A stretch of 64,000 nt of DNA, taken from NCBI GenBank assembly GCA_947184155.2, contig CAMXCT020006334.1:871080-935079 (forward strand), in the 5' to 3' direction. How positions within the stretch are numbered: the stretch's first letter is position 1; every line of letters begins with the position of its first letter. The notes below the pieces were generated by a model. That model was not told where the DNA came from. It searched no databases and saw nothing but the letters and a program-made list of their open reading frames with translations. This stretch comes from Cladocopium goreaui (taxonomy: Eukaryota > Sar > Dinophyceae > Suessiales > Symbiodiniaceae). Positions 1 through 64,000 of this stretch are shown here, one piece after another. A program made the position numbers and the translations under genes.

Positions 1-540
1 ATACATCCATCCATCCATGCATACATACGTACGTCCGTATGTACATACATACATACATGCATACGCACATCCATCCATCCATATATCCATCCATCCATAC
101 ATACAGACAGACGTACATACATTACATTCATTACATTCATTACATTCATTACATTCATTACATACATTACATACATTACATACATGCATTACATTGCATT
201 ACATTACATTACATACATTACATTACATTACATACATTACATACATTACATACATTACATACATTACATACATTACATACATTACATACATTACATACAT
301 TACATACATTACATACATTACATACACTACATACATTACATACATTACATAGATACATTGCAAACATACATTACATACATAGATACATTACATAAATTAC
401 GTACATTACATACATTACGTTACATTGCATTACAATACATTACATTTACATTGCATTACATTTCATTTACATCACATTACACTACATTACATTGCATTGC
501 ATTACATTACATTACCTTACATTACATTACCATACATACA
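1..540. repeat. CATTA/CATA satellite array
   Basis: Tandem CATC, CATA and then TTACATACA-type units with drift toward TTACATTGCA at the right edge. Open frames across it encode only His/Tyr/Ile/Thr repeats and are not genes. The same unit recurs at 56.9-59.4 kb. Confidence 0.95.
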
Positions 541-1702
541 CTATATATATATATACACATTATATATATATGTATATTATATTTATATGTGTATATTACT
601 TTGGGTTTTTGGTAAGATATATCAAACTAGTTCATGGGGGCTACACAGCAACAAACATCACTCGGGGGCACCACTCTGTGGGGATATCAATGGCGTAAAC
701 GGTTCGGACGATTTGGAAATGATGGGTTTATACCGTTGGTATTTGTGCCCCACGCGATGTGACATAATTCACAATGATGAGTGACGTTCCAGAATTGATT
801 GAAACATGCTGATCAGGGGGAAAACTAAACACAAAAATCAATAGACGTAAACCAAAAGGCAAAACTCACAAGCTGTGCATGCGACATTTCAAAGTTGAAG
901 TTCCAAATTCCCGATCATGAGTCACCACGATTCTTTCGGCGCATCTGATTTGTAAGCCCCAGTTTTGGTTAGAAAATTTTCGGCCACTGAACGCCCCGAA
1001 AATTTCAACTGACCCAACTGAAAAGACCACAGCCGTTGAACACCATCATGAAGGACTACCGATAACCAACCGTGCCAACATTAACGAAAAATTCGGAGCT
1101 GCAAAATGGGTGAAACGCTTACCTCAGTCAGAAGCGTCGCCTTCAAATGAGCCAGCGCCAACCAACTGACTGAGGCAAATTCCAGCAAAAAAACACGAAG
1201 ATGAAACATCATAAACATATTCCATCCACTGGTCGCTGGGCCACCACTAGCTATGGTTGATGTTTTATTTTCTTCAACAGGGCTTCATTTGAAATCCTGA
1301 ATCCCCAGTCTATCTAATGCAATCTAATCAAATCTAATCTAATCTAGATAATCAAAAATCTAATCTAAATCAAGTCTAATCTATAGTCTAATCAAATCCA
1401 ATCTAGTGGTCCATAGGAGGCCAATCCTAGATGACTAGAAAACGTCCCTCAAACGTCTTTCCGAACTAGATCACATATGATCTAACATTAATGTTTGTTT
1501 ATCCCACATTGAATCCATATATAACATATATTTCCACATTTGAATGCATATTCTCCCATATGGGGTTTTCTAAAATATGGGTACCCCCAAATCATCCATG
1601 TTTAGGGTTTTCTTATCAACCATCCATGTTAGGTACCCCATTTATGGATCCCCCATATGAAACCCTGGGTTTTTGTTGTCTAACCCCCCTTGTATCCTGC
1701 AG
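541..1702. other. Non-coding, intron-like DNA
   Basis: An AT tract (541-600) is followed by mixed sequence with no convincing exon. 1315-1410 is a degenerate repeat of AATCTAATC. 1570-1660 contains a GGGTACCCCCAAATCATCC segment that recurs near 44460, so it is a dispersed repeat fragment. Confidence 0.5.
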
Positions 1703-1781
1703 TGTATGATCCGAGGCTCAGTGGCTGCCGTCGAAGCCTTGTTACGGAGCACCGAGACGGTCTGGGAACCCTGGGCACTGG
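1703..1781 (+). CDS. Small exon, ankyrin-like
   Basis: A GC-rich 79-nt island follows a pyrimidine-rich tract and CTGCAG and is followed by GGTAAAA, a good GT donor. It reads MIRGSVAAVEALLRSTETVW. The part GSVAAVEALLRS resembles the second helix of an ankyrin repeat (x-G-x-xxxVxxLLxx). It is probably one exon of the plus-strand ankyrin gene seen again at 14.0, 16.8 and 17.7 kb. The opposite strand reads less well and lacks splice sites. Confidence 0.45.
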
Positions 1782-2020
1782 GTAAAATTTGGATTATTGA
1801 ACCATCAACTAAGGGGGTTTATAGAATAAATATAAACCATATTGTGTATATATTGTACTATATACAGTAATGGGATTTAGTTTTACTGCTTAAATATTCA
1901 TTTGTTTGTGAACTATATATCATCACCTTTGCTGGTTAAATCACCACGTTTCATCGTTTTCTCTAGTTGCTTCTTTTTGTTTCATGGCCACAAGTGCTAA
2001 ATCCCCTATTTCAAACGGAG

Positions 2021-2142
2021 GCCTTGGCGGCCCCTCAGTGCCGTTGCCTCCCGCCAGAGGTCTGCGTCGAAGATGTCATTACATTGCAACGCTGTCGCCT
2101 GCCGCAGAGGGAGCAGATTCAGGACAATGCCAAAACACAGGG
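2021..2142 (+). CDS. Possible exon, unknown product
   Basis: A GC-rich island in AT-rich surroundings, preceded by ACGGAG and followed by GGGTGCAAC. One frame reads ALAAPQCRCLPPEVCVEDV and continues Gln/Arg-rich. That frame does not match the phase left by the 1703-1781 exon, so the two may not be adjacent in the mRNA or the boundary may be wrong. Family not recognised. Confidence 0.25.
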
Positions 2143-2179
2143 GTGCAACGCGGGTTCTAAGTCTAAGTGGATATTTGGC

Positions 2180-3782
2180 ATAAGGGAATGGGCCAAAGTT
2201 TAAGGCCCAGGGGACCAGATGTTAGTAGATGATGTTTAGTATTAACCCTATAACCACCCAGTTCTAGAGGTATCTAATTTTGAACTATACCCATAGATAC
2301 GAGGAAAATATGGACAAACCAAAGAATGATGGGAATATAATGGCATCATGGGAGAATAACAACCATCTTTGGGGGGAACCCCCATTTCACCATAGTTGAA
2401 TGACAGCCCAATTACCTTACAGTGTTGTAGGTTGGTTCGGTAGGGTCTTCCACCCTGGCTTCCCCCATCCCGTGTATTGTATCCTGTGGATGTGGCCGGG
2501 TATAGATGTTAAGTGTTTGTTTGACCTTAACCAATTGTTCTTGTGAGATATATCTGTGGTATATTCCAAGCACTTTTTGCCTGGCTAAAATAGTATGATT
2601 TTTGTGCCTGCATGTTTCTCATAGTAACACAGTAATATAGATATCTAGTTGATATCTGGTATTTGATCATATTTTATCATGGTAACCCGCATCTCAGATT
2701 CAATATTAAACAAAAGTTAGCTCATATAAATATATAAGCGTAATTCACATACCAGTGCAAATATACATAGTAAACTATAACACTATGTTTTATAGTACAT
2801 ATTATTTATAAAAAAAATGTCAAAACTGTATAATATTAAACAAAATATGACTATTAAACACCTCCATAAACCTCTATGAATCTAAGTGGTTATAATCCCT
2901 CCAGAAACCATGGTGGATGTACACAATTTACACATATTTTGGATCATTTAGGAGTGTTCAAAATTTTGGGGATGGGATTAATTGGACAAATATGATAAAA
3001 TCCGTTAAGATATATATATATAGTGTTTTTTGGGGTTATATATATATATATTATATATATATATGTGTGTGTATGTCCAGTTCTGTGATATTTGGGTCCG
3101 AAAATGGGGCATACATACAAAGCCCCCCCCAGTTTTGCCACTAAATACTGGCAAAATCATGATTGATCAACGGATGAAATGGGGTTCTCCTCACAATTGT
3201 CAGCCCAAATGACTGATGATTTTACATGACTTTTCTTAATGCATCATCAACAAATCGGGATAAATCATGGGGAAACCATCCATTTGGTGGTGATATCATG
3301 GTATAAGAACCGTATGTATAGTGGCCATAGTCAATGGGAAATTATGGGATTATGTTTTTTAATGTGATAGTGGGAATAATATGGGGCAATATGGATTAAG
3401 TATATATATATATATATATTATTATTATTATTATTAGCCATAGTTGTAGGGGGCCCCATATCACTTATACAAGGAAGTGGGAATCCCGTGAAAATAATCA
3501 ACTTTGATATTGGAATGTTGGGTTTCCCACTATGAAAATTGTTTTAACTGAGGCATTGATGAGTGAGGACGCAGCATTGCTAGTCGATAGTAAAAACTGT
3601 TGTGCATGTGCAAATTTGAGAGGTTGGGATGATATAATTCAGGTAAACTAAAGACTTCGGCCAAACTTGTGCCATCGAATATGGGTTTGGTTTCACTTCA
3701 AGGTCTATATTGCACTTTGGTCATTAAACATAGGCACTGGGAAATCCTCCATTTAGTTTGATGAGTTTTCCATTGAGTATCA
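2180..3782. other. AT-rich intron-like DNA
   Basis: No exon stands out. It contains TA microsatellites near 3010-3065 and 3400-3440 and an ATT run at 3418-3436. Confidence 0.5.
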
Positions 3783-4222
3783 TGTGGGTAAAACCAATGT
3801 CATAAACCACCCATTTGGGAATGGTAAACATACCACCTATTTAAGTATGGTTGTTTGGTGGATGGTTTATATATTATTGTTTTGCCCACATGGAATGATT
3901 TCCAATATTGTCCCCATTAAATCACAGTTTCTCATAGGTCAACGGCGGATTTCCCATGTTTTTTTTATAGGTCTGGATCAGACCGTCACCGCCAGGACTT
4001 ACTACAACGCAAGTGCGGTGAAGAGGCGCGCGGGCCGCAAATCACTTTTGTTTTTTGCGGGTGTCATCCGGATGTTTCGGATGTTTGTGTTATATATATA
4101 TATATATATAATGTTGGGAAAGCAATTATATATAAACCATCCCCCAAATCAGCATTTGTAATGGTAGTATGTTTACCATTCCCAAATGGCTGGTTTATGA
4201 CATTGTTTTACTGTACCCACAT
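3783..4222. repeat. Inverted-repeat pair around an exon-like island
   Basis: The left arm (about 3783-3850) contains TGTCATAAACCACCCATTTG and GGTAAACATACC. The right arm (about 4165-4220) carries the reverse complement (TATGTTTACCATTCCCAAAT, GGTTTATGACATTG). Between them lies a GC-rich island (3971-4055). A copy of the right arm occurs at 14700-14763, so the arms belong to a dispersed element. Confidence 0.6.
3971..4055 (+). CDS. Possible exon, unknown product
   Basis: A GC-rich segment after a T-rich tract ending TTTTATAG, a classic acceptor, and starting with G. One frame reads LDQTVTARTYYNASAVKRRA. It is too short to assign, and the donor is not clear. Confidence 0.25.
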
Positions 4223-4224
4223 TA

Positions 4225-4850
4225 TCCTTATTTTTGATGTACAACATCAACCATTGTTCGTGGTGAAATCCCCGTTTCCCTTGATGTTGCCTCCATGATC
4301 CTCCATTTCCCAGTCCCATAGTGGCAAGAGGTCTTCGCCAAACGATTGGATGATAAGAGTTTGTTGGCTACACATGAAGATATACTGTATAGTTGCATAA
4401 AACAGCAATAACTATAATGATATGATATACGATGTAAATAGACTATATAAGAATACAATTTGTTTGCTATTTTAATATCGATAACACAATATGATATCTT
4501 ATATATATATATATACCCAGTAAACCTGAACCCTGACCATTCCTAGGGTTTAAATACAGACAATAAGTATTCCAGGAATTCATGAAAAAATCGGGTATAA
4601 TGACACAATAATAATTGTGTTTCCTGAAGCCTCCCAATGCCAACAAGTGAACCGTCCTGGAACCCTGAACAGCAACTGAGATCTCGACTCCAACCGGAAA
4701 AAGAATGTTTCAACCCAAAAAACAAAACCAAGTTTCCCCAAAACTCCAAGCAGCCACCTCGCTGCCAGCTGACGCACCTTTGTGCCACTTGACATCTAAA
4801 GGGCTTCGGTCCGGCCCAGATGCAGGTTCTTCAAGATTCCTAGACTACAC
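4225..4850. other. No gene seen; TA tract and possible Copia LTR sequence
   Basis: 4499-4515 is a TA run. 4543-4850 has mixed composition and may belong to the Copia LTR. No coding segment is convincing. Confidence 0.35.
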
Positions 4851-4964
4851 CCAGAGGGTAGTAGTCTGGACTACACCCGTTGGGTAGTAGTCAAAGCAAA
4901 AGTGGAAGTATTTCCATTTGAGAATTGGATAAATAGGGATGCATGAAATTCTCACACGCACTCC
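4850..4964 (-). repeat. Putative 3' LTR start of the Copia element
   Basis: On the minus strand, a purine run (AGGGGGAG, 4964-4971) lies about 40 bases past the polyprotein stop and is followed by TGCGTGTGAG. That is the layout of a polypurine tract followed by an LTR beginning TG. Further on, two near-copies of CTACTACCC...GGGTGTAGTC (4846-4897) form short palindromes. I could not find the outer LTR end or a matching 5' LTR. Confidence 0.4.
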
Positions 4965-5009
4965 CCCTATGTGATCAGTTCCACTGACCACATATTCAGC
5001 TCAAGCCCT

Positions 5010-8000
5010 CTAAACAAGTCTATCATCTGCAGTGCAGCAAATCGCACATGGATTGAAGGCCCGAAGTGGACCATTGGATCCCGCATCACGACAATGCTCA
5101 TAATCAACATGAAGTGCATATCCATGTGAGATCGCATACAGCCTATGTTGGGGAACGTCTGACTGTGGGCCACATCTGTGACATCGTGGCGTCAGACAAA
5201 CTTCCTTGGCATGTCTAAGACCATGGCATTCACGGTCACAGTGGTATCTTCCACCAAATGGCGTGGTGAAAAGGGGTTTTGGTCCTCTTTGGGAACGAGA
5301 TCCTCTTGATCTCAACATGTTCGCCGGCTCACGCGCCGCTGCGCCGCCATCTGCCGCGCCAGCTGCAGCGCTAGGAATGCCAGCTGCTCCATAACTTCTT
5401 GGAGCGCCATCAGCACTGCCAGCAGCTGTGGATGCAGCGCCCGCAGCACGGCCAGCAGCCGTATTTCCATCGCCAGCAGCGTCAGCAGCACAGCCAGCAG
5501 CCGTAGATGAAGCGCCCGCAGCGCCAGCAGCACGGCCAGCAGCACTAGATGAAGCGCCCACAGCCCCAGCAGCACGGCCAGCAGCCGTAGATGAAGCGCC
5601 TGCAGCGCCAGCAGCCGCAGATCCAGCGCCCGCAGCGGCAGCAGCACGGCCAGCAGCCGTAGGTGAAGCGCCCGCAGCGCCAGCAGCCGTAGAAGGCAAC
5701 CAATTTGGCCTGACAGTTGGATCACGTTGCTGCTGATTTCTTTCATCCTCATCTCTTTCTGGCGCATGCCACAAAAACGCAGGCACGTTCAGCAATGAAC
5801 CTTTGTATTTGACAACAGTGAGCTTGTCAACTCTGTGCCACATGAAAATGCCCATGACGCATGCTCCAATGATGAAACCGGCAAAAAGGATCACAGCCAC
5901 AAACATGATGAAATAAAACTGACCGTCTCTCTGCTGCAAAACTGGATTGAGGTCTTGAATGACCAAAGCATTTGAAATATCTTTTTTCTCCTCATTCGAT
6001 GCTCCTGCAAGCGCCAATTTTGTCACCAAAATGATGATCTTCAACGCTTTCTCACGTGCTTCTTGTGTCATCCCAAAAGTGGTTTCATTCTGTTCTCCGT
6101 CTTCTATCTTTTCCAAAACTTTCCAACCTTCCAAAAACATGCCCATGGTTTCTTTGTGCTGGTTGAACTTCTGCACCGATAAAACTTTGGTGCCCAGGTC
6201 AGCTGGCATCTCAGCTCCAGGCAAATGCCGGAGCATCCATTCCCCAGACAAAACTCTTGAGCGCAAAATGAAGGCCCTTTTCCGCAAATGGCGTGTCCGC
6301 CAAGATCCAGTATCTCCGGCAATGATGGCTAATGCCGCTGAGCTGTCTGTGTAGGAAAATGACCTAGCACAAACATCCAATGCCTCCTCCAAAACGACCT
6401 TGACAGCATCTCCCGCCAATGCTCCTTCAAGCACCTCCACAAGTTCGGCCTCGGCCGTCGATGCAGCTTGAATGGGCTGCTTGCCAGCCTTCCAGAGCAA
6501 CAGCGACGATCCCCAAAGGATCAAATGGCATCCAAATGAGATATCGCTATATGATGCATCCGTGTACACATTGAGCTGCTTCTCGCCCATGTTGTTCTGA
6601 AAAATCAAACCTTGGTCCATGGTGGCTGCCAAATCGTACCACACTGGTTTCACCAACTGCACAACCTGCATAGGTGACTTTGTGATCAATGACGCCAGCT
6701 TGGAGACAGTGAAAGCCAAATCAGGCCTGGACCTGGCAGTGATCCAAACCAATTCACCAATGACTCGCTGGGCTTCTTTGACTGCCATTGGAGTCTTCTC
6801 CTCACCTTCAATGACCTCGGGCTCCTTCACCAAAGGAATCTTTCTAGTCGGCCACGTAGTGGGATCTGCTCCAAGATTTCTTTTCAGCAAGTCCTTGATG
6901 TAGTTTGTCTGCGTCATCAACCAGGCTCCATCTTCTCTTCTCCATAGCTCCGCGCCCAAAAATCTCACCTCCTTCTGCATGTTGATGGTCTCTGGCTCCG
7001 ATGTCTCCCATTTCGCCTGCACCCCTTGAATGACTGCAGCGATGGATGAGGGAAAACCAAGGACCAGAAGATCATCCACATAGACCAAAAGTAGTCCCAC
7101 AAACTCTTCCTCATTCGTCTGCAAGTTGGGACCTGGTTGCTTCAGCATCATTCTCCACATGTTTGGCTCCGTGATCATTTGCTGCAAGGTCAAAATGCCA
7201 CCCTCGCATGGTAACTCCATCTTTGCAATCTCCTGATCACGGTAGTCTGACCACAATTTGGGTGACTCCTTGTAGCCGTAGAGGGCCATGATGACCTCGT
7301 AGAATTCGTCTGGCTTGGCCAATCCAGCCAAAATGAGAAGAGCAGGAGGGCGGATGATGGCTCTTCTAGGCTCCATCTTCTCCCCATTCTCATCCTTTGA
7401 CCCGGACAAAACCATTGGAGCATTTAAAAATGCTGTCCTCACATCCATGACGCTCCCTTCAAAACCAAATTGTGATGCCACCGTCAATGCAGCTCGAAGT
7501 GCCACTGCTGATGCTCCGCCTGCAAAGAGATCTTGCCCTTCTTCTCTTTCTGAGAAGTTCCCACAAGCCACCAATCGTGTCTTTTTCTTGCCACCCTTGT
7601 TGGTCTGATCTGGCTTGACTGTGAAGACCAGCTTGCTAGGGATAAGTTCTGCTCGATCTTCGTCAAGCAGCTTCTTCACCTCAGCTTCTGTGATCTTTCT
7701 CAGCGCCCCTTTCGTCTCAAACAAGGAGGTCAGCTCTTTCTCGATGGATGGCCTCCAAGCCTCAATGGAACGGCGAACTTCAGCTTGTGACACAATGCGT
7801 GTCTGCAAAACTTCTTCTCCTTTCTCAGGTCCAATCAACTCTTTGACCATGGTGATGGAATCCAGCACCATGCCAGCAACTTTCTCATCATCTTCCATGG
7901 CCTCAACCATCTCCTCCTCTATCAAACGTTGGACCCTTTGTTTCTTGGCCCATGCATCCTTTTCTTCCTCCTCAAAACTTGGTGATCTGCCATCTCCTTC

Positions 8001-8075
8001 TTGGTTCTCAAGTTCATCTGCTTCCGCGGCGTCCTCAACCTCCAGCATGTATATGGACGGGACCATATATTCCAT
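5010..8075 (-). CDS. Ty1/Copia-type polyprotein (RT + RNase H), 5'-truncated
   Basis: A 1021-residue reading frame of a Copia-class retrotransposon. Reverse transcriptase spans about 145-400: MDVRTAFLNA with the first catalytic Asp at 211, LYGYKESPKLW near 265-275, and YVDD at 332-335. RNase H spans about 500-630: YTDAS (D506), AEAELVE (541-547), YTDSS (D577) and the Copia-typical TRHLRKR. After RNase H come a predicted membrane helix (about 720-742), an Ala/Gly repeat tract (about 797-912) and a Cys/His module, CDREC-HGLR...CLTPRCHRC (about 945-968). Gag, protease and integrase are absent upstream of the first Met, so the copy is 5'-truncated or starts in a spliced exon I cannot see. The frame has no internal stop, which suggests a fairly recent insertion. 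The C-terminal Cys/His tail is, from memory, common in dinoflagellate Copia proteins. Confidence 0.93.
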   Translation of the reverse strand: MEYMVPSIYMLEVEDAAEADELENQEGDGRSPSFEEEEKDAWAKKQRVQRLIEEEMVEAMEDDEKVAGMVLDSITMVKELIGPEKGEEVLQTRIVSQAEVRRSIEAWRPSIEKELTSLFETKGALRKITEAEVKKLLDEDRAELIPSKLVFTVKPDQTNKGGKKKTRLVACGNFSEREEGQDLFAGGASAVALRAALTVASQFGFEGSVMDVRTAFLNAPMVLSGSKDENGEKMEPRRAIIRPPALLILAGLAKPDEFYEVIMALYGYKESPKLWSDYRDQEIAKMELPCEGGILTLQQMITEPNMWRMMLKQPGPNLQTNEEEFVGLLLVYVDDLLVLGFPSSIAAVIQGVQAKWETSEPETINMQKEVRFLGAELWRREDGAWLMTQTNYIKDLLKRNLGADPTTWPTRKIPLVKEPEVIEGEEKTPMAVKEAQRVIGELVWITARSRPDLAFTVSKLASLITKSPMQVVQLVKPVWYDLAATMDQGLIFQNNMGEKQLNVYTDASYSDISFGCHLILWGSSLLLWKAGKQPIQAASTAEAELVEVLEGALAGDAVKVVLEEALDVCARSFSYTDSSAALAIIAGDTGSWRTRHLRKRAFILRSRVLSGEWMLRHLPGAEMPADLGTKVLSVQKFNQHKETMGMFLEGWKVLEKIEDGEQNETTFGMTQEAREKALKIIILVTKLALAGASNEEKKDISNALVIQDLNPVLQQRDGQFYFIMFVAVILFAGFIIGACVMGIFMWHRVDKLTVVKYKGSLLNVPAFLWHAPERDEDERNQQQRDPTVRPNWLPSTAAGAAGASPTAAGRAAAAAGAGSAAAGAAGASSTAAGRAAGAVGASSSAAGRAAGAAGASSTAAGCAADAAGDGNTAAGRAAGAASTAAGSADGAPRSYGAAGIPSAAAGAADGGAAAREPANMLRSRGSRSQRGPKPLFTTPFGGRYHCDRECHGLRHAKEVCLTPRCHRCGPQSDVPQHRLYAISHGYALHVDYEHCRDAGSNGPLRAFNPCAICCTADDRLV
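5340..5690. repeat. Ala/Gly-coding minisatellite inside the Copia frame
   Basis: Tandem, imperfect copies of a GCAGCAGCACGGCCAGCAGC-type unit. On the minus strand they encode repeated AAGAAGASSTAAGRA within the polyprotein tail. The antisense strand is also open and Ala/Pro-rich, but only as a side effect of the repeat. Confidence 0.85.
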
Positions 8076-8099
8076 AGACCCAGTATATGAGAGTGTGTG

Positions 8100-8640
8100 G
8101 TAAATGTAGGAATATCATGACATAATCCCACAGATTTTACTAATAATAAATGGGGATATGATATATGCAATGTAGTTACAGATATATATATATATATACT
8201 GCAAAAGACACTCGGTATACAATACTACTCATGAAACAATGTTTACAGTCTAATACTGGACGGGTTCGTTTGGGAATAAATGGGAATACATACTGGACAG
8301 CTGAACCATGTTTCTTTATTTGCTGGGTATATTTATTTTACAAAATCAAGGGAAATGTCATGAGTGTTACCCTCGGTAATCCAACATGGAAATCAAAAGT
8401 CCCCTAGAAATGGAGCTTTTAAAAATAAATTGATAGTTGGGAAAATCATCGAACTAAAGGGGAGATTCTCCAGCTAGCCGTGTTTGATATGTCGTCCTCC
8501 TCCTCCTCCTCTCTCAACATCCTCCTCCTCCACCCTGTCATCCTCCACTTCATCTTCCGCACCAAGACCCATGGTACCACCACAGCCAGCCCTTCCTGTG
8601 GTGAAATTCGGGCTACAGCCCTGCCCAAATGGTCAACGCG
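8100..8640. other. No gene seen; TA and TCC microsatellites
   Basis: TA run at 8182-8199 and a CCTCCT run at 8494-8515. Small frames here are simple-sequence artefacts. Confidence 0.6.
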
Positions 8641-8732
8641 TCATCTGCGCACTTTGAAAGCGAGTCATCTGCGCACATTGCAAACGAGTCATCCGCGCAC
8701 AGAGAAAGAGCGGTCATCCGCGCACATTGATG
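8636..8732. repeat. Short tandem repeat (CGAGTCATCTGCGCACATTG)
   Basis: Four imperfect copies of a roughly 22-24-bp unit (GTCATCTGCGCAC / GTCATCCGCGCAC). Confidence 0.8.
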
Positions 8733-8749
8733 CTGGGAACCAGCCATTC

Positions 8750-9245
8750 AGTGGGGTGGGGTGGGGTGGGGTGGGATGATAACGTTCATGTTCCTATGCA
8801 CACACAGGCACAGCAACCTCATCATCTTTCTTGCTGTTGAGAAGAGACAGGCACAGCTCTTTCATGATCAGTTACCGGTGGGGTGGGGTGAGTTAATAAG
8901 GTTCATGTTCCTATGCCTGCACACGCACAGCAACCTCATCATCTTTCTTGCTGTAGAGCACTTACACGCACTGCTCTTTCATGATCAGTTACCCTTGGGG
9001 TGGGGTGGGGTGGGGTGGGGTGGGATGATAACGTTCATGTTCCTATGCACACACAGGCACAGCAACCTCATCATCTTTCTTCCCGTAGAGCAGAGACAGG
9101 CACAGCTCTTTCATGATCAGTTACCGGTGGGGTGGGGTGAGTTAATTAGGTTCATGTTCCTATGCCTGCACACGCACAGCAGCCTCATCATCTTTCTTGC
9201 TGTAGAGCACTTACACGCACTGCTCTTTCATGATCAGTTACAAAA
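8750..9245. repeat. Higher-order tandem repeat (AB)x2, about 248 bp
   Basis: Two related about 120-bp monomers (A with GATGATAACGTTCATG, B with GAGTTAATAAGGTTCATG) alternate A-B-A-B. A starts recur 250 bp apart and B starts 248 bp apart. Each junction carries GGGGT runs. A 176-codon frame crosses the array and simply translates the repeat. Confidence 0.9.
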
Positions 9246-9439
9246 CTGCCCCACTCAAAATCTCAAGATTTTTCTCCATCCCTACTCTTGACAGCCTGAA
9301 CACTAGAAAAACTCTAAAAGCGTAAATCTCCTACAGATTTATTGTTAGGCACTCTGGTGCTATTCGCAACACCAACTTGCGGCAATGCAGCGCAGTGAGC
9401 GCATGTGATTTTGTCTTGGCACAACTCGGTCAGGCTTCA

Positions 9440-9765
9440 ATTTTGCTGATGAGTTGTGAGATGAGTTGTGTTAGTTGCGAGATGAGCGGAAATACGTGAG
9501 ATGAGTTGTGTGAGTTGTGAGATGAGTGGAGTAGTGTGAGATGAGTTGTGTGAGTTGTGAGATGAGTTGTGTGAAAGAACTTGGGTGAAGTTCAGTGAGA
9601 GAACACCAAGCAGCTCCACCAAATGCCACACGAAAGCAGCTCTTGAGAGAGTTGAGTTGTGTGAGATGAGTTGAGTGAGATGAGTTGTGTGAGATGAGTT
9701 GTGTGACTTGTGAGATAAGAGGAGTTGTGTGAGATGAAATGTGTGCATTGTGTGAGACAACTTGA
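9440..9765. repeat. GAGTTGTGTGAGAT minisatellite
   Basis: Irregular tandem copies of TGAGATGAGTTGTG with short spacers. Reverse-strand frames rich in SHNSSHTTH are artefacts. Confidence 0.9.
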
Positions 9766-9955
9766 GTGAAGTTGAGAGAGAAAGAAGCAACTCAGGAGGA
9801 GAAGGAGGAGAAGGCAAGGAATACAAACATAAAAACAAAAGCCCCACACAGAGATGTGAGGAAAAAAACATAACTTGATGAGTTGTGTGATGATGTTCAA
9901 AAAAGCTAGAAGAAGAATCATGTTACAGAGCTACAATGACAAAATCACACAACAA

Positions 9956-10022
9956 AAACGTGCACAGACGACCAACTGTCTGACGTGCACAGACGACCCA
10001 CTTTTGACGTGCACAGACGACC
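9956..10022. repeat. Three copies of ACGTGCACAGACGACC
   Basis: The 16-bp core occurs three times at spacings of about 26 and 23 bp, immediately before an exon-like segment. Confidence 0.85.
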
Positions 10023-10063
10023 CCCCAACCCAATGGGGGAGCAGCCTATGACTCACCCTTTGC

Positions 10064-10242
10064 AGCTCGAAGTGACGGATGTCAAGAGTCCTCCCTGCCA
10101 AGTCCTTGAAGAGACTACAGGCCGCATTCGGTGCGTGTCACCAACCGGCCGCCATGACCCGGCGACTGGTACAGCGGCATTTGCGCCACTGGGATACGTC
10201 TTGATCAAGAACACGAATGAGTATAGACGAGTGTATCCATAG
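10064..10242 (+). CDS. Possible exon, unknown product
   Basis: Follows CCTTTGCAG and reads LEVTDVKSPPCQVLEETTGR, continuing to IKNTNEYRRVYP and a stop. Composition is protein-like and no repeat explains it. Family not recognised; it could be a terminal exon or chance. Confidence 0.3.
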
Positions 10243-10518
10243 AAGTGGTGCTATACCATGTAATTTGGAGGCATCCAGGTGAAAGATGGGACTCCACCAA
10301 TTATTTTAAGACCTGTTGGGTAAGGTATCATCTCTTCATCCCCAATGTGTATAATATCCATTGATAGACAGTTTGTTGTGTTCCATGAGTTTTCACCAGA
10401 TGTTGGTGATAATTGCTCATTCAATCGGCTAAAACGTGTTGTTTACCTGCCAGCAAAGTAGAATAGAACATCCACCGTTTGCTTCATCGGAAAAGCCATG
10501 AACACATCCACCTGCAAG

Positions 10519-10570
10519 GAGTTTCTGCGGCTGCAGACAGAGGCTGCCACCCGCAGGCTGCTGCAGGAGT
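10519..10570 (+). CDS. Small exon, helical, unknown product
   Basis: A GC-rich island after CCTGCAAG|G, reading EFLRLQTEAATRRLLQE, which would form an amphipathic helix. The AG|G acceptor fits the exon pattern of the window. The donor is unclear. Confidence 0.3.
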
Positions 10571-10986
10571 GATGGCCGCATGAGCCCGTTCTGACTTGGA
10601 TTATTGGTGATTTAACCAGCAAATATGATTTCAGCAATAATTCAGAGTGTTTCAAGCAACACACATGCTGGTTTAAGAAACGGAATGATGGAATTTTAGT
10701 GGATCTAGCCACTGCAAATGCTAATATTTATCTAGTGGGTAAACTCATGAATGTTTTGTTCCGCTATGTTGATATGGGAAAACAACATGTCATCTAAATT
10801 TGTCCTTTTTGATGGCAAACCAAAATTCATCATACAAAAATATAACAAAAACTTGGGTTCGACCGTACATACTATGGCTTTTACCTACTGAGAAAGTGGG
10901 ATGCACATCTAAACCAGTTATAAGTCAGTAAGTCACCCCATTTATGGATAGTTATGGTCAGTAAGACACCCCAGAACCATGACAAA

Positions 10987-11094
10987 TACCCTCCGGTAAA
11001 CTAACATAACCATGGAAAATTACTATGTTTAATGGGACAATCCACTATGTCTATGGCCATTTTCAATAGCTATGTTAGTCATAACCAGAGGGTA
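10987..11094. repeat. MITE family 1, copy 1
   Basis: About 108 bp. It starts TACCCTCCGGTAAACTAACA, ends TAACCAGAGGGTA, and has the internal core ATGGCCATTTTCAATAGC. The ends are inverted repeats. Confidence 0.85.
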
Positions 11095-11104
11095 TATGGT
11101 ATAA

Positions 11105-11201
11105 ATTATCATAGCTATTGAAAATGGCCATAGAAATAGTTGATTTTCCCATTGAAAATATGGTGATTTTCCATAGCTATTTTGACATAAGCAGAGGGTA
11201 T
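11105..11201. repeat. MITE family 1, second degenerate copy
   Basis: Directly beside copy 1 and in reverse orientation. It contains ATAGCTATTGAAAATGGCCA and ends AGCAGAGGGTA. The left end has decayed. Confidence 0.7.
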
Positions 11202-11253
11202 TTGGTTTCGGCCATGATCAGAATCTTTGGATGTTTCTTTGTGGGGACCGCAG

Positions 11254-11311
11254 GAGCTCCGAGAAGCCTTTGACGATCAGCGCGACGTCTTGTGGCACAG
11301 CAATCAGCGGG
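11254..11311 (+). CDS. Small exon, unknown product
   Basis: A 58-nt GC-rich island between GACCGCAG|G and a GT donor (CGGG|GTTTTT), reading ELREAFDDQRDVLWHSNQR. It leaves one extra base, the same phase as the 1703-1781 exon. It plausibly belongs to the plus-strand ankyrin gene. The antisense reading is also open but lacks splice sites. Confidence 0.4.
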
Positions 11312-11371
11312 GTTTTTAAGTCGGTGCGGCGGTGACGCTGGTTGTAAAATGTGGTAAACAAAGATGGGGAA

Positions 11372-12100
11372 TAAATGATGATGATGATGATGTTGATGAT
11401 GGTGATGATGATGATGATGTTGATGATGATGTTGATGATGATGATGTTGATGATGTTGATGTTGATGATGATGTTGATGATGTTGATGTTGATGATGTTG
11501 ATGATGATGATGTTGATGATGTTGATGTTGATGATGTTGATGATGATGATGTTGATGTTGATGTTGATGATGATGTTGATGTTGATGATGTTGCTGATGA
11601 TGATGTTGATGATGATGTTGATGATGATGATGTTGATGATGTTGATGATGATGATGATGTTGATGATGATGATGTTGATGATGTTGATGATGATGATGTT
11701 GATGTTGATGATGATGATGATGTTGATGATGATGATGTTGATGATGTTGATGATGATGATGTTGATGTTGATGATGATGTTGATGATGATGTTGATGTTG
11801 ATGATGTTGATGATGATGAGGATGTTGATGTTGATGATGTTGATGATGATGATGATGATGTTGATGATGTTGATGATGGTGATGTTGATGATGATGATGA
11901 TTTTGATGATGATGTTGATGTTGATGATGATGTTGATGTTGATGATGATGATGTTGATGTTGATGACGATGATGTTGGTGTTGATGTTGATGTTGCTGAT
12001 GATGATGTTGATGTTGATGTTGCTGATGATGATGTTGATGTTGATGATGTTGTTGTTGTTGATGATGATGATGATGTTGATGTTGACGATGGGATAATTA
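11372..12100. repeat. GAT/GTT trinucleotide array, about 730 bp
   Basis: Nearly pure (GATGATGTT)n with higher-order blocks. Two overlapping frames (Asp/Val and Met/Leu) are open for over 240 codons only because the unit is a multiple of three. Confidence 0.95.
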
Positions 12101-12213
12101 TTCCATCCCCGTGATATAAAACACCCCAGTTCTATGGTCCCACATATGAATGAAGCCCATACTAAACCATGGTTTCTGAAAGGTGTTTAATATTAGGGGC
12201 AAGGGATTAATCC
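12091..12213. repeat. MITE family 3, copy 1
   Basis: The left end, ATAATTATTCCATCCCC...AAAACACCCC, is the inverted match of the right end, GGTGTTTAATATTAGGGGCA...ATTAATCC. The core TTCTATGGTCCCACATAT is shared with the 47.8-kb copy. Confidence 0.65.
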
Positions 12214-12214
12214 A

Positions 12215-12820
12215 ATAATCTGGAGAAAAAAAAAGGTGACCTCAAGTCGTAACATCACTGGGAAATCACCCCCACATGGCCGAATGAAAACATATTTTTA
12301 GGCTAGGGTTTTTTTTAATATTTCAGCGAGAACAATGGGATAACACATGATACAGTAGTAATTTACAATGATTATTGGCTTTGACTGAAAACTGTATACG
12401 GCTCCAAGTGGTTATTGAAATGGGGAACATTCTGATGAACCGTCAAGGTATTGGGGAGTATATACCAATACAAAAAAACGGGGTTCAGAAGTTCAGCAAC
12501 CAGAAGAGGGATCTAAAATGATTTGACCAGCTGAAAATGGGCTTACCCTTTGGTAATTCATATAACATGGCGATGGAAAATCACCAATGTTAATAGATAC
12601 ATCGTCTACAAATGGGTCCACAGCTATGTTAAATCCCCGGTATATCCCAGAAATGCCGAGATCAACCAAAGTGATGGACAGAACCAACAAACGCAACAGA
12701 ACTGTGGAAATATCCAGGTCTGGGAATCTGGTTGGTTGATGCTTTGTTCCTCACCTGCCAGGTGAGGGTCTCTATAGATTCCTCCTTCCTCCTTCCTCCT
12801 TATTCCTTCCTCCTTCACTG
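12215..12820. other. No gene seen
   Basis: Intron-like sequence with homopolymers and a TTCCTCC run at 12780-12815. No supported exon. Confidence 0.5.
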
Positions 12821-12829
12821 TGGAGCAAG

Positions 12830-12930
12830 CGCGGGACACCGAGCTCAGGATGCTGTGGAGTGTGCCTGGATCCGACCGCCATATCGCAAGCTTGGGATGC
12901 TGTGGAGTGGGCCTGGACCCGAACTCATGC
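12830..12930. repeat. Duplicated GGGATGCTGTGGAGTG segment
   Basis: Two imperfect copies of about 50 bp (GGATGCTGTGGAGTGTGCCT and GGATGCTGTGGAGTGGGCCT). The segment is GC-rich and may overlap an exon, but no frame is persuasive. Confidence 0.6.
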
Positions 12931-13170
12931 CAGAGAGGATGCCAGACAGAATGCCAGATAGAAGAATGCCAGACAGAATGCCAGAATATCGTCAGAGAGG
13001 ATGCCAGAAAGATTGCAAGACATATCAGATAGAATGCTTGAATGATTGCCAGAAAGACTGTAAGAATATATGCCAGAAAGTATGTAAAGTATGTTACGTC
13101 AGAATAGATGCCAGATAGACTGATAGACTGTCAGATAGAATGTCAGCATATGCCAGAAAGAATGTCAAAT
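12930..13170. repeat. GCCAGA-type degenerate minisatellite
   Basis: Imperfect GATGCCAGAcAGAAT units, decaying to the right. Confidence 0.8.
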
Positions 13171-13979
13171 GCAATAAACAAATCCAGATTCAGATGGTAC
13201 AAGTTAGAAACTATGTCAGACTGGTGTGTCATGGTGGGATCATTCGAAGAAAGTAATTTATTGTTGTTCCTAGATGATTTAATGGTGATGGCTTGTTTGC
13301 AAAAAAGATGAGAACCCAGTTTTGAGCCAACTACTGATCATCATTGATCTGCAGCTGGGTGAAATGAGAATTGTCGACCTCACCAACGCGTCAACGTGGA
13401 CGATGTTTGTAGAGATCCCATCCCACAAAATACTGCTTGGTTGATAGAGTTGATAGGCATCCCTATTACTATTTATAATGTGGTCATTAAAAACCCCTAC
13501 TGTAAACCTGGTAGCTTAATGACTTCCTATTTCACAACCAATCAATAGAGGTATAATTTTAGTGGCTGTTGCAATCGACAGGATGATTTGCAATTTCGGG
13601 CGTTGCCCGGCGGTGCAGTTAGCGCTATCAATGGGTCTAAACATGGCGACAACTTCCATAAATTGGGATATATATACCCTACAACTATGGCTGCATACCC
13701 ACTTAACATTTGTTTTAACACCCCAATAGTTTATATAGTTATAGTCTTAGTTATATTCACAATAATCATTTTAGCTGCATCATTTTGCCCAAAAAACATT
13801 GTCCGGCTAAATACACAAATAAATAAATAAATGAATACATGAATAAATGTGTATATATATATATATACATATATATATATAATGTTTATAAATACTTATA
13901 TATTCATACATCACCATTCTATCTATCGCTGGTATCACCCAAATTGCACCCTGAAACGATGGTCATGGCAGCCCCCCAG

Positions 13980-14069
13980 GTTAAGCTCTTAACATTACAG
14001 AACAGTTTGGATTTGGGCGCGGATGCCAATGCACAGGCGCCTTTGGCTTGGTGCGGTGGTAGCGCATTG
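13980..14069 (+). CDS. Ankyrin-repeat exon
   Basis: Bounded by CCCCCAG|G and a GT donor (GCATTG|GTGGGA). Reads VKLLTLQNSLDLGADANAQ and ends WCGGSAL. LDLGADANAQ followed by GGSAL is the ankyrin consensus LLxxGADxNAx...GxTAL. It probably shares a gene with the exons at 16845 and 17659. Ankyrin repeats bind other proteins; no partner domain is visible. Confidence 0.55.
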
Positions 14070-14699
14070 GTGGGAAGGGGAATCATCCAAGAAAAATGTT
14101 CAAGTGTTTGACAAGAAAACACAATTCAATGTATATAATTGACCTAGTTTTTGTCGCGCATCAAGTTATCAAGGGTTGAAACCCCGGTCATTGTGGTCAG
14201 TGCCTTTCGTCAACTCAACGCGGAGATGATTTAGCAGCGCTATAGATTTTCTTGGTGAAATGCAGAACTGAGTTCACAAAATAGGGAAATTGAGAATGTT
14301 GGAAATATTGCAGGTTGTCAACCAGTCACCCAAAATTTGTCCTGACGTGACACCATTTTGTTCGGAAACACAAACGGCCGCGTAGAAGGCTGCTGATCCA
14401 CATGGAAAATACCTGTTTGCTGTGGATGTCGATTATAGTTTCACTCCCGCTCTTAAAGTCATAGATCCAAATGGGTGCAAATTGTGGTGTTATGATATTA
14501 GTTTTGCATGTTTCTTGTTTGTGTAAATTCTTTTGGAAGCGGCAAGGAGGAGGAAAGCGAAGAGACGGCCGAGTTTCAGGAGGCCTTGAACCGTGGGGCC
14601 GATATGTTGGGGGATTCCCCAACGTCTGGAAACTACAGTTGTGAAAATTTGATATCTTTGGGGAATAATTTTGGGGAAAAAATAATAAACCAATCCCCA

Positions 14700-14763
14700 A
14701 ATCACCATGAATAGCTGGTAACCATTCACAAATGGGTGGTTTATGGCATTGTTTTACCCACAT
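14700..14763. repeat. Arm of the 3783-4222 inverted-repeat element
   Basis: Shares GGTGGTTTATGGCATTGTTT and flanking CCCCAAATCA with the right arm at 4140-4222. A left partner was not found. Confidence 0.6.
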
Positions 14764-14789
14764 TACTGAGAATGAATCAACCCCTGCCC

Positions 14790-15344
14790 ACGTAGGCGAA
14801 AGGGGAACTGATATGTTTGCCTGTGCCCTGGCTCCGACCAGCATGGTGAAGGCAAGGGGAGGCTTTTCAGAGGAGAAAACTGTGCTGATGCGCCTAAAAG
14901 AAGCGCCGCACAGCGGATCGCAAGTGCGTGAAGAAGAAGTTCTTCCTGGACAATCAGCCGAAGCCGGAGGCCAAGGACATCGGCTAATTTCTGCGCTGGG
15001 TAAAAGAACCCCAACGTACCCACTGCAGCAAACATGCCTGCCGCCCGTTGGAGCCCATCGACACCCGTCGGAGTGCCCAAGCCGAGATCACGTCCAACGC
15101 CTGCAAGCAAAAGGATGTCACTTTAATAGTAGCATCCATACAGCTGAAGCCATCCAAGAAGGCTGACGCAAATGCTGGGAAATTAACAAAAGCAGAATGG
15201 AAGCTGGAAGCCCACCCCTTGCCAAGAGGGGCAAGGGCGTTAGAGCACGAAAGACACATCAGCTCCCTAGCCTCACTGAAGTCAGAACATGAATCTGATC
15301 GCTTTGGGTTGAAGAATGGACCTGGCAAAGCCAATTTTATTTAA
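14790..15344 (+). pseudogene. GC-rich coding-like block, broken frames
   Basis: About 550 bp with coding-like composition but no single frame. Stretches such as KKKFFLDNQPKPEAKDIG and, in another frame, KADANAGKLTKAEWKLE then HERHISSLASLKSEHES look protein-like and are separated by stops and frame changes. It may be a decayed retro-copied gene. Family not recognised, and antisense frames are open in part too. Confidence 0.3.
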
Positions 15345-15645
15345 CACGTGCTAATCCTGCTGCTGACTGGCAACCTGGTTTGGTGGATCAAGGGGTACAC
15401 CATTTTTTGCAATCGCCATGGGAAAATGATGATCAATAGTAATGGAGTTTTGGGGTAAATATGCCATTTTTAATCCAGTTTAAGGATGTCTCAAGAGATG
15501 GGTCAAAAGCATCCGTACCGATGTGAAGAGAACTTTTAGTCAAAATGGTTTATACAAATTGGTGAAGAGGCCAAAAAGGTTGCCAAAATGCAGCAGAAAG
15601 TCTGTGATTGTGATTTAGATAGATTATGATGGATTGATCAAAATA

Positions 15646-15753
15646 TACCCTCTGGTAAACTAACATAACCATGGAAAATCACCATTTTGAATGGGTAAAT
15701 CCACTATTTCTATGGCCATTTTCAATAGCAAACTGTTAGTTTACCAGAGGGTA
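15646..15753. repeat. MITE family 1, copy 3
   Basis: 108 bp, TACCCTCTGGTAAACTAACA ... GTTAGTTTACCAGAGGGTA, with a near-perfect terminal inverted repeat of about 19 bp. Confidence 0.95.
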
Positions 15754-15794
15754 TCCAAACCAAACCCATGTTTGGTTGCCAACCCATCAAATCA

Positions 15795-15900
15795 TCCGGG
15801 TTTTCGTCGTTGCTGTTTAAACAGCGTGCACTGGTGGGCACTGTTATTGGAGACGACAGTCTGCTGCTGCTGTTTTGGAAGCAAAAGTGTGGTCAGGAAT
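15795..15900 (+). CDS. Possible exon
   Basis: Reads FSSLLFKQRALVGTVIGDDS, then LLLLFWKQKCG. It is GC-richer than its surroundings, but splice sites are not clear. Confidence 0.2.
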
Positions 15901-16136
15901 TTATATATTATTATGAGGACAAAATTCATGTACAAAGACTTAAAGACCCAATATTATCATTATATATATATATATATATATCAATACTATTCGAACAGTG
16001 TTTGACATGCAAAGACAAAATAAGATGGTGTGTTATGTTCTTACCTGTGGAAAATTGCTAATGAATAGAACTAATTTTTGAATATATGTTTGATTACTTA
16101 TCCAGAAGACTGAGACGTAACTTAGTAGTCAATAGT

Positions 16137-16247
16137 TTGGGTCTGCCTGAAAATAGGGTACCCCATTCCATCCACTTGTTCATCATAGTTTTCCCTAGTG
16201 AAAGGCCCAAACATGGGGGGTTTATCATCTCCATTTTCAGACTCGCC
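16137..16247. repeat. MITE family 2, copy 1
   Basis: Ends GGGTCTGCCTGAAAATAG and CATTTTCAGACTCGCCC are inverted repeats. About 110 bp. Confidence 0.75.
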
Positions 16248-16343
16248 CCAATATCATCCCTAATATCCATTATTCATTGGGTTACACCATGTTACACCCC
16301 TATTTTTTCATGGTTGGAATTCCCTATCTTGGCTGTCACGCAG

Positions 16344-16418
16344 GGCAGCTATTCCTTGTCGGCCTTGCAGTTGTTGGTCACCAATTTGCACGCCTCCGAG
16401 GACCCAGATTCTTTCGGC
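16344..16418 (+). CDS. Small exon, unknown product
   Basis: 75 nt between TCACGCAG|G and a GT donor (TTCGGC|GTTTTC). Reads GSYSLSALQLLVTNLHASED. Ends, length and phase fit the plus-strand exon series; the SALQLLV part could be an ankyrin helix. Confidence 0.4.
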
Positions 16419-16844
16419 GTTTTCGTCACTTGAGCGGGGAAAAACACATTAAAGGTGCATTGAAAAAACATCAGTTCGCCAATGGAAATCGTTACTGTAT
16501 CGTTTGGATGGTTTGAGCAGATTTGATGAATCAAAAAGTGCCGATTTGGGCTATGAACAGATGGGTTGGCCTGAAAAATGTTGGAGAAAAGCGCGAAGTC
16601 TCATCACTTTCGTACTGTTGAAAAACAGAACCCGTTTTTGGACACAGCCCCTTGCTTGGTGAAGGGAAATCACATGAAATCACCTTTCGATATTGACAAG
16701 TCAAAAATTCCATGTTCATGGGATCGTCCCATATGTTCATTCAAGGTTTCCCTATGAATTTCGCATGAAAACCTCCATTTGTTCAACCTCCATTTGTTCC
16801 ATGCGATGTTCCAGCCCTAGCTTCCCCATAGCTGCCCATAGCAG

Positions 16845-16954
16845 GAGACGATGCGTCAGGCCGTGAAGTCCTTGGTCGAGGCGAAGGCGGATGCCCGGAG
16901 ACCCTTTTTTTCGCTTCGCGCGCGGATCGATGGGGCGGAGTTCGGGGAGATTTG
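16845..16954 (+). CDS. Ankyrin-repeat exon
   Basis: 110 nt between ATAGCAG|G and TTTG|GTGATA. Reads ETMRQAVKSLVEAKADARRP and continues FFSLRARIDGAEFGEIW. AVKSLVEAKADA matches the second ankyrin helix and turn (VxxLLExGADxxA). Confidence 0.5.
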
Positions 16955-17008
16955 GTGATATTTTAATGGGATCTTAATGGACTTTTTAATGGAATCCTTA
17001 ATGGGATT

Positions 17009-17114
17009 TACCCTCTGGTAATTTGTTACATAGCTATTGAAAATGGCCATTTATAGTGGAATTTCCCATCAAAAATTGTGATTTTCCATGGCTATGTTAG
17101 TTTACCAGAGGGTA
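17009..17114. repeat. MITE family 1, copy 4
   Basis: 106 bp, starting TACCCTCTGGTAATTTGTTA and ending TTAGTTTACCAGAGGGTA. Confidence 0.92.
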
Positions 17115-17658
17115 ATGGGATGGATCATGGGATGGATCATGGGATTTCAGCTGAGCCAGCTGCACTGAAGCCATGGGATTTCATGGGAGACCTGAAATCG
17201 AAACGCCGGGTATACCGTGTGTCATCGTTGAGCTATCCGTTCTGAAGGTCGGTGAACCGGGCTTGCGCTATCCCCTAAAAAATTCCCCATCATCCCGCCC
17301 GTGTCTTGGTCTTTTTTGAGCCCCTTGTTAACCCACCATGAATGTAGATCATGGTTCCGTGTTCCATTTTCCTTCCTCATCACTGTCATATGTTGTTGAT
17401 ATTTGATGTTTTAAATATATCGAACAGGTACATACAAGTTCTGTATGTTTGGAATTGTTTGGAGAACTCAAGTACTTATTTTCGCCTCAAAAAGGAACCA
17501 TTAAATTCAATCAATTAAGTTATATTTGCAGTAATTTGTTTTATACATGCAATTAAAAAACTATATATAAAGTTATCCCACCTCATTTATTACCCATGAT
17601 ATCACATGATTTTTCAACATACCATGACTGGACTTGGCTAAACACCCCACTCCCCGAG

Positions 17659-17730
17659 GTCAACTGCGAAGTCTCCGAGACGCCCTTGCTCTCTGCGCTG
17701 CAGAGCCGCTGCGTCAGCGGGCTGCGGGCC
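17659..17730 (+). CDS. Ankyrin-repeat exon
   Basis: 72 nt between CCCCGAG|G and GGGCC|GTGTGT. Reads VNCEVSETPLLSALQSRCVS then GLRA. VNxxxxxTPLLSAL is the ankyrin first-helix signature. It is the last plus-strand exon before the 17.93-kb boundary. Confidence 0.5.
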
Positions 17731-17921
17731 GTGTGTCCGGGGGGCCCAGGGGCCCGGGGGAGATGATGGAGATCCTATCGAAAACGCGATGTTTTGTAGG
17801 AAAAACCATGGGAAAACTGGGAGGTTTCAGCAACAACACGTCAATGTTTTACGTTGCCAGGGAAAATTATATGGTTAAAATTTTCTTGTGTTCTAATGTT
17901 TTCTATCCCCGAGGATCCAGC

Positions 17922-17933
17922 GTAGTGAAATAG
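17922..17933. repeat. 12-bp direct repeat, left copy (putative target-site duplication)
   Basis: GTAGTGAAATAG, identical to 37751-37762 and in the same orientation, just outside related inverted end sequences. This is what a target-site duplication of one large insertion would look like. Confidence 0.55.
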
Positions 17934-18056
17934 CATCAACATTCACAAATGTAGGCTCTCAGGGCCACATTGGGGTTTTAGATGCCTCCGTAGCCCCCAG
18001 AACCAACATTCACAAAAATGAATTTTTGTGATTTTTTAAGAATTCACATGTGAGAT
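17934..18056. repeat. Left terminal repeat of the 19.8-kb block
   Basis: Contains GTAGCCCCCAGAACCAACAT followed by TCACAAAAATG and TTCACATGTGAG. The right end at 37673-37750 carries the same pieces in inverse order and orientation. A related hairpin copy sits inside at 27766-27862. Confidence 0.55.
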
Positions 18057-18070
18057 TTGGGGGGCCAATC

Positions 18071-18278
18071 TTATACCTCCAACAGCCAATCTGCTGCGCA
18101 CAACATCATTTTTTTCACCCCTTTCGGCCGGTAGGTTCGCAACCTAATGAGGAACCGGCCCAGCAAGCGGAGCTCAAGGAGCTTCCTGTGCACCCGCTTC
18201 GCCAAACCTTTGCAGGTTCCGATCATGTCCTCATCCATGTAGGTGTGGTAAAACCTGCAATTGTACCTCGTCCGGAGC
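18071..18278 (-). CDS. Transposase-like protein, last exon
   Basis: Reads RYNCRFYHTYMDEDMIGTCK and then GLAKRVHRKLLELRLLGRFL before a stop at 18071. The Y-x-CRFYHxYxDEDxIG...HRKxLExRxLxR pattern is the C-terminal block I recall from a large dinoflagellate transposase-like family, possibly akin to Plavaka/KDZ-type transposases, though that link is uncertain. DED may be part of an acidic catalytic set; this is inference. Confidence 0.7.
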
Positions 18279-18614
18279 ATCGAAAGGTTCAAGTCACTGA
18301 AGACCTCAGATTTCGATGAAAATCATGGCCCATCATCATGTCAGGATGTCTCAATGCTTCAACATCCTTCTGCCAAAAAAAAACTTTGCCCAAAACAACT
18401 CACTAGATGGGAGAAAGATCAGGAAACACAAAATCAGCTCAAGCAAGATCAAGGCACATGGAACTTTGGCTTCAGAGCCCACTGCAGAATGCCACGGCTC
18501 TGATGCCACTTCGCAAGCGCACGGTAGAGCTTGAGAAACCTAGCAAAGAACACCAACATGTTAACAAATTGATAGTCCGCAAGATTTTGGGATATCTCTT
18601 TGTTGGTTCAGTTT

Positions 18615-18973
18615 GTTGGAAAAGAAAACAAATATGTTTTCCCACCATTTGCATAGAAAAGGAGCTGCAGAGAGGTTCTGTAGATCTCGGAAGCTTCATC
18701 TGCAGTCAGATACCGTTGCGCAGCTTCAACTTGCAGAAACCATCGGCAAATTGCACTGAGAGCTCCATGAGTCAGCAGCAGAACTTCTGATGGTCCAGGG
18801 CCTTCAGAACGCTGACTTTCAGTGATCACCAGGGATGCAACCTTATCCTGAAGGAATGCAACAAGGACCCGGCCAGCATAGGCTTTGATGCGAAGCTCTG
18901 GGTAATCACCCTGAGGTACCACCAGCAGTGCGGCACAGATTGGCTGTTGGTAATGCCTTCGCAGGGAATTCAT
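18615..18973 (-). CDS. Transposase-like protein, exon
   Basis: A roughly 120-residue open segment with no stop. It begins NSLRRHYQQPICAALLVVPQ, passes through YPELRIKAYAGRVLVAFLQD and RWFLQVEAAQRYLTADEASE, and ends near LLFYANGG. The KAxxGRVLxxFLxDKVA block and the following W...R.L...EA helix precede the DED block in the family. A TA microsatellite intron follows on its 5' side. Confidence 0.7.
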
Positions 18974-18999
18974 AATATATATATATATAATTTATATAG

Positions 19000-19760
19000 G
19001 TTTTCCCCAAAAAAAACATGTTCCCTTGTAACCAGGCCAGGGGAAAACACATAAACACAAGTTTTTGACTTTCAGCATGCCGTCCTGATCTTCTTGGCTT
19101 GGCACCACCGGTTAAACTGACGTGTCATACAACTCAGTTGGTCGCTCAAAGTGCCACCACCTGAGTTTCACTATATATATATATATATAAGAGACATCAA
19201 AACATATAAGTTTAACAAAACATGAGGGGACCCTAATATACAACCAAATTTATATTATATATATATTATATATATAACAGAAACAACTTATAAGTTTAAC
19301 AAACATGAGGGGAACCCTAACATTTAACTCAGTTCATATATATATATATAGACAGAAAAACATACAAATTTAACACACATGAGGGTAACCCTAATATATA
19401 TTATTATAACTCAGTTCAAGGCACCGAAAACGTTGTATTCGTTCAACAAGTGGATCGTGCTTGCATTTGTCCATTGCAGAATGCCAAGGTTGACAGTATG
19501 CATGCCTAGGCTGCACCAGATCGACACCACATAGAATTTTCAAGTTGATTTCAAAACGAATCAATAATTGATTTATCTATCAACGCTATAACGTAACATA
19601 TCAACTAATAGTACGACCCAACTCACAAAACCAATGATTCATCAAATCACTGTTGAAATCCAGCCATGTTACTGCACATGCGTACCATTGACGGCACGAA
19701 TCCAGTGACAGCCTCAGCAAAATCTGATGGGTTAAGGTGAAGGGACCTCTTGGGGAAGGA
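19000..19760 (-). other. Introns, with one possible exon at 19690-19770
   Basis: Mostly TA-rich intron. 19160-19410 holds three related about 80-bp units (AACAAACATGAGGGGAACCC / ATATATAT). 19690-19770 may encode LLRLSLDSCRQWYACAVTWL after GAG|G, but another frame is also open. Confidence 0.35.
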
Positions 19761-19844
19761 TTTGTCTTGTGTGTGTTTGTGCTTGTTGCATGACTAAAAG
19801 ACAGCTAGAAAACAAATATAACATAATTCACGTTTTGCTGAATG

Positions 19845-19966
19845 AGAAGCTGCGATCGGATTGACATAGTTCTTCAAGCTGTGCAGAAAAAACTGGGGCA
19901 CAGTCATCTGTGGGAAGTTGATCGCCTCTTCGAACTTTGTGTACCTTGCAGATAGGTCCACAGCTA
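19845..19966 (-). CDS. Transposase-like protein, exon
   Basis: Reads VDLSARYTKFEEAINFPQMT and then VPQFFLHSLKNYVNPI. Order and style fit the family between the GDWKWH exon and the KAYAGRV exon. Confidence 0.5.
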
Positions 19967-20154
19967 AGCTATATTGATCATATATAAAAAAAATATATAT
20001 ATATATATATATATATAATCATATCTTATATATATATTGTCAATTTCTCCACATCTCAACGACTTATTGTTTGGCTCAATTCGCTTAAAATATTAGTAGC
20101 TATATATTTGTATTGTTTCAAACCATATATTCAAAGATCTGCTATGTGGAACCA

Positions 20155-20402
20155 AGATGCTGATAAGGTCCAGGTTTTTTGGTGGCATAACAGGCATGAC
20201 AAAGGTCAAGAGCTTTGTAATGACGTTTGAAATCCCAAATTTCTCGATGCCACTTCCAGTCTCCACGGCACTCTACCAATGCAAAACAGTGTCGAAAAGC
20301 TTTTCCACCTTTGCGTTGACGTTCAGGGTCAAGAGGTGATCCATCTTCCTTTACGGAAGGCCAGCGCCCAACATACGCAGCCTCATCAGCTCGGAGCAGG
20401 TA
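20155..20402 (-). CDS. Transposase-like protein, exon with GDWKWH block
   Basis: A long open exon. It starts near ADEAAYVGRWPSVKEDG, continues PLDPERQRKGGKAFRH and reaches ECRGDWKWHREIWDFKRHYK, then ALDLCHACYATKKPGP. The GDWKWHxExxxFxRHYxxxxxCHxCxA motif is the most diagnostic part of this dinoflagellate family. CHAC would suit a zinc site (inference). Strand is certain: the plus reading has no comparable motif. Confidence 0.78.
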
Positions 20403-20491
20403 CGAGTGTCAGGGAACCCAGTTCAAAATACTGGATGGCATTGCAGCTGTTGGACCCAGATATCGATATACTAGCTAACATTATCTTTAGT

Positions 20492-20651
20492 TGGAACAAG
20501 CTTGGATTCAGGGTATCTAGTTGTAGATTCAAAATGCTCCAAGTCACATTAAGAGACCATGCAGTCACACGTAGTACTGGATCCAAAGTACGTGTACCCA
20601 GTGACAGTTCGTGGCGCAGCGAAAAGAAGACAAATCTCGATAGGTCAGAAC
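20492..20651 (-). CDS. Transposase-like protein, exon
   Basis: After CTACAG|G it reads GSDLSRFVFFSLRHELSLGT, then RTLDPVLRVTAWSLNVTWSI. The hydrophobic PVLRVxxWSLN segment precedes the GDWKWH block in the family. Confidence 0.65.
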
Positions 20652-20814
20652 CTGTAGCCAGGCCATGGGTAGTCCATGTAAACTATGTTTGATGATTGAG
20701 GGACAGGGTTATGTCAATATATATATATATATCTATATATATATATATGATTGTGGAACATATATATCCTCGCTGGGTATATATATAATATCTTAAACTT
20801 AAAAAAAAAAACTG

Positions 20815-21137
20815 ATGGCCGAATTATCATCAAAGAAACTCTCAACATGCTGGAGGACCAGGCTGATCATCATTACAATAAGTTTTGATCCTGCCAGTGT
20901 GTATCGAGCGTCATCACCCGAAAATCCAATTGGATGGTGTTGCTTCTCTTGGCATGCTGGGTGTTCATCCGGTTGAAATTGTTGCCAATGGGACCAAAAC
21001 TCTGAGATATCTCCAGGTTTCCAAGTGATCTTCTCGGTCTCCTTGTGCGCTGGCTGAGGATCATATGCGATGAGGCATGCAACACTGAGGTACCCAAGTC
21101 TGTTGGTGGGGAATGGTGCAGCAAGGATAGTGATCAC
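20815..21137 (-). CDS. Transposase-like protein, exon with GDDAR motif
   Basis: About 100 residues: AAPFPTNRLGYLSVACLIAY ... HWQQFQPDEHPACQEKQHH ... PIGFSGDDARYTLAGSKLIV. The P-x-G-x-x-GDD-x-R-x-T block is typical of the family and may contribute acidic catalytic residues (inference). Confidence 0.7.
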
Positions 21138-21239
21138 TTAAGGCAACCCGTTTGGTAGAAATTGTTATAATAGGTGTTTGTTATGTTTTGTAGGTGTCTG
21201 TAGGTGTATAATATTTATCAGCAATTAATGACCTCAGGC

Positions 21240-21421
21240 AATCCGAATCCAAGCATCCATCAAATAACATAAGAGCTCATGAGGCAGTACCATCGGCACC
21301 CTCATAGTCGATGTAGCCTTCTTATCATCTGAAGACAAATCTTTGATCGGGATCTCAACGAAGTACATTGACTCAGTGGGCCAATGGGTCACAACGAGAC
21401 ACAATTCCACTTCGGCAAGGG
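21240..21421 (-). CDS. Transposase-like protein, exon
   Basis: After GCAG it reads LAEVELCLVVTHWPTESMYF, VEIPIKDLSSDDKKATSTMR, then VPMVLPHELLCYLMDAWIRI. VLPHELxxYL is a family landmark. The 3' end fits a GC donor. Confidence 0.65.
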
Positions 21422-21551
21422 CTGCAGTGAGTGTGAAAAGGAAAATGCGAACAAAATGAAGAAGGTCTGGAATGAGCACAAAAGTACCACAGCAGCCTTC
21501 GATTGAACAAGCTAGACAGCGGTCTTCGGATCATGCGAATACCGCCTATAC

Positions 21552-21660
21552 TGGCAGCCGAGTGGCAAGTGGCAGCTGAAGCGCTCTCACCAAATCCCTC
21601 TCACAGTTGGCAGGGTGCCTCCCACTGGTTCCAATGCGCGCGATCTTCTTTGTCAGCTCG
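21552..21660 (-). CDS. Transposase-like protein, exon
   Basis: Between TTGCAG and a GT donor. Reads ELTKKIARIGTSGRHPANCE, then RDLVRALQLPLATRLP. The (I/L)GxxGxHxxNxxRDLxR signature precedes the VLPHEL exon in the family. Confidence 0.65.
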
Positions 21661-21759
21661 CTGCAATGGCCACCGCTTTCCTTATCGCAATCATGATCTA
21701 GCATCAGCACCATAAAGGTAAATAATTTAAAAGACTGAATTGGTATCAACGATATATGA

Positions 21760-22110
21760 TAATATATATATGTATATGGATTCCGATGAAGTGCAAAATA
21801 TATCTAAGATTATCGATTAAACTAGTATTAGTAACAAATTCATCGGTGGTGTGGGTTTGGAGCAATGTAAGATATCGATATAGATATATATATATATATA
21901 TATGAAGAAATTATAATATATTATATTATATACCGATCGATATAAATAATATATTTTGTAATGTTATACATGTTGAACCTATGTGTTCTGAGCATGAAAT
22001 ATTCTCATCAGCACAGCAATGCCAAACCCATTGTGGTGTTTGTTAAATAACTAATAACTAATATAAACCATATAAACCAATCCCAGGTCTTTTCAATACA
22101 AGTTAAAACA
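21760..22110. other. TA-rich intron
   Basis: Several TATATA tracts; no coding segment. Confidence 0.7.
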
Positions 22111-22285
22111 CTTCATGTGTCAGCACTTTATCACGCATGGGACATGGGGATACTGTTCAGGATCTTAGCTCAGCTCTTTGGCCTCAAAGGCTACACAACC
22201 AAGATTCGACAACACATGCTTGAGCAGCTTCCTGAAGACCAGCTGCTGAAGATGCCTGAGACCACATCCCACTATATCATCAGGT
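22110..22285. other. Exon-like segment, strand unresolved
   Basis: The plus strand reads LYHAWDMGILFRILAQLFGL and beyond, with an AG acceptor and CAG|GTTGAA donor. The minus strand reads DIVGCGLRHLQQLVFRKLLK over the same bases, which would suit the surrounding minus-strand gene. I cannot decide between them. Confidence 0.35.
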
Positions 22286-22417
22286 TGAAATCATCACAAC
22301 CTTAATTAGACCGAAACAAATTTATTGTCGTACAGGTCTGGAGTGAAGTAGTTCAGAATCAATGAACCAGTGAAATAAAATAACAGCCATGCCAACCTGT
22401 TTTAATTTGAAGTCTAC

Positions 22418-22489
22418 CTCATAGCCAAGCCACTCCTTTGCCCAGTGTCGACAGAAGGTGCTCCGCATAGCTTGTATCTGCGACGGAAG
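22418..22489 (-). CDS. Transposase-like protein, upstream exon
   Basis: Between TTCCAG and a GT donor. Reads LPSQIQAMRSTFCRHWAKEW then LGYE (72 nt). This is the first exon I can support for this protein; the start codon was not found. Confidence 0.45.
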
Positions 22490-22532
22490 CTGGAAGGCGA
22501 GACCAGAAGTACAAGTGGTGGATCTCATATAT

Positions 22533-22613
22533 TGACTGCTGATCAGTGATAGGTTCAAATTAAATTCAAAAGTGACTGCTGATCAGTGATAGGTTCAAAT
22601 TAAATTCAAAAGT
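22533..22613. repeat. 40-bp tandem duplication
   Basis: TGACTGCTGATCAGTGATAG plus the following 20 bases occurs twice in direct succession without change. Confidence 0.95.
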
Positions 22614-22999
22614 TTTTTTTTTCCCATGCGTCTCTTCAGGTTTCACGAGATCTCAGGAAACAGGTGCAAATCGAGCGACCTCCACAAGCTGTCACCACTG
22701 CTATGCAATGTCAGTAGACTGCATTGCGCAGTTCCCTTGTCCCGGGGCCGAGGCTAAGAGCTCTTAAACCAGTAAAAAAAAAAAATGGTTCAATGTAGAT
22801 CGATTTAAATACAATTTGATTAAGTGTTTGAAATTTATGTTGAAAATTGTTAAATGGAGATATGTTTCCAACTGGCCTCATCCCAGGTTCCTACCAAGAC
22901 AGTTATATGTACAGGCCCTGCTCGAAATCTAAGCACCACATCTCTCCACATTCATTTAAACAAAACTCATGGCTGCCAGGCGCAGGGTCAACACCCTAG

Positions 23000-23175
23000 T
23001 CACTTGGAGGGTGCTGCTGATCCCTTTGCCTTGGCCTTAGCCTTTGATTTGGCCTTTGGCATCAAACTTTTGACAGTTGCAGCGGCCGATTTGTAAGACG
23101 ACACTGCTGCCACAAGTCCTTGGGTCAATTCAACCAGCGTTGTCTCCTCTGATCCACGCGCCATCGCAGCCTGCA
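23000..23175 (-). CDS. Large element-encoded protein, C-terminal exon
   Basis: Begins after GTTGCAG|G and reads AAMARGSEETTLVELTQGLV, then AAVSSYKSAAATVKSLMPKA, then a Lys/Ala tail (KSKAKAKAKGSAAPSK) and a stop at 23000-23002. A basic tail suggests nucleic-acid binding or a nuclear signal (inference). This ends the gene whose exons run from about 27.4 kb. Confidence 0.65.
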
Positions 23176-23289
23176 ACGACAGAGGATAGACATGTAAAAC
23201 AATAACTTCAGAACATGTGTGGGTTGTTCACTTAAATTGAGGTCACTGAAAGTTGTTTCATTGTTGACTACTAATAATTAGTCAGTACT

Positions 23290-23420
23290 GTATTTGTGAT
23301 GATCAGGTTGTCCCATGCCTCCAATTTGCTACGTTCACCCTCAAGTTTCTTAACGTGGGTCTCAACATCGGACAAAGCTGCAGTCTTCATAGCTTCCGGC
23401 CTAGGCCAGTTCATCTTTCG
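23290..23420 (-). CDS. Same protein, coiled-coil-like exon
   Basis: Reads MNWPRPEAMKTAALSDVETH, then VKKLEGERSKLEAWDNLII. Charged heptad-like pattern; unknown function. Confidence 0.55.
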
Positions 23421-23559
23421 GTGGCTGGCGAATGTGAATCATATATCAACATGAGCATGCAGGGGCCCTCAGACCCAGACACACCAGCTTTGGTGAGCAC
23501 TGGGGCCCAACCTTGGATGACGCAGATTATATGAATATATTCATATATATGTTTATCAT

Positions 23560-23982
23560 TCATTCATGCCAGCCCTCCACATATCAATATCAATACATGT
23601 ATACAATGATGCAGGTAGGTATGACTCTAATTCTTCCAAGAAGCTTTTTCCTTCGAGAATCATGGCAGACGCTTGCTGCATAGCCTCAGATGCTTCGAGC
23701 AGTGGTATGTTTGAAATCACATCTGTAATTCCTGTGTCGCAACTGTTCTCCACACCCAGCATTAACATGATCCCAAGTAACTCCTTTGGCTTGCTGTTCT
23801 GCCGTCTTTGCCTTCGGTGGCCTTTTCGATTCAGCATCTCTGTTCCCTGCGTTTGGCTTGGGCTTGGGGGTTGGTGTCTGAGGTCGATTTGTGTTGCCAG
23901 ATCCACTAGGCGCCGCTGGATCAAGAAGGGTGGGCGTCTGGAACGAGTTGGGCACAACATTCAACGGATTTGTCCTGAGCAA
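23560..23982 (-). CDS. Same protein, exon with a frameshift
   Basis: The first part reads NPLNVVPNSFQTPTLLDPAA, then a Pro/Lys-rich stretch to KTAEQQAK. Protein-like sequence then continues one frame over as ELLGIMLMLGVENSCDTGIT, VISNIPLLEASEAMQQASAM and LEGKSFLEELESYLPA. The frame change lies at about 23780-23800. It is either a real inactivating indel or a base-calling error. Confidence 0.5.
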
Positions 23983-24074
23983 TGCATTAAAATCAACACA
24001 ATGTATGGGGAAATGTTGAGAGACGAGAATTAATTACATAGTTTCAGGCCTATAATATTTTGTGATGCTTATGC

Positions 24075-24230
24075 TGTCTTGCTAGTGATGCTGTGGTAAA
24101 ACTGAGATATGAACATCATGCTGCCAGCATGTGCGTTGTCGATAGCGGCTTCCTTCGCAATCTCAACAGATTGGGTCACCCTTGTCGCTGATGTTTCAGA
24201 CGTAGAGTTCCAGCACAGATACATTTTCAG
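24075..24230 (-). CDS. Same protein, exon
   Basis: Reads ELKMYLCWNSTSETSATRVT, QSVEIAKEAAIDNAHAGSMM, then FISQFYHSITSKTA. Recalled as part of a multicopy dinoflagellate family; function unknown. Confidence 0.5.
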
Positions 24231-24330
24231 CTCCTGATCAGCTCAGTGCAAGGTATGATATATATATATATACCATCGATCATATGTTTGGTGACATTAA
24301 CATGTATTTTGACCATGGTTTCACTGCAAG

Positions 24331-24388
24331 ACAGCTGAGATGGGCACCGGGGCATCAGGGTTCATCTGCCATTGTCCATCCTTTTCCT
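24331..24388 (-). CDS. Same protein, short exon
   Basis: Between TGCAG|G and a TGCAGTGAAA end. Reads EKDGQWQMNPDAPVPISAVL. Confidence 0.4.
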
Positions 24389-24539
24389 GCAGCAAATCAA
24401 GTGGTGTAATAGATCTATATATATATATTTCTATATCTATATATATATATAATATATATATGAATGATATATACAATATATATGTAGTACTACTAGCTAG
24501 TGTAATATATCTATATATATTGAAAAGCATACTCTGAAC

Positions 24540-24655
24540 CCACCCCTGTGGTCTGTCGTGGTTTCCCTTTGTCCTTGGAGCTAATGATTCCATCGACCAA
24601 GGCCAAATTCTGATGGTACTTCTTCAGAAGGTCCTCAGAACACAGTTTCTTTCCT
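24540..24655 (-). CDS. Same protein, exon
   Basis: Reads RKKLCSEDLLKKYHQNLALV, then DGIISSKDKGKPRQT. TA-rich intron on its 3' side. Confidence 0.5.
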
Positions 24656-24865
24656 CAATATTATCCAGTTCATGTCGGCTGTATGTTAACAAGCAATACA
24701 TATATATATATAGTTATTCCCCAAACTGATAGTAATCAGCATTCAAACAAGCAACACAAATAGAACACAACACATGCACCACAACACTGTGACCAACTAG
24801 TGACTTGTATTATTAACTTCTGCAGTGCAATCAAGCTGCGTCACGAGACATCAGTGCATACTCAC

Positions 24866-24967
24866 CTCTGCGTTCATGATCTCTCTCCGCACGAAGACTG
24901 GCCAGCAGTGTGCTGGCACTCCAGTTTTCATTGCATTGACAAAATTCTTCAAACAGCTGCCATCGTT
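24866..24967 (-). CDS. Same protein, exon
   Basis: Between GATGGCAG and GCAGAG|GTGAGTATG. The frame that fits the splice sites reads LFEEFCQCNENWSASTLLAS then LRAERDHERR. I recall this pattern from a dinoflagellate multicopy family. Confidence 0.55.
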
Positions 24968-25069
24968 CTTGGTGGCTCGCTTTGCCACCTCATGGTCAAT
25001 ACATGAAAGCAAAACCACAAGGAAACTGTGCAGCATGAGCAGCTGCTGATGTAGAACCATGTTTGTTCT

Positions 25070-25142
25070 GGAAGTACAACCAATTTATTCAAGGCACCTT
25101 TGGCCTTGATCTCCTTCCATTTGCTTGAAATCTCAGGTGGAC
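25070..25142 (-). CDS. Same protein, exon
   Basis: Reads CPPEISSKWKEIKAKGALNK and joins naturally to LFEEFCQCN of the next exon. Confidence 0.5.
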
Positions 25143-25245
25143 ACTTCTCGCCTCAGATTGCGAATTTACCAAAGCCATGCTGACAACATATCTGTGAACA
25201 AAGTTGCGATGGCAGCAACAAAGAACAAACTATTGATATCGAGGT

Positions 25246-26359
25246 GCTGGTCACCGATCTGTGAAATCGCATGTAGCTGTTCCGTAAAGCAGCCTTTGCT
25301 TCTGCATCATCAGAAGCTGGGCTCTCCGAAGACTGACCACCATCTCCAGGACCAGGCAATGCAGGTGAGGCATGGGCCACGGAAGTCGGGGTTGCAACTT
25401 CTGTTGCTGGCGCAGGGCTCTCCAAAGCTGGTGGTGTTGGCACCAAAGGCTTGACTTCAACATTCCCTGCAGCATCAACAGTGAGGTCAATTGCTGCTGC
25501 AGCATGTGCCGAAGGCTCTCTTGCTGGCTTCGAACTGGCTGTAGAAACAACACTGGAGGTAGACGGAGTGACCAGCTTGACTGATGGGCTAAGTGTCAAG
25601 CCAGCCTTCACTGCAGCATCTGGTGCCATGGGGATCCAAACATCTTGAAGAACACCAGCCAACTCCATCACAACAGAGGTGTGTCCAGGCATTTCCTGGG
25701 GAGCAATGCTACGGTTCAAATCCAAGGTTGTCTTGCGCAGAAGGCAGGCATGAACATCAGACGCCTGGGGCACAAAAGATTTCATCCTTTTGCCATCACT
25801 ACTCGCTTCAGAAGCAGCATCGCTGTTTGATCCACCAACATTTTCCACGTCCTTCTCAGCATTGGGTCCATCCACAGGGACAGGTTCATCAACCTTGTCA
25901 ACAGGCTCGGACTCGTCTGGAAGTCTGTCAGGTTCCTCAGCAATGCCAGCAAACAAAGCTTCTTCGGCAGCTGATGTCTGAGTGGGTCCTGTAGCATCAG
26001 TGCCTTCTTCCACATCAGCAAGGCCAACATGATGGGCATGTGCTTCAACAGATTCTGCAGCAGCAACTTCTGCAGCACCATCAGCAACCAACGCCCCACT
26101 GCCACCTGCTGGAGCAGCAGGTACAGGCGTCACAGGCCGTTTGAATTTGGACCAAAAGTTCCGGTAGGCAGGCACCCACATTCTCTAAATCCTTCTGGGT
26201 TGAGTCAGAGCCATCCACAAGAGGCCGTTTGCAAGATTCACTGGCTGGTGGTGGGGAAGCTGGTGAATGGCCCTGCTGTGACTTGACAAGATTCTCCATA
26301 AAGTCACCCAGGCATGCTGGGTTTGCCAGGAACACCGGGTTCTGCGCCAATTGCATCAT
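25246..26359 (-). CDS. Same protein, large Ala/Pro-rich exon, frameshifted
   Basis: The 5' part (26359-about 26180) reads MMQLAQNPVFLANPACLGDF and on to DSTQKDLENVG. Protein-like sequence then continues in the next frame from AYRNFWSKFKRPVTPVPAAP through an acidic, Ala/Pro/Ser-rich linker of about 290 residues to KAALRNSYMRFHR near 25250. A one-base change at about 26160-26185 separates the two. The low-complexity middle looks disordered; the ends look folded. Unknown function. Confidence 0.55.
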
Positions 26360-26629
26360 CGCATCATGAACCTGAAGGCTGAATGTAAGAAAGAAACACT
26401 CCCTAGCATCAAACCTTCAAGAACTGTGTGAGTACAATGCTGATTGCAATGGCAAAGGTTGACTTGACACAAAAAAGAAACCTATGAAAATTCACAACAG
26501 CAGCTTTGTATTCAATATATACAAAACCAAACATGATCACTGGGTGGCTATATAGTTCGGTATAACCCCCATTATATTCATGTACTGTTAATTCTCTCCC
26601 AGGTATATACCAATTTTATCGAAAGAAAC

Positions 26630-26735
26630 AAGTAGTTTGGCCAAGATGCATTCGGTGGGCAGGCCAATGCAGGCATTGGAACAACCTTCGAGGGCATCGC
26701 TGGCAGAGGCGGCAGCTCTGGAGGGGGCATAGCCT
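26630..26735 (-). CDS. Pro-rich exon
   Basis: Reads MPPPELPPLPAMPSKVVPMP, then ALACPPNASWPNYL. Part of the same minus-strand series. Confidence 0.45.
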
Positions 26736-26944
26736 CGAAGCAGCATGTTGGTCATTAATATAATGTACCCCGCTTGCTATCAGATTGTAGTTTCTTGGAG
26801 TAGCAGCAACACACATCGACCACAATTATCACTGCATGTATTGTCTAAGGGCTATATGTTGAGTATATATATATAGCATTATTTTCAATATATGCATATA
26901 TATATGATATGTTATATTATATAATTGAAGTAGTTATATATAGT

Positions 26945-27035
26945 TGACCAAGGAGCAGCTAAGGGTTCAGGGACAGCTTCATTTGGTAGTGTCTCTGCAT
27001 CTTCCAAGGCCACAGTAAGCGGTCCACCTGCCCCA
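26945..27035 (-). CDS. Short acidic exon
   Basis: Reads GPLTVALEDAETLPNEAVPE, then PLAAPW. TA-rich introns on both sides. Confidence 0.35.
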
Positions 27036-27114
27036 GCATATGATTGGCTTGTCTAGGGCTAGGTCAAGGAAACCCCTGTGGCAGTGGGTTGTGTTGTTAC
27101 ATGTATTGTGTTGC

Positions 27115-27453
27115 TACCTGGCCTGGGGACTCGTCCATGTGTGTATCGGCAGTCACCACAGCATTAGGTTCAGCAGAAGGTGTCCCAACATCTCCAAACA
27201 AGTCAACTGGCTCAACTGGCTGAACTGGCTGAACTGGTTCAACTGGCTCAACTGGGGCAACTGGTGTTGTCTCTGAACCAGAAACAGTTGAGGGTGTAGT
27301 CACAGACATGTGCCGCTTGGGATCAGGGGTCACTGTGCTCACAGAACCAGGGTTGGGACTCTTCTTCAATGGTCGCTTCGAAGCCATAGGTGGCGGTGTT
27401 GCCAATAGTGCCAATGCCCGTCTCCTTGTTCCAGCTTCCAGTGCGTTGTCCAT
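27115..27453 (-). CDS. Possible first exon of the large protein
   Basis: Begins with Met (MDNALEAGTRRRALALLATP), then PMASKRPLKKSPNPG and a PVEPVQPVQPVEPV repeat, ending near MDESPGQ. KRPLKK resembles a nuclear-localisation signal. It starts with ATG and has the same composition as the 25.2-26.4-kb exon, so it may be the N-terminus. Confidence 0.5.
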
Positions 27454-27730
27454 TGCCTAAGTTGTTGTGCCAGTTAGCTGTCATGGTGTCACATTAAGTA
27501 ATGTTTAAGAAAACTATCAAAAGACGTTTATACAACATGAGTAATCTGGCACTGCTGAAACTGATTGGGGTTGTTGCCTAAGGGAATTCAAATCATAAAA
27601 GCAATTAGGCCGAGTATCTGCTTGCATATCAGTGTCCAGCGAGTCTTGACTCATGGCTAAACTAGCAAGTCCAAGGTTTTTTCTGATCAGTTTAATGACC
27701 TGGAGCCTGAAAACCTATAGGCAGTTTGGG

Positions 27731-27894
27731 AAATCACGCAAAATCACGCGAAATCACGCTGATGGTTTTCACATGTGAGTTTTGTTCGTGAATGTCAGTT
27801 CCTGGGGCCTACATTCATAGAAATGTAGGTCCCCAGGGGCTACATTCACATGTGAACCCTCCTGTTTTTCACGCAAAATCACGCGAAATCACGC
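27731..27894. repeat. Hairpin element flanked by CACGCAAAATCACGCG repeats
   Basis: TTCACATGTGAG...GTGAATGTCAGTTCCTGGGG (27768-27808) is inverted in the right half (CCCCAGGGGCTACATTCACA TGTGAA). The hairpin is bracketed by direct copies of ATCACGCAAAATCACGCGAA at 27734 and 27868. It is related to the two ends of the large block. Confidence 0.7.
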
Positions 27895-28114
27895 GGCATC
27901 ACGGCCATCCTGTGAAGGCCTATTGGTGGCAGCCATATGTTTCTGGCATGTCAGGAACCCCAGAAGTGGCAAATGGGAGGCAGCATGTAGCATATATCGC
28001 ACTTTCAAACACCTAATTAGGTTAATATATAATTTCCAATCACCTCCCGGCATCTGGAGATTTAATTACAAATTTGAGAAATGATGCATGCATCACAAAG
28101 GTAAATTATTGGAA

Positions 28115-28450
28115 GGTACAAAGCGACCAGCTGCAGCTTCTTGTTTTAAGAAGTCCCTCAGCTCACCAAGTTCTGCATGTTTCCAATCAAAAGGTGGCAC
28201 CTGAGCAACAACACGAATGCCAATGTTAAGACAATACGTCCATAAATATGCTGGCACACAATCAACTCGATGATCATGTTTGTGCAATAAATAGCTAACA
28301 TGTAGGCATGTTGTGACTTGAATCTAATTGAACCAGGGTACCAGTGGACTCATGGATGCAAGATCAGCAGCTGATATCGGCATATCGAGTTCAGGTAGAA
28401 CACCACGGTCCTTGGAGAAACTTCTTGGGGCACTGCATCATCAAGGAACT
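28115..28450 (-). CDS. Two exon-like segments, unknown product
   Basis: 28115-28200 follows CAG|G and reads VPPFDWKHAELGELRDFLKQ, then EAAAGRFVPS. 28345-28425 follows TGCAG and reads RSFSKDRGVLPELDMPISAA, then DLASMSPL before a GT donor. The opposite strand of the second also has a long open frame (ALHHQGTLAIIADTCYDCAA), so its strand is not certain. Confidence 0.4.
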
Positions 28451-28599
28451 CTGGCAATAATTGCTGACACATGCTATGATTGTGCTGCACACTACAGCAC
28501 CACCCAGAAGCCCGGCAAACTGTGCCAGCAGTTGGTGCAATTTGAACTATGTGGCCACCTGGACATCAACAAGATGCTGATTCTCATGAAATGCATTTA

Positions 28600-28920
28600 A
28601 GAATATATATATAATATATATATATATATATTTATATTATATATATAGTAATATATACATATATATATACCGCTGAACATACATACATATATATATGTGT
28701 TGACATTCAATATACATTTTTTGGTATATTATTATAGTTAAGTTATACGTACACATATTATATATTATTTTATAATATATATATATTAATAAGATATATA
28801 GTACTGTATATATATATATATACATATTATTATAATTTATAATTAGATTGTAAGTTATATATATATATATATTATTAAATATTATTATATAATATATTAC
28901 TGTATGACGTAAATCATAAT
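28600..28920. repeat. TA-rich microsatellite intron
   Basis: Dense TATATA, ATTATT and TACATA tracts; no coding. Confidence 0.9.
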
Positions 28921-29139
28921 TCCAACTGCCAGGTTGCCATATATTCAATATGACGGCTGGCAATCCACTCAGCAAATAGTTGGGGATATTCAGCTGATCG
29001 TCGAAGAGATGGCCCACCACTCCTGGGTACAAGGGGAAGAAGAAACATACAGTGTGGGCACTGTGAGTCACTATGAAATCGAAAAGAAACCAGTGATAAT
29101 ATCTTCAAAATCCAATCACCTAAGCCCCCCACACTCTGT

Positions 29140-29445
29140 TGTTGCCTGATCTATCGATGTACTTGTTGACCATTTTCACAGTGCTATCACCAGCATAGCA
29201 AGGTAGGGCATCCTTTAAGTCCTTTGACATCTTGGATTCAAGGTTGTCAATCCATTTCCTCAGAGCAAATGAGCAGGCCGCAGGCTGGTTTAGTTCAATC
29301 CAATCCCTGTTAGTGTCCAGACCATGATCCAATTGCAGCAGTACCTTGACATATATCAATATGCGCATATATTGAGCATCCAACGGGCTTCCCAGTAGCC
29401 ACGAAGGTTTAGGACTCTGGTGTCCATACAAGCCCATCCAACTTG
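29140..29445 (-). CDS. Exon, multicopy dinoflagellate family
   Basis: About 100 open residues: PSWMGLYGHQSPKPSWLLGS, then PLDAQYMRILIYVKVLLQLD, then SFALRKWIDNLESKMSKDLK and CYAGDSTVKMVNKYIDRSGN. I recall the (F/W)MGxxGHxxPKPxxLL block as lying downstream of the methyltransferase-like motifs in related proteins; catalytic role unknown. Confidence 0.6.
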
Positions 29446-29947
29446 GTTGTCCGGGATGGTTAAACTGTTACACAAAGCAACACCAACACACAGATCAGCG
29501 CAGAACAGCAGCACTAACTAGAATTGAAGTTTGAGTTCAAAGGTTTTGCATTCATGGCAGACAACTTGATAGTGCTAAATTAAATCAAAACACAATCTTC
29601 GGAAACGAGCTCGTCCGGGTCCATCCCCCATCGCCGCAATGATGTGCTGGACATAGGGGATAACAGCCAGCAAACTCGAGCCCGGCTGTTCTACCTCAGG
29701 TGGGGCAAGAGTGGCTCATTGATGAGGATGCAGACTGCATGGTTCGGAACCCTGGAACCTGAATGATTGTTTATCACTTATACAGTTGGTTCATATTATT
29801 TTACGGGGTGTATATGTATATATATATATATATTATAAACATATATATATGTAATATGGGAATATTAATGATATGCAATATAAGAACAACACTTGCAGTG
29901 CACTCACAGACTTTTTTCATCCACCGTCGAAGCCATATGTTGTGCTG

Positions 29948-31665
29948 TCATGACGGCGAAGTTCGGTTGCCACCCAATCGCATCATGAGTTCTGTGTAGG
30001 GATCCTGCACTTGCACCTCTTCATAGACATCATCTTCCATATCATTGGCATCACGTTGTTCAGCAAATTGCTGAGCAATGACATGACCAGGTGGTGGGCA
30101 CGTCGGGGGGGCTGGAACCTTTTCTGCTTCTGCTCCGGGATGCACTGGGCTGACCCTTGGTGGTACAGGCATGGCCTTGGGCTGTGGTGGAGGCATGGAC
30201 TTGGGCGGTGGCACTACATGTCCTTTTTTGGGTTTCATGGCATCATCAGAGCCACCCTCCTCATCATCATCATCATCTTCACCATTGTCTTTTTGGGAAC
30301 CTTCTGGATTACCGGATTGTCCACATTGTCCATAGTAACCGGCCATCCAGGTTTCCCATTCATTCCCAGTCCATGGACCTGCATTCCATGATTGCCAGTC
30401 CTCAATGGTCCACGGTCCTTGATTCCAGCGTGACCAGTCTTCGGTGCTCCATTGTTCTTCATTGTTGTTAGATGTTGCTGGTCCTCTCCAAGAGACACTT
30501 TCAAAGATGACACCACCTCCATGATGATGGCTATCCTCCTCCTGGTTGTCGGTGTTGTTGGTGTCGTCGTTTCTGTTCCATGGTGGCGGTGATGGCGATG
30601 GATATGGTGTGTCCGGTGGTGCTTCTTTGGGTGGTGGTAATGGTGGTGGTGGTAGAGGAGGCCGAGGTCCAGCTGTCATCGGGATATATGGCATCGGCAC
30701 CCTGATGTAGACAGCGTTTTTCTGAACTCCTTGTCCAAGCGTTGAGGCAATGAAAGAAGGAGGAGGTGTGTCGTAAGTCTTGAAGCCAATATAGCCCGAG
30801 TTGAAGAGGTCGTTGTTCAAGGTCGGAGGCTTCATTCTGGCCTTCAACCATTGAAGTTCCCACGCCTGTCTCTGTACCACAGGTCCGCACCACCAAGACA
30901 AGTGGTTGTGGTGGGGATTCTCAATCCCTTGATGAGGTGGCGTCTCATCCCCCTGCAGTTCCATGGTGGCCTCAGCCTGTGGTGCAGCTGCATGTGCATC
31001 ATCGAATGATGGGCGGCTGCCTGAAGCCAATGGTTTTTCTTCTGCTTCTGCTCCTTCTTTGTCAGGTGGGGTTGGCACTCCATCCACGAAACCAGGCTGA
31101 TCTCTGATCTCTGTTTTTTGCCTCTTGCGTTCTGGTTCAGTCTCATCTTTGTGCTCCTGCTGGCCATCCAGTGTCTCCATATGATGCCCTTGATCCCGAT
31201 CCTGCGTTGAAGGTTGACTCTTGGAGTCTGTGTTGCCCTTCTCCACCTCATTTGTCGAAGATTTACCCTTGGAGCCCTTGTTGCCCTTCTCCACCTCCTT
31301 TGTCGAAGATTGACTCTTGGAGTCGTCCTTGTTGCCCTTCTCCACCTCCTTTGTCGAAGATTGACTCTTGGAGTCCTTGTTGCCCTTCTCCACATCCTTT
31401 GTCGAAGGTTGACTCTTGGAGTCCTTGCTGCCCTTCTCCACGTCTTTTGTCGAAGATCGACTCTTGGAGTCCTGTTTCTCTTTCTCCAATGCATCATCTT
31501 GCACTGAAGCTGGTTTCTGGGAGACCTTTTTGACCTTGTCCTTGTCCTTGCCAACGTTTTTTTTTCCTTGTCCCGTGTTTTCTTTTCCTTTTTCAGTGCC
31601 CCACTAGTACTGCCATGTTTCTTGCCGCCTCTCTGCTGTGAAGGTGATGTTGAGCTCTTTGCCAT
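29948..31665 (-). CDS. Lys-, Pro- and Trp-rich protein with one frameshift
   Basis: ATG at 31665 starts MAKSSTSPSQQRGGKKHGST and a basic stretch. A 9-T run at 31557-31565 (plus strand) breaks the frame. One frame over, Lys-rich sequence continues (KNVGKDKDKVKKVSQKPASV) into six 16-17-residue repeats (DSKSQSSTKEVEKGNK). Then come NLS-like KRQK, a Pro run (LPPPPLPPP), Trp-rich repeats of the type GPWTxEDWxSWNxGPW, an acidic run (NGEDDDDDEEGGSDD) and a stop at 29948, about 570 residues in all. It looks like a disordered nuclear protein. Whether this is its own gene or an internal exon of a longer one is unclear. A hydrophobic stretch upstream of the chosen Met is probably chance. Confidence 0.6.
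31215..31480. repeat. 48-51-bp coding tandem repeat, about 6 copies
   Basis: Plus-strand unit TTGTCGAAGATTGACTCTTG followed by GAGTCCTTGTTGCCCTTCTC. In-frame on the minus strand, it gives the KDVEKGNKDSKSQSST repeats. Confidence 0.9.
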
Positions 31666-32039
31666 GATGCACACTAGTGCACAGCACAGGGTGAACAGTT
31701 TGAAAACACACACCAAAAAAACTGACTAGTTCATGATAGTGTTCATGATAGTGCTGGAGTGTCTGGTTTGCTGGTGCTGATGATGTTGTTGCTGCTATGT
31801 AAACTGTGTATTCTGGTTCAGGCTGATGCTTTCCGATGAATCTAGATATAACATAATGATATTATATATATACTATTTATTGCATGGACCACAGCATGTG
31901 TGCCTTCACACAACCGATGCGCACCCTGATCCCTATAGATTTGATCTGTTCACATGGCTACATGTCCCGCATACACATAGGGGTCAGCAACAGTATATGT
32001 ATCGTTTCAACCGATGTATGTCATGTCCACCCCAGACCC

Positions 32040-32250
32040 TCTTAGCTGCCAAGCTGCCGTGAAGAACACGTTGATAGAAATGCATATCAGCAGTATTAGG
32101 CTGAATCGAGCTATCAGCAGATTGGAAACCTGCACCAGTACTTGGCCTCAGCTCACAACACCAGCTACAATCAATGTAATTATGTTGAGTCCATGCACCG
32201 AATACATAGCAAGAATCAGCACAAGCTTGAGGTATATGGGAACAATAATA
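32040..32250 (-). CDS. Possible exon(s) after the methyltransferase-like block
   Basis: One frame reads LVLILAMYSVHGLNIITLIV, then after GTGCAG|G VSNLLIARFSLILLICISIN. Hydrophobic, possibly the helix that follows the PC motif in the family; boundaries are weak. Confidence 0.3.
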
Positions 32251-32462
32251 TATTGAATCCAAGCCACCTGGATGCCCCATGTAGCACAAGTGCCTATAGT
32301 GGGTCCCCGAGGACATGAAGATGAACCTTAGATGAATTTGTCTTCAGGATACAGTTACAAGTTGTTTGTTATATGCATGTGCAGCAGCTGAAGTAGTGTT
32401 TGTAGTTGTGGCCACACTGCATGTAGGAGGCATGTTACTTTCGCTTGCAACTAAAACAAGAC

Positions 32463-32603
32463 CAAGAAACCCATTGCATGGATGGCCTGCATGAAGAAGT
32501 CCCCCACTCTTGATCCGCAGGCAATCCCTGATAGATACCACCAGCCCCTGTAGCGTAGTAAGGTCATTTTGAGCACCAGGACGATGCTCTTTGTCAAACC
32601 ACT
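32463..32603 (-). CDS. Cytosine-methyltransferase-like exon (PC motif)
   Basis: Reads WFDKEHRPGAQNDLTTLQGL, VVSIRDCLRIKSGGLLHAGH, then PCNGFLG before a GT donor. The acidic FDKEH, D-x-TT-x-x-G and GGLL-x-x-x-x-PCxxF series resembles motifs II-IV of C5-cytosine methyltransferases, with PC as the catalytic loop. Dinoflagellates carry such domains in transposons. Activity cannot be inferred, since motifs VI-X were not identified. Confidence 0.5.
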
Positions 32604-32784
32604 GCCTTGGAAGGGATTGGGCTAGCACTCAAAGCAACAACACCATATCTGATATACATACTATATTCAGATCAACCACACAGAGACCAAGTAAGAACCC
32701 AACGTAGGTCTGCCTCGCCGACCTAAGGATCCAATATATCAATATGAAATTCATGCATACATACATATTGATCATACATATCAT

Positions 32785-32873
32785 GTTGAAGTGGCACTGA
32801 GCAAACCAGGAGCCTGACGGAATTCCTTATAGAGGGTTCCACATCCACTGAACATTTCGTAGAAATCAGTGTC
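32785..32873 (-). CDS. Cytosine-methyltransferase-like exon (FSGCGTL motif)
   Basis: After CTCAG|G it reads DTDFYEMFSGCGTLYKEFRQ, then APGLLSA. F-S-G-x-G-x-L is like the SAM-binding motif I (FxGxG). The next exon to the left carries the PC motif in the expected order. Confidence 0.5.
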
Positions 32874-33139
32874 CTGAGCAGGTGTACCGGTTTTCAAGGT
32901 AAGGTTCAATCTAGATAATTATGCATTCATGCCTGCTTGCTGATGAGTTTCACGGAACAACACTTCTCCATTCAAGGCCGCAGTTTGGCATATCCAGTCA
33001 CAAAGATGCACCCTCAGATCCAATGTTGAAACATTGACATATAAATATGTATATAAATAGGTCATGCAAGGATATTGATAGTCATGTCATCCCAACTGCT
33101 CCTATGATGAAAAGCCTACAGGGTTGTGTGGATTCTGCA

Positions 33140-33295
33140 ACCAAGACGCAAAATAGGAGGACCTCCTAGAAGTAAAATTGTTGCTGCAGCACGTGCGCTG
33201 AGGTTGGCAGGAACCGATGGCCGCCCTTCCATGGCTGCCAGGGCTACCCAGCTACAGTCGATGGGACACTGGTTTAAGTCAGAATCCAGGGTGAC
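33140..33295 (-). CDS. Exon, unknown product
   Basis: Reads LDSDLNQCPIDCSWVALAAM, EGRPSVPANLSARAAATILL, then LGGPPILRLGC. It lies upstream of the FSGCGTL exon and may be part of the same protein. Confidence 0.45.
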
Positions 33296-33439
33296 ATAAT
33301 ATATATATATATATACATAATTATATATATATGTTTAAAAAAATATTCATTCACTTATTATTAATGTATCAAGTACGTTATCATTATATATATATAATAG
33401 TATTATATATATGTGCTCAGATTTTGCCATAAGCTTAAG

Positions 33440-33640
33440 AAATATGGTTAGCAAGTGATGCTTGTGTTTCTTCAGTAGTGTCTATGCGATCTGAATTCAT
33501 CAATGTTGTTTTCAAGGCTGGGGTTGGGCCAGCAGCTTTGAAAGTATCAAGACATCAGGCCATCACTGTACAAGTACAATCACCAGCAGTGTTCATTACT
33601 GGTTCGAAAAACCAACCACGCAATATTGCCACCTGACACT
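33440..33640 (-). CDS. Possible exons, unknown product
   Basis: One segment reads AAGPTPALKTTLMNSDRIDT, another, after CAG|G, VAILRGWFFEPVMNTAGDCT. Both are short and unassigned. Confidence 0.3.
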
Positions 33641-33932
33641 GTTCAACATTTTTTCCCCAAAACATCGACTGCTGCAATCCTAATTGGTCAGCAGCTAAGC
33701 TAAGCTCCAATTCTGACCCAGATCCCAAACGTTCAAACCATGAGATTATATTATTTATATATATATATACCTTTTGAGAATATTTTGAGGAAACAAGTAA
33801 CGATCACTAATCATGCATTCGACTTTGCTTTCCCAGGTCAGTTGCACAACACATCATTGCAGCGTGTGGAAATCACACACTCGTACGCTGGAAAACCTTC
33901 AGCTGCTATGTACTTTGTACTTTCCATTCAAA

Positions 33933-34110
33933 CATTTTTGGTAGCAACTTGCTTTGCAAGGGACCAGCTGTTCTCAATGCCACCACGTTTTTTGAAAGTG
34001 ACCGTGACACCACTAGCACCATTGCAACTCAACCCGGACCCAGCAGGGATTTGCTCAGGAGAGCAGCCATAGATATAGAAGGATTTGGCATGCCACCTCA
34101 GGGAACAGTT
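33933..34110 (-). CDS. Exon, unknown product
   Basis: Reads LRWHAKSFYIYGCSPEQIPA, GSGLSCNGASGVTVTFKKRG, then GIENSWSLAKQVATKNV. With the exon at 34240-34375 (FTLPADEKRCAIGVLL) it forms a small module I recall only vaguely from other dinoflagellate models; function unknown. Confidence 0.5.
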
Positions 34111-34239
34111 ATGTAAGCAGGGTGTTGGTGGTGTTGTATAATGTTGTATAGTCAATGCAGTGCAGTGATGCATCTAAGCTACAGCTGCTCAACTACCAAA
34201 GACCCCTTCCATGATGATGTCACATGTTGTCTAAAGTTT

Positions 34240-34377
34240 AAAGCTGACAAGCAACAACACGCCAATGGCACACCGTTTCTCGTCAGCAGGCAATGTGAAG
34301 GATTTGCGGGATCCATCGAAATCTGCAGGGATAGGGATGCCAGCCTCCTTCAGCAAGGTCTCCTGCAAAGACAATAA
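34240..34377 (-). CDS. Exon, unknown product
   Basis: After TTTGCAG|G it reads ETLLKEAGIPIPADFDGSRK, then SFTLPADEKRCAIGVLL. It precedes the KSFYIYG exon. Confidence 0.5.
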
Positions 34378-34454
34378 ACACAATGAACTTGTTGATACTG
34401 ATGGGGGTCTTAACACCAAGAAATAAAAAAACACATATGTATTTTTGTACACCA

Positions 34455-34857
34455 TCAATCCTGTGCTTTCCAAGCAGTTTTCACTGCTTCGTCGTCTGCT
34501 GCTTTGGCTGCTGTATCTTTTTTAGTTTTACGCTTGCGAGGGCCTCCCTTGTTTGGTGTGGTCTGGTCTTCTGCCTTTCGTTTTGCTGGATCCTCAGTCG
34601 AATCCTCACCTTTGTCCATGGATTCCTTGGAGGGAGTTGCAGGTTGCTTTGCATCACCATCATCCTTGCTGCCTGTGTCATCTGGCTTGTTGTCCTGTGC
34701 AGTGCTGCTGGCTGCTGTGCTTTGCTCTGGTTTCTCTGCATTTTCGGCTTTGGCTGTTTTTTTTCTAGGTCTACCCCTTGCTTTGGGCTTTGGGTCTTCA
34801 GCATTATCTGTTGCATGCTCTGGCTGCTTGCCCCTGGCTCGGATCGCTCTTTTCACC
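34455..34857 (-). CDS. AT-hook exon (Lys/Glu/Ala-rich)
   Basis: After GCACAG|G it reads VKRAIRARGKQPEHATDNAE, then KPKARGRPRKKTAKAENAEK, continuing charged and repetitive to GPRKRKTKKDTAAKAADDEA and AWKAQD. ARGRPRKK is a canonical AT-hook core (GRP in basic context), which binds the minor groove of AT-rich DNA. Together with the many Lys clusters it implies a nuclear DNA-binding role. The antisense frame is a Cys/Phe-rich shadow. Confidence 0.6.
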
Positions 34858-34965
34858 TGTGCAGCTGTGTGCAACCAGACTGTCTCAAGCAGCTTCCATC
34901 AAACACTAATATTATCGATGTACAAACATATATAATGATGTCTGAAGTACATGCTGATCCCACCT

Positions 34966-35735
34966 TGGCCTGAGCCTTGATTAGATCGTCATCTACTCCT
35001 TCAGCTCCACCATCAACAGAAAGACATAGGCTGCTCACTTGCTCCTTCACACAGATGAGGCTTACTTGACAGAATTGTCACTAGAGTCACTAGATGATAT
35101 TATGCGCAGGGTATAAAATTATAATATATATTATATTAATTACAAACATAGTTGCATCGAAGTTGACATATATATATATAAGATTTGTGTAGCCCCCACT
35201 GGAAGTATTAATTAAATAGCAGCGATACCCCACCTCCAGTGACTTGTCCACCGATGTCACCCCACAAAGCAAGGGTTTGGATTCCTCGCCAAGCAAATCA
35301 AATAATGGTTGGCTGAGGCTCCTTAGACATGATGCAGTATGACTAGAAGGCCTTCATGGCCTGCCGGCGATCTTCTGGGACTTCAGGGTGAATATCCTGC
35401 CAGGGAGTGTTAGTTATGTCTTAAGTTGTTTCTTATATATGTTTGTTCTTTTCGGTATTCTGACAAAATGTAATATTCAGCATGACTCAATTCACTGAAT
35501 GCACCTGATTGGGCATCACATCTCCATCAATTGGCAACGTGTCTTGTTGGTCAGGATGAGGAAATAGAACCTCCCAGATCACGAGAATATGAGGACAAAA
35601 TATAGCTAGAGTGATTGTGTTTTTTTTGTGACTGCTTGTTCTCAGTAATATACCTAGCCTTCTTCACCTCGGGCTCCGCAGTGCTTGACATGGACTCTTC
35701 AGAGCTAGCTGCATCCGGCTCCTTCCACACAATAT
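34966..35735 (-). CDS. Exon cluster, unknown protein
   Basis: Short exons on the minus strand with AG|G acceptors: 34966-35065 (VSSLCLSVDGGAEGVDDDLI), 35235-35330 (LRSLSQPLFDLLGEESKPLL), 35345-35398 (DIHPEVPEDRRQAMKAF), 35506-35583 (VIWEVLFPHPDQQDTLPIDG) and 35655-35735 (VWKEPDAASSEESMSSTAEP). They are separated by TA-rich introns. They probably belong to the gene carrying the AT-hook exon; family not recognised. Confidence 0.45.
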
Positions 35736-35829
35736 TAATGTTCTAGTGATTCAAGTGCATCGCAAACCAGCAGAGATATATATATATATATATCAACATA
35801 TTCATATATGATATATATATATATAGTTC

Positions 35830-36580
35830 CACCTGCAGCGCCGCTTGGGCTTCGCATTCGAGACGGCCATCCACATCACCTACCAGGGTAAGCCAGCAGA
35901 TAATATTGAGAAAATCAACTATGTAATAAAACATGTATGCCAGCACATTGTACAAGTACGGTACCTTCACCAGCTTCAGCTAAGGCTGCCCGTATGGTCT
36001 TCTTGATCAGGATCACTGCTTTTCGCCTGGGAAAAAATATCAAAGCTATTAAATTACTATATATATATATATATTGCAACCATGTTTACATACCCCGATA
36101 TAATCAACACATCGATGCCTTGAACCCTCTGATCGTGATGCCAACGTCAGGCCATGGATGGCGAGTCCACGGGCATGTCCAGCAGTGAGGGAAGCCCATC
36201 CCTGCACATTAATGTCAATTGAAATTGAAAACAAAACGCATCTTTTGACAACATCATCGACGAACACAAAACAATCAACATATTGAGTACACACACTCAG
36301 AGAGAACAGGCCTTGACAGCCTTTTTGATGGTTCTCGGTGGAAAGAATCCATATCGCATAGCACATAGGTAAAACACTGCCTCGCAGGATGAGTTACAAA
36401 GCTGCAGAGATGAAGCAAAAACAGTGGTGTCAGTGCTCAGGAGTGGTGAAAGATCATATCAGGGACTAATTTTCCTGCCTTGAACTTTGAAAATGTAGGT
36501 ACTCCAATAGGTGCGAAGGTTGCGAAGAACTCCACAAGAAAGTGCCAGTTGTACTCCAACTTAGTCACAGCAATGTATGT
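35830..36580 (-). CDS. Exon cluster, unknown protein
   Basis: Minus-strand exons: 35830-35885 (VGDVDGRLECEAQAALQ), 35960-36029 (RRKAVILIKKTIRAALAEAG), 36095-36200 (GWASLTAGHARGLAIHGLTL), 36320-36403 (LCNSSCEAVFYLCAMRYGFF then PPRTIKKAVK) and 36468-36580 (YIAVTKLEYNWHFLVEFFAT). These are well-formed protein sequences with Leu/Lys helices but no motif I know. Confidence 0.45.
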
Positions 36581-36754
36581 TTTGTTTGATAATTTTGGCC
36601 CATTCGATGCTTAGCATTTTGTATTCAAGCAATTTATAGTATCTTGGTCGCACAAATCATTGTAATATATATTAAAATTATATAAATATATATATATATT
36701 TTGTATATATGCTGATTGCACAATGCAGCTGGGAACATTGATCTGAGAGTTGCA

Positions 36755-37205
36755 CAGCCTCTACACTCTGGGTCCCATTGGAGTCAAGATCAAAAACCCT
36801 CTTGTCCTGCATCCACAAACTCAGACCCCAATTCAGACACCAATTCAAAATATAGATCTTATCGGTCAACAAATTTTGTAAAGTTATTCACTCGACCCTT
36901 TCTGTAAAACAGTAAAGATTCCACAGTCCTTGGAGTCCCTGATGTCTGCAATCCTGGAAGGTGACCCCTGAAGCCATGCAACCATCACATCCTCCAAGAG
37001 CAACAACATAGGATCCCTTCCATGCCGCTTTACCTGAGAATGAAAACATAAGCAATGAACACGCAAGAAGGTTAGCATATCATTATACTTTAGTTGGCTT
37101 CAGGTGAAAAATGAGAAATGGAAAACCTGCAAACAAGCAGCAAACGGGGCGGCAGCTGCACCCTCATTAGCAAGCACAACCATGGCTTGAAAGCAGCGAC
37201 ACCAC
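36755..37205 (-). CDS. Exon cluster near the right end of the block
   Basis: 36755-36812 (DKRVFDLDSNGTQSVEAVQL), 36888-37033 after CTCAG|G (VKRHGRDPMLLLLEDVMVAW then LQGSPSRIADIRDSKD) and 37120-37205 (FQAMVVLANEGAAAAPFAAC). The rightmost exons supported in the block; a start codon was not identified. Confidence 0.45.
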
Positions 37206-37672
37206 TAAGCCAAAATGACTTTAAGACAGCTTGACAATAATGTTCAGCAATAATATATATTTGAAATCGATTGGTGATCACTGCGCAAGTTCAAGATGCA
37301 GGGCGGGGGGGAGTTGTGCCTTCTATCACAGTCGATCTGACTGAAGTAGCCGGTTCCGGATTCAGATTGAACCGACCTGGGCAACCAATCATGAGGACAT
37401 ACCCACAACACAAGTAACATGCAATCAGCATATATGCTTTAGTTATATACAAGTACTTTGGTTTGAAATTCTGAGCCCGGGGCAAAGAGCTGATGCTCTC
37501 TCCATCACAACATTGGCGTCTTGGGTGAAGAATCATATTGATATGAACATGTTCTGAGTGTTTTTATGTTAAGAATACATGGAAATTGATGTGAATATAT
37601 ATAGTTTATTGATGAAATAAGCTAAATATTGCTAAACATAATATATAATATATATAATTTAATTTATTTTTT

Positions 37673-37750
37673 CACATGTGACTTTCTCTCGTGAATGTAG
37701 CCTCCTGGTGCTACATACCCTTCGTAATTTCCTGGAGCCAACATTGGCAT
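37673..37750. repeat. Right terminal repeat of the 19.8-kb block
   Basis: Contains TTCACATGTGAC, CTCGTGAATGTAGCC and CCTGGTGCTACAT, the inverse of the left end at 17934-18056. Confidence 0.55.
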
Positions 37751-37762
37751 GTAGTGAAATAG
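37751..37762. repeat. 12-bp direct repeat, right copy (putative target-site duplication)
   Basis: GTAGTGAAATAG, identical to 17922-17933. Confidence 0.55.
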
Positions 37763-37784
37763 TGCTGACAAGGAGTCTCTGGGT

Positions 37785-37975
37785 CAGTTTTTGACGTCCA
37801 ACGTCCATTTCGTGCGAAAGGGTTGCGCGCGACGCTTCAAAGTCGCAATTTTTCCTCAGTTTTTGACGTCCAACGTCCATTTCGTGCGTAAGGGTTGCGC
37901 GGGACACCTCAAAGTCGCAATTTTCCTCAGTTTTTGACGTCCAACGTCCATTTCGTGCGAAAGGGTTGCGTTTCG
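37785..37975. repeat. 72-bp tandem repeat, about 2.7 copies
   Basis: CAGTTTTTGACGTCCAACGT followed by CCATTTCGTGCG starts at 37785, 37857 and 37928. Each unit contains GACGTC and GCGCGAC-type motifs. Confidence 0.92.
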
Positions 37976-38029
37976 TGGCGCTCCGGCGGCACCGCCCCCG
38001 CCTTAAGAGAGAATAGAAGAAGAGCGAGA

Positions 38030-38372
38030 GGAGATCTGCAGATGTGAAGGTGTGAAGATCTAGATCTGCAGGTGTGAGGGTGTGAAGATCTAGATCTGCA
38101 GATGTGAGGGTGTGAGATCTAGATCTAGATCTGCAGATGTGAGGGTGTGAAGATCTAGATCTGCAGGTGTGAAGGTGTGAAGATCTAGATCTGCAGATGT
38201 GAGGGTGTGAAGATCTAGATCTGCAGGTGTGAAGGTGTGAAGATCTAGATCTGCAGGTGTGAAGGTGTGAAGATCTAGATCAGCAGATGTGAGGGTGTGA
38301 AGATGTAGATCAGCAGATGTGAAGGTGTGAAGATGTAGATCAGCAGATGTGAAGGTGTGAAGATGTAGTATA
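38030..38372. repeat. 30-bp minisatellite (AGATCTAGATCTGCAGGTGTGA)
   Basis: About 11 tandem copies of a 30-bp unit, AGATCTAGATCTGCAGGTGT plus GAAGGTGTGA. The reverse frame (LHTFTSAD) is an artefact. Confidence 0.95.
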
Positions 38373-38859
38373 ACGGCTGCTTTTTTACGAAGAACCCTTC
38401 GCAGGCGCTCTCGGGAATAGAAAAAATGTTTGAGACCACCAACTAGAGACAAGTATGGAGCAATAATATGAAGTGATTGTTTTTTTGCTCAAAAAGTGCC
38501 GAATTCATAGCATCAGCCAAGTTTTAGCGATGAAAAACACACGAAAAATCAACAAACGCTGTATACATCATGGGTTTGTCCAACAAACGGGTATCACCAA
38601 ATCCACTAGCTTATCATCATCTTCCTATTGAAATGGGAGATTGACATTAAACCCATCCTGTCAAAGATATTATGGTTAGAACGAGGTGCCCGTGGAGCTG
38701 ATATCTTTGAGCTCGTGAGGCAATGAGTTGTGAGGTGAAGAGCATAATCCCCAAGGCCAGCCACGAAAACGGATGGAGATCAATGGCGCACAGCACCAGG
38801 TGCATTAGGTCGCCGGAGGCCGGGGACAGTGCCGGTGTGGCTAGTGACTGACTCAGGAG

Positions 38860-39020
38860 GAGAACATCCCCGGTGACCATGGTGACCTCATTTCCGAAGA
38901 TATCCAAGACATCATCCAAGATCTCCTCCAACCAGCCCACCAAGGCGTTGACCATGGACTCCATGGAATCCATGGAACCGGCGGAATCCGCGCTGCGGCT
39001 CCGTCGCCACGAGCCAGGTC
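38860..39020 (-). CDS. Possible myosin exon (VLDIFG)
   Basis: Reads SMVNALVGWLEEILDDVLDI, then FGNEVTMVTGDVL. WLxxxLxxVLDIFGxE resembles the end of the myosin WLVxxIN helix plus IGVLDIFGFE, but the match is partial and the expected NSFEQLCIN part is absent. It could be an unrelated exon. Confidence 0.35.
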
Positions 39021-42000
39021 GTGTTGGACTTGGATGGACTTGGCATGGCCAGGGCCGTGGGGTGATCTCGGCAGGCCCCATACGTTTGATGCTGGACAGT
39101 GGCTCTCAGCAAAGTCATTTCTGGGCAAATCTACAATCTACAAGTGTTGGTTCCCCCGGAAATTTGGAATTGCCATGATGCAATGGTTCAAACACCGGAT
39201 TGGGAATTGCATGGAATTGCCAATCCTACAGGAAAGAAAGGCAAGTTCGGCAAGAATGTACAGTAGAAACTCCCAGAAAAAATGTATAAAAATGGCTCTC
39301 CGCGCTTGGGAAACGTCTATATTTTTAGGTTCCAATCTTTGGACACCACACTCTGCACCTGGGATTTGGACAAAAATATGTTGACACTACCCTTGATTGG
39401 GATCTCTGCCTATTAGTTTTGACCTGAAACAAGCCTTGCAGAAACTTGAGCTTCCAAATACAAGTATAACATCAGTACTAAAACCCTCCGACAATCAAAC
39501 AGGGCTTGCTGGACAATTCCCCCTTTATATAGATGTTCCCATCAAAACTCAAAAACCTCCATTTCTAGGGGATTTCCATGGATTTCCCATTGCCATCTTT
39601 GACTACCGAAGGAAAACCAAGGAACTTTGAAATCCACCTCGGCTCCCGGGCAATAAACGCGCCACAGCATCGGCCGTGGCACGGGCTTGTGCTGCAGTGC
39701 GAGGCTTTGCCGTGACATCTTTGCCTGGTCAAGGGCCCCTGGTACCTAAAATAGCTGGTTAATGGATGATATGGCATATGGATTGTTATTTCCCCAAAAT
39801 ATGGTAGTAACATGATGTAACATGTAATCATAGGTTTTGACCCATAGCCATATGGCTGTGTCTGAAAATTGGCTACCCAACAAGTTTGATGGAACATGTT
39901 GATGGTTGATCATCAGTTTATATCATGTTAGTTCAATTTCCCTACAAAATAGCAACTTTGGGGCATCTCCCATTTTCAGACAAGCCCATATGATCAACAA
40001 AGACACCCAGTTTAGGGCGGAAAAACCGAATGCCGGCCATGAAATTTCTCTGGCGGCAAGCATCCAGAAGAGCTGTGCATATCAGGATTTGTCTGAAAAT
40101 TTCTCCATGAAAATCTGCGGCCATACATTGGGGGACCAAGGTCCAGGCCCACTTTGAGCAATCGCGTCAGTACTGCCTGTTTCAATGCCTCAAAATCCAA
40201 TCGCGCCAATCGAGACATTCATTGGGAAAGCGATCCACCGATTTGTGTATCAGCAGGCATGGGTATGGGTGAAAATTATTGACAAAGTTGGATGATGTTG
40301 GATGGCTTACATGGTTTCATACTCAAAATAAGCTATTGCTGGTGTCCATTGGTGCACCAAATTTGAGTAGCCATACTTCTTTTTGCACCTGGGTTTGAAT
40401 ATTTCAGGATCTCCATGCTACAGTACACTTGCACCTTTTACAAATGAATCTAAAGATACCCTCTGGTAATTTAGCTATTGAAAATGGTGATTTATAGTGG
40501 ATTTACCCATTGAAAACGGTGATTTTCCAAAGTTATGTGGCTGTTTACCAGAGGGTAAAACCGCGTTTGTATACCAACATCAGTAGCCGTGAAGATCTCA
40601 TCACCCCAATCTGGCAGCTGAATCCCTGAATCCAGCTGGCCATTGCCTCCAGCTCCACGCCCAAGACCTTTGAAGCCTGAGCCGATCGGCGGAGATTAGC
40701 TGCTATGAGGCTATATCTATATCTATTATATATATAATATGCAAATAAAACATATAATAAGATGTGTTAAGTAATATGCAAAGTAATATATAAATACCCC
40801 AGGGTAAACTAACATGGATGTGGAAAACTCTCTAGGAAAACAATCTACAAATGGTGGGTGTTCCACATCTATGCTAGTTTGCTGAAGAGTAATATATTTC
40901 CAGAATATATATATATATATAATTATAATACATGTAATTATATATATATAACTATGTTACATATATATAACTATATTATATATAATTATAATATATATAT
41001 ATTATCAACCCTTGAAAAGACTGAATAGATAGAAAAGTTGTTTTTTTTTAAAAAAAAAAATAGTTTTAAGTTACTCTCCGGTCTTTTTCAGGGGTATTAT
41101 ACATATATACATACATGTGATGGGAATATGAGGTGATATCACTGGGATAAATATCGATAAACATTGAGAAACATGTTCATCCAAGCACATTGACGGGTGA
41201 AAATCACCCATAAATCGGGATACCAAGGTCTACCCAGACTTGTGGCCAGCTCCCCTGGCCTTCTTGATGGGCGCGGCATCAGACTCGTCAGTGAGTTTTG
41301 CTGCTTCTCCTTCCTGTAACTGGAAGTGTCACAGTTACCATTTTTGTTGGGCAGAAAAGTTTGTAACCAACAACCAGTCATGTGCGATGGCAGTATAGTC
41401 TGTTGCGCAAACATGTTTTGAATCCCGCTTTTGCTGCAGACGCACGCAGTGCATGTGGGCCTCCGGGTGTTGCTGGATATTGGATATTTTGGAACGGAAG
41501 TTTCCACCACCCGTTTGATACCGAGGGGATCTACATTGCCTCTCTCAAAAGACATCTAAGCCAATCTAAGCTTGAAAGCATAAAAGTGGGATATTCTTGT
41601 AATTCCTCCAGATTTCTTTGTCTGACGTCCCAGTCCTCCATTCCACTGATGGAATATGATGGAATCATCATTTTCCCTAGCGAAAAAAAAAGGCCGTCGC
41701 GGTTCAAATTTCGCCGCACCTCCTTGAAGTCCACATTGCCCATCAAAAGGATTCCCGTCACGATGCTAAAGACCTGTTAGATCTGTTAGTGAGGAACTGA
41801 CAGGTAAATAGTGGTAAATGACCGCGAATTCACCATGTCTTGGCTAAATTTGGGTCACCGGAAGTTTGAGAACCCACCTAAAACATCCTGAAACCAGCAA
41901 ATCATCCAACGGTTCCCAATGTTTCCTCATGGTTTCTCACATTGTGTCCATCGTTTTTCCCTTTTCAGGCATGTGCCAACACAAATGCACCTCGAACTGA

Positions 42001-42755
42001 AGCTTGGAGTCGATACCCAACCTCGGAGGGGAGGTGCTCAAAGACTTCAAAGCCAGCTGCATTTTTTATTCCTGTCTGAGCCATTGGCCCTTGGAAGGCC
42101 TCTTTGAGTTCCTCAAAGAATCGGCTATCATCGATCCCAGGCGCCTGGCAAATGGCGGCCAATGTCCAGTGATAAACTGAACATCATTGGGGTTCTTCCA
42201 CTCCGACCTTGGGCAGGCAGCCGCGCAAGTAGGCATAGTCCTGCAGGACAGCTCCACGAGAGCCCCGTTCGCGAGAGCTTGTGCGACGTCAAGTCTTCCA
42301 GTTCAGCCGAGTCTGAACTCTCACAGGAGACTTATAGAAATTACTATGAACTTCCTTGGTTTCTATTGAAATATATTATTAAGCTTACATAATATAGTTT
42401 ATATATCATTATTCCAAGGAAGAAAACAGGATTTGACCTCTGGAAATTCTCTGATTTTGCTGGATTTTCAGCCGATCCCCACACCTTGGGCTCCATAATC
42501 TCAAGGCCTGGCACTGAAGAAATCAAGGGTTCGATGGCAATGATGCCATGGCAATGGCAATAAGATGTGTGTATATGTATATACAATGATAAAGTACCAG
42601 TAATATGTAATATGTATGTACATACGTATGCATGCATGCATGTATGCATGCATGTATGATTATGTATAATATATATATATATGATTATAGATGTATGATT
42701 ATGTATGTATGACTATGTATGTATGATTATGTATGATTATGTATGTATGTATGAT

Positions 42756-42789
<34 letters not shown>

Positions 42790-42805
42790 TGTATGTATGT
42801 ATGTA

Positions 42806-42856
<51 letters not shown>

Positions 42857-45800
42857 GTATGTATTTATGTAATGTATTTATGTAATGTAATGTAATGTAA
42901 TGTAATGTATTTATGTATGTATGTATGCATGCATGCATGTATGTATGAATGTAGGAATGATTATGTAGGAATGATTATGTAGGAATGATTATGTAGGAAT
43001 GATTATGTATGTATGATTATGCAGGAATGATTATGTAGGAATGATTATGTATGTATGATTATGTATGTATGATTATGTATGTATGATTATGTATGTATGA
43101 TTATGTATGTATGATTATGTATGTATGATGCATGCATACATGCATGTATGTATGAAAATGGTGGTAGCACATGGCGGGGTAGATGCCATGGGAATAGCCT
43201 CCTGTCTTTTTCAAACAATTTTGATCCCAAAATCATCCACAATTGCTATTTTTTATTGGGAACTACAAACATGTTCTGATTTGTTTAAGGCTACCCGAAT
43301 TTGGAAAAACACCCAGACATTAGTGATATGATGATGTCATAGGATATCTGTCTGGCCTCTCGTCTCCCCACCAAAAAAAAGGTATATATTACCACAAGCG
43401 CCCCAAACTCGGTGGGTCGGACGAAACATCGGAAGTTCTGCCAGATTGGCTCCAGCATGTTCCAAAAATGTGGGGGTTTGGAGGTTCCCGTTGGCAGCCA
43501 ATTGGCCAAGGAATTTGGTACCAGTGACCCCCCACAAAGGTGGTGACCGTTGAATGTCCCCCAGTGGGTTTATGGCGTAGAAAAAGCACCAAGACATACC
43601 ACGACTATAACCAGTTGAAAGCTTCTTAACCAGCTATCATTGGAATCACCTGAGCTCTCCCGCTTTTGAGCTCATTGCTCTGGCGCGCTTCGATCAACTG
43701 AAAAAAGATGTGGTATTCCTGGCGGGAACCCCCTTGTTGAAGCTGGTCGGCGATCTCCCTACATTGATCCATGATCAAGCCCATAGGAACTACATGGAAC
43801 TACCATATTGGGGGGCTGACAGCGGCTGAATATCCATAAATGCCAGCGATTTTCGGATGAAAACCCAGAGGCTTCCATGGCTTGTAACCCTTAGCCACCT
43901 CTCTTTGCTCCCTTGACTGCAAACTCGCGTCAGCTCCAGCAAATAGTCCGTCACCTCTGCGGCTTTGAAGGATGGCTTGAAGATGCAACATTGTTCATAC
44001 AAACAAACATAGATGTGTCAAACCATGTGCTTCCACCTGGCTGGGAACATGTATCCCCATCTATACATATCTATACCATTCTGTACCCCCCACTGCGGTC
44101 CACACTGTGCAACTTTGAATGGTCAGAGATGGAGAAACAGTCATCTGCAACCTGCAGGTTGCGGGGGTTTCCAACCCCAAAGCATCATTGAGTCGTCAGA
44201 CTGGGCCCACCAGCCATGTGGTGCACCCAAATGGTGCTTCAATGGGCCATATATCTGTGATTTCCATTGGATGGGAATCAGTTTGGAACCTCCAAACTGA
44301 CTATCATCTATCATCACAACGGCCATGGAAATGAAGAAGGCAAAGGTGTTGAAACCATTTAAAACCCACCTGTTTCAGCCTGAAATTGCTTCAGATTTCT
44401 GGCCTGTGAATCGGATTGGGCTCAAAGGACTGACTCCCAATAAGTGGAGGTTTCCCAAAATAAGGGTACCCCCAAATCATCCATTTATAGATGGCTTTTC
44501 CATTCTGAACCATCCAGCTATTGGGGATGATTTCAAAAACGCGAAAATGACCCCAAAAAATGGCGGGTCCCTTTTTTGAGGACGCCCAAAAGGTGACCCA
44601 CTGCGAGTCCCGCACCACTTCCCAAAACGTGAGGAGTTGTTGTTCCTGACCTTGGCGGATCCCTGGATCTGCATGATCCAAATTGATCAAATCTGGCCGC
44701 CCCGGCCCCAAAAAATCCATGGAGTCATGGAGCCACAAGTACTGGCGATGCCCAAGCGACGGTCATAGCATTTCCGAAGGATTCAAGCACCGGATTCGTT
44801 TGCATGATCTTGTCCTTCCAGGCATTGGAGGGATCCACGGGAAAGTTGATGCAAAAAAACATGTCTTTCGCCAGCAAAGAATGGGGTGTACTGTTTTTTT
44901 ACCAATGCAATGATCCAAACAACCAAGGGCTAAAACATTGTCAAACCCATCTTCAAACCCTGTCAAGCCCAAGTTGTGAGCCATCTACGGGTTCATCTCT
45001 CTTTGGGGAAACGGATGCTTCGTCAAACTGGGCCTAGCAAGGACACCGCTACTTACTACACAAGAAAGAAATAGAAAGAACATAGATGTTGTCATAGAGG
45101 ACACCCATGTTGTTCGTAGGAATGGATGACTTTCGGTATGGTCTGTGCTTTTGAAATCGCCAATTGGCTGAAATCAGAACGTAGAGTATCTTTTACAGCG
45201 AACCTAAAGAAATGGGTCCAAAAGTCCAAAATCAAGTTGAAGTTCCCAACCTTTAGATACCTTTAGTTCATTTGTGTGCTTTTGTTTGCTTCGTGGTGAT
45301 CTCACGGCAGATCACGCAACGGGGCCTGAATGCCTGGGCCAGAGTCGCCTCCGCTAAAGGCCTAGCGAAACTGGTCGTCGGAGTTCCACTGTTCATTGTC
45401 ATCATCATTGTCATCTTGTTCACCATGTTCATCATTGTCGTCTTCATCGTCTGCATCATCTTTATCATCTTTATCAAGATCATCAAAATCATCAAGATCA
45501 CCAAGATCATCAGCATCAAAATCAACATCAAGAAGGGTTTTCATCATGGACTTGGATTTGTCTGTACATTCAGGAGAGAAAGCCCAACATATCCAACAGA
45601 TGTTCTTATCAGCATGTTCTCCGCGATGCCATCAGCCTGGCTGGTTCAATCGTTCAACCCACCTCAGAGATAAAGGACAGAACCAACTTGGTGGACTCCG
45701 TCTTGCCTGGATGTGAACCAAGCATAGTGGGGATACACTTCGGATCGCTTCGGATATCTTCGGATACCTTCGGGGGATACACTCCCGATATACAACAGGA

Positions 45801-48800
45801 GATTGGTGTTGCCCCAATACATGGACATCCAATAGAGGGCTGTTACCATGGGTTTGGAGTCTTCCTATAATTTTCAGACAAACCCACATGAAAGTAGCTT
45901 GAATGTTTGGGGCTCGAAACTTACACGTTAAAGATGGCTCTCTCACAGGTAACTTCAAAACACCCAACTTTGACAGGTGACAGCACCTGTTAATCTGTCC
46001 CATGACTATCAACAATGTCTTGCTGGGTAAAAATACGTAAAAATACAGGAGCCGGTGCGTGGTATACCATTTACTATCATTTACCTAGAAATGTGGGAAA
46101 AAAAAATGGTGGTGACCCCCCTCTCTTGATCACTCAACCAGTGGGAGAATCTGACACAGATCTCGCCCACCTGCACCCGACTCGCCACTGATCAGCACGG
46201 CCTGCGGTTCATAGGAGGGACCTATCCATCTTCACCCCAAGATGTTTCTTCAGCGGAAATGATCTTCAAACAGACTTGGGGCTGGGAGATGATGGCCGTG
46301 GTTTCAGGGTGAATCAACAATCGGTCATGGGACGATCAGGATCAACCAGGGCACCTGGTTCTTTCCATCTCCTCCTAGGTGAAACACCGCGTCTTGACGC
46401 ATTGATATTGGTGACCTACATGGGACTTACACACCATTTTGATCCATTTTGGGTCACCTCAACCTCAAAATCCGGAATCTCTATATCTACCCTCCAGTAG
46501 ATATATCGAAACCATGGTTTCCCCGAAAAATGAACGAAGAGGATCTACATGTCGGGTGGTGTTTCATGGTTTTCCCATGTTTTTCCAAACGTTTACATGT
46601 GACATGTGGTGATCTCCCTGTCAAAAAGGAGTCTTGAAAGGGCACGTGCAGCTCTGGTGGATTCAAAATCAATGGGGTAACCTTTTCACCATTGGGAAGC
46701 CATGGGAAACCTATTAAGAAGACCTAATGGATCTAGTTTGACCATTTTCGGGTATCCTTAGGAAAGCCCCCATTGATGTTGATCCACCCAGTGATCAAAC
46801 AACCATTTTGTCCAGGAAAAATCATCATTTGTTCCAGATAAATCGCTGTGTCAAACCTAATGCCTAACTAGCTGGAACCAGTTTCTCCACCGAAATTTGC
46901 ATGCCAGGGGTCTTCTCAGCCCATTCACGGCATCCAGCCCAACGGCATATCTCAGTGGCGGCTGTACCCTCCAAGATTTGGTCTGTCTCAAGAACTGGTT
47001 CAGGAGGCATTTTCAAGTCGACCCTGATACTTGATGTTTAAAAAATGGTATATAGAAGATTCATAAAACGTACAAATACACTGGGTTTCTGATACAGTAG
47101 AAGTTCTCTGCAACCAATCCATTGATCTTGGGAACTGAAGCTACTGGTGTCCAGCTGCCTCTAGCTGTTTTTCTCAGCTGCTGACATATGGGGTGGCAAT
47201 TCCTCAGCAGAATGTGTGGTTTTAAAACCTGGTCCCATGTCTGAAATGTGTGGCTCTTTCCGTTGCAATATGTCCGGACTTCACTCTTGACCTATCAACA
47301 TGCTTCAAAACCCGCAACATCATCCTTTTATGCGGGTTGGTTGATAGGAATTCCCAGTCATGGATTGTGATAATCCCTAATTAACATGGATAATATAACA
47401 TGGTATAACCATGTACAACCCTTATAATTCATCCATCAACATGTTTTTTTCACGCAGAGGCATCACGTCTCAGGACGTCTCGAAATCAGAGGTCTCGTCC
47501 TAAGGCTGCAACCATCGAGTCGGGGGAAGACCTGACGTGCCGGCGGACTTCATCTTGTGTAATCCCATGCCCCGCAGCGTGGCCCTAGCTTTTTTCGGAA
47601 GTAGCCTCTGGTAAACTAACATAGCCTAGCTATAGAAAAGGGCCCTTTATAGTTGATTTACCTATTAAAATAGTGATTGTCCATAGCTATGTTAGTTTAC
47701 CAGAGGGTAATTGATACATAACCACTAGAAGGTAAACTTTGTGCAGAACAGTTGCGGCTTGGCAACCAAACAATTGATTATTACATATTATTACCATCCC
47801 CCCCGGATATGAAACATCCCCATTATAGATTCTATGGTCCCAAATATGTGTACATAAATCACATTGTAAATCCCTACTAAAACATGGTTTCTAGGGGCAG
47901 TGTTTTATATCAGGGGGATAGAATTACTTGTGGAAACCTGGAAACTCTTTTCAGATCAGATCAACATAGATCAACAATGTCTGATTTGTCGGAGATCCAA
48001 TCACCAGTTGGCATAGTCTCCAGCATTTCATACGCTGGGCTGACACACTTGTACCTTTGCAAATACTGCGCGCCATAGATGGGCCTCAGAACTCGGGACC
48101 CAGAATTTATAGGCCAAGAGTCGGGACCCACACAGCAAATGTTGGAAGATGTTGGAAGGCACCAACTTGGCTTATCTTGGCTCAAATTGCATCTCCTGTG
48201 CTGTTTTGCTGACATTTCTCCCATTACTCCCATTTACCCAGCTTCTTGTGCCCAGGTCCCTGGGGTTCTCACAGATTCTGGAAGGGATTGACAGCAATCA
48301 ATATCCTTGCCACGCGAGAGTACACCTGAATGGGTCGAGCGCAGGGGAAACCATGGGAAGCCAATAGCTTTGGGCTTCCTTGCTTGTGGCACATGCCAAT
48401 ACGCGGTGTTGTGTATGCTGCAACCATCAATAGCAGTAGTATATGCCGCAATTGCGTCTTCTATCCTCTGCAAATGCAGCAGAGAAACTTCCTAACAGAA
48501 AATCTACTGGAAGACCTGGCAATCACAGCGGAATCCTGTTCAGCTTGCACAGCATGTTCTGCAAGACGTTTCCAACGGGTGCACCATCTGAACAACAGGA
48601 AATCCGAAGGCGAGTTGGTTTTGTTCCTGTTTGGATTGCTCTTCACCACTGGCTCCTGCCTGCTGCTTCCCATACCGCACTCGAACGGTGTGGAGCAACG
48701 CAGCCTTGTCAACTCGCTGCCAACAGTCACCATGGCTATGATGTACTGTGATGTGTTATGACGTACTGGGTGCATGTTGCCACTGGCACCTATTGGCACC

Positions 48801-50397
48801 TCATGTTTGGCCTCTTCGAACCCCAATCTGCTACAAGCTGCACCTTGTTCACCTCTTCCAGTGTGCAAATGTCATCCACCCCTGCCAGGGTTCTTTGACC
48901 CGCCGATTTCTACTTGCTGGTTGATAGAGGTTCCCAACGTGGATTGCAATAATCTCCATTAAACATCATTACACTACCCAGTAGAACTCTCTATTACAAT
49001 CAATCACCAGGGGTTTGGGTCACTGCTCATTTAAGCATCATGGAATCATGGTCAGAATAGAAAGATGTGGTTGCCTAAAGTGTTTTCCGGATCCAAGACC
49101 TGTGAGCTGGCGGCATCACAATGCATCGCATTAAACACCCCCATTCTATGGTCGCAAACGTCACGATTTCATCGCCTTTTACCATGATGACTCTGGGGGG
49201 GATGTTAAATACTAGGGGGATAGGATTAGGATGTGGTAAATCCTGCAAGAGTCTCAGCACTCCGCCTAGAAGTTGAGCATCGAAAACCTGCGCAAAGCGG
49301 CCAGGCCAGGAGTTTGGGGCAAGCCCCATGGCCCTATGATTTCCGATGATTTACGATCAATTACTGGCTTCCCAACCGCATTTTTTGAAGCCATTTACGA
49401 ATCAATCTCTATTCGTCAGATTTCACAATGAATGTATCTATTCGTCAGATTTCACTATGAATGCATTTATAAACCAAGAAATATTCCATAATCTATTCAC
49501 TAATCATTCCTCATTTCTCGCATCTGAAGCTGAAGCAGCAGCACATTCGCCACATCAACCTGGCGTTGGCACCTTGGGCAGCTCCGGTAACTTGCTGGCT
49601 GGAAGCTTTATCACCTCATCGGCCTCATCCTTGAAGGTCACTTCCGCATCTCCCAGGTTTTGAAGCCTCGGAAAGTTCGCTGATTGGACTCGCTGTCCGA
49701 AATCAGAATTTGGCATGATTACCCCCAAATAAATGCCAACCCAACAAAATGATGAACAATACTGAACTGAAGAGAGACTCATGTAGATGAGGAGCCATTT
49801 GTGACATGGTGACAATGGCCGAAAAAGCTCGGAAATCAACTAAATCAACTTTGAAATATATCAAAGTCATCCAAAGATCCAGGGGCTCGGCTGGCACGGA
49901 GCAAAAGCGTGCTGCGGATGTGGAACCTTGCAGCGAAGCTGCGCGACCCGTCTGTTAAGGATACCATAGGATAGCTATTTTTAGCAGATCTCATATTGCG
50001 ACTTGATGACAATGGCCATCAATGGTCACCAAACTAATCAGATGATTTTGGGGGTATCCTATTTTTTGGCCATGTTATACATGTATGGACAGTAAATGGT
50101 TGTAACATGCTGGAGCGGTTTTTTCCATGTCGTTTTACGCAGGGTGATCCAGATTGGTGCTTGGAATTCCTGCGATTCCCATTGGCCCACGAAGCTTAAA
50201 TGGATTTATTCGAAGATATCTTCGTGTCCCAAATTCTCCTCCCAACAATGGACAATGGATGTAAAATATTCGTTTTGCGAATCTCACACATTTTTTGGAG
50301 GCAAAGGCACCCAATAGCGCTCCATGGGCTTTGGCAGTTGCGAGCTCCAAGCTCCTGTGCGCACCAAACCCTTGCGCGGTTTCCCATAGAATGTTCC
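38860..50397 (-). CDS. Myosin heavy chain, motor domain (multi-exon gene)
   Basis: Minus-strand exons spell an ordered myosin motor. Order: SH3-like N-terminus (50.3 and 49.6 kb), LLHTVRVRY (48.7), ILIAVNPF (48.3), PIYGAQYLQR (48.1), GESGAG|KTE P-loop (46.2/45.7), acidic insert (45.5), NPVLESFGNAMT (44.8), VRNNNSSRFGK switch I (44.6), YLLEL-TRV (43.9), QEYHIFFQL (43.7), DYAYLRG (42.2), GIDD (42.1), ILLMGNVDF (41.7) and VLGVELE (40.7). Many junctions keep phase exactly. Introns carry MITE families 1-3, and one is GC-AG. Myosins use ATP to move on actin. The class is not determined. The 3' motor third (relay, SH helix, converter), IQ motifs and tail were not found before the 37.75-kb boundary, so the gene may be truncated, interrupted, or continue unrecognised. 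Confidence 0.85.
39652..39725 (-). CDS. Myosin exon (TAAQARATADAVARL)
   Basis: After GACCAG|G, one frame reads KDVTAKPRTAAQARATADAV then ARL before a GC donor. It resembles the motor segment xxVxxPLxxxQAxxxRDALAKxLY. The phase from the 40153 exon does not fit directly, so an exon between is missing or the frame is wrong. Confidence 0.45.
39854..39987. repeat. MITE family 2, copy 2
   Basis: Ends GGCTGTGTCTGAAAATTGG and CATTTTCAGACAAGCCC are inverted repeats. About 134 bp. Confidence 0.8.
40153..40188 (-). CDS. Myosin exon (ALKQAVLTRLLK)
   Basis: 36 nt between TTTTGAG|G and AAA|GTGGGC, 12 codons. Follows the VLGVELE exon in phase 0 to give VLGVELE-ALKQAVLTRLLK, the myosin LLGVDxxxLxxALxxR helix. 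Confidence 0.7.
40457..40557. repeat. MITE family 1, copy 5
   Basis: TACCCTCTGGTAATTTAGCT ... TGTTTACCAGAGGGTA, 101 bp, inside a myosin intron. Confidence 0.92.
40647..40700 (-). CDS. Myosin exon (SAQASKVLGVELE)
   Basis: 54 nt. Reads SAQASKVLGVELE at its 3' end and uses a GC donor (GAG|GCAATG), which dinoflagellate introns allow. Confidence 0.7.
40795..40893. repeat. MITE related to family 1
   Basis: TACCCCAGGGTAAACTAACA ... TGCTAGTTTGCTGAAGAGTA. Same architecture as family 1, diverged sequence. Confidence 0.6.
40900..41110. repeat. TA microsatellite and poly-T/A tract
   Basis: TATATA arrays, then T10 A10 at 41040-41060. Confidence 0.9.
41260..41313 (-). CDS. Myosin exon (EGEAAKLTDESDAAPIKK)
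   Basis: 54 nt between TTACAG|G and a GC donor (AAG|GCCAGG). Fits between ILLMGNVDFKE and SAQASKVLGVELE. Confidence 0.65.
41720..41773 (-). CDS. Myosin exon (VFSIVTGILLMGNVDFKE)
   Basis: 54 nt between AACAG|G and GAG|GTGCGG. Reads VFSIVTGILLMGNVDFKE, the myosin helix VFxIVAxILHLGNxxF. Confidence 0.85.
42046..42144 (-). CDS. Myosin exon (GIDDSRFF)
   Basis: 99 nt, 33 codons, between TTGCCAG|G and GAA|GTCTTT. Reads APGIDDSRFFEELKEAFQGP then MAQTGIKNAAGFE, the conserved xGxDDxxxFxxxxxAxxxxG segment before the LGNVxF helix. Confidence 0.85.
42208..42240 (-). CDS. Myosin micro-exon (DYAYLRGCLPK)
   Basis: 33 nt between TGCAG|G and AAG|GTCGGA, the myosin FxYLxxxxC segment. In phase with the GIDD exon. 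Confidence 0.8.
42595..43160. repeat. TATG/TCTG microsatellite
   Basis: (TATG)n, a pure (TCTG)n block at 42809-42855, then ATGTAGGAATGATT and TATGTATGATTATG units. Confidence 0.95.
43330..43600 (-). CDS. Possible exon in a myosin intron, unresolved
   Basis: Several frames are partly open, e.g. HAGANLAELPMFRPTHRVWG and FWNMLEPIWQNFRCFVRPTE. Neither matches the myosin core, and the segment could be a loop insert or non-coding. Confidence 0.2.
43650..43732 (-). CDS. Myosin exon (QEYHIFFQL)
   Basis: 83 nt between CAACAAG|G and CTCAG|GTGATT. Reads GSRQEYHIFFQLIEARQSNE and on to SGRAQ, the myosin GERNYHIFYQLLAG motif. Joins the 43918 exon in phase. Confidence 0.88.
43918..43954 (-). CDS. Myosin micro-exon (VTDYLLELTRVC)
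   Basis: 37 nt between GCAGAG|G and TTTGCA|GTCAAG, giving VTDYLLELTRVC, the myosin IxxYLLEKSRV motif. Confidence 0.88.
44065..44150 (-). CDS. Myosin exon (SKLHSVDRSGGYRM)
   Basis: Reads HSKLHSVDRSGGYRM before GT (ATG|GTATAG). It fits the strand after switch I (xLHFDxSGxI) and joins VTDYLLEL in phase 0. The 5' boundary is uncertain. Confidence 0.6.
44620..44650 (-). CDS. Myosin exon, switch I (VRNNNSSRFGK)
   Basis: Starts after CCGCCAAG|G and reads VRNNNSSRFGK, a textbook switch I (NxNSSRFGK) that senses ATP gamma-phosphate. The donor is not settled. Confidence 0.9.
44761..44814 (-). CDS. Myosin exon (NPVLESFGNAMT)
   Basis: 54 nt between TGGAAG|G and ACC|GTCGCT. Reads DKIMQTNPVLESFGNAMT, then joins VRNNNSSRFGK. 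Myosin consensus is NPxLEAFGNAKTxRNxNSSRFGK; Met replaces Lys. Confidence 0.9.
44959..45027 (-). CDS. Myosin exon, loop 1 region
   Basis: 69 nt, 23 codons, between GGCCCAG and AGG|GTTTGA. Reads FDEASVSPKRDEPVDGSQLG then LDR, just before DKIMQTNP. A variable loop. Confidence 0.6.
45380..45550 (-). CDS. Myosin exon, Asp-rich loop 1 insert
   Basis: 171 nt (57 codons) after ATCCAAG. Reads SMMKTLLDVDFDADDLGDLD, then about 35 residues of almost pure Asp with Lys/Glu/Asn. Length is a multiple of three and it sits between FISE and FDEASV, so it would extend loop 1 at the nucleotide pocket. The donor may be GA. It could also be non-coding GAT repeat. Confidence 0.45.
45663..45706 (-). CDS. Myosin exon (KTESTKLVLSFISE)
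   Basis: 44 nt between CATCCAG|G and GAG|GTGGGT. With the 46171 exon it gives GESGAGKTESTKLVLSFISE with the codon split exactly over the intron. Confidence 0.92.
46171..46221 (-). CDS. Myosin exon, P-loop (VLISGESGAG)
   Basis: 51 nt between GGATAG|G and GCAG|GTGGGC. Reads PSYEPQAVLISGESGAG, the myosin ATP-binding P-loop (QSILISGESGAGKTE). Confidence 0.93.
46600..46655 (-). CDS. Possible myosin exon (AARALSRLL)
   Basis: After CCACCAG it reads AARALSRLLFDRE, which could be the IADxAxRxL helix before the P-loop. Short and unproven. Confidence 0.3.
46866..47010 (-). CDS. Exon of unknown origin in the myosin gene
   Basis: Reads MPPEPVLETDQILEGTAATE, then ICRWAGCREWAEKTPGMQIS and VEKLVPA. Well-formed protein sequence with an ATG at 47010, but not myosin core. 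It may be a class-specific insert or belong to another transcript. Confidence 0.4.
47602..47709. repeat. MITE family 1, copy 6
   Basis: TAGCCTCTGGTAAACTAACA ... TTAGTTTACCAGAGGGTA, 108 bp. Confidence 0.92.
47795..47931. repeat. MITE family 3, copy 2
   Basis: Inverted ends CCCCCCGGATATGAAACATC and GTGTTTTATATCAGGGGGAT; core GATTCTATGGTCCCAAATAT shared with the 12.1-kb copy. Confidence 0.7.
48055..48084 (-). CDS. Myosin micro-exon (PIYGAQYLQR)
   Basis: 30 nt between TTCTGAG|G and AAAG|GTACAA. The split codon with the 48273 exon gives NPFQNL-PIYGAQYLQR, matching NPFxxLPIYxxxxxxxY. Confidence 0.88.
48273..48305 (-). CDS. Myosin micro-exon (ILIAVNPFQNL)
   Basis: 33 nt between TGGCAAG|G and ATCT|GTGAGA. 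Reads ILIAVNPFQNL, the conserved ILIAVNPF strand. Confidence 0.9.
48672..48704 (-). CDS. Myosin exon (AALLHTVRVRY)
   Basis: After GACAAG|G it reads AALLHTVRVRY, the myosin LNEPAVLHNLRxRY motif. It may extend to the left, since the same frame stays open for about 45 more codons. Confidence 0.7.
49110..49235. repeat. MITE family 3, copy 3
   Basis: GCATTAAACACCCCCATTCT with GGGGGATGTTAAATACTAGG as the inverted partner. Core TTCTATGGTC. Confidence 0.65.
49406..49466. repeat. 29-bp tandem duplication
   Basis: TATTCGTCAGATTTCACAAT GAATG occurs twice with two mismatches. Confidence 0.9.
49573..49666 (-). CDS. Myosin N-terminal SH3-like exon
   Basis: Between TCCGAG|G and CCCAAG|GTGCCA. Reads LQNLGDAEVTFKDEADEVIK then LPASKLPELPK, which has the GDxxVxxxxxxxxxVxxPxxxLxxL pattern of the myosin N-terminal barrel. 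Confidence 0.6.
50290..50397 (-). CDS. Exon upstream of the myosin SH3-like exon
   Basis: 108 nt, 36 codons, between TTTCAG|G and AAT|GTGTGA. Reads GTFYGKPRKGLVRTGAWSSQ then LPKPMERYWVPLPPKN. YWVP could be the start of the SH3-like barrel. Start codon not located. Confidence 0.5.
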
Positions 50398-51639
50398 CTG
50401 AAAGGCAGTGATTCATGGTCTGTCGCCAACAGACCAGCAGGTCAGGGATCACCCTGGTGGATCCCCACAATCTCCTCAGAGTTCGCCGAAGTTTTCCGTG
50501 CGATGCATTGAAAAGAATGCGTTCTACGAAAGTGTCTGTAAACTGACTCTGAATGCCGGACGCTTCTCTTGAAGGCTCTGCTATTCAAATATTGAGTGCA
50601 CCAATATTCTCCTCACTTGGGAATGACTCAACCACAACATGTTGAACGAAAATCCTTTGTCTTCTTATCAGGTTCATCGGGTCACGCTGCAGCCAAAGCT
50701 GGGCCACTTTGAGCCGAGCCAAGGAAGTATCACAAGACGTCTTGGAATTCAGGTGCACATAGATACGTAGAGGTTTCTGATGGTTTATGATAGTTTATGT
50801 GCATCGTTGTGCAACTATGTGTGTTTTGTTACAGTATACGTCTGTGTGTATGCTTGTATGTATGTGTCTGTATGTGCACAAAAGTATGCGTACGTTCCAT
50901 GTGGTTGTGTAGCTTTGGGTGTATGAGCATAAACGTAAGTGCGTAGATATGCAGTCTTCAGCTTGTACAGGACCAGGTACGGCGCCCAGCGCCGTTTTTC
51001 CTCTTTTATCCCAATAAAACAAACATGGAACCACCGGAACCACTTGCCCACATTGAAAATCATAGCTATATAATGCTGTATAATCCTATATACATATGTT
51101 TTTTTTGCAGTTATGTTGATCTTACCCGGTCTACATACCGATACATACAGTGCCCATACGTGTAAGGCACCATCAGTCCATTTGATTTGCTGACCATCCT
51201 GACCATCCCCAAAAATAGATCAAAATAGGAAGATAGTTTTGTGACCTTGGATACCTTGAACAAAAAACAAGAAGGCCCAGCGTGTTTTCGACGCAGTTCT
51301 TTCCCTCCATCTCCATGGGAAGTGAATGCAGGTTCACTGACGGTGGTACAGTGTCACAGTCTCTGAAAAAACAAAAAATACGATCTAACAGGGCATATTC
51401 AAACATTGAAGAGATGCACATTGTCTGTTAAATATCTGATAATTATCGCCAGGATGTATCCCTTTGTCACCATGAGTGTTGGTAAATATCCTCAATATCA
51501 TCGTGACACAGTGGACCCTCAAGCAGCTGGTGGATACTCGGTCTCATGGTGCCTGGATCATCACAAGGTGTGATGACTTTGAACCAGCGATTTCCCTATT
51601 TCCCCGCAAAGCCTGGTGAAAAAAGACAACAAGATCTGA

Positions 51640-51897
51640 CAGCATGGCCAAAGATATGCCAGGTTTGCCATTCTCGATTTCTGCCAGGGAGAAAGAGGCT
51701 CCTGCCAAACATTCTCTCAAGAAAAAGTGATACTCGAAGTTAAACACATTGAAACAAGCATGGCTTGAGGTTGTACCCCCTTTTCGAAAAGCTCCAGACA
51801 TCTGCAGGTCATGGTTGCTGGCTCCTCCATCTGTCTCGAAGATTCCATCTGCTGCTTGGTGTATGCCTTCCAAGTCGCCGGTCTCTGACGTTGTGAT
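51640..51897 (-). CDS. Exons of an unknown protein
   Basis: About 51795-51890 reads ETGDLEGIHQAADGIFETDG then GASNHDLQM; about 51650-51730 reads CLAGASFSLAEIENGKPG. Codon-like, minus strand, family not recognised. Confidence 0.4.
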
Positions 51898-51909
51898 GGT
51901 ATCCCCATG

Positions 51910-52026
51910 TGGCTTTGTCTACAAATTGGCCACCTACGGTGGGTAGTGCTTCATGTTGTCTCATTATTTCATGGTTAATCATCATGTTCCCCATTCAATG
52001 GCCCCCCCTAGTTTTAGACAAACCCA
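51910..52026. repeat. MITE family 2, copy 3
   Basis: TGGCTTTGTCTACAAATTGG ... CTAGTTTTAGACAAACCCA, inverted ends, about 117 bp. Confidence 0.75.
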
Positions 52027-52112
52027 TATCATCCGGTAATTATCTATTCATGAGATCCACATCTTTGTTTATTGACATACCGTATACCCGTTAAACATTG
52101 AAGATAGCCAAC

Positions 52113-52209
52113 CCAGATGCCGGATGAAACTCCTGGCTTGTCCTTGGCGCGCCTCCATGAAGGTTCCCAGATCACCGCAGCGATCAACAAGATCATAGCA
52201 CTTGAGATC
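52113..52209 (-). CDS. Exon, unknown protein
   Basis: 97 nt between GCGCAG|G and CTGG|GTTGGC. Reads DLKCYDLVDRCGDLGTFMEA then RQGQARSFIRHL. Helical and charged. Confidence 0.5.
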
Positions 52210-52399
52210 CTGCGCAAAACCAGGCATACAGTACCAGAAAACTTGGGACAATTGCCATCAAAAACAAGACATGTCCCTTTTAAGGATTGGATTTTGGGGA
52301 GGTCCAAATTTTCATTCTAGCCCTATATTTCTGGAATGCCAGCTCTTTGCAGTCTACGTTTTTTTTTTATTTTGCTGCTGGAAGCTCAACCAGAAGTTT

Positions 52400-52800
52400 G
52401 AGTGTGCACCGAAAGGCACCTCGCCTATTGCATCACTCTCATCAACCGGTCGTTCGGACCGTCATGATCCATCTTCCAAAGCACTGTCACATGCACGTCT
52501 TCTACGCAGCTGTATATGTGACAGGTGCAAACGCAAACAAAATTGAAATCACCGAAGCAAGGCGATTAGCTCCGCACACCGTCTTAGCGCATATCTAAGA
52601 CATTTATTATGTGACAGAGCAAAATTAGGCAAAGACTATACACAGTAACTTAGGACCGCAACATTCAAACACACCAGGAATTCACCCAGAATTTCTCAGG
52701 GGCAACTCCGTTTTGTTGCGGTTTGGGCCGACGTTTCTTGTCACGCCGGGACCGTTGTTGGTTTCCACCGCAGCAGTCGTCACACAGTCACCTGTTTTGG
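52400..52800 (-). CDS. Possible exons, unknown protein
   Basis: Fragments TVLWKMDHDGPNDRLMRVMQ (about 52410-52490) and a basic stretch, NQQRSRRDKKRRPKPQQNG (about 52700-52790). Weak; the plus strand at 52510-52600 is also open. Confidence 0.25.
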
Positions 52801-53098
52801 GAGGCCATAGTCATCATAGGCGGAATCTCCGTGATACTGGTCCAAGCCCACCTGGATCATGACCCTGGACGACGCCCTCCGGAAATTTAACATGGCAGCC
52901 ATGGCCCATTTATAGATCATTAGCCCATTAAAACTGATGATTTTTCGATGGTTGTGTTAAATGACCAGTAGGATCCCCATTCCCCATTTTTGGTTGGGTG
53001 AAATATGGTGAAATGATGTTAGATGATGTTAAATGACCAGCCTGTTGATGAAATTCCCATGAAACAGCTCGCTATGATTCTTGCTGTTTCAGTTCCAC

Positions 53099-53176
53099 CT
53101 TGTCAGCGATGGGCCGACTGATGCCATCCTTGGAATGCACCTCTTGGTACATGTCATTTGCAATCTGAAGCGCCTC
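53099..53176 (-). CDS. Exon, unknown protein
   Basis: 78 nt, 26 codons, between CTTCAG|G and GACAAG|GTGGAA. Reads EALQIANDMYQEVHSKDGIS then RPIADK. Confidence 0.55.
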
Positions 53177-53348
53177 CTGAAGAGAAGGTCAGGGGATGGG
53201 GGTGGAGCTTCACCCAAAATGTGTCCAAAAAAACGGCACCAAGCATTCCACAAACTACCCTTTTGTAATGGTGGTTGAATCATGTTGAATCAAATATTGC
53301 TCATTTGCAAATTTCAAATGGTTGACCAGTTTGAAAGCTGCAACAAAC

Positions 53349-53484
53349 ATTGGGCCGGCTTCTGGTGCCAAGCCATTGAGTCCAGGTCTGGCCTGATGAC
53401 TCTTTCCCGCCATGCGATGGTGGGAGTAGCGCACTTCGTGCACCAAGACTGGAAGCCAGTAGTCAAAGAAGGAGTCAATGACAC
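53349..53484 (-). CDS. Exon, unknown protein
   Basis: After CTCGAAG|G it reads VIDSFFDYWLPVLVHEVRYS, HHRMAGKSHQARPGLNGLAP, then EAGPM before a GT donor. Clearly protein-like; family not recognised. Confidence 0.5.
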
Positions 53485-53814
53485 CTTCGAGCTGTGTTTC
53501 ACATTTATTTCAAAAAAATCCTAGAACTCTTTCTGGTCTCACCCGATGACACTAAAATGTTACATACCAGGAAGACTTGGCGTTACAGTCCTTAGACGTC
53601 TTAACATCAAACACCAACAAAATTTGGATTAATTGTGGGATGATTGTATGCAATGACGATTATATACCCAATCAAACATGGTAATAGAAAATCCTCCATT
53701 TAGTTCGATGATGTTCCCATTAAAATGCCCAGTTCTAATTCGGGGATTTCCCAGCCATGGAGCGGATGACACCAGATGCTGTCTGCTTTTGGCTCTTACT
53801 TATCACCTACTAAA

Positions 53815-53940
53815 AAGACCGCTACCCGCATCCCACCAGCCACCTAAGCCTGTCAGGCTTGCCCGGCCCGCAGCAAGCGGCGATGCTGATGAAACTCCCC
53901 ACATGGGATGCTCCACGCCGTCCACTTTCTCCGGTTGAGA
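53815..53940 (-). CDS. Exon, unknown protein
   Basis: Reads [20 protein letters not shown] then [22 protein letters not shown]-rich relative to flanks; boundaries not fixed. Confidence 0.4.
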
Positions 53941-53994
53941 TGGCCCACCTCCCGACAGTCTTTTGCAAAATTCAACAGCACATGTTTTAAAATA

Positions 53995-54441
53995 ATGAAC
54001 TATGTATACGTACGTACATACATATATAAACCATATATATGTACATATATACATATATACATATATATACATATATATATATATATATACATTTACATTT
54101 ATACATACATATATACATATATACATATATATATAAACATTTACATATATACATACATACATGTATATATATACATATACATATACATATATATACATAT
54201 ATACATATATACATATATACATATATACATATATACATATATACATATATACATATATACATATACATATATACATAAATACATATATAAATATATACAT
54301 ATATACATATATACATATATACATGTATATACCATATATACATACATACATATATACATGTGTACATATATACATATATGCATATATACATACATACATA
54401 CATACATTACATTACATTACATTACATGACATGACATTACA

Positions 54442-54483
<42 letters not shown>

Positions 54484-54860
54484 CATATTTATACATGTAC
54501 ATAAATGCATATACATATATATATATATACATGTATACACATCTACATATACATATATATATACATGCATACATATATACATATTTGCATATATACATGT
54601 ATACATGCATACATGTATACATAGTACGTATGCACATATATACAGATATACATATATACATATATGGATACATATGTACATATATACATATATACATATA
54701 AACATATATATATATACATACAAATATGTACACATATGTATACATATATATATAGACATATGTATACATATATATACACACATATGTATATATATATATA
54801 TCTAAATGAATATATGCATATACATGTGTATATATATATATATGTGCATCATTTAATTTG
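53995..54860. repeat. TATACATA microsatellite
   Basis: Long (ATACATAT)n with an internal (CATTA)n and CATACATA block (54380-54480). Tyr/Ile/His frames on both strands are artefacts. Confidence 0.97.
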
Positions 54861-55034
54861 ATACAGTAGCATACTAAATATCATATTTCATTTGTGTTTT
54901 GATACAATATATAATATATTTACATCTCCTGAGTCCTAACCTATCTTTCTCAATTTCATCCCTCTGCAATTCGACCTGTTGAAATTGAAGCTTCCACCCA
55001 AGCCGTCAGGAAGTGGTAGGGGTTGTTGTACCAC

Positions 55035-55450
55035 AGAATCACCCGATAGATTGGTAGCTGACAGCTGTTGGACGCCACATGTTGCTCCGTAGAGTTGCCG
55101 TCGCAGCCTCAGAGGAAACCATGGGGTTTACCTTGATTTCCTGTGGATGGATTATGTGTCCTTTCATATTTATTCCATCAACCACCCAGATTTGAGCAGT
55201 TCTCCCAAAAACTTCATCCTTTTTGACTGCTTGGTTGATATGGATTCCTATACATAATGTATAAAAATCATCATCCCCGCCAAAACCTAAAAGTGTTGAG
55301 CATTCCCAGCCACTGTTGGCATGTGTTGTGTGCACGATCAGCAGGAACTGTATCAAAGGGCTGGTATATCTGACCCCCTGCTGCAAACCCAGGGCGTACC
55401 GTCGCCCTGGGGGTGGAGAAGGATAGTGTGGCACAAAACTCCACAGATCC
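55035..55450 (-). CDS. Possible exons, unknown protein
   Basis: 55371-55457: after GAAAG|G it reads VDLWSFVPHYPSPPPGRRYA then LGLQQG before GT. 55040-55125: VNPMVSSEAATATLRSNMWR then PTAVSYQSIG. Not recognised. Confidence 0.35.
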
Positions 55451-55507
55451 ACCTTTCGGCGAAAAAACGCATGGTGCTGGCCATTGGGGAAGGATGTGAT
55501 CTGAAGT

Positions 55508-55616
55508 GGTTTCGTCTGAAAATTGAAGGGGAAAAACCATTATATCCAATGATGTATCATCATGTTCACTGTTACCATGGCCATTTTGTGGTATCCTCCA
55601 TGTTCAGACAAACCCA
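55508..55616. repeat. MITE family 2, copy 4
   Basis: GGTTTCGTCTGAAAATTG ... CATGTTCAGACAAACCC, inverted ends, 109 bp. Confidence 0.8.
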
Positions 55617-55779
55617 TGTCCCATGGAGCCAACGAACAGATTACACCGCTCAACGAATTGGGCCGAGAGAACAATACCATTTTTGGGGTATCTAGGGTTG
55701 ACCCCATGCCCCCAAAAAAATCCCGGAGTTTGGAAGGAAAGGTTCAATATTGGAGTTGAACTCTATTTGCAAATGAACA

Positions 55780-56331
55780 GCCACCATATATATATATATA
55801 CATCCGGCACGTATGTAAATACATACCATATATATACATATATAAATATACATATATATACACACATATACATATATACACACATATACATATATACACA
55901 CATATACATATATATATATATATATATATTATACATACATATATATTTATACATACAGATATATATATATACATATATGTATACATTTGTAAATATATGT
56001 ATAATATTTATGTTTACATATAAAAAAAGACATACATATATATATATATATGTGTGTGTGCGTATATCTCAATAGGTGTATATATATATATATGTGTGAG
56101 TAAATGTCTTCAAATATGTATATGTACAAATTAAAATATTTATACATACGAAAGTGTAAGTATGCATATCTATATATATATACATACGTAAATATACATA
56201 CATATATATATATGGCCCAGTGTCTTGTGGTCCCCCCCTCCCCCCCGAGATGGTGATGGTCCCTGTATGTATATGTAAGCTACAAAAAAATCTATATATA
56301 TATATATATATATGTATGTAAGTAGTGCATG

Positions 56332-56362
<31 letters not shown>

Positions 56363-56900
56363 CCATCCCAGTTGGGGGGTGGGGGTCGGGGCCGTGAAAA
56401 CGAGACACGGGATCATATATATATATATGTGAACAAACAATATATACATTTAAATATATATATATATATTTACATGTAAATATACATATACATATACATG
56501 AAGTTACATATTTTAATAGGTATAGATATATATTCAAATATGTATCAAAATATATCTACACATATGTATGTAAACATACATGTAAATATCAATGAATGTA
56601 TATGCCCATAAGTATATATATATGTATGTTTGTAAATGTACATATCTCTATACATGTACATGTATATAAAGATCTAAATACATATATACATACGCAAATG
56701 TACACATATTTAAATATATACGTGTATATGTGTGTAACTATACGTATCCGTATATGTAAATGTAAATGTGAATGTACATATGCTGATATGTAATTGCACT
56801 TTTACGTTTAAATTTAAATATGCCAATCTGCAAACACATGTAAATGTACATCTTAAGAAAACTATACATATATTTCTTTAAATACAAAAATGCAAAGGTA
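55780..56900. repeat. TATA/CACATATA microsatellite region
   Basis: Degenerate TA, ACACATATACATATAT and TGTAAATG repeats. 56210-56260 and 56360-56412 are short GC-rich islands with C or G runs and no clear frame. Confidence 0.9.
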
Positions 56901-56919
56901 AATGCAAATGTAAATGTAA

Positions 56920-57473
56920 ATATACATACATACATACATACATGCATGCATACATACATACATACATCATTACATGACATTACATTACATTACATTACAT
57001 TTAATACATACATACATACAAACATACATACATACGTACATACATACATACACACACATAGCATACATACATACATAACATACACACATACACACATACA
57101 TACATTACATACATTACATACATTACATACATTACATACATTACATACATTACATACATTACATACATTACATACATTACATAATTTACATACATTACAT
57201 ACATTACATACATTACATACATTACATACATTACATACATTACATACATTACATACATACATACATTACATACATTACATACAAATACATTACATACAAA
57301 TACATTACATACATTACATACATTACATACATAACATACATTACATACATTACATACATTACATACATAACATACATACATACATACATACATACATACA
57401 TACAAATACCATACATACATACAAATACATTACATACATTACATACATTACATACATTACATACATACATACA

Positions 57474-57504
<31 letters not shown>

Positions 57505-57625
57505 CATACATACATACATACATACATACATACATACATTACATTCATTACATACATTACATTACATTACTTTACTTTACATTTACAATACATTACATTA
57601 CTTCACATTTACATTACACTACATA
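56920..57625. repeat. CATACATTA satellite
   Basis: Mostly (TACATACAT)n, a 9-bp unit, with (CATA)n blocks. Confidence 0.97.
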
Positions 57626-57628
57626 CAG

Positions 57629-58342
57629 GAACCGACAGAATTATGGAAAAAAAACGTTTCAATTTACAGGCGCCGCCTGTCTATGATAGAAAAGTTACGA
57701 ACCTTTTTTTTTTCCATAATTATTTTTTTCCATAATTATTTTTTTTCCATAATTCTGTCGGTGACTGTATGTCCATCGATTCGCAATTTGAATGCATTTT
57801 AAGGGGGAATATTGAATTATAGAAAATATGTGTCTAAAGATCTGGTATATGCCCCTAAGTCTTCCATAGTGGTACCAACAAAGGAAAAACAATTGCACCA
57901 CCAAAACTCATTGTTGTACGTACATACATATGCGGGATGTATCCTTTTGCCAAGCCACCAATTGGGTTGATACTACATACTTGCATTTGCATACATATTT
58001 CCATAACCCCCCAAAAAAAGGGGTTTGAATTGTGGATCCATGACATGTCCAACAGGTGGAGCCCCAAACATTAATTATGGAAAAAATAATTATGGAAAAA
58101 ATAATTATGGAAAAAAATAATTATGGAAAAACCGGTCAATCTGCCCTAGCCCCCTGATTTTACAGGAAAAAACAATTATGGAAATAATGGCCACCTCCAA
58201 GAATTATGGAAAAAAAAAAGGTTCGGATCACTTCCGGGATATTTTGAACCCTTATGGGGAAAAACCTAATTATGGAAAAATCGGACGCAGGCGCCGCCTG
58301 TCTAAGTTGAACGTTTTTTTTCCCATAATTCTGTCGGTGACC
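57629..58342. mobile_element. Inverted-repeat element (ACCGACAGAATTATGG) inserted in satellite
   Basis: The left end, ACCGACAGAATTATGGAAAA then GGCGCCGCCTGTC, is mirrored at the right end (GGCGCCGCCTGTCTAAGTTG ... CATAATTCTGTCGGTGAC). A further inverted CATAATTCTGTCGGTGAC lies at 57750-57767. At least ten AATTATGGAAAAA copies in both orientations fill the interior, suggesting nested or recombined copies. No transposase is seen. Confidence 0.75.
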
Positions 58343-58369
58343 ATACATACATTACATACATTACATACA

Positions 58370-58400
<31 letters not shown>

Positions 58401-58808
58401 ATTTACATACATTACATACATTACATACATTACATACATTACATACATTACATACATTACATACATTACATACATACATACATTACATACATTACATACA
58501 TTAATACATTACATACAAATACATTACATACATTACATACATTACATACATTACATACATTACATACATTACATACATTACATACATTACATACATTACA
58601 TACATTACATACATTACATACATTACATACATTACATACATTACATACATTACATACATTACATACATTACATACATTACATACATTACATACATTACAT
58701 ACATTACATACATTACATACATTACATACATTTACATTACATACATTACATACATTACATACATTACATACATTACATACATTACATACATTACATACAT
58801 TACATACA

Positions 58809-58839
<31 letters not shown>

Positions 58840-59440
58840 CATACATTACATTACATCACATTGCATTACATTACAATACACTACATTACATACATACATT
58901 ACATACATTACATACATACATACATTACATACATTACATACATTACATACATTACATACATTACATTCATTACATACATTACATTACATTACTTTACTTT
59001 ACTTTACATTTACAATACATTACATTACTTTACATTTACGTTACACTACATACATACATTACATTACACTAAATTACATACATACATACATACATTACAT
59101 TACATTAAATTACATACATACATACATACCATACCATACCATACCATACCATACCATACCATGACATGACATGACATGACATGACATGACATGACATGAC
59201 ATGACATTACATACATAGATTACATACATACATTACATTACTTTTCATTACATTACATACATACATTACATACATTACATACATTACATACATTACATAC
59301 ATTACATACATTACATACATTACATACATTACATACATTACATACATTACATACATTACATACATTACATACATAGATAGACAGACTGATTGATAGGTAC
59401 ATTGCATGACACTACATTGCATTACATTACCTTACATTGC
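58343..59440. repeat. CATACATTA satellite with CATACC and CATGA blocks
   Basis: 9-bp unit arrays, then (CATAC)n at 59125-59160 and (ATGAC)n at 59161-59205, then more 9-bp units. Confidence 0.97.
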
Positions 59441-59990
59441 ATTTATATACATGCACATACTTATACATAAATAAAAAATAATACATGTATATGCATATAT
59501 ATATATATTCATATTTACATACAAATGTACACATATTTACGCGCGTGTATATATATGTACAAACATACCTGTATATATATATGTGAATGCATAATAATGC
59601 GTATATGTGTGCATGCGTAAATTTACATTCAGTATATTTGCAAATATGCATGTACAAATTTGCAAAAATGTAGCTATACATATATTTATGGACATGTAAA
59701 TGCATGTTCATAATTCACCGTATTCCAGAAACGTGGAAACGGGGACCTGACAGCGTGCCTTTCTGGAACCTAGCATATTTATGTAAATATACATCTATAT
59801 ATATATGTATATATATATGCATATGTACATATATACCTTTATATATATATACAATATATGCAAAAAAAAGTATGTATATATATATAAATATACATGTGAA
59901 TAAAACGTGTATATACATGTATGTAAATGCAAAAATAGACATATATAATTATATGCAAATACGATTGAAAGTTTTCTTTTTCCATGATTT
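59441..59990. repeat. Degenerate TA/CATA microsatellite
   Basis: ATGTAAATGC and ATATATGTA mixtures. No gene seen. Confidence 0.8.
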
Positions 59991-60004
59991 TCCGCCATGT
60001 GATT

Positions 60005-60480
60005 TCAACCAGAGGCCACCACAAGTGCCATCCTTTGCCAGGCCTTCCGTGCACGGCCAGGGTGATGCTTGGCGCGGGAAATAATCTCCTGAAGGATGCT
60101 GGCGCAATGTTCGGCCGGCGCTATGTCCGACATGCTGGTGGTGATCTGGCTGACGAAGCGATGGTCCAAATTTTGCAGCCATGGATTGACGGTGACGTAG
60201 TACTTGAACCAAGGAATAAAGAGCAACATGTTGGATAAGCTCCAAGCAATCTCAAAGATTCCTTGTCGTGCTGTCTGACCGGTCAGAGCCACATAGATGT
60301 CTGGAAGGTGCGAGATGATCCAAGGACCATTGCGATACGGATTCAATGCCTTCATACTTCGCCACACCGCACAGTAGCGAGAGGTGAAGATGCAGAAAGT
60401 GATCCCAAAGAGCCAGTAGAAGAGGTAGTCCACCATCAAACCTGGGACTTGTTTGAGATGGCCCAAATACATGTGCGAGT
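60005..60480 (-). CDS. Multi-pass membrane protein, exon
   Basis: About 155 open residues: LGHLKQVPGLMVDYLFYWLF (a hydrophobic segment) continuing GITFCIFTSRYCAVWRSMK, then ALNPYRNGPWIISHLPDIYV, FEIAWSLSNMLLFIPWFKYY, and a soluble end (DHRFVSQITTSMSDIAPAEH ... GRARKAWQRMALVVASG). Two or three membrane helices. Probably in one gene with the 61891-62415 exon. Polysaccharide-synthase-like membrane proteins came to mind, but no catalytic motif supports that. Confidence 0.65.
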
Positions 60481-60560
60481 ATATATATATATACATATAT
60501 ATATTATGTATATACATATATATATATATTATGTATACATATATATATATATATACGGGC
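60481..60560. repeat. TA microsatellite
   Basis: (TA)n with TATGTATA interruptions, intronic. Confidence 0.9.
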
Positions 60561-61070
60561 AGGCCGCCTGGCTTGCCGTCGATGCCATTTTTTCATCAGT
60601 TCAGCCACGGCAGCCACGGCAGCTTCTTTGCTTCATAGCAATCTGCAGGGCTAGGTTGCACGATTCCTTTGGAACATGCTTTTCTGTACACCTGCAGTGC
60701 TCGGAGGACTGTTGGCAGTCCTGGTTGTCTGCCAAAACGTAGCAGCAACGTAACATCAAAGCAGCAACCCCTCCCTGACAACGGCAACCCCTCCCTCACA
60801 ACAGAGCAACAATCGACAATCTAGCATCAACGTACCAACCCCACCCTGAAAACATAGCAGCAATCTAGCATCAACCTAGCAGCCCCACCTGCAAACGTAG
60901 CAACGTTCTAGCATCAACGTGGCAACGCCATCCTGAAAACGTAGTAACCACAGCACCAATCAATAGCCAGCCCACCCTAAAGAGGCAATGGCTCAGGACG
61001 CATATCGCGCCCAGCCCCCTATCCCCCCCCGAAAAAGAAACAACAACCCCCCCAACCCCAACCACCCCCA
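60560..61070. repeat. Degenerate GTAGCAACxTAGCATCAAC repeat
   Basis: 60735-60960 has imperfect copies of AACGTAGCAGCAATCTAGCATCAAC. 60590-60740 is coding-like on the minus strand (GLPTVLRALQVYRKACSKGI) but unresolved. Confidence 0.5.
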
Positions 61071-61119
61071 CAAACCCACTTAAATATTGTCGTTAACAGC
61101 GACGGCGAACCAGGCGGCC

Positions 61120-61490
61120 TGAGGGGATGTATGTGTATATCTATATACATATATATATATATGTTTATATATATATACGTGAATAAATAAATAAATATAT
61201 ATATGTATACGTGTATATATATATAGGTGTGTGTGTGTGTATACGCATATATATATACGTATACGTATATATATATATATACGTATACGTATATATAAAT
61301 ATATGTGTATACGTATATATATATATGTATACGTATTGATGCATATGTCTATATATTAATGCTTATTTTTTATGTATGTATATATATATATAAATATGTA
61401 TATATTCATTCATTTATGTATATGTATATATATATATATTGATATTATATATATGTACACATATCTTCGTATATATATATACATGTATAT
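61120..61490. repeat. TATACGTA microsatellite
   Basis: (TATACGTATA) and TA arrays, intronic. Confidence 0.95.
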
Positions 61491-61499
61491 TGTAAAAAT

Positions 61500-61740
61500 G
61501 CATCCTCTCATATCCACATCTCTGGGTCGACCAGAACAACTGTTGATGCCATCTCCGTAGCTTGGGCGGCTCATGAACCTCAAGAGCAGGACGTGGTTGG
61601 CCTGAGCCATTTGCCTCTGACTTCCGTGCTTGTCAGGGCAGGGATCGAGGCCGATCCAACTTGGATATCCTGCTATCTTGGAGGAAAATCAGAGCACTGC
61701 GGTGCAGCGGCAAAGTGTCAGGGACACTGAGGAGTGGTGC
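61500..61740. other. GC-rich exon-like segment, strand unresolved
   Basis: The minus strand reads EANGSGQPRPALEVHEPPKL then RRWHQQLFWSTQRCGYERM. The plus strand reads LSHLPLTSVLVRAGIEADPT then WISCYLGGKSEHCGAAAKC. The minus reading would suit the membrane-protein gene around it. Confidence 0.35.
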
Positions 61741-61890
61741 AAGGGTCTGCTACCAGTTGTAATATATACATGCATATACATATATGAATCTATATGTATG
61801 CGAATATTTATATATATATATATATATACATACATATTCCAGATAGATTACCCACATGGTGGATTTACCAATGGCAAAAGCAAAAAAGCA

Positions 61891-62415
61891 TCAACTCAAC
61901 CAATCCCGGAAACTGACAATCGCCAGTATCCCTGCGGGGAAGAACAACAATGAGGCCAGCACAAAGGACATCCAAAACCTCCCGGAGCGCCGCACTTTGT
62001 CCGTACCGGGCTTTAGGGTGGCCACATAGCTGCGAAGCAGCACGAGGGCTGGGAGTTCAAGCAACAGCATGGGAATCACAAAGATGAGGACCTTGGGTAC
62101 CAGCCACAATCCCGTGGTGATGAGGCAATACATATCAGCACATTTGGCGAAGCAGGACTCATCTAGGGGCCAATCTTGATCCTTGCTGGTATCCGCACCA
62201 TCTGCCTCCCTTAGCGACACACCACCTGCTTTCTTCATGGCCTTCATATGTGCCATACATTGTGCTGACTCGCCATTCAACCGCATGCGTGTGGCTTCAT
62301 CCACTGTCACCTTCTCCCACTGCCTTTCTGCGGACGTCACATGAAAGTCTGACCCCTTCATGCGCCCCCTCATGTGCATCTCACCGATTGCCTCTCTGCT
62401 ATTGGACCTCGACAT
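61891..62415 (-). CDS. Membrane protein, exon with two transmembrane helices
   Basis: 174 residues from a possible start, MSRSNSREAIGEMHMRGRMK. A soluble, charged N-part (about 1-95) is followed by hydrophobic helices at about 102-127 (LWLVPKVLIFVIPMLLLELP) and 147-168 (FWMSFVLASLLFFPAGILAI), with a basic loop between (KPGTDKVRRSGR). Ends DWLS at a stop, or splices onward to the 60-kb exon. Family not recognised. Confidence 0.6.
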   Translation of the reverse strand: MSRSNSREAIGEMHMRGRMKGSDFHVTSAERQWEKVTVDEATRMRLNGESAQCMAHMKAMKKAGGVSLREADGADTSKDQDWPLDESCFAKCADMYCLITTGLWLVPKVLIFVIPMLLLELPALVLLRSYVATLKPGTDKVRRSGRFWMSFVLASLLFFPAGILAIVSFRDWLS

Positions 62416-62429
62416 TGACCGCGACAGCT

Positions 62430-62840
62430 ACCTCGCTACGCTTCCCACCGTTGCACCAGCTTACAAAATTCTGCAGTGCCAGGAGACGAGTGAATTACCA
62501 ACAGGTCCAAACATAGGCAAGTTTGTTTCCACTCAGCTCACGCGATGCCCGGTAAGAGCAAACAAAGGGGAAAAAAAACGATTTACAATTTAGAAACCAA
62601 ACCTCTGCCACAAAACGTGGGCCAATGCAACTTCCTGGCTTTATCTCCAATCTGCTACCTGGTGGTTGAGCCAACAGGTTCAACACATGCCAACTACCAG
62701 TCCTTCAATGGCGATGATAGCGATGATGGTGTGCCGGGGCACGTTGGATCTTCGCTGTTGCAAAATTCTCCACCCTGTCCGTGAGGCGTGCTTTGTCAGG
62801 CCAAATATGTTACGGCAGAGTCTTAGAGAAGTCTTAGAGA
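62430..62840. other. Mixed non-repetitive DNA, no supported gene
   Basis: Composition is coding-like in places but no frame is convincing on either strand. Confidence 0.4.
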
Positions 62841-62849
62841 CGGGTCAAA

Positions 62850-63310
62850 ATCGGTATGTATATACATATACATATATATATATATGTATGTATGTATGTA
62901 CATATGCACATGTTTATAGGGCATGTGTGTATATATATATACACGTACTGTCTATATGTGTGTCTTATTTCTTTATGTTTGTTTATATTCCGTTATAAAC
63001 ATGTGGTGCATAGATTCTATATCTATATCTTTATATGTATGTATGTATGTGTGTGTGGTGTGTATCTGTTACATATTACAGTATGTGCATAGTATGCCTG
63101 ATGTATGTATATGTAAATATAAAAGTGTGCATATATGTTGTAGATTTGCAAATACGTTATGGATATGCATGTATGTATGTGTGTATGTAATGTAATGTAA
63201 TGTAATGTAATGTAGTGTAGTGTAATGTAATGTAATGTAATGTAATGTAAATGTAAATGTAAATGTAAATGTAAATGTAAAGTAATGCAATGTAATGTAA
63301 TGTATGTAAT
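62850..63310. repeat. TATG and TGTAATG microsatellite
   Basis: (TGTAA)n at 63187-63245, (ATGTAA)n at 63245-63285, with TATG arrays on either side. Confidence 0.95.
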
Positions 63311-63324
63311 TATGTAATTATGTA

Positions 63325-63590
63325 TGTATGTATAGGTATGTATAGGTATGTATAGGTATGTATAGGTATGTATAGGTATGTATAGGTATGTATAGGTATG
63401 TATAGGTATGTATAGGTATGTATAGGTATGTATAGGTATGTATAGGTATGTATAGATAGGTATGTATAGGTATGTATAGGTATGTATAGGTATGTATGTA
63501 TAGGTATGTATGCAAAGGTATGTATGTATAGGTTATGTATGTATAGGTATGTATGTATAGTTGTGTATGCATGCATGCATGCATGTATGT
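63325..63590. repeat. (TATGTATAGG)n decanucleotide array
   Basis: About 20 near-perfect copies of the 10-bp unit, then degenerate copies and GCAT runs. Confidence 0.98.
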
Positions 63591-63614
63591 ATACGCACGG
63601 GTGGCATTTATGTC

Positions 63615-63800
63615 TGTAGGCGCTTATGTCCTGGTTAGGCGCTTGGGCGCTGGATAGGCGCTTGGGCGCTGGATAGGCGCTGGATAGGCGCTGGATAGGC
63701 GCTGGATAGGCGCTGGTTAGGCGCTTAGGCGCTGGTTAGGCGCTTAGGCGCTGGTTAGGCGCTTAGGCGCTGGTTAGGCGCTTATGCGCTTAGGCGTTTT
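63615..63800. repeat. TAGGCGCTGG minisatellite
   Basis: Units of TAGGCGCTTGGGCGCTGGA and variants (10-20 bp). Confidence 0.95.
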
Positions 63801-63805
63801 TGCAC

Positions 63806-63940
63806 TTCTCTTGATGCTACGCTCTGCACTTCTTCAAGTAACTGAAAACATGTCTCTTGGTGCTACGCTTTGCACTTTCAAGTAACTTCTAACACGCCTC
63901 TTGATGCTACTCTCTGCACTTCTTCAAGCAACTTCTAATT
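63806..63940. repeat. About 48-bp tandem repeat, 3 copies
   Basis: CTTGATGCTACGCTCTGCAC then TTCTTCAAGTAACT occurs three times with small changes. Confidence 0.85.
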
Positions 63941-64000
63941 TCTAATGAAGGGGAATTTTGGACCCGCTTTCCCTCGCAAAATGACAGGGAATGTGGGATC

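Follow-up and report, generated by a model that had tools for sequence, protein, structure and literature searches.

Eukaryotic cut-and-paste transposons are usually a few kilobases long and carry one or two genes. CACTA elements contain repeated motifs in their subterminal regions. The EnSpm/CACTA group (CMCT clade) is described as having target-site duplications of 2-5 bp, 3 bp in EnSpm, termini that are mostly CA..TG (CAC..GTG), and C(2)C and H(3-4)H between the second D and the last E (PMC12730594). One or two ORFs are usual in EnSpm, but families reported from the red alga Chondrus measure 16-20 kb and have 4-5 ORFs (PMC6431247). The TET/JBP-bearing transposons of fungi (Plavaka, EnSpm, KDZ and others) carry an accessory gene with a presumed role in DNA modification, and the duplications of the KDZ group (Kyakuja/Dileera/Zisupton) are 7-8 bp, values given for Kyakuja and Zisupton (PMC12730594). 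In dinoflagellates, the SymbioLINE and SymbioDIRS DNMT retrotransposons are mobile elements with a cytosine methyltransferase bearing the PF00145 domain (PMC5890265). The dinoflagellate introners are non-autonomous TIR/TSD elements (PMC9860276, PMC7789003), which in Symbiodinium microadriaticum have 4-bp duplications (PMC9860276).

The window, that is, the whole stretch of 64,000 nucleotides that was analysed, contains a giant, intron-bearing DNA transposon with several genes of its own, as the preliminary description had proposed and as the related copies support. It resembles EnSpm/CACTA in its 3-bp duplications, its subterminal repeated motifs and, if the second catalytic D is placed correctly, possibly a CxxC pair behind that residue, but it ends in CCC..GGG rather than CA..TG, has no Pfam transposase match, and comprises about 50 exons with methyltransferase-like and AT-hook modules. 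Like the TET/JBP-bearing fungal elements it is a DNA transposon with an accessory gene putatively tied to DNA modification, although the accessory protein is methyltransferase-like and not a dioxygenase; the 3-bp duplications also set the family apart from KDZ with its 7-8 bp. The likeness to SymbioLINE and SymbioDIRS is that of a dinoflagellate mobile element bearing a methyltransferase or, here, a methyltransferase-like protein, but those are retrotransposons with PF00145, whereas the window holds a TIR element whose protein has no PF00145 match. Introners are likewise TIR/TSD elements of dinoflagellates, but the duplications of those in Symbiodinium microadriaticum are 4 bp and not 3 bp.

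The 1.17-Gb dinoflagellate genome contains 172 exact spliced-leader matches and none for the reversed control. Both ends of the element, whose features are given below, are present in five more copies of 18.4-20.7 kb in this genome (C335, C2519, C968, C3561 and C1799, the last assessed from its two ends alone), and other full-length copies were what the preliminary description had suggested searching for. C1456 and C2226, two further copies, share 99.2-99.5% identity with the window element, and in the 40 kb of C6093 that were examined only some 540 bp from the left end are present.

17907..37783, no strand: the whole element, 19,877 bp; alignment with C1456, C2226, C335, C2519, C968 and C3561 fixes its termini
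17904..17906: left target-site duplication TAT, paired with the right flank of C2226
37784..37786: right target-site duplication TCA, paired with the left flank of C1456, in the same 72-bp tandem array
17907..17919, plus strand: left terminal inverted repeat CCCCGAGGATCCA, matching the right end at 9 of 13 positions
37771..37783, minus strand: right terminal inverted repeat
17922..17933, plus strand: left subterminal direct repeat GTAGTGAAATAG (the 12-mer of the preliminary description), exact, with varied forms in related copies
37751..37762, plus strand: right subterminal direct repeat GTAGTGAAATAG (the same 12-mer), exact, with varied forms in related copies
18045..18053, no strand: left subterminal palindrome CACATGTGA, present close to this end in three of five copies
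37673..37681, no strand: right subterminal palindrome CACATGTGA, present close to this end in four of five copies

The similarity among the examined copies ends at the same two points, and 3-bp duplications are found there. The flanks differ among the five other two-ended copies, and comparison of the ends of C335, C968, C2519 and C3561 found no flanks in common. The termini of the window element, 17907 and 37783, are short imperfect inverted repeats of the form CCC[C/A]GAG...GGG, and CCC[C/A]..GGG is common to it and the five other large copies; the repeats agree at 9 of 13 positions in the window copy and at 10-11 of 13 in four others. These inverted ends are located outside the 12-mer of the preliminary description. 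Three-base-pair flanks are identical in all eight pairs, in contrast to 4 of 56 mispaired flanks, and identity over 2 bp or 4 bp is found in none of the eight. The window joins the halves of two insertions, one with TAT and the other with TCA, and is a mosaic of two copies in this assembly. The insertion shared by C1456 and the right side of the window and that of C2519 both lie within tandem arrays, and the uninterrupted units of the array around the TCA insertion give the empty site CCTCAGTTTTTG.

The interior is comprised of modules that lie on the minus strand on either side of a central block:

33140..37072, minus strand: first module (RWHAKSFY and other exons)
34458..34898, minus strand: AT-hook exon (GRPRK)
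28096..33059, minus strand: methyltransferase-like module with FSGxG, HPC and VEQP motifs, without HMM support
about 29951..31665, minus strand: Lys/Pro/Trp-rich ORF with its own ATG, between two methyltransferase-like exons
27731..27914, no strand: central non-coding block, resembling a pair of right subterminal regions inverted relative to each other, with AAATCACGC-type repeats on both flanks
22187..27456, minus strand: middle module with the GGKASHQERW exon, which may encode the N-terminal portion of the transposase protein
18074..21704, minus strand: transposase-like module with 11 conserved segments and the motifs GDDA, RGDWKWH, CxxC, MHxVxLG and DED, of presumed meaning

Some 50 minus-strand segments, which make up 48% of the element, keep a collinear order in four diverged copies (50 of 50 in C335, 49 in C968, 49 in C2519 and 50 in C3561, counted without a shuffled control), with a protein likeness of mostly 40-80%. 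Matches were accepted up to an E of 1, about 4 of 198 being above 0.01, and one of the 50 segments, 27772-27888, is part of the non-coding central block. The conserved reading frames are mostly on the minus strand, which agrees with the one-strand coding noted earlier, and the AT-hook exon, the Lys/Pro/Trp-rich ORF, the transposase-like exons and the methyltransferase-like motifs noted with it are all present. The dN/dS ratios between C2519 and C3561 are 0.13 for the first module, 0.17 for the methyltransferase-like, 0.17 for the middle and 0.14 for the transposase module; the accessory modules show about as much purifying selection (0.13-0.17) as the transposase module. The ratio is 0.34 for the AT-hook exon and 0.45 for the Lys/Pro/Trp-rich ORF, the frame of which is interrupted in the comparison with C335. 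The methyltransferase-like domain is contiguous in a relative, P0006, which suggests that the Lys/Pro/Trp-rich ORF of the window sits in an intron. In-frame stops in the aligned segments, the 25246-26175 exon excluded, number one in C335 and two in C2519.

The transposase exon occurs at no fewer than 33 places in the genome, at none of them with a stop, and the methyltransferase-like exon at no fewer than 36, two of which have a stop. Within 25 kb of the transposase exon, in the right order and on the right strand, the methyltransferase-like exon is found at 24 of the 33 listed places (0.013 chance pairs expected) and the GGKASH exon at 20 of them; the methyltransferase-like exon is missing within range at nine, and none of the 33 violates order or strand. 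These counts are lower bounds and include near-identical contigs (e.g. C1280/C2220 and C572/C765/C715/C5754), so that there are fewer independent insertions than places.

The names 'transposase' and 'methyltransferase' rest on motifs and position, and both the superfamily and the methyltransferase activity are unproven, because no Pfam cut-off was passed and two profiles found no relative in the PDB. Six exon-joined window proteins, which cover the middle module in part and not every exon, had no Pfam match above cut-off, and the Pfam searches as a whole gave only sub-threshold matches (HPIP_like 0.0074-0.012, NCH4 0.012, Med15_N 0.039, DUF7701 0.16). No transposase family was found in Pfam up to E=10 with five aligned rows (four copies, the window twice, C335 omitted) or at E=1 with the window protein, and PF00145, the C5 DNA methyltransferase family, did not match any of five members up to E=10. 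PDB profile searches gave no credible relative of the transposase-like (best E 0.19) or the methyltransferase-like module (best E 0.46). A single-sequence protein search matched 0 of 7996 candidates, and profile searches returned 5 and 24 matches, which were short ORFs, none with an informative name or Pfam domain. The left 8 kb had no match in a phage collection, and the fold prediction of P0006 was unusable (mean pLDDT 32.6).

In the five-copy comparison, the candidate catalytic residues of the transposase-like module are invariant. A catalytic D in H[TC]VxLG was dropped, the residue being N or H in all five copies, and RGDWKWH is for this reason, by analogy, the candidate site of the second D. 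A CxxC follows RGDWKWH in five of five copies and would lie behind the second catalytic D if this choice is correct; an H(3-4)H pair was not obvious by eye. FSGxG, HPC and VEQP are also invariant in the five copies; the motifs of C5 DNA methyltransferases are FxGxG, PC and E[N/Q].

The best overall explanation, very probably correct, is an old multi-copy family of about 20-kb dinoflagellate DNA transposons with a proposed DDE-type transposase and standing accessory modules. The preliminary description had bounded the transposon by the 12-mer and read the latter as a 12-bp target-site duplication. The repeat is indeed exact at both places, and GTAGTGAAATAG has no other occurrence in the window. 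By itself this is weak evidence, since 170 non-simple 12-mers of the window have exactly two occurrences separated by more than 5 kb, and in 72 cases the match is maximal at 12 bp. The pair is meaningful and not a chance match, because related copies hold varied forms of it at both equivalent places. These same copies refute the 12-bp duplication, which is almost certainly wrong: the like sequence lies at the same distance inside their ends, their similarity extends outwards from it by 15 bp on the left and by 21 bp on the right, and the 3-bp duplications lie outside the 12-mer. Since the duplication is 3 bp in eight of eight pairs, the predicted empty allele CCAGC-GTAGTGAAATAG-TGCTGAC is not expected, and those letters are element sequence. 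Dinoflagellate host genes have many introns and share one strand, and an ordinary block of such genes, segmentally duplicated and not transposed, would have a similar appearance; some places are, moreover, contig pairs with identical scores. The shared endpoints with their 3-bp duplications and the insertions of C1456/window-right and C2519 inside tandem arrays make this highly improbable, and it was rejected. An integrated virus-like element, suggested by a size and gene number like those of Polintons and polinton-like viruses (PMC6431247), groups with PolB and capsid genes, has very little probability in view of the approximately 50 short exons, the 3-bp duplications, the inverted repeats of 12-13 bp, and the lack of any Pfam match above cut-off in the six exon-joined proteins. 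A retroelement was rejected, as these proteins, with the coverage given above, contain no Pfam reverse transcriptase.

The central block, which is palindromic, end-like and at the centre of the element, bears on another explanation, namely that two ancestral elements, a left half with the transposase and a right half with the methyltransferase, fused tail to tail at this block. Right-subterminal sequence and its inverse are present in the central block of all five copies (DNA fold z -4.6), and 12 of the 36 listed methyltransferase-like exon places lack a transposase exon within range. Two of the 12, however, are on contigs that end inside the element (C2226 and C5956), both halves are present in all five copies, and the block could be no more than a promoter or a binding cluster for a second transcription unit. 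Such a fusion is considered unlikely.

In the preferred reading of an old family of giant transposons, the proposed DDE-type transposase is encoded adjoining the left end, and what it recognises is probably the combination of the short terminal repeats with the subterminal motifs GTAG..AAATA and ACATTCAC/CACATGTGA. It would cut the element out and insert it with a 3-bp stagger, which would result in 3-bp duplications without a fixed sequence; those seen are mostly A/T. Terminal inverted repeats, duplications of fixed length and smaller relatives with the same ends, which are general to DDE cut-and-paste elements, are all found here. A sister family has the identical left end at eight places, four of which were compared and are 94-99% identical; the one member traced to both ends is 3,388 bp long and has the same end design without the exons of the giant element. 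The near-identity of these sequences and of the 99.2-99.5% identical copies points to recent movement, although transposition itself was not observed. The methyltransferase-like protein, the AT-hook exon, the Lys-rich protein and the parts without known relatives are in this reading standing parts of the element rather than passengers, and most likely protect or regulate it; one way would be to modify its DNA or to coat it.

More tentatively, and with somewhat less than an even chance, the element may be the first representative of a new transposase superfamily, made up of giant dinoflagellate transposons with CCC..GGG ends, 3-bp duplications and paired subterminal direct repeats, in which the methyltransferase-like gene and DNA-coating proteins would be obligate and kept by selection, the central end-like block would double as a control region, and smaller gene-less families would be driven by the giant element. 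DNA transposons of dinoflagellates are little described in those parts of the literature that were searched. In the best-studied genus of the group, most CG sites are reportedly methylated. A 20-kb family of about 50 exons, whose accessory genes are collinear and selected like the transposase, shows that a transposon of this kind is able to form a stable system of many genes. The giant element is a candidate source of the mobilising enzyme for smaller dinoflagellate repeat families, and it connects mobile DNA with DNA modification in dinoflagellates in a way that can be tested.

The element proposed in the preliminary description is not alone in its genome: further copies were located on contigs C335, C2519, C968, C3561 and C1799 of the same assembly (1.17 Gb, 6202 contigs). 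DNA searches with its left 3 kb, right 3 kb and left 514 bases recovered two partial near-copies, the left 14.9 kb in contig C1456 (99.5% identity) and the right 14.5 kb in contig C2226 (99.2% identity), a full but diverged copy in C335, the right part of which is present on contig C5956 too, and the more distant copies in C2519, C968 and C3561. The C1799 copy came from pattern searches for the ends and was read at its two ends only. At window positions 18121-18285, near the left end, identity to C335 is 99-100% while that of the whole elements is ~62%; gene conversion or strong constraint on the DNA itself may account for this. An exact search of the assembly with the dinoflagellate spliced leader gave 172 matches (81 + 91), and its reversed control 0, which identifies the host as a dinoflagellate.

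When the copies are aligned, the element ends at 17907 and 37783. In five copies, 9-11 of the 13 terminal-repeat positions match, and the flanking 3-mers are identical in all eight pairs.

Element lengths and 3-mer duplications
Window: 19,877 bp; TAT (window-left / C2226-right) and TCA (C1456-left / window-right)
C335: 20,724 bp; ATT
C2519: 19,121 bp; TAT
C968: 18,409 bp; AAC
C3561: 20,366 bp; AAT
C1799: 18,728 bp; ATA
Smaller relative (3.4 kb) in contig C371: ATA

Mispaired flanks agree over 3 bases in 4/56 cases, and other flank lengths agree in 4/8 (1 base), 0/8 (2-mers), 0/8 (4-mers) and 1/8 pairs (5-mers, C1799). Both ATA duplications lie inside AT repeats and are weak cases. The two pairs involving the window were assigned via their own 3-mers, and pairing them the other way, TAT with TCA, gives no match; independent support for the TCA pair comes from an insertion that splits one unit of a 72-bp array, other units of which keep the site undisturbed. 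This tandem array, with its undisturbed insertion-site copies, flanks the element at both window 37784-37970 and C1456:136234-136681. The C2519 insertion also lies within a tandem array.

The element had been drawn from 17922 to 37762 with a 12-bp target-site duplication. The 12-mer GTAGTGAAATAG is indeed repeated exactly at 17922-17933 and 37751-37762, and at no third place in the window; the termini, however, lie 15 bp and 21 bp outside it and the flanking duplication is 3 bp, so that it is neither boundary nor duplication. Taken alone the pair is weak evidence, because 170 complex 12-mers of the window have exactly two occurrences separated by more than 5 kb. The 12-mer is a subterminal direct repeat common to the transposon family. 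Its left and right versions agree at 12, 10, 10, 11, 9, 12 and 12 of 12 positions within seven elements, a mean of 10.9; when ends are paired across different elements, the figure is 9.5. This small excess, a difference of raw means among copies that share kinship, hints that the two ends may co-vary.

The earlier view that coding in the block is predominantly on one strand is borne out by conserved frames favouring the minus strand; third-position periodicity is found in many conserved blocks, not all. The 50 conserved segments total 9,627 bp (48% of the element) and occur in order in C335 and C3561 (50/50 each) and in C968 and C2519 (49/50 each), in a collinear chain of hits with E < 1, about 4 of 198 above 0.01, run without a shuffled control. 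Segment 27772-27888 is non-coding, with conserved stops and conservation of the DNA itself.

dN/dS between C2519 and C3561 (window coordinates, minus strand)
18074..21704, transposase-like module: 0.14
22187..27456, middle module: 0.17 (exon 25246-26175 left out)
28096..33059, methyltransferase-like module: 0.17
~29951-31665, Lys/Pro/Trp ORF: 0.45
33140..37072, first module: 0.13
34458-34898, AT-hook exon: 0.34

In comparisons against the window, where synonymous sites are often saturated except with C335, pN/pS is 0.28-0.70. In-frame stops in the aligned segments, which may overrun exon ends, number one in C335 (AT-hook exon), two in C2519 and none in the others.

The transposase-like protein and the methyltransferase-like motifs of the preliminary description are present; in neither module was a Pfam match above cut-off or a PDB relative found. 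FSGxG, HPC and VEQP, presumably methyltransferase motifs, are invariant. The Lys/Pro/Trp ORF probably sits within an intron of the methyltransferase-like gene, because a relative, P0006, carries the methyltransferase-like motifs in a single uninterrupted frame. An ATG lies near the start of this ORF in the window, C335, C968 and C3561, the C2519 stretch examined stopping short of the start; compared with C335, the window's reading frame is broken here. GDDA, RGDWKWH, CxxC and DED occur in the transposase-like module of 5/5 copies and are interpreted by analogy with the CMCT transposases reported in PMC12730594.

Exons of the modules are linked across the genome. The transposase exon occurs in at least 33 places, 0 with a stop, the methyltransferase-like exon in at least 36 (two with one stop each), the GGKASH exon of the middle module in at least 23 and the RWHAKS exon of the first module in at least 14. 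With linkage defined as expected order and strand within 25 kb, and among the matches listed, 24 of the 33 transposase places are linked to the methyltransferase-like exon, 20 to the GGKASH exon and 11 to the RWHAKS exon, with no violation of order or strand; 0.013 random transposase-methyltransferase pairs are expected, against the 24 observed. Linkage persists where the transposase exon has only 34-41% identity to that of the window. Also among the matches listed, the methyltransferase-like exon accompanies 14/14 RWHAKS places, and 12/36 of its own places are unpaired, including C2226 and C5956, contigs that end within the element; the remainder could represent degraded copies, different elements or genes of the host.

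A central block (27731-27914), situated between the transposase side and the methyltransferase side, consists in 5/5 copies of right-subterminal-like sequence followed by its inverse, with AAATCACGC-type repeats on its flanks. Its predicted fold as single-stranded DNA surpasses those of 200/200 shuffles (z -4.6). We interpret it as a regulatory region or a cluster of binding sites; it may also mark where two elements fused.

The window element is a mosaic, its left flank coming from one insertion (TAT) and its right flank from another (TCA), as follows from the unlike duplications and from the sites that differ among the window, C1456 and C2226. To the right, starting at ~27,763, the window matches C1456 at 16/18 of these sites and C2226 at 0/18. 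Over 23,880-27,530 it matches C2226 at 10/21, C1456 at 8/21 and neither at 3/21, so that this left part gives no clean pattern. The switch between copies is located at ~27530-27763, near the central block. A real exchange between copies is the alternative to an assembly switch; the assembly switch is favoured because the C1456 and C2226 contigs both terminate within the element.

A left-end pattern search (3 mismatches) gave 16 places, the reversed control 2. Eight of the 16 have one identical 26-mer in common and are absent from the transposase-exon places. Four of the eight were compared: their flanks differ, identity is 94-99% over 0.9-1.6 kb from the left end, and similarity starts within 3 bases of the end in 5/6 pairs and 16 bases earlier in 1/6. 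For one of these four, C371:116664-120051, the right end was located as well; this copy measures 3,388 bp and has the end design of the large element. Apart from a single low-complexity hit, none of the 50 segments showed similarity to it at E 0.01, and it may encode something else. Together with seven other places it makes up a recently active sister family, in which the ends are CCCAAAGGATCC and the direct repeats are arranged as in the large element.

Elsewhere in the window, 5010-8114 (minus strand) holds a 1034-aa open frame with an Ala-rich repeat tail, which by its motifs resembles a Copia-type retrotransposon polyprotein, and 54000-59400 holds long simple-repeat runs of the ATAC/TACATACAT type, giving low GC and strong C skew.

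No description of such a transposon family was found in titles and abstract starts of the top-ranked records of the open-licence PubMed Central literature, and the word 'transposase' is absent from the main text of a dinoflagellate genome review (PMC11453091). Within this literature the closest systems are, by build, EnSpm families of 16-20 kb in Chondrus (PMC6431247) and, by cargo, the DNMT retrotransposons of Symbiodinium (PMC5890265) and the TET/JBP transposons of fungi (PMC12730594). On a bolder reading, the element would represent a new superfamily.
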